A stretch of DNA of 53,315 nt from Thiomonas sp. X19 (GTDB lineage: Bacteria; Pseudomonadota; Gammaproteobacteria; Burkholderiales; Burkholderiaceae_C), in NCBI RefSeq assembly GCF_900089495.1, contig NZ_LT605203.1, positions 306,185-359,499 on the forward strand, in the 5' to 3' direction. The position numbers were made by a program, and so were the translations under genes. A model generated the notes under the pieces. It was not told where the DNA came from and did no database searches. It was given only the letters and a program-made list of their open reading frames with translations. Positions 1 through 53,315 of this stretch are shown here, piece after piece. Each line of letters begins with the position of its first letter. Positions within the stretch are counted from its first letter, which is position 1.

Positions 1-1083
1 CGTGCGGGTGTTGGCGATCAGATTCACGATGACCTCATGGCTGATCAAGGGGCGGCCGCGCCAGTTCATGGTGATGAACGCGAACAGGCGGTGCTCAATC
101 TTGTTCCACTTGCTGGTGCCTGGCGGGAAGTGGCAGACGTGGATGGTCAACCCCGTCTCCTGCGCGAGGCGACTCAACTCCAGCTTCCACAGGCGCACCC
201 GATGCCCGTTGCTGCCGCCCCCATCGGCGGTAATGGTCAGTTGCCGGGCCTCGGGGTAAAGCGGGCAGCCCATGGCAAACCACCAACGCCGGATCGTCTG
301 CACCGCAAACGCCGATGTGTCGTGATCGGTGCCCACGCTCACCCAACCTGCGTCCGCCCCGATGTCATACACCCCGTAGGGATTGGCGCGCCCCAGGTCG
401 GGATCCACAAAGTCGTGCACCTTGACCTGTACCGGTTCGCCGCTGGGGTGCCACTCGCGCCCGTTGTTTTTGTACGGCCCCACCAACTCCTTCTTCTTCG
501 TGTCCACCGAGATCGCCGGTTGCCCCGCCTCCAGGGCTGCACTCACCGTGGCATTGATGAACTCGAACTGGGCGTTGCGATCCGGGCTCTGATGCCCCTC
601 AATGACCTTGGCGTTGCCTTGCAAGCTGTAGCCCTGGGCCTTGAGCAGCCGCCCCACCACGACGTGGCTCACCACGTGGCCGCGCGCCTGGAGTTCATCG
701 GCCAGCACCCGCAAACTCTTGCAACTCCATAGCAAGGGAGATTGCGGATCGCCGCGCGTCGCCGGACAGACCAGGTCGAGTAACTCGGGCACCAGAGTGC
801 TGTCCTTCTCGGCAAGCCTTTTGCGCCCTGCGCCAGGAGCTCGCACCCGAGCTCCTGCGTTTCCATCTCCCGGGGCCGCATCCCCGCGCGTAGCAAGCGC
901 CCCAACCTCCTGGAGCCCGGAGAGCACCGTACGACGCGAGACCCCCGTCGCCGCCGCGACATGGGAGATGCCGCCGCGCCCCAGCACCAGCGCTTCGACG
1001 CCCACAAACAGTCGGCGCTGGCGCTCATCAAGCACTCCGCGCAGAACCTCCCATCGCCGCTTGATCGTGGATTCGCCTTGCAT
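1..1083 (-). CDS. ISAzo13-family transposase, C-terminus beyond window
   Basis: The minus-strand frame is open from the ATG at 1083 to the window edge, so the C-terminal end is missing. The translation has an N-terminal helix-turn-helix-like part, then the conserved core of ISAzo13-type (DDE, Rhodopirellula-type) transposases, including SVDTKKKELVGPYKNNG, the stretch DPDLGRANPYGVYDIGADAG and ITADGGGSNGHRVRLW. An AGGAGG lies 14 bases upstream of the ATG, slightly far but plausible. It is transcribed away from the IS remnants that follow. I see no frameshift in the visible part, so the gene may be intact. The element ends were not identified. The family call is by remembered motif similarity. 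Confidence 0.85.
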   Translation of the reverse strand, partial: MQGESTIKRRWEVLRGVLDERQRRLFVGVEALVLGRGGISHVAAATGVSRRTVLSGLQEVGALATRGDAAPGDGNAGARVRAPGAGRKRLAEKDSTLVPELLDLVCPATRGDPQSPLLWSCKSLRVLADELQARGHVVSHVVVGRLLKAQGYSLQGNAKVIEGHQSPDRNAQFEFINATVSAALEAGQPAISVDTKKKELVGPYKNNGREWHPSGEPVQVKVHDFVDPDLGRANPYGVYDIGADAGWVSVGTDHDTSAFAVQTIRRWWFAMGCPLYPEARQLTITADGGGSNGHRVRLWKLELSRLAQETGLTIHVCHFPPGTSKWNKIEHRLFAFITMNWRGRPLISHEVIVNLIANTRT

Positions 1084-1163
1084 CCTGCAAGACTAGTCCT
1101 CCTACTCTGATTGAGCAAGTTATTTGTTAACGATCGCTAACCTTCATCGCGGGTGCTCCTCTC

Positions 1164-1409
1164 GTGTTCGTGGAACTTCAAAACCCCACACTTTGGCACA
1201 TCGATGCCGTATCGGGTGGGGGCACCCATTCCATTAACCCCGAAGAGCGGCCGAATGCCGACTTGAAGCAGGTCATGCGCAAAAAGGTTCCCGTGCGCAC
1301 CAAGGCCCGGCTGCAAAAGGCGACTGAAACGCACATGCACGTCATCGCTCGCGAACCCGAACGTGTCAAAGCCTACTTCCAAGACCCTTATGTCCGCTAT
1401 GCAGCTTGA
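1164..1409 (+). pseudogene. IS630-family transposase remnant (C-terminal piece)
   Basis: The last 60 or so residues match the C-terminal end of IS630-type transposases: a degraded catalytic-end motif SINPEERPNADLKQ (normally SPELNPEE followed by LNADLKQ), then VPVRTKARL and YFQDPYVRYAA with a normal stop. The preceding residues do not resemble the family, so the catalytic D-D-E core is missing. This is a decayed fragment with no expected function. It sits between the ISAzo13 gene and another remnant, marking an IS graveyard. Confidence 0.75.
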
Positions 1410-1500
1410 AACTGTTTGCGTGCCGAATCAATAAGCCACCGCCCTAGCGCACTGCAGCTATCGCCTCCGACACCCCGCACGGACGACACCTGCGGCAAGT

Positions 1501-1960
1501 CACAATCGCGCCACCACGCGCAAGAGAGATCTGGTCGAGGGCATGCGCTCCATGCCCGGCAACCCTTGGGATGAGCATATGCTGGCCGAGACGCCGGAGC
1601 AGTTCAGCATCCTGACTGGCGCCAAGCCGAAGATCGTCATCGTCGACAAGGGCTATCAGGGCGTGACGGTCGACGGTGTGCGCATCCGGCACTCAGGACA
1701 GAAGCGAGGACTCACGCAACGCTGCAGGCCATGGTCAAGCGGCGCAGCGCGATCAAGTCGGCCATTGGCCATAGAAATCGGACGGAAGCCTGGCTCGCAA
1801 TCCGCTCAAAGGCACCCTGGGCGACGCGCTGCATGCAGTACTGTGCCGTGCGATGCCGGAGGCACAACAGCTGGCGGCTCCAGAAGAAGTTGTGGCTTCT
1901 TTGCGCCCAAATCGCCCGCAATGGCAGGCTTGGTTGACCGCAATCTGGTTGCCGCTCGCC
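1501..1960 (+). pseudogene. IS5-family transposase remnant with frameshifts
   Basis: The fragment starts at about 1501 with KRDLVEGMRSMPGNPWDEH, continues with IVDKGYQGV and IRHSGQKRGLT, and then changes frame. MVKRRSAIKSAIGH is read in another frame from 1731, and NPLKGTLGDALHAVLC in a third. Put together they follow the C-terminal half of IS5-type (DDE_Tnp_1) transposases in the right order. At least two frameshifts and loss of the N-terminal half make it non-functional. The next 200 bases to 2159 become strongly AT-rich and hold no gene that I can see. Confidence 0.75.
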
Positions 1961-2159
1961 ATCAACATCCACGTCACCGGCTAAAACAGAATTGTTCAGG
2001 AAGGACACATCAACCCAACGGGAATTGCACTTCAAATTTGAGCCGGCCCAGTCATAAAGCGCCAAAATTGCGGACCAAATTTCGCAATATCATTTATTTT
2101 AAAAAACATAATTGCCAAGCCCAAAAAACAACAGAAGCGTAAAAGAGGCCCCTCAGAAT

Positions 2160-2966
2160 TTATTCTGCCTTGATAGGTGAGTTATTTGCAATTTCAGAGC
2201 CATTTGTTATTTTCGGAGACTTAAGTTCAATAATGCATATCCAAGCATATTTGCCCATGCCCGGAAAAATCTTAAATATCTTGTCATCCAGGGAAACAAG
2301 CGATTTATAAACCGCATCAAAAAATCTTGTTTTCTTAAACGCAAAGGATAACAGGCTAATCAAATAAAAATAATTAATATTAACTTGATTAAAATAATTT
2401 TTCATTAATATAAAATCAACATCCCTTAAAGGGTGCTCGTCCGGCGTTCGAAGTTTTGGTGTCAACTTCCTGAAAACATTAATAATGGGATTATGCCCAA
2501 GAGGCTCAGAAAAAATACAAGAACCCTCCGGAGTTGTTATTCTGGCAAGCTCTGCCAAGGACCGATTTAAATTTAAATGATGGAGAATACCAAGTCCAAC
2601 GACACGATCAAAATATTGAGATTCATATTTTGTGGCCTCTGCGTCGCCGGCAACATAAAATGCCTTTATTTTATCAATTTCGGCCCTATTTTGTGCCTTG
2701 GTGATGGCCTCATCCGATATATCTATTCCATAGAGCCTACAATTTAGCGATTTGTATAAATTGAAGTCGCCCCCTGTACCACAGCCATATTCGAGAATTT
2801 TTCCCTCGAATGGAAAACCCTTTTTTACAAGGCCTTTAAAGCAAAGATCAGATGCAGACGTTATGGAGTAAAAAATCTCTAATTTTGATCGAGGATCTAC
2901 ATTCTGACCAAATCTTTCGTCGTGAAATTTTTTCTCACGCTCTTTTATCTCTATTTCATCCATCAT
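2160..2966 (-). CDS. class I SAM-dependent methyltransferase
   Basis: 268 residues. The SAM-binding motif I is ILEYGCGTGGDF near residue 57, followed by the acidic strand-2 end LYGIDIS near 80 and a motif with GLGILHHLN near 125, typical of Methyltransf_11/25 proteins. The start is the first of two adjacent ATGs, with GGAG six bases upstream. Substrate unknown; by position at the end of an EPS precursor block it may methylate a sugar or a lipid-linked intermediate, which is inference. The gene is conspicuously AT-rich with many AAA, ATA and TTT codons, unlike genes further right, and likely came in by transfer. It is separated from the beta-helix gene by 112 AT-rich bases. Confidence 0.8.
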   Translation of the reverse strand: MMDEIEIKEREKKFHDERFGQNVDPRSKLEIFYSITSASDLCFKGLVKKGFPFEGKILEYGCGTGGDFNLYKSLNCRLYGIDISDEAITKAQNRAEIDKIKAFYVAGDAEATKYESQYFDRVVGLGILHHLNLNRSLAELARITTPEGSCIFSEPLGHNPIINVFRKLTPKLRTPDEHPLRDVDFILMKNYFNQVNINYFYLISLLSFAFKKTRFFDAVYKSLVSLDDKIFKIFPGMGKYAWICIIELKSPKITNGSEIANNSPIKAE

Positions 2967-3078
2967 AACGATCTCCGATTAAATGCGAATGAAGGCCTAT
3001 TTAAATAGACTTAATTATTATTAATACTCATAACGCATAGTGCAGCGTAAAACATGCAAGAACACCAATCACCCTCAA

Positions 3079-5118
3079 CTAAATAGCGCCAATATTCCAT
3101 TTTTTCCCACGGGGCATACCCTCCAAGTTTGAATTGAATTTTTTGTTGAGTGACTGCCCAGTGCCCAGCAATGGTGAGTCTTTCATTAGCCCGGCATCTC
3201 TATAGTCATATATATTTTTACTACCCTGCATCAGATTTTTTAAGTCGACAAACTCAGGATTCGTAAAAAAGCTATCTAAATCACATCTGGCATGCTGCTG
3301 CCACTGTTTAATGTCATATTTTCTAACAATTAAAAAACCATTCCACAAGGCTCGTTTCGATTCTTGATTATAGTAGGCATTGCGCTCAATGCTAACGCCT
3401 GGGTCGGGGCCGACGCCTTCATACCAAATGACAGGTTCAGTGCGATCAAAAGCGACCACTATGTTGTTGACGATTAAGCTGCCATGATTAGCTGAACCAT
3501 TGTTTCGCAAGAATATTCCGGCCGTATAGGTATTTGGGGGCGTCGTCGGCGGCAGGATGATCGTATTGTTGGCAATCAAAGTATTTTTTAGACCATGCGG
3601 ATTACGTAATTTTCCCTCAGCATATTCTGCTACTCCCAAACGAAAGCCTACAATCAGATTATTGTAAATCTTAATGTTTGCTAGATTGGCTGAGCAATTT
3701 CCCGATGAGCTGCATTCATCACCAATTGAAATGCCAGAATTCATCTTGTATAAAGTGTCCCAAGGATAACCAGCGCTAGGCTTCTTAAGCCAACTGCTCG
3801 TATCGTACCCGCTAAAGAACAACATATTCTGGCGCGCGGTATCGTTGGCTTGGTTATCGAAATACATATTCGCCGACCAGTTATCCATTGATACATTTTT
3901 CTCGAATAGCGTGCCCCCGGTCTGAATGCCTGGTGCGCTGCCATAGGAGATCATTCCTTCGCCGCCGTTGCCATAGACCAGATTACCCCGTGCTACGCCG
4001 TTCAGACTACTCGAAAACACCAGTCCACCACTCCAACCTCCTCCAGCCTCGGCAAATCCGTTATTGCCGCGCGGCCAGTTAAGCATGGCATTTTGGTATA
4101 CCCTGTTATATAATGCCTTATTATTGCTGTTAGGATTATCGCTGCGCATAAAATTGATCCCGGCTTTACCGTTAAATTCCAGGTTGCAGTTGCTCACAAC
4201 GATGTTGCTGCCATAACCCTATATGCCCCCTGCACCTGAGCCACGCACGGTCAGTCCGTTGAATATAAGATAGTCTTTGTTATAGAAATAAACGACTGTT
4301 TCGTTTTGGGTGCTTGGAATCACGATGTCAGCTTTGGCGGGCGTCGTGCGGCCGAAGTCCACCCGAAGCGAGGAGGGCGTCGCATACCAAAGCCCTGAAT
4401 TCGGCGTGACTCCTATCGCACCGTCTAGCGATGGCTTTAGCGGCACGGCGTTAATAACAACCGCAATGGGTTTGAAGTTAATGCGCGCTTCCCACACCGA
4501 ACCCGAAATCTGCCTCCAGCCGGTGACTATCGGAGAACCGTCGATGATCACAGGCCCGTTACCGTAGGAGCCAAATGTAATGGGCTTGCCAGGTTCTCCG
4601 CTTGCGCCGTTGATCATCCGGATAGTGCTGTGGTAGATGCCAGCAGCAATAAGCACCGTGTCACCGGCCTGCACCACGTCAGCCGCATGCTGAGTCGTGG
4701 CGAACGCTTTGGATAAGCTCAGGCCACTATTGCTGTCGCTGCCTGTCTTGCCGTCAACGTAGTAAGTTTTTCCGATGGTCGAAGGAGAGGTGGCTGGCGT
4801 CTTAGGAGACCAGACCTTCCAAGGCGTCTGGATTGGCAACTGTGCAAGACGGTCTAGGTGTGAGACATCAGCATGTGCGGCCGTGCCTTGTGACCATATC
4901 GATGCGAAACTCGCATCCCGATAGACTTGGTTGGCATAGATCGACTTAGCGCGTGCATATATCTGCATCAATATCGGGCGTAGCGCATCCTTGATGCTGG
5001 ACCGCTCAGCATACGCAAATGCAAAGGCAAAAACGCACACCAAAATAAGGATCAGCGGAGCCGTCCACCTTCTTCTGAACATTTGCACCGTGTCTTCTTT
5101 CGATATGACATGATTCAC
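3079..5118 (-). pseudogene. right-handed beta-helix protein, interrupted by an in-frame amber codon
   Basis: Two reading frames, 5118-4219 and about 4197-3079, are the same frame separated only by a TAG at 4221-4219. The reading is GSGAGGI-stop-GYGSNIVVSN. Read through, the product is about 679 residues: an N-terminal membrane anchor near residues 17-37, a linker, a segment with YYVDGKTGSDSNSGLS typical of the DUF1565-like start of beta-helix proteins, then many Asn-rich helix rungs to the C-terminus. Such folds occur in polysaccharide lyases and epimerases; no catalytic residues can be assigned. The start is a GTG overlapping the upstream glycosyltransferase stop as GTGA, so the genes are co-transcribed. 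Base composition is intermediate between the AT-rich methyltransferase and the GC-rich genes to the right. The stop may be a true nonsense mutation or a sequence error. Confidence 0.75.
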
Positions 5119-6197
5119 GATACAGGTCTTGCGATCGCCGGCCTATCGAGAGCGGCTTCTAAAGTTCGAATCATGCGCAGAGACTCGTTGAATTCAACCT
5201 GTGCGCTATAAGCAGCGCGCCCGCACATAGCTTGTTGATCGGCATGTGGAAGGCTCAGCGCATCTTGGATCGCTTCGCGCCAAGCCTGCACCGACCCTGC
5301 GGGAACCAAGAATCCGTTGACCCGATTACGGATGTAGATGCGCGGACCGATCGAATCCGTGGCGATGACAATTTTGCCAAAATGCATGGCATTCACAAGG
5401 GTCTGATCAGCCGTGCTGCGTGTCAAACCAGCAACGATAGGCATAACGAACAAGCGACAGCCTGCCATCTTACGTATGAATCGTGCATTACTCCAATCGG
5501 TGTAAAAATGTATATTGGAGGCGTGCTTCCAACGCGCAATCAAAGCGTCCGCCTGCGCACCAGATGGCAAGCCTACCTGCAACTGGACGTCCATGCCTAC
5601 GATGGCCTTGAAAAGGGTTTCATAATCACGGAATGACAGGCCGCCCGTCAGCAAATAGTCTCCGCTTTCCTCGGGCGAAGCCGGTGAAACGTCGTAGCCG
5701 GTAAGGGTCGAGCCCCACGGTACCGCATGCAGACGATTGATCGGGATGCCGTAGATGCGGTGATAAATGTCGATCTTCTCATCCGAGTGGGGTTGCACCT
5801 GAGCGGTCAGACGCCCACCCATCCTGAGCAAAATGTATTGCAAGGCATACAGCAGGCCATGAGCCTTTTGCCAATGGGCATCGGCGATGACATGCGGCGT
5901 CTTAATCCAAGGCAGCAGGCCAGCAATGGCGAGATAGATCAAATCGATGCGTTCGCCGCCAGTTAAGAGCACAAGATCGTATTTTGGAGCCAGTGTGATC
6001 AGACGCCAGAGATAACTCAGCCGGCCACCTTGCAGCGGATGTGTCGCGACACAGTCGTTCCAGAACACGATCTTCGCGTAGGGAAGGGTCGACAAAATGC
6101 GCAAGCTTTGGCAACGATGCAGCAGTGAGTCGACGCGTAACGCCTGGTGCATAAACGCGTCCGCTGGTTCCCCAGACATGGATGTGTCGAGTTGCAC
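5115..6197 (-). CDS. glycosyltransferase, GT4-like
   Basis: About 360 residues. The C-terminal half has the GT-B layout: YLLTGGLSFRDYETL near 205, then MPIVAGLTRSTADQTLVNAMHFGKIVIATDSIGP and a nucleotide-binding end with VNGFLVPAG. It should transfer a sugar from a nucleotide donor in cytoplasmic EPS repeat assembly; donor and acceptor cannot be told. I chose the GTG at 6197 because AAGGA lies eight bases upstream and it starts 23 bases after the epimerase stop. The longer frame from 6257 would overlap that gene and begins with low-quality sequence. Part of a minus-strand operon with the epimerase and the beta-helix gene. Confidence 0.75.
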   Translation of the reverse strand: MQLDTSMSGEPADAFMHQALRVDSLLHRCQSLRILSTLPYAKIVFWNDCVATHPLQGGRLSYLWRLITLAPKYDLVLLTGGERIDLIYLAIAGLLPWIKTPHVIADAHWQKAHGLLYALQYILLRMGGRLTAQVQPHSDEKIDIYHRIYGIPINRLHAVPWGSTLTGYDVSPASPEESGDYLLTGGLSFRDYETLFKAIVGMDVQLQVGLPSGAQADALIARWKHASNIHFYTDWSNARFIRKMAGCRLFVMPIVAGLTRSTADQTLVNAMHFGKIVIATDSIGPRIYIRNRVNGFLVPAGSVQAWREAIQDALSLPHADQQAMCGRAAYSAQVEFNESLRMIRTLEAALDRPAIARPVS

Positions 6198-6220
6198 CGA
6201 TGTATTCCTTTCTTGTTCGA

Positions 6221-7282
6221 TCAGGCTGCATACGCCACACCAGGCGCGACATACCACCGCATCGCCTCGTGAAGTCCTTGGCGCACGCTGTGGGTGGGGG
6301 CGTAGCCCAGCAGACTTCGGGCTTTGCCGATGTCGGCCAAGGAGTGACGCACATCACCCTTGCGAAAGTCGCGGTAGGTGGGCGGCAATAGCTTCAGATT
6401 GGGCATCAGTGCCTGCAGGTTCTCACCCAGCAGGCCGTGGAGTTGGTTGAGCGTGGTTTGCTCGCCGAACGCGACGTTGAAAATCTCATGCACCGCGCCT
6501 TGCGCCGGGACCAGAGCGGCGCGCAGATTGGCTTGGACGACATTGGCGATGAAGCAGAAGTCGCGTGTGGTCTCGCCATCGCCATTGATGAGGCAGACTT
6601 CCTCCCGGCTGATTTTGCGCGCCCAGTTGGGGATGACTGCGGCGTAGGCGCCGTTCGGGTCTTGGCGTGCGCCGAACACGTTGAAATAGCGCAAGCCGAT
6701 GGTCTGCATGCCGTAGCTGCGGGTGAACACGCTGGCGTACAGTTCGTCGAGGTATTTGGTCACGGCATAGGGTGACAACGGATTGCCGATCACGGACTCC
6801 ACCTTGGGCAGCGCCGGGTGGTCGCCGTAGGTGGAGCTGGATGCGGCAAAGACGAAACGGGCGCAGCCGGCATCGCGCGCGGCCACCAGCATGTTGAGAA
6901 AACCGGTGGCGTTGACGGCGTGGGTGCGCAGCGGGTCTTCGAGCGAGCGCGGCACCGAGCCGAGTGCGGCCTGGTGCAGCACGAAATCGACGCCGCGGCA
7001 GGCTTGCTGGCAGGTTTGCGGGTCGACGATGTCGCCCTCGATGAAGTGATGGCGCGCCCAGGCGGCTTCGCCCACCTTGCTGCGCACCTCATCCAGGTTG
7101 CTGCGGTGGCCGGTGGCGAAGTTGTCCAGGCTGACCACGCCGTGACCGGCAAGCAGCAGGTGTTCGAGCAGATGCGAGCCGATGAACCCGGCGCTGCCGG
7201 TGACCAGCCAACGCCGGGGCGTGTGCAGCGCGGCCTGCAGGTCGAAGGACGGGGACAGCGGGGGCAGGGAGAAGTCGCTCAT
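6221..7282 (-). CDS. UDP-N-acetylhexosamine 4-epimerase, WbpP/TviC type
   Basis: 353 residues of an extended short-chain dehydrogenase. The NAD-binding motif [14 protein letters not shown] is near residue 25, the catalytic Ser region [11 protein letters not shown] near 148, and the YxxxK pair in SPYAVTK near 172. [21 protein letters not shown] is typical of the WbpP/TviC/WbgU group, which interconverts UDP-GlcNAc(A) and UDP-GalNAc(A). The ATG at 7282 has AGGA seven bases upstream; a TTG at 7303 in frame has no such site. With the 6-dehydrogenase next to it, it forms a Vi-antigen-like pair that would supply a UDP-HexNAc uronic acid. Substrate assignment is by family, not by residues proved here. 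Confidence 0.85.
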
Positions 7283-7308
7283 CGATGGTTCCTGACCAGC
7301 CAATCGAA

Positions 7309-7350
7309 GGGCCGCCCCAAGGTTCGCTGACCTCCTTGGGGGGTGGGCAG
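7309..7350 (-). repeat. intergenic copy of the dispersed CTTGGGGCGGCCC repeat
   Basis: On the minus strand this spacer reads CACCCCCCAAGGAGGTCAG followed by CGAACCTTGGGGCGGCCC. It closely resembles the reverse complement of the units at 39581-39736 and, without their hairpin, those at 21611-21732 and 24081-24201. It lies in the 91-base gap between the 6-dehydrogenase and the 4-epimerase. This is the only copy in the window outside a coding sequence. Confidence 0.55.
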
Positions 7351-7373
7351 TGCTTGCCGTGACCTGCGGATCT

Positions 7374-8654
7374 TCATAGCCGCCAGACCTGTACGCCGTG
7401 GCTGCGCAATTGTGCGGCGTCGAACACGGCTTTCACGTCCATGAATACGCCGCGCGGTTCGAGCTTGCCGAGGAAGTCCTGCATCGGCTTTTGGCGATAG
7501 GGCTCGTGGGCCACGGCGGCAACGATGGCCGCGGCGCGCGGCAGTTGCTCCCAAGCGACGAGGTCGACGCCATATTCGTGCTTGGCCTCGGCCGGCGTGG
7601 CAATGGGGTCGTGCACGCAGACCTCGACACCGTAGGAGCGCAGCTCATGAATGACGTCGATGACCTTGGAGTTGCGCAAGTCGGGGCAGTTCTCCTTGAA
7701 GGTCAGGCCCAGCACGATGACCTTGGCGCCGCGAATGGGGTAGCCGGCCTGGCTCATCTGCTTGACGGTCTGCTCGGCGATGTAGGTGCCCATGCTGTCG
7801 TTGATGCGCCGCCCGGCCAAAATCACTTGCGGGTGGTAGCCGAGGGTGTCGGCCTTGTGCGTCAGGTAATAAGGGTCGACGCCGATGCAATGCCCGCCGA
7901 CCAGGCCCGGGCGGAAGGGCAGGAAGTTCCACTTGGTGCCCGCCGCCTGCAGCACCTCGGTGGTGTCGATGCCGATGCGGTGGAAGATGAGCGAGAGCTC
8001 GTTCATCAGCGCGATATTGAGGTCGCGCTGCGTGTTCTCGATGACCTTGGCGGCCTCGGCCACCTTGATGCTCGACGCCTTGTAGACGCCGGCGGCGATG
8101 ATGCTGCCATACATGGCGGCAACCTTCTCCAGGGTGTCGGGCGTGTCGCCCGACACCACTTTGACGATGCGCGTGAGCGTGTGCTCGCGGTCGCCGGGGT
8201 TGATGCGCTCGGGGGAGTAGCCGACGAAAAAATCGGTCTTCCAGCGCAGGCCGGATTCGCGCTCGATGATGGGCACGCAGACGTCTTCGGTCGCGCCCGG
8301 GTACACGGTGGACTCGAACACCACGATGGCGCCGGGTTTCAGATGGCGCCCGACCGACCGGCTGGCCGACACCAGCGGCGAGAAGTCGGGGTTATGCGCC
8401 GCGTCCACCGGCGTGGGCACAGCGACGACGATGAAATCCGCCTCGCGCAGCCGCGTCGCATCCGACGTTGGCTCCAGCAGCTTGGCGGCCTGCAGCTCGC
8501 TCGTGGCCACCTCGCCGGTGGGATCGACGCATTTCAGGTAGGCGTCGATCTTGCCTTGCGCCAGATCGAAACCGATGGTGCGATGTTTCTTGCCGAACTC
8601 GACCGCCAGGGGCAGCCCGACATAACCCATCCCGACTACTGCGACAACCGTCAT
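7374..8654 (-). CDS. UDP-N-acetylhexosamine 6-dehydrogenase, TviB/WbpO type
   Basis: 426 residues, usual for the nucleotide-sugar dehydrogenase family. The N-terminal Rossmann motif is [15 protein letters not shown]. The middle domain has [11 protein letters not shown] near 147 and the catalytic Cys in [16 protein letters not shown] near 256. The C-terminal UDP-binding domain has [17 protein letters not shown]. These are features of the UDP-HexNAc (not UDP-Glc) dehydrogenases. It oxidises C6 to make a UDP-HexNAc uronic acid with two NAD. It is followed on the same strand by the 4-epimerase. The assignment to the enzyme class is firm; GlcNAc versus GalNAc is not settled. Confidence 0.9.
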
Positions 8655-8724
8655 ACATCACCTTCGAACTTGGTTGGATGAAAGGCACGGCACAAGCCGG
8701 GCCGTGAAGCGAGACGTCCAGGCT

Positions 8725-10134
8725 TTAGCGCGCGCCCTCGCCAAAAATCACCACCCGAACCGTTTCCAGAATGATCTGCAAATCGAGGATGAGCGAATGG
8801 TTCTTGACGTAATACAGATCGAACTGCAATTTGCGCCGTGCCTCGCTCAGCGAGGCACCATAGGAAAACCGCACCTGCGCCCAGCCGGTCACGCCCGGCT
8901 TGACGCTGTGGCGAACAGCGTAGTACGGCACGTCCTCGGTGAGCTGGTCGACGAAGCTCGGGCGCTCGGGGCGCGGCCCCACCAGGCTCATCTCGCCCTT
9001 GAGCACGTTGAACAACTGCGGCAGTTCATCGATGCGCGTCTTGCGGATGAAGCGGCCGACGCGGGTGATGCGGCTGTCGTTGGCCTGGGCCCAGCGCGCA
9101 ACGCCGTCCTTCTCGGCATCCTTGCACATGCTGCGGAATTTCAGCACGTCGAAGGTCCTGCCGAAGCGGCCGACGCGCTCCTGGCGGAAGATCACCGGCG
9201 CACCGTCCTCGATCCAGATGGCCAGCGTCGTGAGCAGCATGACCGGCCACGCCAGCGCCAGCAACGCCAGCGACGTCAAGATGTCGAACGCCCGCTTGAC
9301 CACCGTGCGCACCGCGCCCTGCGCGAAGCCATGGCCATAAATCAGCCAGCTCGCCTTCAGGCTGTCCAACGGCACCTCGCCTTTGAGCCGCTCGCTGAAC
9401 GTGGCCAGCGAATGCACCGGAACGCCCTGGATGCGGCACTCCAGCAATTGCCGCAGCGGCAGCGCCCCGCCCCGCTGTTCGCGCACGGCCACCACGATTT
9501 CATCGATGCGGTGCTCGGCAACCAGGGCGTTGAGTTCCTGGTCCCGGGAAAACAGCGGAGCTGGCAGCTTGGGAGCCTGGCCGGATTCGTGCCCCGAGGG
9601 ATAAAACCCGACCAGACGATAGACCCCCGAGGCCTGGCTGTCGATGTCGGTGGCCACGCTCAACGCGTCAGGTCCGCAACCGACGAGCAGAACGCTTCGC
9701 GTCCACAACCGCGCCGTGTGGCTGCCGAGCAGGGGCTGGCGAATCAGCAGCAGCAGCAAGAACTGATAGAGGTAGGCGAAGCCGAGAAAGCGCAAGGCGT
9801 AGCGGTGCGGGAAGAACGACTGGGCGTAGACGAAAAACAAAGGGCCGACGCTGACCATCGTGGCCAGCAGCGCGCACAGCAGCAGCGTGCGCAGGGAGTT
9901 CACGCGATCGCGCTGGTAGGCGCCGAACGTGACGTACAAAAGCAACATGCCGCTGGCGAAAATGGCCGCCGGCAGCAGCGTGGCCTGCACCGCCACCAGG
10001 TCGGGATCGTTGGGGCGCGCCAGCATCACCAAGGTGGCGCCGGACAGCACGGCCGAGAGCATCAGCACGATGAAATCGGTCAACAGCTCCAGCACCGTTC
10101 GTGTCGGAACGTACTGATCAAAAACCCGGATCAT
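8725..10134 (-). CDS. undecaprenyl-phosphate sugar-1-phosphate transferase, TIGR03013/EpsB-like
   Basis: 469 residues. Begins MIRVFDQYVPTR, the usual start of the exosortase-system (TIGR03013-like) priming transferases. It has N-terminal membrane helices, a Rossmann-like middle part (VLLVGCGPDALSVA) and a C-terminal bacterial sugar transferase domain: KRAFDILTSLALL, VIFRQERVGRFGRTFDVLKF, DELPQLFNVLKGEMSLVGPRPE and GVTGWAQV. It loads the first sugar phosphate on the lipid carrier. The frame stays open far upstream to 10545, but homology begins at 10134, and a G-rich ribosome site (GGGGGA) precedes that ATG, so the upstream part is rejected. It is divergent from the export operon. Confidence 0.9.
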   Translation of the reverse strand: MIRVFDQYVPTRTVLELLTDFIVLMLSAVLSGATLVMLARPNDPDLVAVQATLLPAAIFASGMLLLYVTFGAYQRDRVNSLRTLLLCALLATMVSVGPLFFVYAQSFFPHRYALRFLGFAYLYQFLLLLLIRQPLLGSHTARLWTRSVLLVGCGPDALSVATDIDSQASGVYRLVGFYPSGHESGQAPKLPAPLFSRDQELNALVAEHRIDEIVVAVREQRGGALPLRQLLECRIQGVPVHSLATFSERLKGEVPLDSLKASWLIYGHGFAQGAVRTVVKRAFDILTSLALLALAWPVMLLTTLAIWIEDGAPVIFRQERVGRFGRTFDVLKFRSMCKDAEKDGVARWAQANDSRITRVGRFIRKTRIDELPQLFNVLKGEMSLVGPRPERPSFVDQLTEDVPYYAVRHSVKPGVTGWAQVRFSYGASLSEARRKLQFDLYYVKNHSLILDLQIILETVRVVIFGEGAR

Positions 10135-10453
10135 GGAAGGAATCCCCCGTGGACAGCCTGTGTCTGCATGCGCTGCCCGGCTTTCAGGGGTCGTCACAGG
10201 CGCATGGCGAGCGGCCTGCCGACCCTGCTGACCACTCGGGACGACCGATTGGCTGCAGGCAGTGATGGTGTTTGTCACCGAGCCGAAAGCGCGTATGCGG
10301 ATTTCGAAGCGATGGCACATCTTTTCATAGCCCCCACCCGGCAGTAACCCCCTGATAGAGGGTGACCGCAGCACGAAAGGCTGTCCTAGACTGCGCTGAA
10401 ACTCGGGCTGTTCCCGACGTTCGCCAGCTTGCACGCTGTCTCTGGAGAAGTTC
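10135..10453. promoter_or_regulatory. 319-base divergent intergenic region of the EPS locus
   Basis: Lies between the priming transferase (minus) and the export lipoprotein gene (plus), so it should hold promoters for both directions. I see only a weak candidate for the plus direction, TTGTCA then TATGCG 16 bases later, near 10275. GGAG precedes the plus-strand ATG by seven bases. A near-match to a sigma-54 site was rejected. No riboswitch or clear operator recognised. Confidence 0.4.
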
Positions 10454-11077
10454 ATGCGCACCACCGCGACGCCGCTTCGGCTGACCCGCATTTCCCTCGT
10501 GTTCGTCGCCCTGCTGGCCCTGCTGCTGTCGGCCTGCGCGAGCAATCGGTTTCCTCCCGCGCCCGGCCAGGTCGCGGCGTCCGACTACCACTACATCATC
10601 GGCCCCAGCGACACGCTGCACATCACCGTGTGGCAGAACCCTGACCTGTCCTCAACCGTGCAAGTTCGCCCCGATGGCCGCATTTCCTCGCCGCTGGTGA
10701 GCGGCATGCAGGCGGCAGGCCTGACGGCCGATCAGCTTGCCGCCAAGATCTCCAAGGACATCGCCAAGTACGTGCGCGATCCGGTGGTGACCGTGGTCGT
10801 GAGCAACTTCCATGGCGCGCTCAGCCAGCAGGTCAGCATCGTCGGCGCGGCGGCCAAGCCGCAAAGCATTCCCTACCGCGACAAAATGACCCTGCTCGAC
10901 GCCATGATCGCCGCCGGCGGCCTGAGCCCCTACGCCAACGGCAACGACGCCGTGCTCATTCGTGATGGCAAGTCCTACAGCGTGCGTCTCGACGGCCTGC
11001 TGCGCCGCGGCAACATGGCCGACAACGTGCCGCTCCTGCCGGGAGACACCATCGTCATCCCGCAAGGCTGGTTCTAA
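10454..11077 (+). CDS. polysaccharide export lipoprotein, Wza/TIGR03027-like
   Basis: 207 residues. A lipoprotein signal with lipobox LLSAC places the modified Cys at residue 28. Then comes the Poly_export domain (YIIGPSDTLHITVWQNPDLS, near 47-66) and a SLBB-like domain (VSIVGAAAKPQSIPYRDKMTLLDAMIAAGG). It ends LLPGDTIVIPQGWF, the usual end of the short exosortase-associated export protein. It would form the periplasmic/outer-membrane export channel for the EPS. First gene of a five-gene plus-strand operon; GGAG lies seven bases upstream of the ATG. Confidence 0.92.
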   Translation: MRTTATPLRLTRISLVFVALLALLLSACASNRFPPAPGQVAASDYHYIIGPSDTLHITVWQNPDLSSTVQVRPDGRISSPLVSGMQAAGLTADQLAAKISKDIAKYVRDPVVTVVVSNFHGALSQQVSIVGAAAKPQSIPYRDKMTLLDAMIAAGGLSPYANGNDAVLIRDGKSYSVRLDGLLRRGNMADNVPLLPGDTIVIPQGWF

Positions 11078-11151
11078 GCGCGCAGCAATCACGTCGCAGC
11101 CTCAAGCCAACAACCACATGCCGAAACAGGCGTGAACCCCGGGAGCCCACC

Positions 11152-12798
11152 ATGACCTTTCATCGCACGGCGCTTGCCAGCGCCATCGTTGCCGCTTGTG
11201 CTGCTTTCGGCAACTGGAACGCGGCGCAAGCGCAGATTGTTCCTGGTGCTCCTGCGATCCCGGCGATGCCAGCCATTCCCGCCGCCCCGGTCTTGCCAGC
11301 CGAGGCGGCATCGGGGGCTGCAGCCGAGAACTTGGCACCGGCGCCAACAACCTATCTGTCTCCCTCCGTGGCGGTGTTGGCGACCGGCACCAGCAATGCC
11401 AACTTCGGCACGGGCCTGAGCCCGCGTAGCGACACCGTTCTGGAGGTCGTGCCTCGCCTGGTCGTCGTCTCCGACCATGCCCACTGGCATTTGCGCGGCG
11501 ACTTCAGCCTGGACGGGCTGTACTATGCGCGCGGCACGCAAACCAACCGCGTGCTGCCCATCGGCAGCCTGAATCTGAGGTCGGAACTGGTCGATCGCTT
11601 CGTCTACCTGAATGCCGGCGTCCAGTCCCAGCAGAACATCGTGAACCCCTATGTCGGGCAGCAGACACCGGGAACATCCAATCAGTACACGTCCACCCAG
11701 TACCGCATCAATCCGTATATCGACCGACTGATCAACCCGGATTTGCGCTTCATTGCCAGCAGCGACGATATCTGGACCAAGATCAACAACAACCCGACGA
11801 ATGCGGGGGTGTTCGGCGGGCGCTACTCGGTCCAGACGGTCAGCCTGGATCAGCGCCCCCTGCCCTGGGGTTACACCCTGGTTGCACGACAGACCGACAC
11901 CACTTACACCAACCTGCCATTCGCCTCGCTGAAGGACACCTCGTTCCGCGCCATCGGCAATTACGCCTTGTCCGATCGCCTGACACTGGGCCTCATCGGC
12001 GGCTATGAAAAGGTCACGGCCTTTCTCGCCGAGGAGAAAAAGCCCATCTACGGTGTCCGCGGCTCGTGGCAACCCAATGCCCTCGGCAACATTGACGCCA
12101 CGGTGGAGCACCGTTACTTCGGCACGGGCTGGAATATCCAGGCGCTTGGCGGCTCACCCTTGCTGCGGTTCAGCATGAACTGGACGCGCGGCCCATCCAC
12201 CTACCTCTCAGCCCTGGCTGGCGGCGGCGTGCCGGGCAGCAATATCACCACCCTCCTCGATGGCATGCTGCTCTCGCAATACCCGGATCCGGTGGCGCGC
12301 GCCCAGGCTGTGCAAGGCCTGTTGACCAATTCGGGACTGCCGGCCGGGCTGTCCACCGCCAACAGCTTCTACACCTCCTCGGCCACGCTGCAAAACGCCT
12401 TGTCCATCACCGCTCTGCTGCTGCGCCAGCGCAACAGCTACGCCATCTCGCTCTACCGCACCAAGACCGAAGACCTCTTCCTGCCAGGGCAAAGCCTGCT
12501 TCAACTCGTGCAGACGTTCTCATCTGACAATATTCAGACCGGGGTAGCGTTCAATTACGGTCGCCGGTTGACCCCCCTTGACAACCTGAACGTCACATTA
12601 CTGCGCGCGGACAACTCGGGCTTTGGCTTCAATGCGGGGCTAAGCTCGCGCCAGACCAGCCTCGTCGCCCAGTTCGATCATCAGTTCTCCCCCAGAACCA
12701 CGGGGCTGCTTGGCGTACGCCGCCAGCTCCTGAGATCCACTTTGGTGGGGAACTCGAATGAGTCGGCTGTCTTTGCAGGCGTCGTCCACCGCTTCTGA
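11152..12798 (+). CDS. outer-membrane beta-barrel protein, TIGR03016-like (exosortase-system EPS clusters)
   Basis: 548 residues with a cleavable signal (cut after about AQA at residue 27), an Ala/Pro-rich stretch, then alternating aromatic/polar strands to a C-terminal Phe (AGVVHRF), typical of outer-membrane barrels. Phrases such as LSPSVAVLATGTSNANFG and YALSDRLTLGLIGGYE fit the uncharacterised barrel family found beside the TIGR03015 ATPase in XrtA clusters. It may be the outer-membrane secretion pore partner; that is inference from position. GGGAG precedes the ATG. The next gene starts 14 bases later. Confidence 0.8.
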   Translation: MTFHRTALASAIVAACAAFGNWNAAQAQIVPGAPAIPAMPAIPAAPVLPAEAASGAAAENLAPAPTTYLSPSVAVLATGTSNANFGTGLSPRSDTVLEVVPRLVVVSDHAHWHLRGDFSLDGLYYARGTQTNRVLPIGSLNLRSELVDRFVYLNAGVQSQQNIVNPYVGQQTPGTSNQYTSTQYRINPYIDRLINPDLRFIASSDDIWTKINNNPTNAGVFGGRYSVQTVSLDQRPLPWGYTLVARQTDTTYTNLPFASLKDTSFRAIGNYALSDRLTLGLIGGYEKVTAFLAEEKKPIYGVRGSWQPNALGNIDATVEHRYFGTGWNIQALGGSPLLRFSMNWTRGPSTYLSALAGGGVPGSNITTLLDGMLLSQYPDPVARAQAVQGLLTNSGLPAGLSTANSFYTSSATLQNALSITALLLRQRNSYAISLYRTKTEDLFLPGQSLLQLVQTFSSDNIQTGVAFNYGRRLTPLDNLNVTLLRADNSGFGFNAGLSSRQTSLVAQFDHQFSPRTTGLLGVRRQLLRSTLVGNSNESAVFAGVVHRF

Positions 12799-12812
12799 AC
12801 GCGAAAGCGGCC

Positions 12813-15068
12813 ATGTACGAGCAGTTCTTCGGCCTGACGGCGCCGCCGTTTCAGATCAACCCCGACCCCAGCTTCTACTTCGAGAGCAAAGGCCACGGCA
12901 GCGCGCACCAGTACCTGCGCTTCGGTGCCTTCCAGGGCGAAGGCTTCATCGTCGTCACCGGCGACATCGGTGCCGGCAAGACCACGCTGCTGCGCGCCTT
13001 GCTCGCCGAGCTCGATCCGGCGAAGGTCGTGGCGGCGCAGATCGTCAGCACCCAGCTCGAAGCCGGCGAGTTGCTCTCGGCAGTCGCCCTGGCTTTCGGC
13101 ATACCCTGCGACGGCATGAGCAAGGCCAAGCTGCTGGTCACGCTGGAGGCTTATCTCGCTTCGCTGGCCACGTCCAACCGCAGCGCCCTGCTCATCATCG
13201 ACGAAGCGCAAAACCTGGGGCCGGCGGCCATCGAGGAGTTGCGCATGCTGTCGAACTTCCAGTTCGGCAGCCGCGCCCTGCTGCAAAGCTTTCTGGTCGG
13301 CCAGCCCGAACTGCGTGACATCCTGCGCCTGCCGCAAATGGAACAACTGCGCCAGCGCGTGATCGCCAGCTGCCACCTCGGTCCGATGGACGAGGCCGAA
13401 ACGCGCGCCTATATCGAGCACCGTCTGCGCCATGTCGGCTGGAACAACCGCCCCGCGTTCGCCGACAACGCCTTTGTCGCCATCTACCACTGGTCGGGCG
13501 GTGTGCCGCGGCGCATCAATATGCTGTGCAGCCGCTTGTTGTTGTCGGCCTTTCTGGAAAGCCAGGAGACGATCGACGCTGCGCGGGTGGACCGCGTCGC
13601 CAGTGAAATCCGTGCCGAGCTCAGCGGCACGGACCCGACCACGCAACCCGACGCTGCACCTGGCAAGCCTGCGTCCGCCACGCATGCGACCTTCACCGAG
13701 CCGGCGCAAGCCACATCTGCCGCGGCGAAAGGCAAAAGCCGCCCTTCCGACGACACCAAGCCACCGAGGCATGAAGGCAATGCTGAACCGCATTTGCGCT
13801 CCGCGTCGATCGCCCCGCCCAACATCACCGCCGCCTCTGGTGCTCGCCTCGACCTGAATTTGCCATGCTCGCCTCCGCCCGAAGCTGGCGACGGCATGCC
13901 GGGGCCGCTGCTATGCGTCGCGGCGTCGCAAGCTGGGGTGGTGGTCATGAGCGCGCTGCTGCGCGCATTCGCGCAGCGCGAAGATCTGCCGCGGACGGTG
14001 CTGGTGCAGATCCTCGCGCACGATGCCATCGAGGACGCCGAGTTGGCCGCGCGCAATGCGGCCGATCTCGATCTGCCGTACACCGACTTCATCCTGGAGC
14101 CGCAGGCGCAGACGGTGGCCGGCCGCTTGGCCGAGGTCATGGCCACATTCGCCGGCCTGCTCAATCAGCAGCGGCCCAGCGCCGTCATCCTGAGTGGGGA
14201 CGAAGCCGCGATGGTGGTCTGCGCCGTCGCCGCCAGCCAGATCGGGGTTCCGGTGGTGCGGGTCGATGCCGGCTTGCGGCATGGCGACCGCGCCGCGCTA
14301 CGCGAAACCAACCGTGTGCTCATCGACCACGCCTCCAGCCTGCTCTGCGCCGGCGAACGCCCCGCCCTGGTGCGACTGCAGGCCGAAGGCATTCCTGCCA
14401 ACCGGGTGCACATGACCGGCAACCCCTGGATCGACGCCATGCACCAGGCCTTGCCGCGCAGCGTGCCCCCCGACCTGACCGTCAAGAGCCATGGCGTTCC
14501 GAGCGATATCTTGACCCATCCCAGAGGCTATGCCCTGGTCTGGCTAGAGCATGCGCTGGAGGGCGACGGCGTGAAAGTCCTGACCGAACTGGACTCGGCC
14601 CTGCGCCGCATCAGCAAGACCATCGCGCTGATCTGGCCCATGCCAGCGGCGCTGCAGGCGGCCTTGTACGCGAACCGGACAGGCGCCGAGGCCCAGTCCT
14701 CGACCATTGCCACCATGTCCTCGCTGAGCTATCTCGAAATGCTGGGCCTGATGCGCGAAGCCACCTGCGTTCTCACCGACAGCGGCTGGCTGCAGGACCA
14801 GTCGGCAGCGCTGGGCATTCCCTGCCTGACGCTGGCGACCCAAAGCGAGCGCCTGGCCTCCATCCAGGGCGGCACGAACGTCCTGGTGGGCGGCAGCATT
14901 CGCCGCATTTTTCGTGAAATGTCCGAAATACTCGATTCCGGCGATAAACCCTCGCGCCTGCCCGAACTGTGGGACGGCCACGCTGCCGAGCGCATCGCAT
15001 GGCATCTGTCGAACTGGCTGCTGGCGCGGCAGGATCATGCATTTCGCGCCTATCTGGAAAGGGCATGA
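12813..15068 (+). CDS. XrtA-type ATPase fused to a degenerate UDP-GlcNAc 2-epimerase-like domain
   Basis: 751 residues, where the ATPase family alone is about 270. Residues 1-270 are the ExeA/TIGR03015-type AAA ATPase: MYEQFFGLTAPPFQINPDP, Walker A GDIGAGKTTLL near 50, Walker B LLIIDEAQNLG near 126. A Pro/Ala/Ser/Thr-rich linker runs to about 360. The rest follows the WecB/MnaA fold: VVRVDAGLRHGDRAALRETN, the TGNPWID segment and VLTDSGWLQDQSAALGIPCL, in the right order. The usual GTRPEAIK start reads AASQAGVVV and the usual HRREN reads LEHALEG, so catalysis is doubtful; it may bind a UDP-sugar as a sensor. It continues open with no frameshift, so the fusion is real in this sequence. Operon partner of the barrel and chain-length genes. 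Confidence 0.88.
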   Translation: MYEQFFGLTAPPFQINPDPSFYFESKGHGSAHQYLRFGAFQGEGFIVVTGDIGAGKTTLLRALLAELDPAKVVAAQIVSTQLEAGELLSAVALAFGIPCDGMSKAKLLVTLEAYLASLATSNRSALLIIDEAQNLGPAAIEELRMLSNFQFGSRALLQSFLVGQPELRDILRLPQMEQLRQRVIASCHLGPMDEAETRAYIEHRLRHVGWNNRPAFADNAFVAIYHWSGGVPRRINMLCSRLLLSAFLESQETIDAARVDRVASEIRAELSGTDPTTQPDAAPGKPASATHATFTEPAQATSAAAKGKSRPSDDTKPPRHEGNAEPHLRSASIAPPNITAASGARLDLNLPCSPPPEAGDGMPGPLLCVAASQAGVVVMSALLRAFAQREDLPRTVLVQILAHDAIEDAELAARNAADLDLPYTDFILEPQAQTVAGRLAEVMATFAGLLNQQRPSAVILSGDEAAMVVCAVAASQIGVPVVRVDAGLRHGDRAALRETNRVLIDHASSLLCAGERPALVRLQAEGIPANRVHMTGNPWIDAMHQALPRSVPPDLTVKSHGVPSDILTHPRGYALVWLEHALEGDGVKVLTELDSALRRISKTIALIWPMPAALQAALYANRTGAEAQSSTIATMSSLSYLEMLGLMREATCVLTDSGWLQDQSAALGIPCLTLATQSERLASIQGGTNVLVGGSIRRIFREMSEILDSGDKPSRLPELWDGHAAERIAWHLSNWLLARQDHAFRAYLERA

Positions 15069-15196
15069 AGACCGCAGACGGCGCGCCCACACGCGGAGCT
15101 CCATCCGAACTTGGAGATCAACCCCCGCATCTGCAGGTTTACCCATCGGACCAAGACCCGGATGATTCGATCCTGCTTCAATCTTGCACTCCCTGA
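15065..15196 (+). CDS. possible 43-residue ORF between the ATPase fusion and chain-length gene
   Basis: An ATG overlaps the stop of the preceding gene as ATGA and the frame ends seven bases before the next ATG, so translational coupling is possible. The peptide is Pro/Asp/Gln-rich with no recognised motif or membrane segment. The 134-base gap is otherwise empty. It may simply be untranslated spacer; I give it little weight. Confidence 0.2.
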   Translation: MKTADGAPTRGAPSELGDQPPHLQVYPSDQDPDDSILLQSCTP

Positions 15197-15202
15197 CACG
15201 CC

Positions 15203-16777
15203 ATGAATGATCTGCTCCGCCCCCTGTTCAATCTGCTCCCCGCCATGTGGGAAAAACGCTGGTGGGGCCTGGCCGTGGCCTGGGTCTTCGCCCTGCTCGG
15301 CGCCTTCGGCCTGGTAGTCTACAAAGAGCGCTACCTGGCCAGCGCCACCGTGTACGTCGATACCAAAACCATGTTGGGCCCGCTGCTCCAGGGCTTGACG
15401 GTGCAGCCGGACGTCAGCCAGCAAGTCGACCTGCTGGCGCGCACGCTACTGGCGCGTTCCAACCTGAACACCATCATCGACGAAAACCACCTGCTCAAGC
15501 CCGGCAGCACTGAAATTCAGCGCGAATTCCTGATCAAGCAGCTGATGAAAACCCTACACGTCAAGATTAACGGGCAGGACAATCTCTACGAAATCGATTA
15601 CGTCAGCAACGATCCACAAAAAACGCTGGGCGTGGTGCGTAGTCTGCTTAACCTGTTCGTGAGCAATGGCATCAACGCCAACCGCAAGGACTCCGAGCAG
15701 GCGGTGCGGTTCATCGACAGTCAGATCGCCATCTACGACAAAAAGCTGCGCGACGCCGAGAACAAGCTCAAGCAGTTCAAGACCGCGCATCCAGGCTATT
15801 CCGGCCAGGCCGCGACCGACTACTACACCAGGCAGGCGCAGTTGCAGGACCAGCTCACCATGCTGCAGGGCCAGCTCAGCTCGGCCGCCAGCTCGCGCAA
15901 CGCGCTGCAACGGCAACTCGCCGATGTGAAGCCTACGCTGGCGCCCTCGCTCATGCCTGGCACCAATATCGTCGTCGGCGGCCAGCCCTCCGACATCGAC
16001 CTGCGCATCGCCGCACAACGCAAACGCCTGGATGACCTGCTGCAGCGCTACACCGACGCCTACCCCGACGTCATTGCCACACGCCAGACCCTCGCCCGGC
16101 TGGAGCGCGAACGCCAGCAGCAGGAACAGCGTCTGGCCAACGCGCCGCCTGCAGCGCCCACGGTGTCACCGCAATACTCGGAGGCCAACAACCCGGTCTA
16201 CCAGCAATTGCGCATCAGCCTCGCACAGGCCGACGCCAGCGTGGCGGCACTGCAGTCGCAAATGGGCGATGTGCAAGCGCGCCTCGCGCAACTGCGCACC
16301 CAGGCCACGCAAATGCCCAAGCTCGACGAGCAGTACATCCAGCTCAACCGCGACTACAACGTGCTCAACGACAACTACCAGAAACTGGTGCAACGGCGTG
16401 AAGCGGCCATGCTGTCGCGCAACCAGGACGACAGCCGCAAGCTGGATTACTTCCGCATCGTGGATCCACCGCGTCTGGGGCCCACGGCGCTGTTTCCCCG
16501 CCGCACCTTCCTCATTGCCTTTGTGCTGATGCTCTCGGTCTTTCTCGGCGTGCTCACCACTTACCTGCTGGTGCTGCTCGTGCCCACCTATCGCAACGCC
16601 CGTCAGCTGCGTGAAAGCACCGAGCGCGCCGTGCTCGGCTCCATCTCCCTGAGCCTGACGCCGGCCGCCGCGCAGCACGAGCAGCGCAGTCGCAACCTTT
16701 TCATGCTCGGCAGCGGCGCCCTGGTGGTCGTGTTCGTGGTTTGGACTGTCATCAACACGCTGCACCTGACCCATTGA
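15203..16777 (+). CDS. EPS chain-length determinant (polysaccharide co-polymerase), TIGR03007-like
   Basis: 524 residues. An N-terminal Wzz domain has one membrane helix (GLAVAWVFALLGAFGLVVY, near 25-43). A long periplasmic coiled coil follows (about 160-395, rich in Gln, Ala, Leu, Arg). The GNVR-like segment QLNRDYNVLNDNYQKLVQRR is near 375. A second helix (TFLIAFVLMLSVFLGVLTTY) comes near 435, and an extra third hydrophobic segment lies at the very C-terminus, as in the exosortase-associated chain-length family. It would set polymer length together with the BY-kinase encoded 10 bases downstream. Confidence 0.9.
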   Translation: MNDLLRPLFNLLPAMWEKRWWGLAVAWVFALLGAFGLVVYKERYLASATVYVDTKTMLGPLLQGLTVQPDVSQQVDLLARTLLARSNLNTIIDENHLLKPGSTEIQREFLIKQLMKTLHVKINGQDNLYEIDYVSNDPQKTLGVVRSLLNLFVSNGINANRKDSEQAVRFIDSQIAIYDKKLRDAENKLKQFKTAHPGYSGQAATDYYTRQAQLQDQLTMLQGQLSSAASSRNALQRQLADVKPTLAPSLMPGTNIVVGGQPSDIDLRIAAQRKRLDDLLQRYTDAYPDVIATRQTLARLERERQQQEQRLANAPPAAPTVSPQYSEANNPVYQQLRISLAQADASVAALQSQMGDVQARLAQLRTQATQMPKLDEQYIQLNRDYNVLNDNYQKLVQRREAAMLSRNQDDSRKLDYFRIVDPPRLGPTALFPRRTFLIAFVLMLSVFLGVLTTYLLVLLVPTYRNARQLRESTERAVLGSISLSLTPAAAQHEQRSRNLFMLGSGALVVVFVVWTVINTLHLTH

Positions 16778-16787
16778 GAACGACGCC

Positions 16788-17687
16788 ATGAGCACCATCG
16801 AACAAGCCAGCAAACGCCTCGAAGAGCTCCGCAAAGCCGGGGTCGACATGCCCTGGGCGCGCGATCCCGAGGCGGCGACGCTGAGCCCGGACCAGCCCGC
16901 CGCCCTGGCCGGCGCGCTGCAGGACGTCGCCCCCGCACCGGCTCCGCTCGCAGCCCCCAAGCACCGCGTCGACATCGACTTCGCGGCGCTGCGAGACGCC
17001 TGCTATCTCGTGCCCGACGCCCCGCGCTCGCGCCTGCTCGACGAGTTCCGCGGCGTCAAGCGCCCGCTCCTGGCCAACGCCCACGGCAGCAAGACCGCCG
17101 AGCCGGTGGACCGCGGCAACCTCATCATGATCACCAGCAGTCTGCCCGGCGAGGGCAAAACCTACACGTCCATCAACCTGGCCATGAGCATGGCCATGGA
17201 GATGAACCACAGCGTGCTGCTGGTCGATGCCGACGCCACCCGCATGGCCGCGGCCCAGCGCCTGGGGCTCACCGGCCGGCGGCGCGGCCTGATCGATCTG
17301 CTGCTCGACCCCGCGCTCGACCTGTCGGAGGTGGAGCTCGCCACCAATGTGGACACGCTCACTTTCCTGCCGGTCGGCACGCAGAACGAGCGCGCCACCG
17401 AAATTTTCAGCAGCCAGGCCATGGTCGCATTTCTCAACCGCCTCGCCGCGCACCAGCAGGATCGCATCGTCATCTTCGACTGCCCCCCGTTATTGCCATC
17501 GGCCGAGGCGCGGGCCCTGGCGCCGCAAATGGGCCAGATCGTGCTGGTGGTGTGCGCCGGAAAGACCCACCAGGGTTCGGTGCAGCAGTCGCTGGCCATC
17601 CTGGAAGAAAGCCCCATCGTCATGACCCTGCTGAACCAGTCGCGCACGCCCTCGGCATCGTCGCCCTACGGCTATTACGCCTACTGA
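16788..17687 (+). CDS. BY-type tyrosine kinase, TIGR03018/CpsD-like
   Basis: 299 residues, cytoplasmic. Walker A is SSLPGEGKTYTSINLA near 118, the A' motif VLLVDADATR near 145, Walker B IVIFDCPPLLP near 227. The last eight residues are SPYGYYAY, a tyrosine cluster expected to be autophosphorylated. The membrane activator is supplied by the separate chain-length protein, as in the CapA/CapB arrangement. It should cycle phosphorylation to control polymer export and length. Last gene of the export operon; a strong hairpin follows 26 bases later. Confidence 0.9.
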   Translation: MSTIEQASKRLEELRKAGVDMPWARDPEAATLSPDQPAALAGALQDVAPAPAPLAAPKHRVDIDFAALRDACYLVPDAPRSRLLDEFRGVKRPLLANAHGSKTAEPVDRGNLIMITSSLPGEGKTYTSINLAMSMAMEMNHSVLLVDADATRMAAAQRLGLTGRRRGLIDLLLDPALDLSEVELATNVDTLTFLPVGTQNERATEIFSSQAMVAFLNRLAAHQQDRIVIFDCPPLLPSAEARALAPQMGQIVLVVCAGKTHQGSVQQSLAILEESPIVMTLLNQSRTPSASSPYGYYAY

Positions 17688-17712
17688 CGCCACGCAACTT
17701 GCAGCCGGTGCA

Positions 17713-17749
17713 GCACAGCGCCGCGAACGGGTCGCGGCGCTGTGCATTT
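17713..17749 (+). terminator. intrinsic terminator-like hairpin after the EPS export operon
   Basis: A perfect 14-base stem, GCACAGCGCCGCGA with TCGCGGCGCTGTGC, and a five-base loop, followed by ATTTC. It lies 25 bases past the kinase stop and before the IS. The U-tract is short, so termination may be partial, but it suggests that the operon ended here before the IS arrived and that the megasynthase genes have their own promoter. Confidence 0.7.
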
Positions 17750-17823
17750 CGTCCCTCGCGCGGCGCCCACGCCAGCCGTTTCACCCTATTCGGGGGGCAC
17801 AAATCTGCGAGATGCGCTTCTAG

Positions 17824-19425
17824 GAGACTGTCGGACTTTGCGGTCTTCCGGATGAAGACGCTATCCGAGACAATTGCTGCTGCACAACCGAGAGCCCGAG
17901 CCGATGAGCCGCTTCGTCCCTGTTGACCGAGACACCGCATATCTGTTGCCACCGTCGGTGGACGAATGGCTGCCCACTGATCACTTGGCGCGCTTCGTGG
18001 TCGAAGTCATCGAGCAGCTTGATCTGGGCGATCTGGCCCGACAGTACGCAGGCCGGGGCTCGGCGGCGCACCATCCGGCGGTGCTGCTGGGCCTGCTGAT
18101 CTACGGCTACGCCAACGGCGTGCACTCCAGCCGCAAGATCGAGCGGGCGACCTACGACTCGGTGGCGTTCCGCTTTGTTGCGGCCAATACCCACCCCGAT
18201 CACGACACGCTGGCGACGTTCCGCCGCCGCTTCTTGAAGGAGGTGGAGGCACTGTTCGTGCAGGTGCTGGTTCTGGCGCGCGAGATGAAGCTGCTCAAGC
18301 TCGGACACATCGCGCTGGATGGCACCAAGATCGACGCCAACGCCAGCAAGCACAAGGCCTTGTCGTGGGCTCATGCCAACAAGATCGAGGCGCAGCTGCG
18401 CCAGGAAGTACAAACGCTGCTGGCGCTGGCAGAGAACAGCGACCGCGCGACGGTACCCGACGGCATGGATGTGCCGGCGGAGATCGCCCTGCGTGCAGAT
18501 CGCTTGAGCGCAATCGCGCAGGCCAAGGCCAAGATCGAGCAGCGCGCCAGCGAACGCCATCAGGTCGAGCAGCAGGAGTACGAGGCCAAGACCGCCAAGC
18601 GCCAAGCCCAGCGCGAGGCGGGCAAGAAGCCGCGCGGCAAGGACCCTGAGCCGCCAGAGGCCGGCCCCCGGAGCAGCGATCAGGTCAACCTCACGGATGA
18701 AGAGTCGCGCATCATGCCCGTGTCGGGTGGGGGCTTCGAGCAAAGCTACAACGCACAAGCCGGCGTGGACATCGCGACGATGATGGTGATCACCCAGCAT
18801 GTGAGCCAGGCATCCAACGACAAGCGCGAAGTTGTGCCTACGCTGCAGCAGATCCAAGCGTTACCCGCGGTGCTGGGCGAGGTGCACACGCTCATCACGG
18901 ACAACGGCTTCTTCAGCCAAGCCAACGTGATCGCGTGCAACGACGCGGGTATCGAGCCGCTGCTGGCGCTCAAGCGGGAGTCGCATCACACGCCGGTGAT
19001 GGGGCGCTTTGCACCCGATGTGCCCGAGCCCCAGACGACGGATCCGCTCGTGCAGATGGCACACCGCCTGGGCACGCAAGCAGGCCGAGCCCTGTACGGC
19101 CTGCGCAAGCAGACAGTGGAGCCGGTGTTCGGCATCATCAAGCAAGTGATGGGTTGGCGCCAGATGAGCATGCGCGGGCTGGCCAAGGCACAAGGCGAAT
19201 GGAGCTTGGTGACCATGGCTTGGAACATCAAGCGCATGCACGTCCTGCGAGCCGCGTGAGGGCAATAGTGCGCCCCGACCACGCCAAAACCGAGTCCCCA
19301 GGCCGCCCCATGTGCCCTCACAGTGTCTCGCCAACCATCGAGAGCGTTCGATCAGCGCGCCGCTGTCAAAAAAAACGCGTCGCACTGATCAATCGGATTC
19401 GCTCGGGTTCAAGTCCGACAGCCTC
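17824..19425 (+). mobile_element. complete IS1182-family insertion sequence (copy 1)
   Basis: The left end GAGACTGTCGGACTT (17824-17838) and right end AAGTCCGACAGCCTC (19411-19425) are inverted repeats matching at 14 of 15 positions. Both are flanked by CTAG (17820-17823 and 19426-19429), a palindromic 4-base target typical of several IS1182 elements. It carries one transposase gene. It sits between the EPS export operon and the megasynthase genes. The last 86 bases reappear in inverted orientation at the right window edge. Confidence 0.9.
17904..19259 (+). CDS. IS1182-family transposase
   Basis: 451 residues from the ATG at 17904; the frame is open from 17874 but only with a TTG. The N-terminal domain (MSRFVPVDRDTAYLLPPSVDEWL) and ADGT-like site (HIALDGTKIDANASKHKALSW) are typical. 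A charged, coiled insertion (about 190-260) precedes the core SYNAQAGVD, the second acidic site LITDNGF, and the C-terminal VEPVFGIIKQVMGWRQMSMRG with the catalytic Glu. Full length with no internal stop, so probably active or recently active. Confidence 0.92.
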   Translation: MSRFVPVDRDTAYLLPPSVDEWLPTDHLARFVVEVIEQLDLGDLARQYAGRGSAAHHPAVLLGLLIYGYANGVHSSRKIERATYDSVAFRFVAANTHPDHDTLATFRRRFLKEVEALFVQVLVLAREMKLLKLGHIALDGTKIDANASKHKALSWAHANKIEAQLRQEVQTLLALAENSDRATVPDGMDVPAEIALRADRLSAIAQAKAKIEQRASERHQVEQQEYEAKTAKRQAQREAGKKPRGKDPEPPEAGPRSSDQVNLTDEESRIMPVSGGGFEQSYNAQAGVDIATMMVITQHVSQASNDKREVVPTLQQIQALPAVLGEVHTLITDNGFFSQANVIACNDAGIEPLLALKRESHHTPVMGRFAPDVPEPQTTDPLVQMAHRLGTQAGRALYGLRKQTVEPVFGIIKQVMGWRQMSMRGLAKAQGEWSLVTMAWNIKRMHVLRAA

Positions 19426-19573
19426 CTAGACTCATCACCAATCGATTCCGTCGCGCCGCAGTCCTTCATTCTTGTTTTTCCTGCCTCAGCGATCCGGCTC
19501 GAACGTCGAATCCGACACAAGTTTGAGCATCTCGCACACCACGACCAAGATGCCCGGCAGCAGAGGGAATGCC

Positions 19574-22500
19574 ATGACCGATCACCAAGCCCCATCCGCA
19601 AGCACGCCGCGAACCGTCGCTGACGTTTTCGCGCAGCTCGCGGTGCGGCATGCCGATGCCACGGCCCTGGTGCACGGCGCCCAAGCCCTGAATTACGCGC
19701 AGCTGCAAGCACGCGCCGGCGCCCTGGCCCTGCGCCTGCGCGCCTGCGGTGTGGTGCCGGCCTGCGTGGTCGGCGTGGCGCTGCCGCGTTCGATCGACAG
19801 CATCACCACCCTGCTGGCCATCCTGCAGGTCGGCGCCGCCTATCTGCCGCTCGACCCGGCCTATCCCGTCGAGCGCACCAGCCACATGCTGCGCGACGCT
19901 GGCGCCGGCCTCGTCATCACCCATGCCGCGCATGCCGAACGGTTCTCGACGCACGCCCCGCTGCTCGTGCTCGACGCCGCGCAAGCCAATCCCCCGCCAC
20001 GCGCACTGCCACTGCCGCCGCAGGCCGTGCCGCTGGCCTACATCATGTACACCTCGGGCTCGACCGGCCTGCCCAAAGGCATCGGCATCCCGCATACGGC
20101 CATTCTGCGGCTGGTGATCGAGCCCAACTACATGCGTCTGGGGCCCGACACCCGCATGCTGCACGCCGCCCCCTTGGGGTTCGACGCCTCCACCCTCGAA
20201 ATCTGGGGTCCGCTTCTGAACGGCGGCGTGTGCGTGCTGCACGACGAAAACCTGCCCACGCCGGCGGGCCTGGCCCGCACCATCGACACGCACGCCGTGA
20301 ACACCGCCTGGCTCACCGCAGCGCTGTTCAACGCCGTGGTCGACGACGACCCCAAGCACTTGCGCGGCCTGGCGCAACTGCTCACCGGCGGCGAGGCGCT
20401 GTCGGTGCGCCACGTGCGCCGCGCGCTGCAGGCCCTGCCCGAGGTGCGCCTGATCAACGGCTACGGCCCCACCGAGTGCACCACCTTCTCCACCACCTTC
20501 TCCATCCCGCGCGATCTGCCCGCAGACGCCCGCAGCATCCCCATTGGCAGGCCGATCAACGCCACGCAGGTGCATGTGCTGGGCGCCGATCTGGCCGCGG
20601 TTCCAGCAGGTGAAGTCGGCGAACTGTTCGTCGGCGGAGCCGGGCTCGGCGTCGGCTATCTCAACCGGCCCGAACTCACCGCCGAGCGTTTTGTGCCCAA
20701 CCCCTTCGGCGCGGCCGGTGAGCGTCTCTATCGCACCGGCGATCACGTGCGCCAACTGCCCGACGGCAACCTCGACTACATCGGCCGTGCCGACACCCAG
20801 GTCAAGATTCGCGGCTTTCGCATCGAGCTGGGCGAGATCGAAGCTGCGCTCGCCGCGCATCCCGCCGTCAAATCCTGCGCCGTCATCGCGCGCAATGACG
20901 CCTCCGGCAACGCTCGCCTCATCGCCTATGGCGTTGCTTCCGGCCAAGCCCCGAGCAGCGCCGATTTGCGCACCCTGCTGGCCAAACGCCTGCCCGATTA
21001 CATGCTGCCCGCAGCCTTCGTCTGGCTGCCCGCGCTGCCCATCACCACCAACGGCAAGCTCGACCAGCACGCTCTGCCCGAGCCGCAAAGCCGCCGCCCC
21101 GACCTGACCACCCCCTACCAAGCCGCGCAGGGCGAAGCCGAACAGCGCGTGTGCGATGCTTTTGCCCAGGCCCTGGGCCTGCGGCAGGTTGGCCGGCGGG
21201 ACAACTTTTTCGACCTCGGCGGCAACTCGCTGCTGGTGCTCAAGGTGCTGTCGCTGCTGGGCGATGCGGCGCGCAGGCTGGGCACCCATGCGTTCTTCAG
21301 CCAGCCCACGCCCGCCGCCCTGGCACGTTTGCTGGAGACCGCGTTCAACCATCGTGACAGCGCCGCGCCCGCGCTGGATGCGCGCCGCCTGCCCAGCCGC
21401 ATGCTGGCCGGGTCAGCGCAGGACGCAGCCGCACGGCATGAGCGCACGGCGCAGGCAAACGGCGCCGTGCCCATCGCCATCATCGCCACCGCCGGGCGCT
21501 TTCCCGGCGCGGCCGATGTCGAGCAGTTCTGGGCCAATCTGCTCGCCGGGCGCGACAGCATCACCCATTTCAATTCGAGTCAGCCCCCAGGTGATGGCCG
21601 CGCCACCTCCGCCCCCCAAGGGGGGCAAGAAAGCTTGGGACTGAGCGCTGCGGCTCCAATCCCGTCGGCGCGGGATTGGACCGCGCAAAGGCCAACCGAC
21701 TCTGGCGGTCGGCGGCCCGGCGCTTCCTTGCTGGCCTCGCTCGACCCCGGCATCCCCGCCAGCCTGAGCACCAACCCCGACTACGTGAAGGCCCGCGGCA
21801 TCATCGACGGCGTCGATCAGTTCGACGCCGCCTTCTTTGGCATCAGCCCGCGCGAAGCCGCGTTGATGGACCCGCAGCAGCGCATTTTTCTCGAGCTGTG
21901 CTGGCAATGCCTGGAGCGCGCCGGCCACGCGCCCGACGCCGTGCCCGGCCCCGTCGGCGTGTTCGCCGGCATGTACAACGCCACGTATTTTCAGCATCAC
22001 GTGCAGCACCGGCCCGACCTCATCGACCAGCTCGGCGCCTTCCAGGTCATGCTCGGCAACGAGAAGGACTACATCGCCACGCGCACCGCCAACCGCCTCA
22101 ACCTCACCGGCCCGGCGGTCAGCGTGCACACCGCCTGTTCCACCTCGCTGGTGGCCATCGCCCAAGCCGTGGTCAGCCTGCGCGCCGGGCAGTGCGACAT
22201 GGCGCTGGCGGGCGGCAGCTCCGTCACCTGCCCGCCCAACAGCGGCTATCTGTATCAGGACGGCGCCATGCTCTCGCCCGACGGCGCCACCCGCAGCTTC
22301 GACGCCCGCGCGCAGGGCACGGTGTTCTCCGACGGCGCCGCCGTGGTGCTGCTCAAGCGCCTGGGGGACGCGCTGGCCGATGGCGACCCGGTGCTCGCCG
22401 TGATTCGCGGCGTGGCCATCAACAACGACGGCCGCGACAAGGCCAGCTTCACCGCGCCGAGCGTGGACGGCCAGGCCGCCGTCATCGCCGCCGCGCAGCG

Positions 22501-25500
22501 CGACGCCGGCATCGACGCCCGCAGCGTGAGCTATGTCGAAACCCACGGCACCGCCACGCCCATGGGCGACCCGGTCGAGGTCGAAGCCCTCACCCGCGCC
22601 TTTCGCCAGCACACCGCCGACACCGGCTTTTGCCGCATCGGCTCGCTCAAGAGCAACGTCGGTCACATGGTGATTGCCGCCGGTGCCGGCGGCGTGATCA
22701 AAACCGCACTGGCGCTGGCGCACGAAACCCTGCCGCCCAGCATCCACTACACCGCGCCCAACCCCGGCATCGACTTCGCCAACAGCCCGTTCACGGTCTG
22801 CAACGCGCTCACACCCTGGCCACGCGGCGAACAGCCGCGCCGCGCCGGAGTCAGCGGCTTTGGCGTCGGCGGCACCAATGCCCATGTGGTGCTGGAAGAA
22901 GCGCCGCTGCGCGCGCCGTCCGCCGCCGCCGTCGGCCCGCAGTTGCTCACGCTCTCGGCCAAAACGCGCGCGGCGCTGGACGCCATGGCCACGCAGCTCG
23001 CCGCGCATCTGCAAGCGCACCCGCACATCAATCTGGCCGATTGCGCCCACACCCTGCAAGTCGGGCGCAGCGTCTTTGCGCATCGCCTGTGTGTCGTCGC
23101 AACGACGGCGGACGAAGCCGTGCAAGCCTTGCAAACGCCCAGCCACGCGCTGCGCGCTCAACGCCAGATCGGCAGCAGCGCGCCGGCGCCCATCTGGATG
23201 TTCTCCGGCCAGGGGGCGCAATACCCCGGCATGGGCAGCGGTTTGTACGCGGCAGACCCGGCTTTCCGCGCGGCTTTCGATACGGCGGTGAACGCGCTCG
23301 CCCCACACCTGCCCTTCGACTTGAAGGCCCGCATGTTCGACGGCGACGGCGCGGCCCTCGCCCAAACCGCCACCACCCAGCCCGCGCTGTTCGCGCTCGA
23401 ATGCGCGCTGGCGCAAAGCTGGCTGGCGCGCGGCGCCCAGCCCGCGGCGCTCATCGGCCACAGCGTCGGCGAGTTCGTCGCCGCCGCGCTCGCCGGGGTG
23501 ATGACCCTGGAAGACGCCGCCAGCCTGGTGGCGCAGCGTGGCGCGCTGATGCAGGCGCAGCCGCCCGGCGGCATGCTGTCGGTGCGCCTGTCCGTGGCCG
23601 AGGTGCTCGCGCGCCTGCCTGCCCCCCTGGCCCTGGCCGCCGAGAACGGTCCCAGCGCCTGCGTCGTCGCCGGCCCCAGCGCCGACGTGCAAGCCTGGCA
23701 GGCCGAGCTGGAAGCCGCCGGCGTGCCATGCCGCCTGCTGCAAACCTCGCACGCCTTCCATTCGCCGATGATGGACGGCGCGCTCGACGCCTTCGCCGCC
23801 GCGGTGGGCGCGGTGAAGCTCTCGCCGCCCACCATCCCCATCGCCTCCACCCGCACCGGCGCCTGGCTCACCGATGCCGACGCCACCAGCGCCGACTATT
23901 GGATGCGCCATCTGCGCGAGCCGGTGCGCTTCTCGCCCGCCGTGCGCACCGCGCTGCAACGGCATCCCGACGCCGCGTGGGTCGAACTCGGCCCGCGCGC
24001 CGCGCTCGCCACCCTGGCGCGTCAGCATGGTCCGGCCGGAAATGGCAAACGGCCCCCTGGCGCTGGTGAAGCCATCCCCGCCCACCAAGGGGGCCAAGAA
24101 AACTTGGGACTGCGCGCCGCGGCTCCAATCCCGCTTGCGCGGGATTGGACAGCGCAAAGGCCAGCCGACTCTGGCGGTTGGCGGCCCGGCGTTTCCTTGT
24201 TCGCCGTGGCCAGCCTGGCCGACGCGCCCGAGCGCGAAGCCGCGCAGATGCTGCTCGCCCAGGGCGCGTTGTGGACCGCAGGCCTCGACCTGCCCGCGCC
24301 CGCCGCCAACCCCGCCACCGGCCGCCGCCGCATCCAGTTGCCCACCTACGCCTTCGAGCGCAAGCGCTTCTGGATCGACGCGCCCGTGGCGCAGGCCGCG
24401 CCAACGCCGCAAAACCTTCCCCTCCCCAACCCTCCCCACGCCGTGGGGATGGAGCAAGACCCGAGTTCCAGCACCGCCACCACATGCGTTCCCGCACCTC
24501 CCCCCGCTGAAGCGTCCGCAGACCCCGCCGCAAATGCAGGCCGTGCGCCCCTCTTGCACTTCCCCTTGGAAGAAGGCGCTCCAACCAGCGCCCCCTCGGA
24601 AGTTTCCGCAGACCCCACTGCGGACGCCGGTCGTGCGCCCCTCCCCCACCCCGTGGGGGAGGTCGGGAGGGGGAGGGCCTCCTCAGCATCCAACCCCAGC
24701 GCCACCGTGCTGGCCTTCGTTCCGCCCGTTCCCCCTTCTGCCATGTCTCCCGCCATGTCCACGACCCAGCCCGACATCGCCGCCGCGCCGACATCCGCTG
24801 CCCGCAAGGACCAACTCATCGCCCGCCTGCGCGACATGTTCGAGGATGTCTCGGGCGAAGACCTGAGCCAGGCCGACGCCGCGGCCGCCTTCGTCGAACT
24901 CGGCATCGACTCGCTCACCCTGACGCAAGCGGCGCTGCAGGTGAGAAAGGAGTTCGGCGTTCCCGTCACCTTCCGCCAGCTGATGGAAAGCCTGCGCAGC
25001 ATGGATCTGCTCGCCACCCACCTCGACGCGCAACTGCCGCCCGAGCCAGTGGCCGCCGCGCAGGCACAGGGAGCGGGCATGGAGCAGGCCGCGCCATGTG
25101 CTGCGGCCATGCCCGCGATGTTCGCCACCGCACAAGCCAGCATGCAAGCCATGCCCATGCCCATGCCACCGCTCGCGACAGGCGTGCCCTCCAGCGCCTT
25201 GCAGCAACTCATCCAGCAGCAAATGCAGCTCATGGCGCAGCAGCTCGCCTTGCTGAGTGGCACGCCGCTCATGGCCGCGCAGGCTGCCGCAGCACCTGCC
25301 ATGCTGGCCGCGTCGCCCGCTGCAGCCCCTGGGTCCGCGGCTGTCGCAACACACGCCACGCCAGCCCTATCGATGCCCGCTGCAGCGTCGCCCGACGACA
25401 CCGACACCCAGCGCTACGACGTGAAGCAGGCCTTCGGCGCCATCGCCCGCATTCATACCCAGGCAAATCCCTTGACCGAGCGCCAGCGCGTCCGCCTGGC

Positions 25501-26959
25501 CGCGTTCATGCGGCGGTATGTCGAGCGCACCGCCAAGAGCCGCGCCTACACCACGCAGCACCGCGGCCACCTCGCCGACCCGCGCGTGGTCAACGGCTTT
25601 CGGCCGATGATCAAGGACATCGTCTATCAAGTCGTGATCGAGCGCAGCAAGGGCGCGCACATGTGGGACCTGGACGGCAATCAGTATGTGGACGTGCTCA
25701 ATGGCTTCGGCATGAGCCTGTTCGGCTGGCAGCCCGACTTCGTGCTCGACGCCGTGCGCCAGCAGCTCGACGCCGGCTACGACATCGGCCCGCAGCACCC
25801 GCTCGCCGGCCCGGTGGCCGAGCTGGTCTGCGAGCTCACCGGCTTCGACCGCGCCGGCCTGTGCAACACCGGCTCCGAAGCCGTCATGGCCGCGGTGCGC
25901 ATCGCCCGCACCGTGACGGGCCGCAGCACCGTGGTGCTGTTCACCGGCTCCTACCACGGCACGTTCGACGAAGTGCTGGTGCGCTCCGGCAAGCAGCACA
26001 AGGGCATTCCGGCCGCGCCCGGCATCATGCGCGGCATGTTCGGCGACGTGCGCGTGCTCGACTACGGCAGCCCCGAGGCGCTGGCGTTCATCCGCGCCAA
26101 CGCCGGCGACCTGGCCGCCGTGCTGGTGGAGCCGGTGCAAAGCCGCCGCCCCGAATTGCGCCCGGTGGACTTCCTCAAGGAGGTGCGCAGCATCACCGCC
26201 GCCAGCGGAACCTGCCTCATCTTCGACGAAGTCATCACCGGCTTCCGCTGCGCGCTCGGCGGCACGCAAGAGCTGTTCGGCATCCGCGCCGACCTGGCCA
26301 CCTACGGCAAGGTCATCGGCGGCGGCATGCCCATCGGCGTGGTGGCCGGCAAGCGCGAGTTCATGGACGCGCTCGACGGCGGCCCCTGGCAGTTCGGCGA
26401 CGACTCCATCCCCAGCGTCGGCGTCACCTACTTCGCCGGCACCTTCGTGCGCCACCCGCTGGCCCTGGCCGCCGCCCACGCCAGCCTGCTGCACCTGAAA
26501 GCAGCCGGGCCCATGCTGCAACACAAGCTCAACGCTTCGACCGCCGCGCTGGCCGAAGAACTCAGCGCCTTCTGCCGCGAGCAAGGCGCCCCGCTGGAAA
26601 TCCGCCACTTCGCCTCGCTCTGGCGCGTCGCCTGGCTGGAAGACCACCCGCTGCAAGACCTGCTGTTCGCCATGATGCGCAGCCGCGGCGTGCACATCCT
26701 CGACAACTTCCCCTGTTTCCTCACCACCGCGCACAGCGAGGCCGACATCCGCCTCGTCGCCACCGCCTTCAAAGACTCGGTGCGCGAGCTGCAGGAGTCC
26801 GAATTCCTGCCGCGCCACAAGTCCCCGGTGTCGGTGGTGTTCGACGCCGCCAGGCCGCCCGTGCCCGGCGCCCGCCTCGGCAAGGACGCCAGCGGCAAGC
26901 CCGCCTGGTTCGTGCCCAACCCGGCCGAACCCGGCCGCTTCCTCAAGGTGGGCGCGTGA
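19574..26959 (+). CDS. hybrid NRPS/PKS megasynthase: A-T-KS-AT-ACP-aminotransferase
   Basis: 2461 residues from the ATG at 19574 (GAGGG seven bases upstream). Adenylation domain about 15-500 ([11 protein letters not shown] near 158). Carrier Ser near 552 in DLGGNSLL. Ketosynthase about 630-1110 with Cys near 854 (TACSTSL), His in VETHGTATP and KSNVGH. Acyltransferase about 1205-1600 with GHSVGE near 1296 and HAFHS, a malonyl signature. ACP Ser near 1779 (LGIDSLTL). PLP aminotransferase of the glutamate-semialdehyde type about 1945-2460, Lys near 2245 in TYGKVIGGG. My alignment of the A-domain pocket gives D-A-L-W-L-G-G-T-F, close to Val codes. Expected: load Val, extend with malonate, aminate the beta-keto group. 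Repeats are inserted in frame in KS and AT. Pathway inferred, domains clear. Confidence 0.9.
21611..21732 (+). repeat. in-frame dispersed repeat within the KS domain
   Basis: A stretch starting CCCCCCAAGGGGGGCAAG and ending GGCGGCCCGGCGCTTCC. Near 21655-21680 it carries a hairpin, TCCAATCCCG-(TCGGCG)-CGGGATTGGA. It interrupts the KS N-terminal part between residues equivalent to SITHF and LDPGIPASL, where the family normally has only a few residues. It keeps the frame and adds roughly 50 residues. About nine in ten bases of the core match the unit at 24081-24201. Confidence 0.8.
24081..24201 (+). repeat. in-frame dispersed repeat within the AT domain
   Basis: Second long copy: CACCAAGGGGGCCAAG, the hairpin TCCAATCCCG-(CTTGCG)-CGGGATTGGA, and GGCGGCCCGGCGTTTCC at the end. 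The stem is identical to the KS copy while the loop differs. It lies between LATLARQH and LFAVASL in the C-terminal part of the acyltransferase, in frame. The peptide shares [20 protein letters not shown] sequence with the KS insertion. Confidence 0.8.
24416..24690 (+). repeat. repeat-built linker between AT and ACP
   Basis: Two G/C-rich palindromic elements (about 24416-24455 and 24637-24690) are in inverted orientation to each other. Between them a direct repeat of at least 45 bases, beginning GAAGCGTCCGCAGACCCC at 24509 and GAAGTTTCCGCAGACCCC at 24599, is spaced exactly 90 bases (30 codons). All stay in frame and form a Pro/Ala-rich linker. It differs from the KS and AT repeats. Confidence 0.65.
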
Positions 26960-26984
26960 GCCTCTCGCCCGGGAGCACACACTC

Positions 26985-31994
<5,010 letters not shown>

Positions 31995-32016
31995 ACAACC
32001 CCCGATGGAGGCCCCC

Positions 32017-32865
32017 ATGCTGTCCACACCCAACCGCGAACCCCATGCCCAACGCTGGTCGCGCGCGCAGGGCAATGCGCCGTACAACCCCAGGCCGCCA
32101 AGCCTCGCCGCCACGCTGCCGCCCCGCCTGCGCGCCCATGGCGTGGCCACGCTGGCTTGGCCACAGGGCCGCAATGTGCATGTGTGGCGGCTCGATCTGC
32201 GCGATATGGGGGCCGATGCCGTCGCCCTGCTCGACGCCGCCGAGACCGAACGTGCGCAGCGCTTCGTCTACGCCCACGACTGGCGGCGCTACGTGGCGGC
32301 GCATGCCTGGCTGCGGCGCATTCTCGGCGCCTATCTCGGCGTGCCGTCGCAGCAGTTGCGCTTCGCCACCGGCGCTTACGGCAAGCCGGTGCTGCTGCAA
32401 GCGCTGCGCGGGGCGGGCCAGGCGCCGCTGTGTTTCAACCTGAGCCACAGCAAGGATCTGGCGCTGATCGCCGTGACCGCAGGCATCGAAGTGGGCGTGG
32501 ACATCGAGGCCGTGCGGGGCGATCTGCCGGGGCCGGACCTGGCCGCCGGCGTGCTGAGCGCAACGGAGCTCGACGAGCTGGCGCAATGCGCCGCGCCCGA
32601 CCATGCCGACACCTTCGTCGGCTGCTGGACACGCAAGGAAGCCTGCCTGAAAGCGCTGGGCATCGGCCTGCGGCTGGAGCCGCGCGCGCTGCACGTGGGC
32701 TTGCGCACGCAGCGCCAAACTGTGCAGGTGGATGGTGCCGCGGCGCCCATCGACATCACCCCGCTGCCCGCACCCAGCGGCTATTGCGCTGCGCTCGCCG
32801 CGGTTGGGGGTTTCGCGCACATCGAGCCGCAGGACGCCGCCCATCAGCCGGAGTGGCGAACTTGA
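32017..32865 (+). CDS. Sfp-type 4'-phosphopantetheinyl transferase
   Basis: 282 residues. FATGAYGKPVL near 117, FNLSHSKDLALIAVT near 140, VGVDIEAVR near 158 with the Mg-binding Asp and Glu, and FVGCWTRKEACLKALGIGL near 202 with the WxxKEA motif. These are the three Sfp motifs. It would activate the four carrier domains of the two synthases by transferring phosphopantetheine from CoA. I prefer the ATG at 32017 because GGAGG lies five bases upstream; an in-frame ATG at 32005 is also possible. It follows the NRPS stop by 22 bases. Confidence 0.92.
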   Translation: MLSTPNREPHAQRWSRAQGNAPYNPRPPSLAATLPPRLRAHGVATLAWPQGRNVHVWRLDLRDMGADAVALLDAAETERAQRFVYAHDWRRYVAAHAWLRRILGAYLGVPSQQLRFATGAYGKPVLLQALRGAGQAPLCFNLSHSKDLALIAVTAGIEVGVDIEAVRGDLPGPDLAAGVLSATELDELAQCAAPDHADTFVGCWTRKEACLKALGIGLRLEPRALHVGLRTQRQTVQVDGAAAPIDITPLPAPSGYCAALAAVGGFAHIEPQDAAHQPEWRT

Positions 32866-33692
32866 CCCCACTGCGATTCTTGCGCGACGCGCGCGAGCTG
32901 TTCGCGCTGCATCTTGAGCCGAGCGCCGACGCCGCGGCGCGCGACCACGCCGTGCTGCTGTGCAACCCCTTCGGCCAGGAGGCCATTCGCGCCCACCGCC
33001 TGTACCGCGTGCTCGGCGACCGTCTGACGGCCGCCGGCTTCCACGTGTTGCGCTTCGACTATTACGGCAGCGGCGATTCGGCCGGCGATGACGCCGACTT
33101 CGACCTCGACGGCGCCATCGCCGACACCGTGGCCGCCGGCAACTTGCTGCTGCAACGCAGCCGCGCCGGAAAGTTGTCGTGCCTGGGACTGAGGCTGGGC
33201 GGCAACATCGCGGCACTGGCTTCAAGTCATTGGGCCGAGGCGCTGGACCAACTGCTGCTGTTCGAGCCCGTGGCCGAAGGCGGCAGCCATTTGCTGGCCT
33301 TGCAGCAGTCCAACGCCGACACCATGGCCGGCATGTTCGGCTCGCGCTGGCGCATCGACCCCGCGCTGCGCCAATTCAACCTGCCCGACCCCGGCGGCGA
33401 AGCGCTGGGCTTTGCGCTGACGCCGGCCTGCAAGGCGCAAATTGCCGAGCGCATCGGCCTGCACCAACCCTGGCCCGGCCGCGCCCGCAACACCATCATC
33501 CTCACGCCGCAAGTCGATGCGTTCACCGTCTGGGCGGCCAAGCGCGACCTCCTGGCCTCACCCCGCTTGCACGTCGCTCCCTCCGACTCCGACATCGACT
33601 GGGCCACCAACAGCGCGTTGAACACCGCCATCGTTCCCCGGGCCTGGGTGGACCATGCGCTCGGCGCCCTGACGGAAGCCGTCCATGCATGA
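32862..33692 (+). CDS. alpha/beta hydrolase, resembles exosortase-associated hydrolase 2
   Basis: About 276 residues. An alpha/beta hydrolase start (LLCNPFGQEAIRAHRLYRVL), then FDYYGSGDSAGD, the elbow region CLGLRLGGNIAAL and EPVAEGGSHL. The elbow shows G-L-R-L-G with Arg where Ser is usual, as I recall for the TIGR03101-like family seen with XrtA clusters. The start is probably TTG at 32862, overlapping the previous stop as TTGA, with CGGAG eight bases upstream; GTG at 32853 is an alternative. By position it may act with the megasynthases (release, or editing), or with the glycan. Function not known. Confidence 0.7.
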   Translation: MTPLRFLRDARELFALHLEPSADAAARDHAVLLCNPFGQEAIRAHRLYRVLGDRLTAAGFHVLRFDYYGSGDSAGDDADFDLDGAIADTVAAGNLLLQRSRAGKLSCLGLRLGGNIAALASSHWAEALDQLLLFEPVAEGGSHLLALQQSNADTMAGMFGSRWRIDPALRQFNLPDPGGEALGFALTPACKAQIAERIGLHQPWPGRARNTIILTPQVDAFTVWAAKRDLLASPRLHVAPSDSDIDWATNSALNTAIVPRAWVDHALGALTEAVHA

Positions 33693-34620
33693 AGCCACCC
33701 TCGTCTTCGGCCCCGACCAGGGGCTGATCGGCACCCTGACCCTGCCCGCCGCGCGCGCAGACGCTGCCGCCCCATGCGGCATGGTGCTGTTCAACGCCGG
33801 CGTGGTGCACCGCATCGGGCCGCACCGCATCAACGTGAAACTCGCGCGCGAACTGGCGCGCCACGGCATTCCCACCATCCGTTTCGACCTGCACGGCATC
33901 GGCGACAGCCTGGGGGCGGACGGCAAACTGAGCTACCAGCAGCAGGTGGTGCGCGATTTGCAGGCCGCGATGGACACGCTGCAGGACGCCGCGAGCGTGC
34001 AGCACTTCGCCCTGCTCGGCTTCTGCTCCGGTGCGCTGCCCAGCTACTGGGCCGCGCAGCAAGATGCGCGCGTGCGCCACATCATCCTGTACGACGCCTT
34101 CTCCCTGCAAACCGGCAAGAGCCGGAGGCGCTTTTTCGTCGTTCGTCTACGCAATCATGGTTTCGATCCGGTCGCCATCGCGCTGTATCTGCGACGTGCC
34201 GCGAGTTTGCTGGGATCGCTGCCGCAGTGGCTGCAAAGCAAGCTCCGACGCTTGCACGTCGAAGCCGCTCCCCCCGTCGACGACCGACCCTCAAAAGCTC
34301 AGCTTGCACAGGGCTTCGCGCAATTGGCGCAAAAGGGCGTGCATGTCTCGGTGCTGCAGTCGGGCGCTGACTTCAGCAACGTCAACTACGCGGCGCAAAT
34401 CGTCGAGGCCTTTGGCCTGGATGATGCGCCCATCCCCAATCTGCGCACGGCTTGGCTGGCGCCCATTGACCACGTCATGACCTCGATCAACGCCCAGCGC
34501 GAGTTCATGGACTGGATTTGTGCCGACTTGCTGGAGCGGCAAACCGTTGTCGTGGATCAGTTGCCGAACCACGTGCATCATTCCCCGCCCACGCCGGAAC
34601 CTGCACATGCGCCCGATTAG
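33685..34620 (+). CDS. alpha/beta hydrolase, resembles exosortase-associated hydrolase 1
   Basis: 311 residues, overlapping the previous gene by eight bases. VLFNAGVVHRIGPHRINVKLAREL near 33, FDLHGIGDSLG near 70, and the nucleophile elbow LLGFCSGALPSY near 112, where Cys replaces the usual Ser. The late His region could be APIDHVMTS near 262. TIGR03100-like proteins in XrtA loci show a similar Cys elbow, from memory. As an in-trans acyl-thioester hydrolase or acyltransferase it could release the product that the NRPS cannot release itself; that is inference. Confidence 0.72.
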   Translation: MHEATLVFGPDQGLIGTLTLPAARADAAAPCGMVLFNAGVVHRIGPHRINVKLARELARHGIPTIRFDLHGIGDSLGADGKLSYQQQVVRDLQAAMDTLQDAASVQHFALLGFCSGALPSYWAAQQDARVRHIILYDAFSLQTGKSRRRFFVVRLRNHGFDPVAIALYLRRAASLLGSLPQWLQSKLRRLHVEAAPPVDDRPSKAQLAQGFAQLAQKGVHVSVLQSGADFSNVNYAAQIVEAFGLDDAPIPNLRTAWLAPIDHVMTSINAQREFMDWICADLLERQTVVVDQLPNHVHHSPPTPEPAHAPD

Positions 34621-34701
34621 GTTTGAGGCGCAGCATCCAGCCCACTGGCATTCACCCAAAAACCGGTCATCGACCACCATCAAGAGGATGGATGCGCCAT
34701 C

Positions 34702-35496
34702 GTGTTCGACTTGAGACTCTGGCTTGAATCCCTGCTTGCGCCCGTGGCCCTTATCGCTTGGTGCCTGGTCCTGTTAACGGCGATGGCCTGGCGCATGCCC
34801 ATTCCGAAGCTCATGCGTTTCGGCGCCGCCGGCGTGCTGCTGGTTTATCTCGCGCTATCCATGCCGCTGACCGTCGATCCTGCTTTTTCCGCTTTGCAAG
34901 ACTGGGCCCGGCGCGACGCCCGCTGCGGGCAGCCGCCCGCCGGCAGTGTGATCATCGTGCTGGCAGGTGGCTTCGAACATGCCCCCGACCGGCTCACCGA
35001 TTTCAACGCCCTGCAAGGCGACGGCCTGCGCCGCACCCTCGCAGCGGTGGCGCTCGCGCGACGAACACCACACAGTGTTTTGCTGTTTACCGGGGGGGGC
35101 AACACGCGCTTTAGCGAGGCTGCCGTGATGGGCGCACTCGCCGAAGCCCTGGGAATTGCGGCAAACCGCATCGAACTGGAGCAGCGCTCTCACACAACCT
35201 ACGAGAGCGCCATCAACACCCGCGCCATGCTGGCCCGTGACCCGCCGGCCGCGCGCTACCTCGTGACATCGGCCTATCACATGCCGCGCTCTTACAGGGC
35301 CTTTCGCGACGCGGGGCAAAAGGTCTGTGCATGGCCAGCCGGCTTTCTCAGCACGCACGCCCCGCTGCTTGACCGACTCATCCCGCAACTCGGTGGCCTG
35401 GAGAAATCATCCCTGTTGTTGCATGAATATTTAGGCATGATTTTTTACAGCTTGGTGAAGTTCCGCCAATTGCCGTTCGTTCAAACACATTCCTGA
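34702..35496 (+). CDS. DUF218/YdcF-like (ElyC-like) membrane protein
   Basis: 264 residues. Two N-terminal membrane helices (about 8-30 and 40-55) come before a periplasmic or cytoplasmic DUF218 domain: GSVIIVLAGGFEHAPDR near 81, LLFTGGGNTRFSEAAVM near 125, ELEQRSHTTYESAINTR near 156 and LVTSAYHMPRSYRAFR near 187. The family is linked to envelope polysaccharide and lipid-carrier metabolism (ElyC, SanA). The start is a GTG with only a weak ribosome site (AGAGGA, distant). It lies 81 bases after the hydrolase. Confidence 0.82.
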   Translation: MFDLRLWLESLLAPVALIAWCLVLLTAMAWRMPIPKLMRFGAAGVLLVYLALSMPLTVDPAFSALQDWARRDARCGQPPAGSVIIVLAGGFEHAPDRLTDFNALQGDGLRRTLAAVALARRTPHSVLLFTGGGNTRFSEAAVMGALAEALGIAANRIELEQRSHTTYESAINTRAMLARDPPAARYLVTSAYHMPRSYRAFRDAGQKVCAWPAGFLSTHAPLLDRLIPQLGGLEKSSLLLHEYLGMIFYSLVKFRQLPFVQTHS

Positions 35497-35572
35497 CCAG
35501 CACCGGAACATGGGGTGACTTTTCAATCGTATTGCAGCTAGGCTGAAAAATTGCGCCGCGCTTGTCAAACCT

Positions 35573-36811
35573 ATGTCCAGTTCCATGCCATTTCGCAAGA
35601 CCTTTGGGGGCTCTGTGGAGACCAATCGTGTTCACACCCTGATTCCTCTGCGCATCCTGATGGTGGTGGATGGGCAGTATCCCGCCACCGGCGGCGCCGA
35701 AATGCAGGCGCGGCTGCTGTGCACGGCCTTTGCACAGCAGGGCCACGAGGTGCGGGTTCTGGCGCCACGGCTGCAGGCATCGCAAGCGAAATTTGAAGTG
35801 ATCGACGGCATCGCGGTGCGGCGCCTGAGTTATCCCCGCGTCAGAGGCCTGGGCTCCATCCTGCTCGATCTGCGTTTCGCCGCTTACTTGTTGCGCCATC
35901 GCCGCGAATTCGACGCCATCCACATCCACATGGTGCGCAATCTGGCCGGGGCGGCTGGCTGGGTGCGTCGGCTGGTGGGCATACCCATGGTGGCAAAAGT
36001 TTCCGGGGCTGACGAATTTCGCGGCGGCATTCTCGACCCGGCGCTGATGCACCGCCCCATCCACCGCCTGCTCAACGCCGGCGCCAAGCGCATCGACGCC
36101 TTCCAGTGCATCAGCCAGCACACGCGCAGGGCCATGCTCGAAGCCGGCTACCCGGCTGCCAGGATGCACCTCATCCCCAACGCGGTGGATTGCGCGCGCT
36201 TCGCCTGCAACCGTACCGACGCGCCCTTGCAACGCGTGGTGTTCGTCGGCCGGCATGTGCCGGTGAAAGGCATCGACGTGCTGTTACGCGCCTGGGCGCT
36301 GGTGCGGCGCCCGGCGGAGCTGCGCCTGGTGCTGGCCGGCAACGGGCCCAAGCACGACCAACTGCGGGCGCTGGCTCGCGAGTTGGGCGTGCACGACAGC
36401 GTGGACTTCCCCGGCGCGGTGCGCCATGTTCCCGAAATTCTGGCTGACGCCGGCCTGTATGTGCAGGCCTCGCACCAGGAAGGCCTGCCCAACGCGGTGC
36501 TCGAAGCCATGGCCTCTGGGCTGGCGGTGGTGGCCACGCGCGTGAGCGGCCACGAAGACGTGGTGGACCATGGCTGCACGGGGCTGCTGGTGCCGCCGAA
36601 CGACCCTGCGGCGCTGGCTGCCGCGATGCAGGCCCTGCTCGACGACTCGGGCCTGCGCCTGCGTATGGGCCGTGCTGGGCGCGCGGCCATCGAACGCACA
36701 TACTGCGCCGAGATCGTCACCGCCTCCCTGCTGCGTCTGTATCGCGGCGCCCACCCGACTGCGCCGGCCACCGAAACGCGGCCTCTGCACACCGATGGCC
36801 ACCGGCACTGA
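35573..36811 (+). CDS. GT4-family glycosyltransferase
   Basis: Up to 412 residues, GT-B fold. PATGGAEMQARLLCTAFAQQ near 38 and VSGADEFRGGI mark the N-terminal domain. VVFVGRHVPVKGIDVLLRAW near 224, LYVQASHQEGLPNAVLEAMASG near 302 (the EX7E motif) and GCTGLLVPPNDP near 340 mark the donor-binding domain. It would add a sugar to the lipid-linked repeat. Start is uncertain: ATG at 35573 or 35585 have no good ribosome site, and GTG at 35615 after GGGGGC may be real. A 76-base gap precedes it. Confidence 0.85.
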   Translation: MSSSMPFRKTFGGSVETNRVHTLIPLRILMVVDGQYPATGGAEMQARLLCTAFAQQGHEVRVLAPRLQASQAKFEVIDGIAVRRLSYPRVRGLGSILLDLRFAAYLLRHRREFDAIHIHMVRNLAGAAGWVRRLVGIPMVAKVSGADEFRGGILDPALMHRPIHRLLNAGAKRIDAFQCISQHTRRAMLEAGYPAARMHLIPNAVDCARFACNRTDAPLQRVVFVGRHVPVKGIDVLLRAWALVRRPAELRLVLAGNGPKHDQLRALARELGVHDSVDFPGAVRHVPEILADAGLYVQASHQEGLPNAVLEAMASGLAVVATRVSGHEDVVDHGCTGLLVPPNDPAALAAAMQALLDDSGLRLRMGRAGRAAIERTYCAEIVTASLLRLYRGAHPTAPATETRPLHTDGHRH

Positions 36812-36845
36812 CGGCATCAGCTCCGCGCCGAAGGAGCAGGGCGGC

Positions 36846-38315
36846 ATGCTCATGCGCCTGCTGCGGCATACGTCGAATTATTCCATCGGCACGCTGCTCA
36901 TTACGCTGGCCAGCATCATCTCGTTTCCGATTTTCACGCGCATTTTCACGGTGGCGGAATACGGCGTGCTCGGCCTGGTCAACGTCACGCTCGGCTTTCT
37001 CGTTGGCGTGGGCAAGATGGGGCTGCAAAAGTCGATCGTGCGCTTTTATGCCGAAATCGAAGGCGGCAAGCGTGATGGAGACAAGGTCGAGCTGTTCTCC
37101 ACGGTGCTGTTCAGCATGATCGCCGTGGGTGCCATCATTGCACTGCTGAGCGCGCTGATTTTCCTGGCCTTGCCCAACTCCTGGTGGAGTCACACGGGAG
37201 CGCAATACCTCATCGCCCTTGCCGCCCCGCTCATCCTGTTTCGCGTGGTCGACAGTGCCATGCTCAACCTGGTGAACGCCGAACAGCGCAGTGGCCTCTA
37301 CAGCTTGTTCACGGTGGTGCGCAAATACATCGGCCTTGGGCTGGTGCTGCTGGTGCTGTTTTTCATAGCACGCAATCTCTACGGTTTTTTCATCGGCACC
37401 ATGATCGCCGAGGCTCTGGCCCTGATTTTCATCGTCGGCTACTACGCGCGACAGCGCCTGTTCGACATCAAGCGTGTTTCGCGCCCGCTATTCGTCGCGA
37501 TGCTCACGTTCGGCCTGCCGCTACTTGCTAGCGAGCTGTCATACATGCTGCTGAGCATGGGCGGGCGTTACATCATCAACTACCAGCTCGGACCTCAGCC
37601 GCTGGGCTCGTATTCGGCGGCGTACAACTTTTCCGAATACCTCCAGGGCGTGCTGACGGCCTCGTTCGCGCAAGCGGTCATTCCCATGTATCTGCGCCAG
37701 TGGGAGCAGCAGGGCCGGGAGAAAACGGTGGCCTTCCTACAGCAGGCGCTGCGCTATTACCTGGTGCTGGCGCTACCCATCCTGGCCGGCATGGCCGCGG
37801 TGGGTCCGGATCTGCTGCGCCTTCTGGCCTCCAACAAATACGAGGTTTCCACATCGCTGTTTGCGCTCATCGTCGGCGGCATGCTGGTGGCCGGCGGCAC
37901 GCCGATCTTCAGCGCCGGCATCTACATCAACAAACTCACCAAGGTGGTGATGTATTCCGTGCTGGCGGCCGCGGCCTTGAACATCGCGCTCAGCGCGCTG
38001 CTGGTGCGACCCTATGGCATCGAGGGCGCCGCCGTTGCCACGCTGGCGAGCTATCTGCTGTACACCGCCGCCACGGCCTACTACGGCCGGCGCGCCGTGT
38101 ACGTGCCCATGCCCTGGTGGGATCTGGCCAAGTTCTCGATACTCGCCTTGCTGATGTATGGCGTGATCACGCAGATCCACCTGCCCAGTCTTGCGCTTCG
38201 CATTCCGCTGCAAATTCTGGTGGGCGTCGTGCTCTACGGCTTGCTGCTGCTGGTGAGCGACAAACCCATCCGTGGCCTCGCGGTCAAGATGCTGGACCGC
38301 CTGCGTTCACGCTAA
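36846..38315 (+). CDS. polysaccharide flippase (Wzx-like, MOP superfamily)
   Basis: 489 residues with about 12-14 membrane helices. It starts MLMRLLRHTSNYSIGTLLITLASIIS and has the typical TRIFTVAEYGVLGLVN turn, LRQWEQQGREK in a cytoplasmic loop, and YGIEGAAVATLASYLLYT near the end. I chose the ATG at 36846 because GAAGGAG lies nine bases upstream; an in-frame ATG at 36795 overlaps the glycosyltransferase gene. It should flip the lipid-linked oligosaccharide, possibly carrying the NRPS/PKS-derived group, across the inner membrane. No Wzy polymerase was found. Confidence 0.88.
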   Translation: MLMRLLRHTSNYSIGTLLITLASIISFPIFTRIFTVAEYGVLGLVNVTLGFLVGVGKMGLQKSIVRFYAEIEGGKRDGDKVELFSTVLFSMIAVGAIIALLSALIFLALPNSWWSHTGAQYLIALAAPLILFRVVDSAMLNLVNAEQRSGLYSLFTVVRKYIGLGLVLLVLFFIARNLYGFFIGTMIAEALALIFIVGYYARQRLFDIKRVSRPLFVAMLTFGLPLLASELSYMLLSMGGRYIINYQLGPQPLGSYSAAYNFSEYLQGVLTASFAQAVIPMYLRQWEQQGREKTVAFLQQALRYYLVLALPILAGMAAVGPDLLRLLASNKYEVSTSLFALIVGGMLVAGGTPIFSAGIYINKLTKVVMYSVLAAAALNIALSALLVRPYGIEGAAVATLASYLLYTAATAYYGRRAVYVPMPWWDLAKFSILALLMYGVITQIHLPSLALRIPLQILVGVVLYGLLLLVSDKPIRGLAVKMLDRLRSR

Positions 38316-38340
38316 AAACGCAAGGGGAAGGTCCGCGTCT

Positions 38341-38934
38341 TTAGCCGGCCATCGGCCTAATGCCTGGCCTGAGCGCCCATCGATCCAGCACCGCGTAGCG
38401 CCCGCTGCCCAGCATCGACTGCACCAGCGACAACTCCGCAGCCGGCCACGTGATGGGGGCGAAGGCCTGGGGCGCATGGCTGGCCTGGGCGTGACGCGCC
38501 AGGGTCACATGCGGCCGAAACGCGCGCTGGTCGCAGTCGATGCCAGCCTGCTCCGCGGCCTGCGCCAGCGCCGTGCGCAAAGCCAGCAGCTCGCGCGGCA
38601 GATGGCCTGCGGCCAGGTGGGCAATGCCGCCCTGTGGCCAGACTGCAGCCTGGTCCAGGTGCAGGGCAAAAGGTTGGGCCGCGCTCGCCACCTTGGCGCC
38701 GATGCCAACCAGGTCTTGCAAACGCGCTTCGGGCACGCCGTCCATGAACAGCAGCGTGAGATGCAGCTTGTCCGGCAAGGTCGGCTTGGCCGGTGGCGTG
38801 AAGCGCCAGGCCTGCATGTGCTGCGCCAGCAGGGCGCGCAGTGCGGGTTGCGGCCAGAGGGCGAAGAACAGGCGCAAACCCGCGCCATCGGTTGAGGTGT
38901 GAGGCGGCGTCTGGGGTGGCATATCGGGTGGCAT
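38341..38934 (-). CDS. thpR: RNA 2',3'-cyclic phosphodiesterase (ThpR/LigT family)
   Basis: About 197 residues from the ATG at 38934; an in-frame ATG at 38988 would add 18 poor-quality residues. The family start LRLFFALWPQPALRALL is near 21. Two HxT motifs act as the catalytic pair: HLTLLFMDG near 60 and HVTLARHAQ near 144. It hydrolyses 2',3'-cyclic phosphate ends of RNA. It converges on the flippase gene across 25 bases with an imperfect ACGC/GCGT hairpin. It marks the end of the EPS/NRPS region and return to general genes. Confidence 0.85.
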   Translation of the reverse strand: MPPDMPPQTPPHTSTDGAGLRLFFALWPQPALRALLAQHMQAWRFTPPAKPTLPDKLHLTLLFMDGVPEARLQDLVGIGAKVASAAQPFALHLDQAAVWPQGGIAHLAAGHLPRELLALRTALAQAAEQAGIDCDQRAFRPHVTLARHAQASHAPQAFAPITWPAAELSLVQSMLGSGRYAVLDRWALRPGIRPMAG

Positions 38935-39154
38935 GGGCGAGGCGCGCGATGACGCGCTGGGATTTGCAAGTCGATGGGCCGTGGCCACGGTCGGCGGGCG
39001 GGTTCTGGGTTTCAGCGTAGGACGACCGCCGCCGCTTGTCGAGGATGCATGCCGCCTTGCGGCACGACATCACCCTAAACCGCCATCATGTCTACGGTTT
39101 AGCGCCTCGGGCTATGTTCAAGCCCAGCCCGCCCTTTCCGATCCATGCTTTCGC

Positions 39155-40318
39155 ATGTGCCCTGCCATGTCCAAGCCCCGCCTGCCCGCGCGCCATCGCT
39201 CCGGCCCCGTCCACGACGCCCGCCGGCGCACCCTTGTCCTCGGCTTGGGAGCCTCGGGTTTGGCGCTGAGCCAGCCAGGGGCGTGGGCGGTTGAGCCCGC
39301 CCTGCCGCCACTGCCGGCGTTTCAGGAGACCGGGTTTGCCGATTCGCCCCTGGTCGGACGCATCGTTGGCGCCGACGGCTTGGCGCTGCAGCCGGCGCAA
39401 CTTCTGGCGCAGTGCGCAGCGGCCTCCATCTGCATGCTGGGCGAGCAGCACGACCACCCCGACCATCACGCGCTGCAAGCCTGGGTGATTCAGGCGCTGG
39501 CGGCGCGCGGCCAGCTTGCCGCCGTGGCGCTGGAAATGGTGGATGCCGGCAGGCGCTTCGACGGTCCGGCCGATGCCGCTCCAGGAAACGCAGAGCCGCC
39601 CCAAGTTTCCTTGGCCCCCACGGGGGGCGGGTCGGCGGGCCGAGCCTGGGGGCGATCTCCAGGAAACGCCGGGCCGCCCCAAGTTTCCTTGACCCCCGCG
39701 GGGGGCGGGTCGGCGAGCCGACCCTGGGGGCGCTCAGAAAACGGCGTGCGCCAGGCCTTGCACTGGAACAACGACGGCTGGCCTTGGGCCTTGTACGTCG
39801 GGCCGGTGATGGCGGCGGTGCGCGCCGGCATTCCCGTCGTCGGGGTGAACCTGCCGGATGCCGAGATGATGAATGCTTACCGCGACCCGAAGTGGGACGC
39901 GAGCGTGCCCGAGGCCGTGCGCCGGAGCGTGATCGACGACGTGCGCGACAGCCATTGCGGCCTGCTGCCGGCGGCGCAGTTGCCGGCGATGGCGCGCATC
40001 CAGTTCGCCCGCGACGCCAGCATGGCTGCGGGCTGCGTTGCGCTGCTGCAGCCCAGGCGCACGGTCGTGCTGCTCGCCGGCAGCTTTCACGCCGACAAGA
40101 CCGTCGGCATCGCCCTGCATCTGGCGGCGGCCGGCCCGGTTGCGCACGGCACCAAGTTGCCAAGCGTCTTCAGCCTGTTGTTGCAGGGGGTGGATGGTGA
40201 CACCGCGCCGCGCCCGCCGAGCGGGTTCGACGCCGTGTGGTTCACGCCGTCCACGCCGCCGGTGGACCATTGCGCCGCGTTGCGCAAGTCGCTCGCGGAC
40301 AAGGCGGGCAAGCCTTGA
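39155..40318 (+). CDS. ChaN-like (DUF399) protein with in-frame tandem repeat insertion
   Basis: 387 residues from ATG 39155, or 383 from 39167. A twin-arginine-like signal (RRRTLVLGLG, cut after AWA) suggests export. The ChaN-type motifs ICMLGEQHDHPDHHALQ near 95 and VALEMVDAGRRF near 125 point to a heme-binding/iron-regulated lipoprotein family. A later VLLAGSFHADKTVGI near 310 follows. Between MVDAGRRFDGPADA and NGVRQALHWNNDGWPW lies a 52-residue insertion from a 78-base unit repeated twice, absent from the normal family as I know it. It may disturb the fold or be a tolerated loop. Confidence 0.78.
   Translation: MCPAMSKPRLPARHRSGPVHDARRRTLVLGLGASGLALSQPGAWAVEPALPPLPAFQETGFADSPLVGRIVGADGLALQPAQLLAQCAAASICMLGEQHDHPDHHALQAWVIQALAARGQLAAVALEMVDAGRRFDGPADAAPGNAEPPQVSLAPTGGGSAGRAWGRSPGNAGPPQVSLTPAGGGSASRPWGRSENGVRQALHWNNDGWPWALYVGPVMAAVRAGIPVVGVNLPDAEMMNAYRDPKWDASVPEAVRRSVIDDVRDSHCGLLPAAQLPAMARIQFARDASMAAGCVALLQPRRTVVLLAGSFHADKTVGIALHLAAAGPVAHGTKLPSVFSLLLQGVDGDTAPRPPSGFDAVWFTPSTPPVDHCAALRKSLADKAGKP
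39581..39736 (+). repeat. two tandem 78-base units of the dispersed repeat, translated in frame
   Basis: Units at 39581-39658 and 39659-39736 begin CCAGGAAACGCAGAGCCGCC and CCAGGAAACGCCGGGCCGCC and agree at most positions. The reverse complement contains ACTTGGGGCGGCCCGGCGTT, matching the ends of the PKS repeats and the intergenic copy at 7309-7350. They lack the CCAATCCCG hairpin. 78 bases is 26 codons, so the frame is kept. Confidence 0.8.
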
Positions 40319-40406
40319 CGGGTCGCTGCGGCACGATGCGCGCGCCGCCAGGACAGCCGCTTTGGTGGCGCTTTTGACCCGCTTTCGCGGCGCTTTCAAC
40401 TCGCTG

Positions 40407-40922
40407 TCAAACCCGCCTTTGCACCGCCTGCAAGATCCCCGCCAGCAAATCGGCCGGCGCCGGCGGGCAGCCGAAGACCGTCACGTCCACCGGCAACACA
40501 TCGGCCACGCGACCGCAACTGGCATAACCGGCGCCGAACACGCCGCAGTTTGCGGCGCAGTCGCCGGCGGCCACCACCAGGCGCGGCGCGGGCATGGCGT
40601 CGAAGGTGCGGCGCAGGGCCAGTTCCATATGTCGCGACACCGGGCCGGTGACCAGCAGCAGGTCGGCATGGCGCGGGCTGGCGACGAACTGGAGCCCCAA
40701 GCCTTCGAGGTTGGTGTAGGGGTTGGACAGGGCGTTGATTTCGAGTTCGCAGCCGTTGCACGAACCGGCGTCGACCACCCGCACCGCCAGCGCCCGGCCG
40801 AGGATGCGCAGCAGCTCGGCGCGGATCTGCGGGCTGATTCCAGCCTGCACCGCGGCGCTGTCGCTGCTGCCCGGCTCGCTGATGCGGCCGACGCGGGCGA
40901 TCTGGCGCAAGGTCTTCCACAT
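40407..40922 (-). CDS. hyfI: hydrogenase-4-like small subunit, HyfI/HycG/NuoB family
   Basis: 171 residues. The N2-type iron-sulfur ligands appear kept: GSCNGCE (Cys 55 and 58), GDCAANCG (Cys 122/126) and VFGCPPAPADL (Cys 152). VVDAGSCNGCELEINALSNP and SPRHADLLLVTGPVS are typical of HycG/HyfI. It would form the peripheral electron-transfer part of the complex with the large subunit. Last gene of the six-gene operon, starting 10 bases after the large-subunit stop. No ferredoxin subunit (HyfA or HyfH) lies next to it. Confidence 0.85.
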   Translation of the reverse strand: MWKTLRQIARVGRISEPGSSDSAAVQAGISPQIRAELLRILGRALAVRVVDAGSCNGCELEINALSNPYTNLEGLGLQFVASPRHADLLLVTGPVSRHMELALRRTFDAMPAPRLVVAAGDCAANCGVFGAGYASCGRVADVLPVDVTVFGCPPAPADLLAGILQAVQRRV

Positions 40923-40932
40923 GGCAGGTTTC

Positions 40933-42453
40933 CTAGCTGTCGTGCCCGGAATAGGACAGGTTGAAGGACTTGTTGATCAGCGGAAAGTCGGGGACGATGT
41001 CCTGGGTCACCGCCCACTCCAGCGCCGGCCAGTTCTGCCAGGACGGATCGTGCGGGTGGCAGCGCGCGATGCTGCCGTCAGGTCCGCTTTGCAGCGCGAT
41101 GAAGGCCGGGCCACGCCAGCCCTCCACCATGCCAAGCGCCAGTCCCGGCGCAATGGCATCGCCAAGCTCCACGCGCACCGCGCCCTCCGGCAAGGTGTCG
41201 AGCAGTTCGCGGCACAGGCGCAGCGACTCGAACACTTCGGCAAAGCGCACGGCGACGCGCGCCGCCACATCGCCATCCGGCTCCACGGCAAGCTTGACCT
41301 GGTGTCGGGCATAGGGCGCGCAGCCCGGCAGGGCGCGCAGGTCCAGCGCCTGGCCGCTGGCCCGCGCCGCCAGGCCCAGCATGCCGAAGGCCCGTGCCAA
41401 CTCGGGCTTGACCCGGCCGGTGGTCTTGAACCGGTCCTGCAGGCCCTCGTGCTGGTCGAGGATGGTCTTCAGGCGTTCGACTTCGGCCTGCAACACCACG
41501 GCCTGGTCGTGCAGCATGTCGGCGGCAGCGGCGGCCAGGTCGGCGGCCAGCCCGCCGGGCTGGATGGCGTCGAAGGGGTAGCGCGCACCAAAGGCGCGGG
41601 CGTTGAGGCGCAGCAGGTCTTCCTTCAGGCGCGAGAACTGGGACAGGGCGAAGCCGAAGCCGCCGTCGTTGCCGATGGCGCCGAGGTCGCCCAGATGGTT
41701 CGCCAGGCGCTCGCGCTCCAGCAGCAGCGCGCGCAGATGCAGCGCACGCGGCGGCACCTGCACATCGGCCAGGGCCTCCAGCGCCATGCAATAGGCCCAG
41801 GCGTTGGCCGCGGCGCTGTCTCCGCTCAGGCGCGCGGCCAGGCGCACGCCCTCGCGCAGGCCGAGCTGTTCGAAGCGTTTCTCCACGCCCTTGTGGGTGA
41901 AGCCCAGACGTTGTTCGAGACGCAGGATTTTCTCGCCGACCACGGAGAAGCGGAACTGGCCCGGCTCGATGATGCCGGCATGCACCGGGCCGACGGCGAT
42001 TTCATGCACGCCCTCGCCATCCACCGGGACGAAGGCGTAGCGCTCGGCCTCCGGCTGGCCGCAGGGAGCGGGCGGTGCGGCGTCGTGGCGCAGCGGGTAG
42101 ACGTCGGGCGCCCAGGCCGTGTGCCGCAGCCAGGGGCGCGGGTCCATGCCCAGCGCCTGCAGGCCGAGCAGGTCGCGCACGGCGCGCTGCAGGCGCTCGG
42201 CCACGGGGAACCGTTCGTGCAGACCGGGGTAGTGCGTCACGCCGGGGGCGAGGTCGAGTTGCGCCAGGGTCAGCGACTCAGCGCCCAGCCAGCAGGCGAA
42301 CAGCGTGAAGCCGCCGCGCGTGGGCCGCGTGTCGCTGCCCCAAAGGGTCAGCAGCCGCGCGCCCTGCTCGTGCAGGCGATGCGCGAGGGCCGCCCAGCCG
42401 AGCGCGTCCAGGGTCTGGTGATCGACCGGCATGACGGAGCAGCGTGCGCGCAT
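40933..42453 (-). CDS. hyfG: hydrogenase-4-like large subunit (HyfG/HycE-like) without NiFe ligands
   Basis: 506 residues, fused NuoC-like and NuoD-like parts. The family pattern is clear: EIAVGPVHAGIIEPGQFRF near 150, FTHKGVEKRFEQ near 190. The usual RxCGxC site reads ARLSGDSAAANAWAY (no cysteines), and the usual C-terminal DPCxxC is missing; the chain ends NKSFNLSYSGHDS. It therefore cannot bind a NiFe centre and looks closer to the NuoD state. The start is ATG at 42453 with GGAGG upstream. Similar ligand-less proteins are known in hyf-like operons without hydrogenase activity (for example mycobacterial Rv0087). Confidence 0.85.
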   Translation of the reverse strand: MRARCSVMPVDHQTLDALGWAALAHRLHEQGARLLTLWGSDTRPTRGGFTLFACWLGAESLTLAQLDLAPGVTHYPGLHERFPVAERLQRAVRDLLGLQALGMDPRPWLRHTAWAPDVYPLRHDAAPPAPCGQPEAERYAFVPVDGEGVHEIAVGPVHAGIIEPGQFRFSVVGEKILRLEQRLGFTHKGVEKRFEQLGLREGVRLAARLSGDSAAANAWAYCMALEALADVQVPPRALHLRALLLERERLANHLGDLGAIGNDGGFGFALSQFSRLKEDLLRLNARAFGARYPFDAIQPGGLAADLAAAAADMLHDQAVVLQAEVERLKTILDQHEGLQDRFKTTGRVKPELARAFGMLGLAARASGQALDLRALPGCAPYARHQVKLAVEPDGDVAARVAVRFAEVFESLRLCRELLDTLPEGAVRVELGDAIAPGLALGMVEGWRGPAFIALQSGPDGSIARCHPHDPSWQNWPALEWAVTQDIVPDFPLINKSFNLSYSGHDS

Positions 42454-42458
42454 GGCTT

Positions 42459-43913
42459 TCAGCCTCCCAGCATGCTGGCTGCCAGATGCCACCACGACAC
42501 CAGGAATGCCGGGATCCACAGCCCCAGCAGCAACACCAGCGCCAGATGCACGAACACCGGCACCATGTTCGGCTGATGCGGCAGGCGGCGCAGGGTGCTG
42601 CTGCCAAACACCATGCCTTGCGCCCGCAGGAAGATGGCGCCGAAGGCCACGCCCAGCGCCAGCAGCAGGATGGGCGTGGCCCAGGGCTGCTGTTGCATCG
42701 CCGTGGTGAGAATGAGGAACTCGCTGGCGAACACGCCGAACGGCGGCATGCCGACAATCGCCAGCGCCCCCAGCATCAGCCCCCAGCCCAGCGCGGGCGA
42801 TTGTTCGCGCAGGCCCTGGATGGCGTCCATGCGCTGGGTGCCGGCCTTTTGCGTGGCGTGTCCGGTGGTGAAAAAGATGGCGCTCTTGGTCAGCGCATGG
42901 CCGGTCATGTGCAGCAGCGCGGCGAAGTTGGCAACCGGGCCGCCCATGCCGAAGGCGAAGGTGACGATGCCCATGTGCTCGATGGACGAGTAGGCGAACA
43001 TGCGCTTCACATCCTTCTGCCGCCACAACAGGAAGGCGCCGACCAGCGCCGACAGCAGGCCGAAGCCCATCAGCATCTGCCCCGGCCAGGCGGCGTGCAC
43101 GCTGCCTTCGACCAGCACCTTGCAGCGCATCACCGCGTACAGCGCCACGTTCAGCAGCAGGCCGGAGAGCACGGCCGACACCGGCGTCGGCCCTTCGGCG
43201 TGGGCGTCTGGCAGCCAGCTGTGCAGCGGCGCCAGGCCCACCTTGGTGCCATAGCCCACCAGCAGGAAGACGAAAGCGATGCCGATGATGCCCGGTTCGA
43301 GCTTGCCCTTCACCCCATCGAGCTGGGTCCAGAGCAAGGCATTCATGCCCTCGGCCCCGAGCACGCGCTCGGCGGCGAAATACAGCAGCACGGTGCCGAA
43401 CAGCGCCAGCGCGATGCCCACGCCGCAGAGGATGAAGTACTTCCACGCCGCCTCCAGGCTGGCCTTGGTGCGGTAGAGCGACACCAGCAGCACGGTGGTC
43501 AGCGTCGCCGCCTCCATCGCCACCCAGAGGATGCCCATATTGTTGGTGGTCAGCGCCAGCAGCATGGTGAACATGAAGAGCTGGTACATGCTGTGATACA
43601 GCCGCAACCGCGCGGCATTGAGCCGGCCATGCTCCTGCTCGATGCGCATGTACGGCCGCGAAAACCCGGCCGTGGTCATGCCGATGAAGGCGGTGAGCGC
43701 GACCAGGAAGACGTTGAACGGATCGATGAAAAACTCGCCCGAAAGCACCTGCAGCGGGCCATGCGCGATGACCTCGGCGGTGAGCACGCAGGCGGCGAGG
43801 AAGGCGGCGGCGCTTGCGGCCAGGTTCAGATGGGGCGCGGCAGCGCGATGCCCGAACAGCGCCAGCAGCGCGGCGCCGAGCAGGGGAATGGCCAGCAGGA
43901 CGATGAGTGCCAC
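42459..43913 (-). CDS. hyfF: hydrogenase-4-like membrane subunit HyfF (NuoN/L-like)
   Basis: 484 residues, about 14 membrane helices of the proton-antiporter family. WVAMEAATLTTVLLVSLYRTKASLEAAWKY near 122, GTKVGLAPLHSWLPDAHAEGPTPVSAVLSG near 222 and FAYSSIEHMGIVTFAFGMGG near 308 hold the usual Glu and Lys/His residues of a proton channel. The start is GTG at 43913, directly next to the HyfE stop, so translation is coupled. It should move protons or sodium ions. Confidence 0.88.
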   Translation of the reverse strand: MALIVLLAIPLLGAALLALFGHRAAAPHLNLAASAAAFLAACVLTAEVIAHGPLQVLSGEFFIDPFNVFLVALTAFIGMTTAGFSRPYMRIEQEHGRLNAARLRLYHSMYQLFMFTMLLALTTNNMGILWVAMEAATLTTVLLVSLYRTKASLEAAWKYFILCGVGIALALFGTVLLYFAAERVLGAEGMNALLWTQLDGVKGKLEPGIIGIAFVFLLVGYGTKVGLAPLHSWLPDAHAEGPTPVSAVLSGLLLNVALYAVMRCKVLVEGSVHAAWPGQMLMGFGLLSALVGAFLLWRQKDVKRMFAYSSIEHMGIVTFAFGMGGPVANFAALLHMTGHALTKSAIFFTTGHATQKAGTQRMDAIQGLREQSPALGWGLMLGALAIVGMPPFGVFASEFLILTTAMQQQPWATPILLLALGVAFGAIFLRAQGMVFGSSTLRRLPHQPNMVPVFVHLALVLLLGLWIPAFLVSWWHLAASMLGG

Positions 43914-44609
43914 TCAATCCTCTTTCAGCGTTTCCATGTGCTGCAGGTCGAGGCTGTCGAACTGTTCGCGGATCTGGAAAAAGAAAATGCCGAGGATGAA
44001 CACGCCCACCAGCACGTCCAGGCCGATGCCCAGCTCCACCACCATCGGCATGCCGTGGGTGGCGCTGGTGGCGGCGAACAGCAGGCCGTTTTCCATCGCC
44101 AGGAAACCCACCACCTGGGCAATGGCCTTGCGCCGCACGATCATCATCAGGAAAGCCAGGAACACCACGGCGATGGCTTGCCCCAGGGTGCTGCGCGTGG
44201 CGGCCCCGGCGAACTGCGAGATCGGCTGCGCCAGGACGAAGGCGAAGATGACCAGCAGGATGCCGATGATCTGCATGGTGGGAATGTTCACCAGGGTCTC
44301 GGTGTCCCACTCGGCATGCAGCCGGCCGATCAGCTTGTGAAGCACATAGGGCAGCACCAGCACCTTGAGGACGAAGGTGAGCGCGGCGGATTGATACAGA
44401 TCGGGCTGATGGGTGGAGTAGGCCACCACCACGGCGCAGGCCACCAGGGTCGCGCCTTGCGCGGCGAACAGGTTCACCAGGTTCACCACCCGGCGCTGCG
44501 CCAGCATGGCGAACGACAGCAGCAGCAGCAGCGCGGCGAACAGGTGGATGAGCTGGGTCGCCAGCGGCAACGCGGCGGCGGCGGACACGATGGATGGGGC
44601 TGCCGTCAT
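43914..44609 (-). CDS. hyfE: hydrogenase-4-like membrane subunit HyfE (NuoK-like)
   Basis: 231 residues with about six membrane helices. It shows FLAMENGLLFAATSATHGMP near 162, with the conserved membrane Glu of NuoK-like proteins, and HyfE-typical LLLSFAMLAQRR near 33. The ATG at 44609 lies three bases upstream of the HyfC stop in plus-strand coordinates, so the genes are tightly packed. It forms part of the ion-translocating arm. Confidence 0.83.
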   Translation of the reverse strand: MTAAPSIVSAAAALPLATQLIHLFAALLLLLSFAMLAQRRVVNLVNLFAAQGATLVACAVVVAYSTHQPDLYQSAALTFVLKVLVLPYVLHKLIGRLHAEWDTETLVNIPTMQIIGILLVIFAFVLAQPISQFAGAATRSTLGQAIAVVFLAFLMMIVRRKAIAQVVGFLAMENGLLFAATSATHGMPMVVELGIGLDVLVGVFILGIFFFQIREQFDSLDLQHMETLKED

Positions 44610-44611
44610 GC

Positions 44612-45562
44612 TCAGTGCTGCAGCATCAGGTGCACCAGCAGGCCGAGCACGGCGAGCAAGAACGCCGTGGCGAGAAATTCGGGCGCGCGGAAAATGCGCA
44701 GCTTGGCGCTCAAGGTTTCGATCAGGGCGATGGCGAAACCCGCAACGAGAAGCTTCAGCAGCAAGGGCGGCAGCGCCGGCAGCAGCCACAGCACGCCGTC
44801 GGCCCGGCCGGCCAGGCCCCAGGGCAGAAACAGGGCGAAGCCAATGCAGGCGTAGTTGAACAGCTTGAGGCTGCTGGCCCATTCCACCAGGGCCAGATGG
44901 CGCGCCGAATACTCCAGCACCATGGCCTCGTGGATCATGGTGAGTTCCAGGTGGGTGGTCGGGTTGTCCACCGGGATGCGCGCGTTCTCGGCCAGCAGCA
45001 CCATGACGAAGGCGACGCCGGCAAACGCCAGGCTGGCGTGAATCGCCAGGGCGCGCGACTGCAGGGCTTCGGCGATGGTGGGCAGAAGGGTGCTGCCGGA
45101 GATCAGTGAGGAGGTGAACAGCACCATCAGCAAGGCCGGCTCGGCGAGGAAGCCCACCATCATTTCGCGCCGCGAGCCCATGCTGCCAAACGCGGTGCCG
45201 ATGTCCATGCCGGCCAGGGCGATGAACACCCGCGCCAGGGCGAACAGCCCCACCAGCGCGATGGCGTCGGCCACCGAGGCGAACGGCAGATCGGTGGACA
45301 GCGAGGGAATGATGGCGGCTGCCGCCACCATCACGCCGAACAGCATGTAGGGGACGGCGCGGAACAGCGGCGTGGCGTCTCGGGCGATGACCGCGTCTTT
45401 GTGGAACAGCTTGCGCAGCCGAGAATAGGGCTGCCAGATGGGCGGGGCCGAGCGGTTGGACAGCCAGGCCCGGCACTGCGCCACCCAGCCGGAAAACAGC
45501 GGAGCGAGCAAGGCCGAGGCGGCGACCGCGAACCCTTGGGTGAAGATGCTGGCCGCGTTCAT
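44612..45562 (-). CDS. hyfC: hydrogenase-4-like membrane subunit HyfC (NuoH-like)
   Basis: 316 residues with about eight membrane helices. PIWQPYSRLRKLFHKDAV near 41, GSMGSRREMMVGFLAEPALL near 124, AENARIPVDNPTTHLELTMIHEAMVLEYS near 189, and LIETLSAKLRIFRAPEFL near 279 are typical for HyfC/HycD/NuoH. The acidic loop links the peripheral arm to the membrane arm. The ATG overlaps the HyfB stop as ATGA. Confidence 0.9.
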   Translation of the reverse strand: MNAASIFTQGFAVAASALLAPLFSGWVAQCRAWLSNRSAPPIWQPYSRLRKLFHKDAVIARDATPLFRAVPYMLFGVMVAAAAIIPSLSTDLPFASVADAIALVGLFALARVFIALAGMDIGTAFGSMGSRREMMVGFLAEPALLMVLFTSSLISGSTLLPTIAEALQSRALAIHASLAFAGVAFVMVLLAENARIPVDNPTTHLELTMIHEAMVLEYSARHLALVEWASSLKLFNYACIGFALFLPWGLAGRADGVLWLLPALPPLLLKLLVAGFAIALIETLSAKLRIFRAPEFLATAFLLAVLGLLVHLMLQH

Positions 45563-47562
45563 CGCACCACCACCATGAGCAACACCAGCAGGGTGACGAA
45601 GCTGTAGAGCAGGTAGATGGAAATGCGCCCCTGCTGGATGCGCCCCACCCGTTGCGCCAGCCACAGCACGGCGTCGGCCAGCGGGGTGTAGAAGCGCGCC
45701 CAGAACTTGTCGCTCACCACCACGCGGTAGCGCGGCGCAGCATCGGAGGGCAGGGGCAGTTCGGCGTGGGTCTGGAAAAACGGCGCGAACAGGCGGCGGA
45801 TGGGCTGGCCGAAACCTTCGGCCGTGTCCTGCATGCGCGCGGTCTGGCCGGGCGCGCCGCAGTCCCAGGCGTCGGCGCGGCGCGTGCGCCCGGTGTAGAC
45901 GCGGTGGGTGAACCAGACTGTCAGGCCGATGACCAGGCCGCCCACCAGCAGCACGATTCCCGGGTCGTAGGAAGCACGCTGCGCCGACATCGGCACCAGC
46001 CAGAACCAGTTGCCGGTCTGCGCCAGAGGCTGCCCGAGCAGCAAGAGGTTGACGCGGTCGATCAACTGCAGCACCAGGCCTGGCAGCAGGCCGAGCAGGA
46101 TGCAGCCGGCCGCCAGCCAGACCAGGCCGAAACGCTCCAGCCAGCCGGCATCGTGCGCGTGCTCGAGTTGCGGCTCGCGATGCCGCCCGAGGAAAATCAC
46201 GCCGTAGAACTTCACCATGACATAGGCCGCCAGCGCCGCGGTGAGCACCAGCACGGCCGCACCCAGCGGAATGAGCATGTTGAAAAACGGCTGCGGCACG
46301 CTCGGCGTGAACAAAAACGCCTGCAGCAGCAGCCATTCGGCGATGAAGCCGTTGAGCGGTGGCAAGCCGGCGATGGCCAGAGTGCCGATCAACGCGGTCC
46401 AGCCGACCCAGGGCATGCGCCTGAGCAGCCCGCCCAGGCTCCCCAGGCTGCGCTGCTGGGTGGCATGCAGCACCGAGCCGGTGGCGAGAAACAGCAGGCT
46501 CTTGAAAAATGCGTGATTGAGCGCGTGGTAGAGCATGGCGGCCAGCGCCAAGGCCGCCAGCAGCGGCATGCCCACGCCATGGAACACCAGCGCCAGGCCC
46601 AGCGCAGTGAAGGCGATGCCGATGTTCTCGATCGAGGAATAGGCCAGCAGGCGCTTCATATCGTTCTGCACCGCGGCGAACAGCACGCCGAACAGGGCGC
46701 CGAACAGGCCCAGCACCAGCAGCGGCACGCCCCACCACCACAGCGGCGCGTGCAGCAAGCCGAAGCTCACGCGCAGCAAGCCATACAGCGCCGTCTTGAG
46801 CATCACGCCGCTCATCAAGGCCGAGACCGGCGAGGGCGCCGCCGGGTGCGCCTCGGGCAGCCAGATGTGCAGCGGCACCAGACCGGCCTTGGCGCCGAAG
46901 CCGAGCACGGCCAGGCCGAAGGCCACGCTGGCCCAGGCGGGGGAGAGCTGGTGCGCGCGCATCGCGGCGAAGGTGAGGCCGCCCATGCCACCAGCCATCA
47001 TCACGCCGAAGCACAGCAACAGGGCGATGGCGCCCAGATGCGCCAGCAGCAAGTAGGTGAAGCCGGCGCTGCGAATCTCGGCAATGCGATGCTGCGTCAC
47101 CACCAGGAAGTAGGAGGACAGCGCCATGACCTCCCAGGCGAGCATGAAGGTGTAGGCGTCGGCCGCCAGCATCACCAGGCTCATGCCGGCGAGAAACACG
47201 TGATATTGCAAGCCCAGCAAGCCCGGCGCCGCGCCCTCGCCCGTGCGGAAATAGCCGGCGGCGAACACCGATGTACCCACGCTCGAGGCACCGAGCAGGA
47301 GCAGGAAAAAACCGGACAGGGCGTCCAGCCGCAAATGCATGGGCAGGCCCGGCAGGCCGATGGCCAACTGCATCACCGTGGCCGGGGCGAACAGGGCCGC
47401 CAAACCCGCCCCGGCCATCACCGCGCTGCCCAGGGCGCCCATGGGGAAAAGGCCGTGGGCCACCCAGCGCGTCGAATGGGGCGCCAGCAAACCCGCCAGT
47501 CCGATCAGGATCCACCCCGAGACCACACCCAAAGCGACGGGCAGGGGCAGGAGGGCACTCAT
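45559..47562 (-). CDS. hyfB: hydrogenase-4-like membrane subunit HyfB (NuoL-like)
   Basis: 667 residues, close to HyfB length. It has proton-antiporter motifs WEVMALSSYFLVVTQHR near 143, GAKAGLVPLHIWLPEAHPAAPSPVSALMSG near 223 and LAYSSIENIGIAFTALG near 312. The C-terminal half extends past the core with further helices and a GRTRRADAWDCG segment near 575, as in HyfB/HycC. First gene of the operon hyfBCEFGI. No Shine-Dalgarno is visible before the ATG at 47562. The ribbon-helix-helix gene is divergent across a 67-base gap. Confidence 0.9.
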   Translation of the reverse strand: MSALLPLPVALGVVSGWILIGLAGLLAPHSTRWVAHGLFPMGALGSAVMAGAGLAALFAPATVMQLAIGLPGLPMHLRLDALSGFFLLLLGASSVGTSVFAAGYFRTGEGAAPGLLGLQYHVFLAGMSLVMLAADAYTFMLAWEVMALSSYFLVVTQHRIAEIRSAGFTYLLLAHLGAIALLLCFGVMMAGGMGGLTFAAMRAHQLSPAWASVAFGLAVLGFGAKAGLVPLHIWLPEAHPAAPSPVSALMSGVMLKTALYGLLRVSFGLLHAPLWWWGVPLLVLGLFGALFGVLFAAVQNDMKRLLAYSSIENIGIAFTALGLALVFHGVGMPLLAALALAAMLYHALNHAFFKSLLFLATGSVLHATQQRSLGSLGGLLRRMPWVGWTALIGTLAIAGLPPLNGFIAEWLLLQAFLFTPSVPQPFFNMLIPLGAAVLVLTAALAAYVMVKFYGVIFLGRHREPQLEHAHDAGWLERFGLVWLAAGCILLGLLPGLVLQLIDRVNLLLLGQPLAQTGNWFWLVPMSAQRASYDPGIVLLVGGLVIGLTVWFTHRVYTGRTRRADAWDCGAPGQTARMQDTAEGFGQPIRRLFAPFFQTHAELPLPSDAAPRYRVVVSDKFWARFYTPLADAVLWLAQRVGRIQQGRISIYLLYSFVTLLVLLMVVVR

Positions 47563-47585
47563 GGTGGGGTTGCGTTGAATGATGA

Positions 47586-47608
47586 ATCACATAAGATGTG
47601 CATCACAT
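47586..47608. promoter_or_regulatory. CACAT/ATGTG operator-like repeats between hyfB and the RHH gene
   Basis: ATCACAT at 47586-47592 and at 47602-47608 are direct repeats 16 bases apart. Between them ATGTG (47596-47600) forms a perfect inverted repeat with the first CACAT. The short, divergent gap of 67 bases next to a ribbon-helix-helix gene fits an operator that controls both directions. TAATAC at 47611-47616 could be a -10 for the plus strand. Binding by the neighbouring protein is inference. Confidence 0.55.
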
Positions 47609-47629
47609 ACTAATACAAGTCACCCCGCC

Positions 47630-47821
47630 ATGGAACAACGCACCAGCCGATTGACCGTCCTGATCGACCCGCAGAAGAAGGAATTGTTCGAGCATTTGTG
47701 CGCGCGCGAAGACCAGACGCCGTCGCAAGTGGTGCGGCGCCTGATCCGCGACTACATCGAATTCCAGCTCGGCCGGCCGTGGCGGCCGGGCGAGTCCATC
47801 GATGAAGCGTTGAAGCGCTGA
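47630..47821 (+). CDS. ribbon-helix-helix (CopG-like) regulator
   Basis: 63 residues from the ATG at 47630. A short beta strand (SRLTVLIDPQKK), helix one (ELFEHLCAREDQT) and helix two (SQVVRRLIRDYIEFQLG) give the ribbon-helix-helix pattern; the frame also continues upstream to 47579, which would overlap the operator-like repeats. Length and layout fit small DNA-binding dimers. It is divergent from hyfB and probably regulates that operon or itself; it could also be an orphan antitoxin, but no toxin gene follows. Confidence 0.7.
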   Translation: MEQRTSRLTVLIDPQKKELFEHLCAREDQTPSQVVRRLIRDYIEFQLGRPWRPGESIDEALKR

Positions 47822-47950
47822 GCGGCCGGCGGCGCAGGCCCGCGACGTGCCGCATTGCGCATTCGGCGCCGGTGGTTTGATGCCGCGCATCGCCGCGCCA
47901 TGGGGACGGTCTGTGCCATGAAACCGCAATAGGTTCGGGGAGCGTCGTTC

Positions 47951-48238
47951 TTTTGGTGGGAGGGCGAGACGCTGGTGGTCAACATCCTGGGCAAGCCCAG
48001 TGCGGGCGTTGACGCCATCGGCAAGCCCAAGGGCCCGCAACTCAAGGCCTGCGTGACCGCCGCACCGCGTGCCGGACGCGCGGCCGATCACATGGCGCGC
48101 TTTCTCGCCAAGGAGTTCGGCGTGCCGGCCTCGGCCATCGAGGTGGTGTTCGGCCGCATGAACGTCAACCGGCAGTTGCGCATCCGGGCGCCGCAAAAAC
48201 TGCCCCCGGTGTTTGAGCAAACCAGCCTGCCGGATTGA
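47951..48238 (+). pseudogene. DUF167/YggU family protein with unclear or broken start
   Basis: The translated core fits DUF167: FWWEGETLVVNILGKPSAG, then TAAPRAGRAADHMARFLAKEFGVPASAIEVVFG and NRQLRI. The homologous part starts at about 47951, but no ATG, GTG or TTG is present there in frame. A TAG lies at 47930-47932, four codons after an in-frame ATG (47918). A GTG at 47975 would give 87 residues but lose the first strand. Either a nonsense mutation, a non-standard start, or the GTG is used. The 129 bases before 47951 hold nothing I recognise. Confidence 0.55.
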
Positions 48239-48329
48239 CGCCTTGGCCGGCCAGCTTGTCGGCGGCCGCGGCCGCGCGCCTTACGGCGGCGGGCAAACAT
48301 GCCATCGGCATGCCAGCGACAATGTCCGG

Positions 48330-49268
48330 ATGGATTTCCTGGTTCTACTCCTGGGCGGCGCCGTGCTCGGCCTCGCCGGTGTGTTCGTGCATCTGGCCGA
48401 CACCTCCGCGAACATCGGCCCCTTTGCCAGCGCGTTCTGGCGCATGGCCATCGCCGCCCCGCTGCTGCTGGCCTGGGTGGCTTGGCAGCGGCAGCCGGTC
48501 ACCATCGTGGCACTGTCCGAGGCTGCAGCCGAGCCGCCCGGCACCGTGCAACTGCAGCACCGCCCCGCCCGCAACGCGCCGCCGGCGCTGCTGCAACACT
48601 GGCCGACGCGCTGGCTGACGGTGTTCACCGCGACCATGTTCGCGCTCGACCTGCTGCTGTTCCATGTCGCTGCCATCTGGACCACCGTGGGCAACGCCAC
48701 GCTCGAATCGAACTTCGCCCCTGTGGTCATCGCGCTGGCGTTCTGGGCCATCACCCGGGTGGCGCCGAGTTCGGTCTACGTCACCGGGCTGGTGGCGGCG
48801 CTGGCGGGCGCCAGCCTGATGATCGGCCCGAATTTCCACGACCCGCGCGCCCTGCTGGGCGACGCCTGCGGCCTGACCTCGGCGCTGTTCTACGCCGCCT
48901 ACCAGGTGGGCGTGCAGCAGGCCCGCCAGCGGTTGGCGACCGCGCCGCTGATGGCCGCCGTCACCCTGCTGGCGGCGCTGGTGCTGTGGCCCTTCGCCTG
49001 GTTCGAGGGCCGGCTGTGGCCCACCGCCGCCATCGGCTGGGTCTGGCTGGTGGGCCTGGCGCTGCTGGTGCAGATTGGCGGCCAGGTGGTCATTGCCTAC
49101 GCCGTGCGCCGGCTCAATCCGGCCCTGTCCTCGGTCGGCCTGCTGGTGCAGCCGGCCATGGCGGTGGTCTATGCCTGGGTGCTGCTGGGGCAGGCGTTGG
49201 CCGGCTGGCAGATCGCCGGCGCGGCGCTGGTGCTGGTTGGCATTTACCTGGCGCGGCGCGGCATGTAG
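48330..49268 (+). CDS. EamA/DMT-family transporter
   Basis: 312 residues, ten membrane helices in two EamA halves. ANIGPFASAFWRMAIAAPLLL near 26, VGNATLESNFAPVVIALAFW near 118, DACGLTSALFYAAYQVGVQQ near 178 and RLNPALSSVGLLVQPAMAVVYAWVLLGQAL near 262 are typical. A hydrophilic loop near 60-90 is longer than usual. Substrate unknown (amino acids, purines or drugs in relatives). The ATG at 48330 has only a weak ribosome site (CCGG). Convergent with the gamma-glutamyltransferase gene. Confidence 0.85.
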   Translation: MDFLVLLLGGAVLGLAGVFVHLADTSANIGPFASAFWRMAIAAPLLLAWVAWQRQPVTIVALSEAAAEPPGTVQLQHRPARNAPPALLQHWPTRWLTVFTATMFALDLLLFHVAAIWTTVGNATLESNFAPVVIALAFWAITRVAPSSVYVTGLVAALAGASLMIGPNFHDPRALLGDACGLTSALFYAAYQVGVQQARQRLATAPLMAAVTLLAALVLWPFAWFEGRLWPTAAIGWVWLVGLALLVQIGGQVVIAYAVRRLNPALSSVGLLVQPAMAVVYAWVLLGQALAGWQIAGAALVLVGIYLARRGM

Positions 49269-49307
49269 CGTCTGCCGTGCTGGCTCCTGCATGGAGGCTT
49301 CCACCAT

Positions 49308-49343
49308 GCGCTGATGCGCTCAATCCCTTGAACACATCAGCGC
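49308..49343. terminator. inverted repeat between convergent genes
   Basis: GCGCTGATG at 49308-49316 and CATCAGCGC at 49335-49343 pair over nine bases with an 18-base loop, in the 106-base gap between convergent genes. No T run follows, so a bidirectional terminator is only likely, not shown. Confidence 0.4.
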
Positions 49344-49374
49344 ACCGGCGCTTCAGGAGCAAACGCAGGGGCGC

Positions 49375-51012
49375 TCAGAACCCCACGGCCTGGCCGTCGC
49401 GGCGCGGGTCGCTGGCGGCGACATAGCCGTCGACAGCCGGGTCCCCCAGGCGCCAGATGAACTGGCCGGCGCCGAAGTCCTGGTAGCTGTCGCGGATGGT
49501 CGTGAGCCGGTGCCCCAGCGCGGCCAGGCCTTGCGCCACGGCCGCGTCCAGGCTCGCTTCCAGGCTCAGGCTGCCGTCGTGGTTCACCAGCCAGCGCGGC
49601 GCGTCGCAGGCGGTTTGCGGGTTCTGGCCCCAGTCCAGCATGCGGGCGAGGGTCTGCACATGGCCTTGCGGCTGCATGTGCGCGCCCATCACGCCGAAGG
49701 CCATGAGCGGCTGGCCGGCACGCGTGAGAAAGGCGGGGATGATGGTGTGGAACGGCCGCTTGCCCGGGGCGGCGACGTTGGCATGCGCCGCATCCAGGCT
49801 GAAGGCGTGGCCGCGGTTCTGCAGCGACACGCCCCAGTCCGGCAGCACCACACCGGAGCCGAAGCCCATGTAGTTGCTCTGGATGAAGCTGACCATCATG
49901 CCGTCGGCGTCGGCGGTGCTCAGGTAGACGGTGCCGCCGCGCGGCAAGGCGCCGGGGCCGAAGTCCTGCGCGCGGGAAGGGTCGATGCAGCGTGCGCGCT
50001 CGGCCAGGTAATCGGGGTCCAGCAGGTGCTCGGGCGCGCAGGCCATGGCCCCGGGTTCGGCGACATGGCGGTAGATGTCGGCGAAGGCCAGCTTCATCGC
50101 CTCGATCATCAGGTGCTGGGTGGCGGCCGCGTCCACCTTCAGGCTGCCGAGCTCGAAGCGCCTCAGCATGCCCAGCGCCATCAGCGCGGCAATGCCCTGG
50201 CCGTTGGGTGGAATCTCGTGCAAGGTGTGGCCGCGGTAGTCCTGCTCCAGCGGCTGCACCCATTGCGGCGCGTAGCCGGCGAGATCGGCCTCGGTCATGG
50301 CGCCGCCGTGCTCGCGTGCGTGCGCCGCCAGCGCCGCGGCAATCTCGCCACGGTAGAAGGCTTCGCCGCGCGTCGCGGCAATGGCGCGCAGGGCGCGGGC
50401 GGCGGCGGGGAAGCGAAAGACTTCGCCCAGCGCCGGCGCCTGCCCGCCGGGCAGGAAGGCCGCGGCGAAACCGGGTTGGCGTGTGAGCTCGGCGTCACCG
50501 GCCGCTGCCGCCCATTTCCGCTGCACCACCACCGGCACCGCGCAGCCGCGCTCGGCGTAGTCGATGGCGGGTTGCAGCACATCCGCAAACGGCAGCTTGC
50601 CGAACCTGGCCGAGAGCGCGGCCCAGGCGGCCACGGCGCCGGGCACGGTCACGCTGTCCCAGCCGCGCTTGGGTGGCTGCCGCGCATCCATGCCGTACTT
50701 GCGCTGGAAGTAGGCCGGGGTCCATGCCGCAGGTGCCGTGCCCGAGGCGTTCAGGCCGTGGAGTTGCCGGCCATCCCACAAGATGCAAAAGGCGTCGGAC
50801 CCCAGGCCGTTGCTCACCGGTTCCAGGATGGTGAGCGCCGCGGCGCTGGCGATGGCCGCGTCCACCGCATTGCCGCCAGCCAGCAGCATGCGCAAGCCGG
50901 CCTGCGCCGCCAGCGGCTGCGAGGTGGCCACCACGTTGCGCGCGAACAGCGGCAGACGCGTGCTGGGGTAAGTGGCGTGGCTGCCGAAGACCTGCATCGC
51001 CGCGCCGCTCAT
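49375..51012 (-). CDS. gamma-glutamyltransferase-like protein, YwrD type
   Basis: 545 residues. N-terminal NVVATSQPLAAQAGLRMLLAGGNAVDAAIA near 25, SNGLGSDAFCILWDG near 67, and the processing/nucleophile site with Thr in LPRGGTVYLSTADADGMMVSF near 364, followed by QSNYMGFGSGVV. HTIIPAFLT and MGAHMQPQGHVQ follow. The family is a self-cleaving Ntn-hydrolase that transfers or hydrolyses gamma-glutamyl groups. No signal peptide is visible, unlike the secreted Ggt. The ATG overlaps the stop of the upstream DUF2147 gene as ATGA, so they are co-transcribed. Confidence 0.88.
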   Translation of the reverse strand: MSGAAMQVFGSHATYPSTRLPLFARNVVATSQPLAAQAGLRMLLAGGNAVDAAIASAAALTILEPVSNGLGSDAFCILWDGRQLHGLNASGTAPAAWTPAYFQRKYGMDARQPPKRGWDSVTVPGAVAAWAALSARFGKLPFADVLQPAIDYAERGCAVPVVVQRKWAAAAGDAELTRQPGFAAAFLPGGQAPALGEVFRFPAAARALRAIAATRGEAFYRGEIAAALAAHAREHGGAMTEADLAGYAPQWVQPLEQDYRGHTLHEIPPNGQGIAALMALGMLRRFELGSLKVDAAATQHLMIEAMKLAFADIYRHVAEPGAMACAPEHLLDPDYLAERARCIDPSRAQDFGPGALPRGGTVYLSTADADGMMVSFIQSNYMGFGSGVVLPDWGVSLQNRGHAFSLDAAHANVAAPGKRPFHTIIPAFLTRAGQPLMAFGVMGAHMQPQGHVQTLARMLDWGQNPQTACDAPRWLVNHDGSLSLEASLDAAVAQGLAALGHRLTTIRDSYQDFGAGQFIWRLGDPAVDGYVAASDPRRDGQAVGF

Positions 51013-51533
51013 GGCTCGCGCACCCAGGTCTGGGTGCGGCCGAACAGCGAGATGCCGATGTAGCCGCGCACGTCCAGCTTGGCGCCGTCGTCCACCAGTC
51101 TGGCGTTGCAGTGGTAGGTCTTGCCGCTGTCGGGGTCGACGATCTCGCCGCCGCTGAAACTGTGCTGGTGTTCGGCGTCCTGGCGCAAGCCGGTGAGGAT
51201 GGTCAGGCCGATCATCGGCTGGTCCTTCAGCGCGCCGCTGCACAGGGTGCAGATGCGGTGCGGGTCGGCACCGGGCACCAGACTCTTGATGATGGTGCCG
51301 CTGTAGCTGCCGTCCGGTTGTTCGACGATGCGAATCAGCGCCTTGGGCTTGCCGGTCTTGTCGTCGATGGTCTTCCAGGTGCCGGCAATGCCCAGGGCCT
51401 GCGCCCAGCTCACGCTGGCCATGCCGGCCAGGCACAGCGCGAACAGCAGACGCGCCAGCGCCTGCGTCAGCCGCTGGCGGCCGGTGTCATGTCGCAGGGC
51501 GGGGCTGAGGGGGATGATGCGGGTTTCAGACAT
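51009..51533 (-). CDS. DUF2147 secreted protein
   Basis: 174 residues. A signal sequence ([21 protein letters not shown], cut near 46) precedes the DUF2147 domain: [21 protein letters not shown] near 49, [22 protein letters not shown] near 77, [17 protein letters not shown] near 105, and [18 protein letters not shown] at the end. Predicted periplasmic or outer-membrane lipocalin-like fold; function unknown. The ATG at 51533 lies inside the downstream end of the broken trhO frame, so the start may be slightly later. It overlaps the gamma-glutamyltransferase start. Confidence 0.82.
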
Positions 51534-51807
51534 GGGGCACCTGTCGGGGTTGGGAGCGGTGAGGGGGTTGGAAGCACGAGCGGGATCGGGATGGATGTTG
51601 GCAGGGTGGTGATGGAATGCCGGACCGGATGCTGCAGCGGATGCGCGGCCTGCTGTGCCGCCTCGCCTTGCGGTGCCAGCGCGGGGTCGAGCGCCGTGCG
51701 CTCGTCGAACACGAAGCAGCCGCCGCTGTAGTGCGCGCCGCCCACCGGCTCGAAGTAATCGAGGATACCGCCGTCGAGCTGGTAGACGCGCTCGATGCCG
51801 GCGCCGG
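51467..51807 (-). pseudogene. trhO (tRNA uridine hydroxylase, rhodanese-like) C-terminal remnant
   Basis: On the minus strand the frame directly after the IS boundary reads [20 protein letters not shown] and [15 protein letters not shown], the end of the rhodanese domain and start of the C-terminal part of TrhO/YceA proteins. The start of the gene with the catalytic Cys is missing, cut off by the IS1-like element at about 51808. A Pro/Ala/Thr-rich tail with no family match runs to the stop at 51467. Not functional as it stands. Confidence 0.7.
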
Positions 51808-51836
51808 GTAGTGTCTCAGTTTGGATGTGACAGCCT

Positions 51837-52664
51837 TCAGTCGGCCAACCGCGCGATCTCTTCCAGCGTCCAGGCGTGATCGGCGATGCCGGCTTCCATG
51901 GCCGGCGTCACGCGCAGAGTCTTGTGGATGCGAGCGAAGTTGTAGTGCATGAAGTGCAGCGACACCGCATGCTCCAGGTTCTGTACCTTCTTGCTGAACC
52001 CATTGGTCAGCCGCGTGAAGCGACGCATGCTCATGCGCATTGTGAGATTCTGGCGCTCGACGTAGCTGGTCGAGATGTGCTTCGGGTCAGGGTTGCCCGA
52101 CACGACGCCTTGGGTGGTGCCACGGAACTCGGTCAGGCTGTAGCGGCGCTGATCTTCCTTCGGCGCTTCGCCGTACAGCTTGACCAGCATGGCGTAGTCG
52201 ATCTCGCCTGAGAAGGCTGCTTCGACGGCGGTGATGTATGCCTTGTGACCATCCGTGGTCAGCTGTACGCGACTTGCCATACGCCCAGCCAAATCCTGGA
52301 TGAACTCATGCGCATAGGACGCGTCCCGACGACCGACTAGGAACGAGGGTACGAGTTTGGTGTCGGCATCGATTGCCGTCCAGGTGTACACGTCGCCATA
52401 GCCAAGCTCACCACGATGCTCGGCTGTGACGTTCTTTTCCTTGCTGCCGCAGAAGGCCCAGATTTCATCGCACTGCACGCGCTTGCACGGCAGGTTGCGC
52501 ATGACCTCGTTCTGATAGAGCGAGCAGGAAAAACCAACATCCTCAAGCAGTTTCGTGACGGTGTTGATCGATACCCCGACAAGCCGCGTGATGGCGCGCA
52601 TGCTGTTTCCCTCGACCAGGAGGCCGATGATCTGTGCGCGCTTCTCAATGGGGAGTCGGTTCAT
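51837..52664 (-). CDS. IS1-like transposase
   Basis: 275 residues, one frame. The N-terminal helix-turn-helix part [20 protein letters not shown] and [20 protein letters not shown] is followed by a DDE core: [11 protein letters not shown] near 64, [18 protein letters not shown] near 98, [17 protein letters not shown] near 135, and [22 protein letters not shown] near 205 with the acidic Glu. NCBI usually labels this type as IS1 family without the frameshift. Intact and possibly active. Confidence 0.82.
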
Positions 52665-52746
52665 GTTCAGGCCCTCGCTTGAACTGAACTATAGACCAGA
52701 AGAAGACAATTAGCAAGAGTTTATTTTCCGATTCGCTTTTTAACTA

Positions 52747-52776
52747 TTGCGTAACTTCTTTCTGGTGATCTAAAAT
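52747..52776 (+). promoter_or_regulatory. candidate promoter in the IS1-like end facing the winged-helix-like gene
   Basis: TTGCGT (52747-52752) and TAAAAT (52771-52776) are spaced 18 bases, and lie within the last 40 bases of the IS1-like element, pointing outwards. AGGAG precedes the ATG at 52812. The IS may therefore supply the promoter for the next gene; not tested. Confidence 0.35.
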
Positions 52777-52811
52777 CTGCGACACCGACCGACAAAAGTC
52801 AGGAGTAGCCC

Positions 52812-53232
52812 ATGAATAGCACACCGGAAGCGCAGAAGAGGGGCACGGGAGAGGCCGCCCAAAGCCAACAACCGTCCGAGCGCGAACGCTCGACCATCGA
52901 ATTTACATACACCGACTTGGACAATGCTATTGAGGTTGTTAAGGCGGTCCACAACGTTGGTGGAACAGCGTGCGACTATGACCAACTGGCTGCAGGTCTT
53001 GGGATGGAAGCCAAGGGTGGCGGCTTCCGAATGCGCGTACTTGGTGCGAAGGCATACGGCCTGTTGACCTACGAACGCGGAGGACGAATCACCCTGACTG
53101 AACTCGGTAAAAAGATCATCGACCCAGAGCATGCACGCTCGTCTCGAGTTGATGCCTTCTTGAATGTGGCCCTGTATCAGCGCGTCTACGAGCAATTCAA
53201 GGGCAGCCAGTTGCCGCCCCAAGCAGGGCTAG
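52812..53232 (+). pseudogene. winged-helix-like protein gene cut by IS1182 copy 2
   Basis: The frame starts at ATG 52812 with AGGAG seven bases upstream. A hydrophilic N-terminus is followed by FTYTDLDNAIEVVKAVHNVG, a CDYDQLAAGLGMEAKGGGFRMRVLGAKAYGLLTYERGG stretch that looks like a helix-turn-helix and wing, and LTELGKKIIDPE. At 53229 the CTAG junction begins and the last residues come from the IS. The original C-terminus is lost. I do not recognise the family; a DNA-binding role is inferred from the fold pattern. Confidence 0.65.
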
Positions 53233-53315
53233 GAGGCTGTCGGACTTGAACCCGAGCGAATCCGATTGATCAGTGCGACGCGTTTTTTTTGACAGCGGCG
53301 CGCTGATCGAACGCT
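53233..53315 (-). mobile_element. IS1182-family element copy 2, right end only, opposite orientation
   Basis: From 53229 (CTAG) to the edge, all bases equal the reverse complement of 19429 back to 19343, which is the right end of copy 1, including the terminal repeat GAGGCTGTCGGACTT. The element continues outside the window. It was inserted into the winged-helix-like gene at CTAG. Confidence 0.92.

Follow-up and report, generated by a model that had tools for sequence, protein, structure and literature searches.

An exopolysaccharide locus of Thiomonas sp. X19 joined to a hybrid NRPS/PKS assembly line, and its counterparts in related genera

The explanation that we favour for the locus described here, and to which we give about an even chance, is that a dedicated NRPS/PKS assembly line serves a polysaccharide locus, itself a variant of the XrtA-type EPS locus in genomes without the XrtA-associated decarboxylase, and that the peptide is moved to the glycan. 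The components of this explanation differ in strength. It is highly probable that the assembly line is functionally coupled to the EPS pathway, and a covalent attachment of the peptide to the glycan is plausible, if just short of evenly balanced. The co-location of the two sets of genes in a Thiomonas-type bacterium and in several related genera speaks, short of proof, for a peptide that belongs with the polysaccharide.

The window, which is the whole stretch of DNA that was analysed (53,315 nt), covers positions 306,185-359,499 of contig NZ_LT605203.1 of Thiomonas sp. X19 (GCF_900089495.1), and locus coordinates are relative to it. Model scores place all of the genes named by the earlier note on the plus strand in the order claimed: export genes, an A-T-KS-AT-ACP-aminotransferase synthase, a C-A-T-C-T NRPS, a phosphopantetheinyl transferase (PPTase), hydrolases 2 and 1, a DUF218 protein, a GT4 enzyme and a flippase. 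The starts listed for the PPTase, hydrolase 2 and the flippase were chosen within longer frames.

5118-6257, minus strand: GT-1-type glycosyltransferase
6224-7303, minus: TviC-like UDP-sugar 4-epimerase (NF011728, 422 bits, under the curated cut-off of 760)
7374..8654, minus: TviB-like UDP-sugar 6-dehydrogenase (TIGR03026, 385 bits, cut-off 190; TviB model NF011729, 501 bits, cut-off 592)
8725..10308 (ORF listed as 8725-10545), minus: XrtA-system glycosyl-1-phosphate transferase TIGR03013, divergent from the export operon (476 bits, cut-off 393)
10454..11077, plus: Wza-like export protein, TIGR03027 (211 bits, cut-off 180)
11152..12798, plus: outer-membrane protein, TIGR03016 (155 bits, cut-off 90.85)
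12813..15068, plus: TIGR03015 ATPase fused to a UDP-GlcNAc 2-epimerase domain (370 bits, cut-off 324.5)
15203..16777, plus: chain length determinant, TIGR03007 (417 bits, cut-off 278.85)
16788..17687, plus: tyrosine autokinase, TIGR03018-like (229.9 bits, just below the cut-off of 230.65)
17824..19425, plus: IS1182-family insertion, with CTAG target duplication at 17820-17823 and 19426-19429
17874-19259, plus: IS1182 transposase, inside the insertion
19472..26959 (probable ATG 19574), plus: hybrid synthase, A(Val-like)-T-KS-AT(malonyl-type motif)-ACP-aminotransferase (domains, motifs)
26985..31994, plus: NRPS, C-A(Ser-like)-T-C-T, last module without an A domain (domains, motifs)
32005..32865, plus: Sfp-type PPTase
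32859..33692, plus: "hydrolase 2" homologue of alpha/beta-hydrolase fold, Arg112 replacing the nucleophile and Trp248, by motif, the catalytic His
33685..34620, plus: "hydrolase 1" homologue, alpha/beta hydrolase with Cys114, His263 and candidate acid Asp137
34702..35496, plus: DUF218 protein
35573..36811, plus: GT4 glycosyltransferase
36786..38315, plus: MOP-type flippase (11 hydrophobic segments in a simple scan)

The models exceeded at their curated cut-offs (TIGR03027, TIGR03016, TIGR03015, TIGR03007 and TIGR03013) are those of XrtA-type EPS loci, and what had been described as an "ATPase fusion" is indeed a fusion, now specified as a TIGR03015 ATPase joined to a UDP-GlcNAc 2-epimerase domain. 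Glycan genes continue leftwards beyond the range 10454-38315 to which the earlier note referred, with the TIGR03013, TviB-like, TviC-like and glycosyltransferase genes at 5118-10545. Exosortase models TIGR03109 and PF09721 have no match in the X19 genome at E ≤ 0.001, and the reading of the region as an exosortase locus was rejected because these searches were empty; PF09721 likewise has no match in the four genomes of the genus (0/4). Neither Rfam families nor tRNAs were detected in the window.

The assembly line is a type I hybrid NRPS/PKS in which A, T, C, KS, AT and ACP domains are present with active-site motifs, including HHxxxDG in both C domains and GHSVG and HAFH in the AT domain; its synthase frames are fully open in X19, and neither Pfam matches nor motifs reveal a terminal release domain (TE or reductase) in the synthase or the NRPS. 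Fused behind the ACP in the 2495-aa frame of the hybrid synthase is a class III aminotransferase whose closest PDB relative is mycosubtilin synthase A (6kfm, E 7e-126). Substrates were read using the GrsA numbering, the usual meaning of the AT motifs and the reference codes for Val (DAFWIGGTFK-like), Ser (DVWHLSLIDK-like) and Gly (DILQLGLIWK-like), with 9 of the 10 code positions read and position 278 judged by eye. Across 18 loci the first A domain is Val-like in 10, implausible in G073, unreadable in six (G243, G035, G292, G007, G131 and G257) and different from Val in G242, which counts against the favoured explanation. In the second protein the A domain is Ser-like in 3 of these 18 loci, a Gly-like A domain occurs in 11, and four are unreadable (G217, G287, G073 and G018). 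On these codes the first building block reads as a Val-like amino acid extended by malonate and given an added amine, which would make it a beta,gamma-diamino acid in place of the simple beta-amino-acid unit proposed earlier.

The hydrolase genes score far below the cut-offs of the corresponding models (hydrolase 1 against TIGR03100, 79 bits, cut-off 168; hydrolase 2 against TIGR03101, 74 bits, cut-off 203), and both "exosortase A system-associated hydrolases" are entered in NCBIfam as hypothetical equivalogs. The Cys, His and Asp of hydrolase 1 are kept in 54/54 sequences, and the thioesterase DcsB is among the proteins whose fold it matches. Hydrolase 2 has Arg or Lys in the place of the nucleophile in 52/52 sequences and Trp in the place of the His in 52/52, and is, judged by these residues, catalytically dead.

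The distribution of the system was surveyed in 299 family genomes with the aminotransferase part of the synthase as query (E ≤ 1e-100). Synthases of this type occur in 16 genomes from 9 genera, and when 53-87 kb was read around each, at least two EPS export genes were found nearby in 12 of the 16 genomes and 6 of the 9 genera, and hydrolases 2 and 1 in 13 of the 16. The linkage recurs with varying gene orders and two kinds of export genes, and against a chance level of 5%, which is our own assumption, the binomial p is 4e-13 by genome and 1e-6 by genus. The separation of NRPS/PKS from EPS genes, which the earlier note had named as evidence against its proposal, was found in three of the 16 genomes (G073, G243 and G035), where no EPS export gene lies in the stretch read around the synthase, the contig of G035 ending 1.4 kb away; in a fourth, G093, one EPS gene was seen, at a distance of about 27 kb. 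Genus g49 has the synthase inside the export operon and keeps the PPTase, hydrolase 2 and hydrolase 1 elsewhere, in a block with genes for GT2, Wzy, GT4 and a deacetylase; this block is on another contig in G167, and its distance from the synthase is about 450 kb in G051 and about 480 kb in G246. In G051 the GT2, Wzy, both GT4, the deacetylase and DUF218 are 52-74% identical to genes following hydrolase 1 in T. delicata. The PPTase query gave 13 matches among the 299 genomes, with no further gene of the system within 20 kb of those in G248 and G117, and with NRPS/PKS genes present and no hydrolases close by in G222 and G178.

The same genomes differ consistently from those with standard hydrolases. 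The TIGR03099 decarboxylase is found in 0/16 synthase genomes versus 6/6 control genomes with a standard hydrolase 2 (E ≤ 1e-100), an over-cut-off hydrolase 2 in 0/16 versus 70/283 others (Fisher p 0.028), and a sub-cut-off hydrolase 2 in 16/16 versus 19/283 others (Fisher p 3e-17). Among these 19, whose existence weighs against the favoured explanation and of which 12 were read (G151, G023, G207 and G197, which are partial or near the cut-off, and G014, G076 and G212 being left out), NRPS genes lie beside the hydrolase pair in three (G257, G284 and G121) and not in nine. The proposal that the assembly line stands in place of the ligase, ACP and decarboxylase is supported as a mutual exclusion between genomes, not as a swap at the same place: only one of the six control loci (G116, a priming transferase) has an export-type gene of the window's kind within 20 kb. 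The window query found hydrolase 1 in five of these six (not G077), with only G176 identified by models; in the one control locus identified in full the hydrolase pair lies with a ligase, an ACP and a decarboxylase. The TIGR03098 acyl ligase model, scored on A domains only, gives 217 and 224 bits for the two A domains of the line (cut-off 592).

A real, though lesser, prospect is that the line makes a free secreted small peptide (a signal, surfactant or metal binder) which is produced together with EPS, for example for biofilm, and stays unattached, with hydrolase 1 as its trans-acting thioesterase. The three synthase loci without EPS export genes would fit such a product, and a Cys-type thioesterase would account for hydrolase 1, with DcsB among its fold matches, as well. 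It is harder to reconcile with the PPTase and both hydrolases staying with GT2, Wzy and GT4 genes in three g49 genomes while the synthase is elsewhere, with the hydrolase pair accompanying a ligase, ACP and decarboxylase in the fully identified control locus, with hydrolase 2, which has no obvious use in plain hydrolysis, and with the interval 19472-38315, in which no peptide exporter or resistance gene is seen except the flippase.

The IS1182 element is a recent insertion. It lies between two CTAG copies at the coordinates already reported, and the comparison with relatives proposed in the earlier note finds an uninterrupted junction in two of them, the export half being joined to the synthase half in the IS-less L001/G002 and L002; both halves are also joined in T. 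delicata, with one additional cupin-like gene. The two halves therefore belong together, as had been proposed and as their linkage in six of the nine synthase genera also indicates, and the suggestion that the IS might separate two independent loci does not hold for the ancestor, although the IS does split the synthase promoter of X19. The promoter-like elements are:

10348..10392, plus: imperfect inverted repeat CCCCCTGATAGAGGGTG, 22 nt, TAGACT, upstream of the export operon
17779..17805, plus: left part of the split synthase promoter, TTTCACCCTATTCGGGGGGCACAAATC, identical in G002 and L002
19427..19432, plus: TAGACT box of the split synthase promoter, preserved via the target duplication

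One promoter layout precedes both the export and the synthase operons in G002, in T. delicata and, before the insertion, in X19; it was not seen in genus g49, and in G242 it was seen at the export operon only. This common layout suits the co-regulation of a free peptide as much as co-assembly. The promoter expression was built after the sites had been seen, and its stricter pattern has one match in the X19 genome versus two for the reversed control pattern; our confidence in the coupling, still high, was lowered because of this reversed control and because the control loci are mostly without export genes. The layout differs from the motif pair of PEP-CTERM genes in the available portion of Haft 2006 (PMC1569441). 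For the block upstream of the synthase, sigma-54 was also considered by hand and rejected, since the window, G002 and L002 do not share a -12 element. A generic promoter scan gave matches about equal to those in shuffled sequences and a terminator scan somewhat more (13 versus 8.0, sd 3.0), and none of either was used.

The insertion raises the possibility, compatible with the other readings and somewhat less likely than not, that the X19 locus is decaying or rewired, the IS having cut the synthase from its operator and some glycan genes having been lost, with the line silent or driven by the IS. The insertion point is the CTAG of the TAGACT box, so that the conserved upstream block is now 1.6 kb away, and the split promoter may leave the assembly line silent; the movement of the IS was probably recent, as is suggested by a 100% identical transposase copy elsewhere in the genome. 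The GT2, Wzy, two GT4 (GT4a and GT4b) and cupin genes of T. delicata have no counterparts in the window, and orthologues of the GT2, Wzy, GT4a and GT4b are also absent from the surroundings of the locus and of the four over-cut-off Wzy-like genes of X19, which has two further Wzy-like places under the cut-off; one partial match, deacetylase-like (44% over 99 aa), is situated some 11 kb past the downstream edge of the window. Against decay, the synthase frames are open throughout, and the missing GT2 and Wzy genes cannot be attributed to decay of X19 alone, because in the IS-less G002 hydrolase 1 is followed by the same short set of genes. That an unrelated NRPS/PKS cluster merely came to lie beside an EPS locus is very improbable given the recurrent linkage and the mutual exclusion with TIGR03099, even though both kinds of loci are variable and four of the 16 are unlinked or barely linked.

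In the favoured explanation, with a peptide that is moved to the glycan, the PPTase would arm the carriers, the first protein would load a Val-like amino acid and extend it with malonate, and the aminotransferase would transaminate the beta-keto group to give a beta,gamma-diamino acyl chain. The second protein would add Ser (Gly-like in most readable relatives) and pass the chain to the terminal C-T unit, from which, there being no thioesterase, hydrolase 1 would take it onto its Cys, with the catalytically dead hydrolase 2 as helper, and transfer it to the lipid-linked glycan at an amino or hydroxyl group. The decorated glycan would then be flipped and exported by the Wza/Wzc-like machinery. 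It can be proposed tentatively that a conserved class of EPS bears an amide- or ester-linked NRPS/PKS peptide delivered in this way from a TE-less line, and that the XrtA-type pair adds a simpler group, the product of ligase, ACP and decarboxylase. A peptide on the polymer would be a route for writing nonribosomal chemistry into the slime layer, conferring positive charge, metal binding or adhesion; a function would be suggested for both "exosortase A system-associated hydrolases", and one kind of pathway would be seen to use either a small ligase/ACP/decarboxylase set or a complete assembly line.

No description of an EPS-linked assembly-line system was found in the open-licence papers searched, and the available portion of the Thiomonas genome paper (PMC2829063) mentions an eps operon with zero occurrences of "polyketide" or "nonribosomal". 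The X19 locus resembles an XrtA/PEP-CTERM EPS locus in that its export, chain-length and priming genes match curated models, its kinase nearly does, and the hydrolase pair is present, but no exosortase was found in the genome, nor TIGR03099 at E ≤ 1e-100, and the hydrolases are far under their cut-offs. In place of the ligase, ACP and decarboxylase expected from the XrtA-associated set (TIGR03098, TIGR03099, ACP, TIGR03100 and TIGR03101), it has NRPS/PKS and PPTase genes. The hydrolase pair also occurs beside a carrier, as in X19, in another setting composed of a small ACP-like protein, a protein of about 840-900 aa and hydrolases 2 and 1, fused or adjacent, where the 20-35 kb examined contained no match to an NRPS/PKS or export gene; this setting was identified by models in G276 and by gene layout only in G099, G161 and G200, the latter two having no ACP-sized frame beside the pair. 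In Dlt-type D-alanylation a carrier-bound aminoacyl group decorates cell-wall polymers by means of a single ligase and carrier, and the scheme proposed for X19 likewise decorates an envelope polymer from a carrier-bound aminoacyl group, a likeness that carries no claim of kinship between transfer enzymes; Dlt differs in having no modular assembly line. Mycosubtilin/iturin-type synthases share the KS-AT-ACP-aminotransferase arrangement, with mycosubtilin synthase A the closest relative of the X19 aminotransferase, so that amination of a beta-keto thioester is expected. Their setting is not an EPS locus, and the iturin starter unit is a fatty acyl ligase; it is because the X19 starter is instead an amino-acid A domain that its product reads as a beta,gamma-diamino acid.

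The gene list that the earlier note had read from the sequence, an EPS export locus followed by a complete NRPS/PKS assembly line, is correct in content, order and strand, as judged from the open reading frames and profile matches of the window. In a profile search the left half fits the curated XrtA-type polysaccharide models for export, outer-membrane, ATPase and chain-length proteins, and its tyrosine kinase falls a fraction of a bit below the cut-off of its model; the priming transferase is divergent from the export genes, with TviB-like and TviC-like sugar enzymes farther left. The right half consists, in order, of an A-T-KS-AT-ACP-aminotransferase (AMT) protein (the synthase), a C-A-T-C-T protein, a PPTase, two alpha/beta hydrolases, a DUF218 protein, a GT4 enzyme and a flippase.

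Features of the locus and its surroundings (window coordinates)
1-1083: ISAzo13-family transposase, truncated by the window edge, adjoining the locus
1543-2142: IS5-family transposase fragment, adjoining the locus
3079-4197: protein without a Pfam match, among the divergent glycan genes beside a GT (region 3079-6257)
4219-5118: protein with a single hydrophobic segment, at its N terminus, and only a weak match to a right-handed beta-helix, among the divergent glycan genes beside a GT
12813-15068: fusion of the XrtA-type ATPase TIGR03015 with a UDP-GlcNAc 2-epimerase domain (profile matches)
17824-19425: IS1182 element, flanked by two CTAG copies
19472-26959: synthase
26985-31994: C-A-T-C-T NRPS
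32859-33692: hydrolase 2 (TIGR03101 homologue)
33685-34620: hydrolase 1 (TIGR03100 homologue)
40933-47562, minus strand: large complex-I-like protein (30/49-kDa-like parts) and proton-antiporter-type membrane protein, downstream of the locus
49375-51435: gamma-glutamyltranspeptidase (488 bits), downstream of the locus

The insertion of IS1182, whose transposase has a second, 100% identical copy elsewhere in the genome, was judged against the gene order of IS-less relatives, the comparison which the earlier note had proposed. In two MAG contigs (L001/G002 and L002) whose export proteins are about 90-97% identical to those of the window, the two halves are joined at an intact junction with one CTAG only, and T. 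delicata DSM 16361, from the same genus, keeps the gene order of the window, with a single cupin-like gene added after the kinase and before the synthase. By this comparison the split is a recent, local event. Two genera have a cupin/JmjC-like oxygenase candidate next to the synthase or to hydrolase 1 (L050 17034-17999 in T. delicata; L127 8765-9634 in G243); it was not found in the window, and is a possible tailoring enzyme.

The association of the synthase with export genes was evaluated by searching the 299 genomes of the family set with the aminotransferase part as query (E <= 1e-100), and by comparing all window proteins against the 53-87 kb around each match. The synthase occurs in 16 genomes of nine genera, the window's own genome included, and at least two export genes are linked to it in 12 of them, representing six genera (G000, the own genome; G034, T. 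delicata; G242, G007, G018, G051, G167, G246, G131, G292, G217 and G287). NRPS/PKS genes lying away from EPS genes, the pattern which the earlier note had named as speaking against a joint locus if routine, are seen in three of the 16 genomes (G073, G243, G035), which have no export gene in the 53-87 kb read, the G035 stretch stopping at a contig end; in one more (G093) the sole linked EPS gene is an ATPase-epimerase homologue about 27 kb from the synthase. Close to the synthase, G073 does carry a GT2 gene, as well as a two-component pair, and G243 a cupin gene. If a 5% chance of linkage per genome is assumed, the binomial tail is 4e-13 by genome and 1e-6 by genus (7e-13 and 2e-6 at 5.3%), the genus-level figure being the fairer because the genomes are related. 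Tblastn matches to the ATPase-epimerase fusion span both parts in T. delicata, the genus g49, G007, G131, G292 and G093, and come in two pieces overlapping by a few bases in G242, which carries the same modules, rearranged, on one 64-kb contig. Since the export genes near the synthase in G018, G217 and G287 are of another kind (27-39% identity to the window's, with a Wzc-type fusion in G217), the synthase accompanies EPS export even without the same export genes.

Taken together, the export and assembly-line halves very probably belong to one conserved EPS pathway in which the line would supply a peptide-like acyl group. The strongest argument for a single pathway is a cross-linkage. Homologues of both hydrolases lie within the synthase stretch in 13 of the 16 genomes; in the remaining three, all of g49 (G051, G167, G246), the synthase sits inside the export operon and the hydrolases are far off, where PPTase, hydrolase 2 and hydrolase 1 head a set of GT2, deacetylase, Wzy, GT4, deacetylase, GT4 and DUF218 genes (families assigned in G051). 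The GT2, Wzy, both GT4, one deacetylase and DUF218 of G051 are 52-74% identical to genes after hydrolase 1 in T. delicata. Although the two groups are separated there, the synthase thus stays with export, and PPTase and hydrolases stay with glycan assembly, which would tie all of them into one pathway.

A promoter layout is shared by the two operons in the nearest relatives. The export operon is preceded by CCCCCTGATAGAGGGTG, 22 nt and TAGACT; in G002, L002 and T. delicata, CACCC-N-GGGG, 23 nt and TAGACT precede the synthase. An expression for this layout, written after inspection of these sites, matches only the export site in the window, where the IS has cut the synthase copy, leaving the conserved block on one side and the TAGACT box on the other. 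G002 and T. delicata each give just two matches, at the export site and at the synthase site; L002 gives the synthase site, its export site differing at one position, and G242 the export site. It has no match in nine other stretches, nor in 40 simulated windows, and the layout was not seen in g49. A stricter pattern matches once in the own genome, which is no proof alone because the reversed control matches twice; what counts is the recurrence of one layout before both operons inside a single genome. With its synthase promoter split, and with T. delicata's GT2, Wzy and two GT4 genes missing from the window and not found in its neighbourhood, the locus is of uncertain activity in X19.

The proposal that the assembly line replaces the usual XrtA-associated ligase/ACP/decarboxylase set holds in part. 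Hydrolase 2 exceeds its curated cut-off in 70 of the 299 genomes and in none of the 16 with the synthase (Fisher p 0.028), while sub-cut-off hydrolase 2 is found in 16/16 of these versus 19/283 others (p 3e-17). The decarboxylase TIGR03099 (E <= 1e-100) is present in all six control genomes, which carry over-cut-off hydrolase 2, and in 0/16 synthase genomes, the latter being the informative figure because the controls were chosen for their hydrolase 2. All six controls have a single A-like ligase near hydrolase 2, and in five hydrolase 1 is matched by the window query; one locus was fully identified (TIGR03098, TIGR03099, ACP, GNAT, TIGR03101, TIGR03100). The exclusion thus stands between genomes, but a swap at one place is unproven, as a window-type EPS gene (a priming transferase, in G116) lies within 20 kb of only one of the six control loci. 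Among 12 non-synthase genomes read that have sub-cut-off hydrolases, NRPS genes adjoin the pair in three (G257, G284, G121) and are absent there in nine. In one of these nine, G276 (L166 6974-11597), hydrolases 2 and 1 are fused and are preceded by a small ACP and by an 856-aa protein whose beta-galactosidase-like matches are weak; similar layouts occur in G099, G161 and G200.

The active sites of the two hydrolases differ. Cys114 (GxCSG), His263 and Asp137, the last the putative catalytic acid, are invariant in 54 aligned hydrolase 1 sequences, while the nucleophile position of hydrolase 2 holds Arg in 51 and Lys in one of 52, and the position matching His by motif (IDH vs IDW) holds Trp in 52/52. 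In predicted models (mean pLDDT 87.8 and 92.0), Cys114 and Arg112 lie at the strand-turn-helix that forms the nucleophile site of the fold; both proteins match ordinary alpha/beta hydrolases, including, for hydrolase 1, the thioesterase DcsB. Across 17 synthase-type loci and three over-cut-off controls, Cys is kept in 20/20 hydrolase 1 and Arg in 19/20 hydrolase 2 proteins (Gly in G007), both residues persisting in the three controls. From these residues, the NCBIfam "hydrolase 2" homologues look like pseudo-hydrolases lacking the nucleophile and, by motif, the catalytic His, and "hydrolase 1" is Cys-based, with acyl transfer fitting at least as well as hydrolysis. That hydrolase 1 transfers the acyl group to the glycan is the preferred but tentative proposal, a little short of an even chance; its main rival is a free peptide co-regulated with the EPS.

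The product can be predicted from A-domain specificity codes, looked for in 18 loci. The first A domain is Val-like (D-A-L-W-L-G-G-T-F, at most one change) in ten, different in G242, implausible in G073 and unreadable in six; that of the second protein is Ser-like in the window, G002 and T. delicata, a Gly-like A domain occurs in 11 others, and four were unreadable. The AT of the window synthase carries malonyl-type motifs, taken here to mean malonyl specificity, and the nearest solved relative of the AMT is that of mycosubtilin synthase. A Val-like unit extended with malonate, its beta-keto group converted to a beta-amine, would give a 3,4-diamino acid, to which Ser or Gly would be added. The terminal C-T lacks an A domain in the window and ten other loci (split over two frames in G018) and includes a Gly-like A in G093; a Pfam domain search found no thioesterase among the window's proteins. 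AMT-type synthases are common in databases (at least 7904, among the 7999 candidates scored); the best 120 matches, 74-100% identical and mostly with an identical domain set, include Thiomonas, Variovorax, Xenophilus, Methylibium, Piscinibacter and Hydrogenophaga, and gene neighbours were read for the 16 family genomes.

Exosortase is present in nine of 17 genomes (the 16 with the synthase plus G160), in each case over 300 kb off or on a different contig. Because neither exosortase, sought throughout the 4.67-Mb genome of X19, nor TIGR03099 was found there, the locus is not an XrtA locus proper; it is best called a variant of the XrtA-type EPS loci, with which it has the export and priming models in common.
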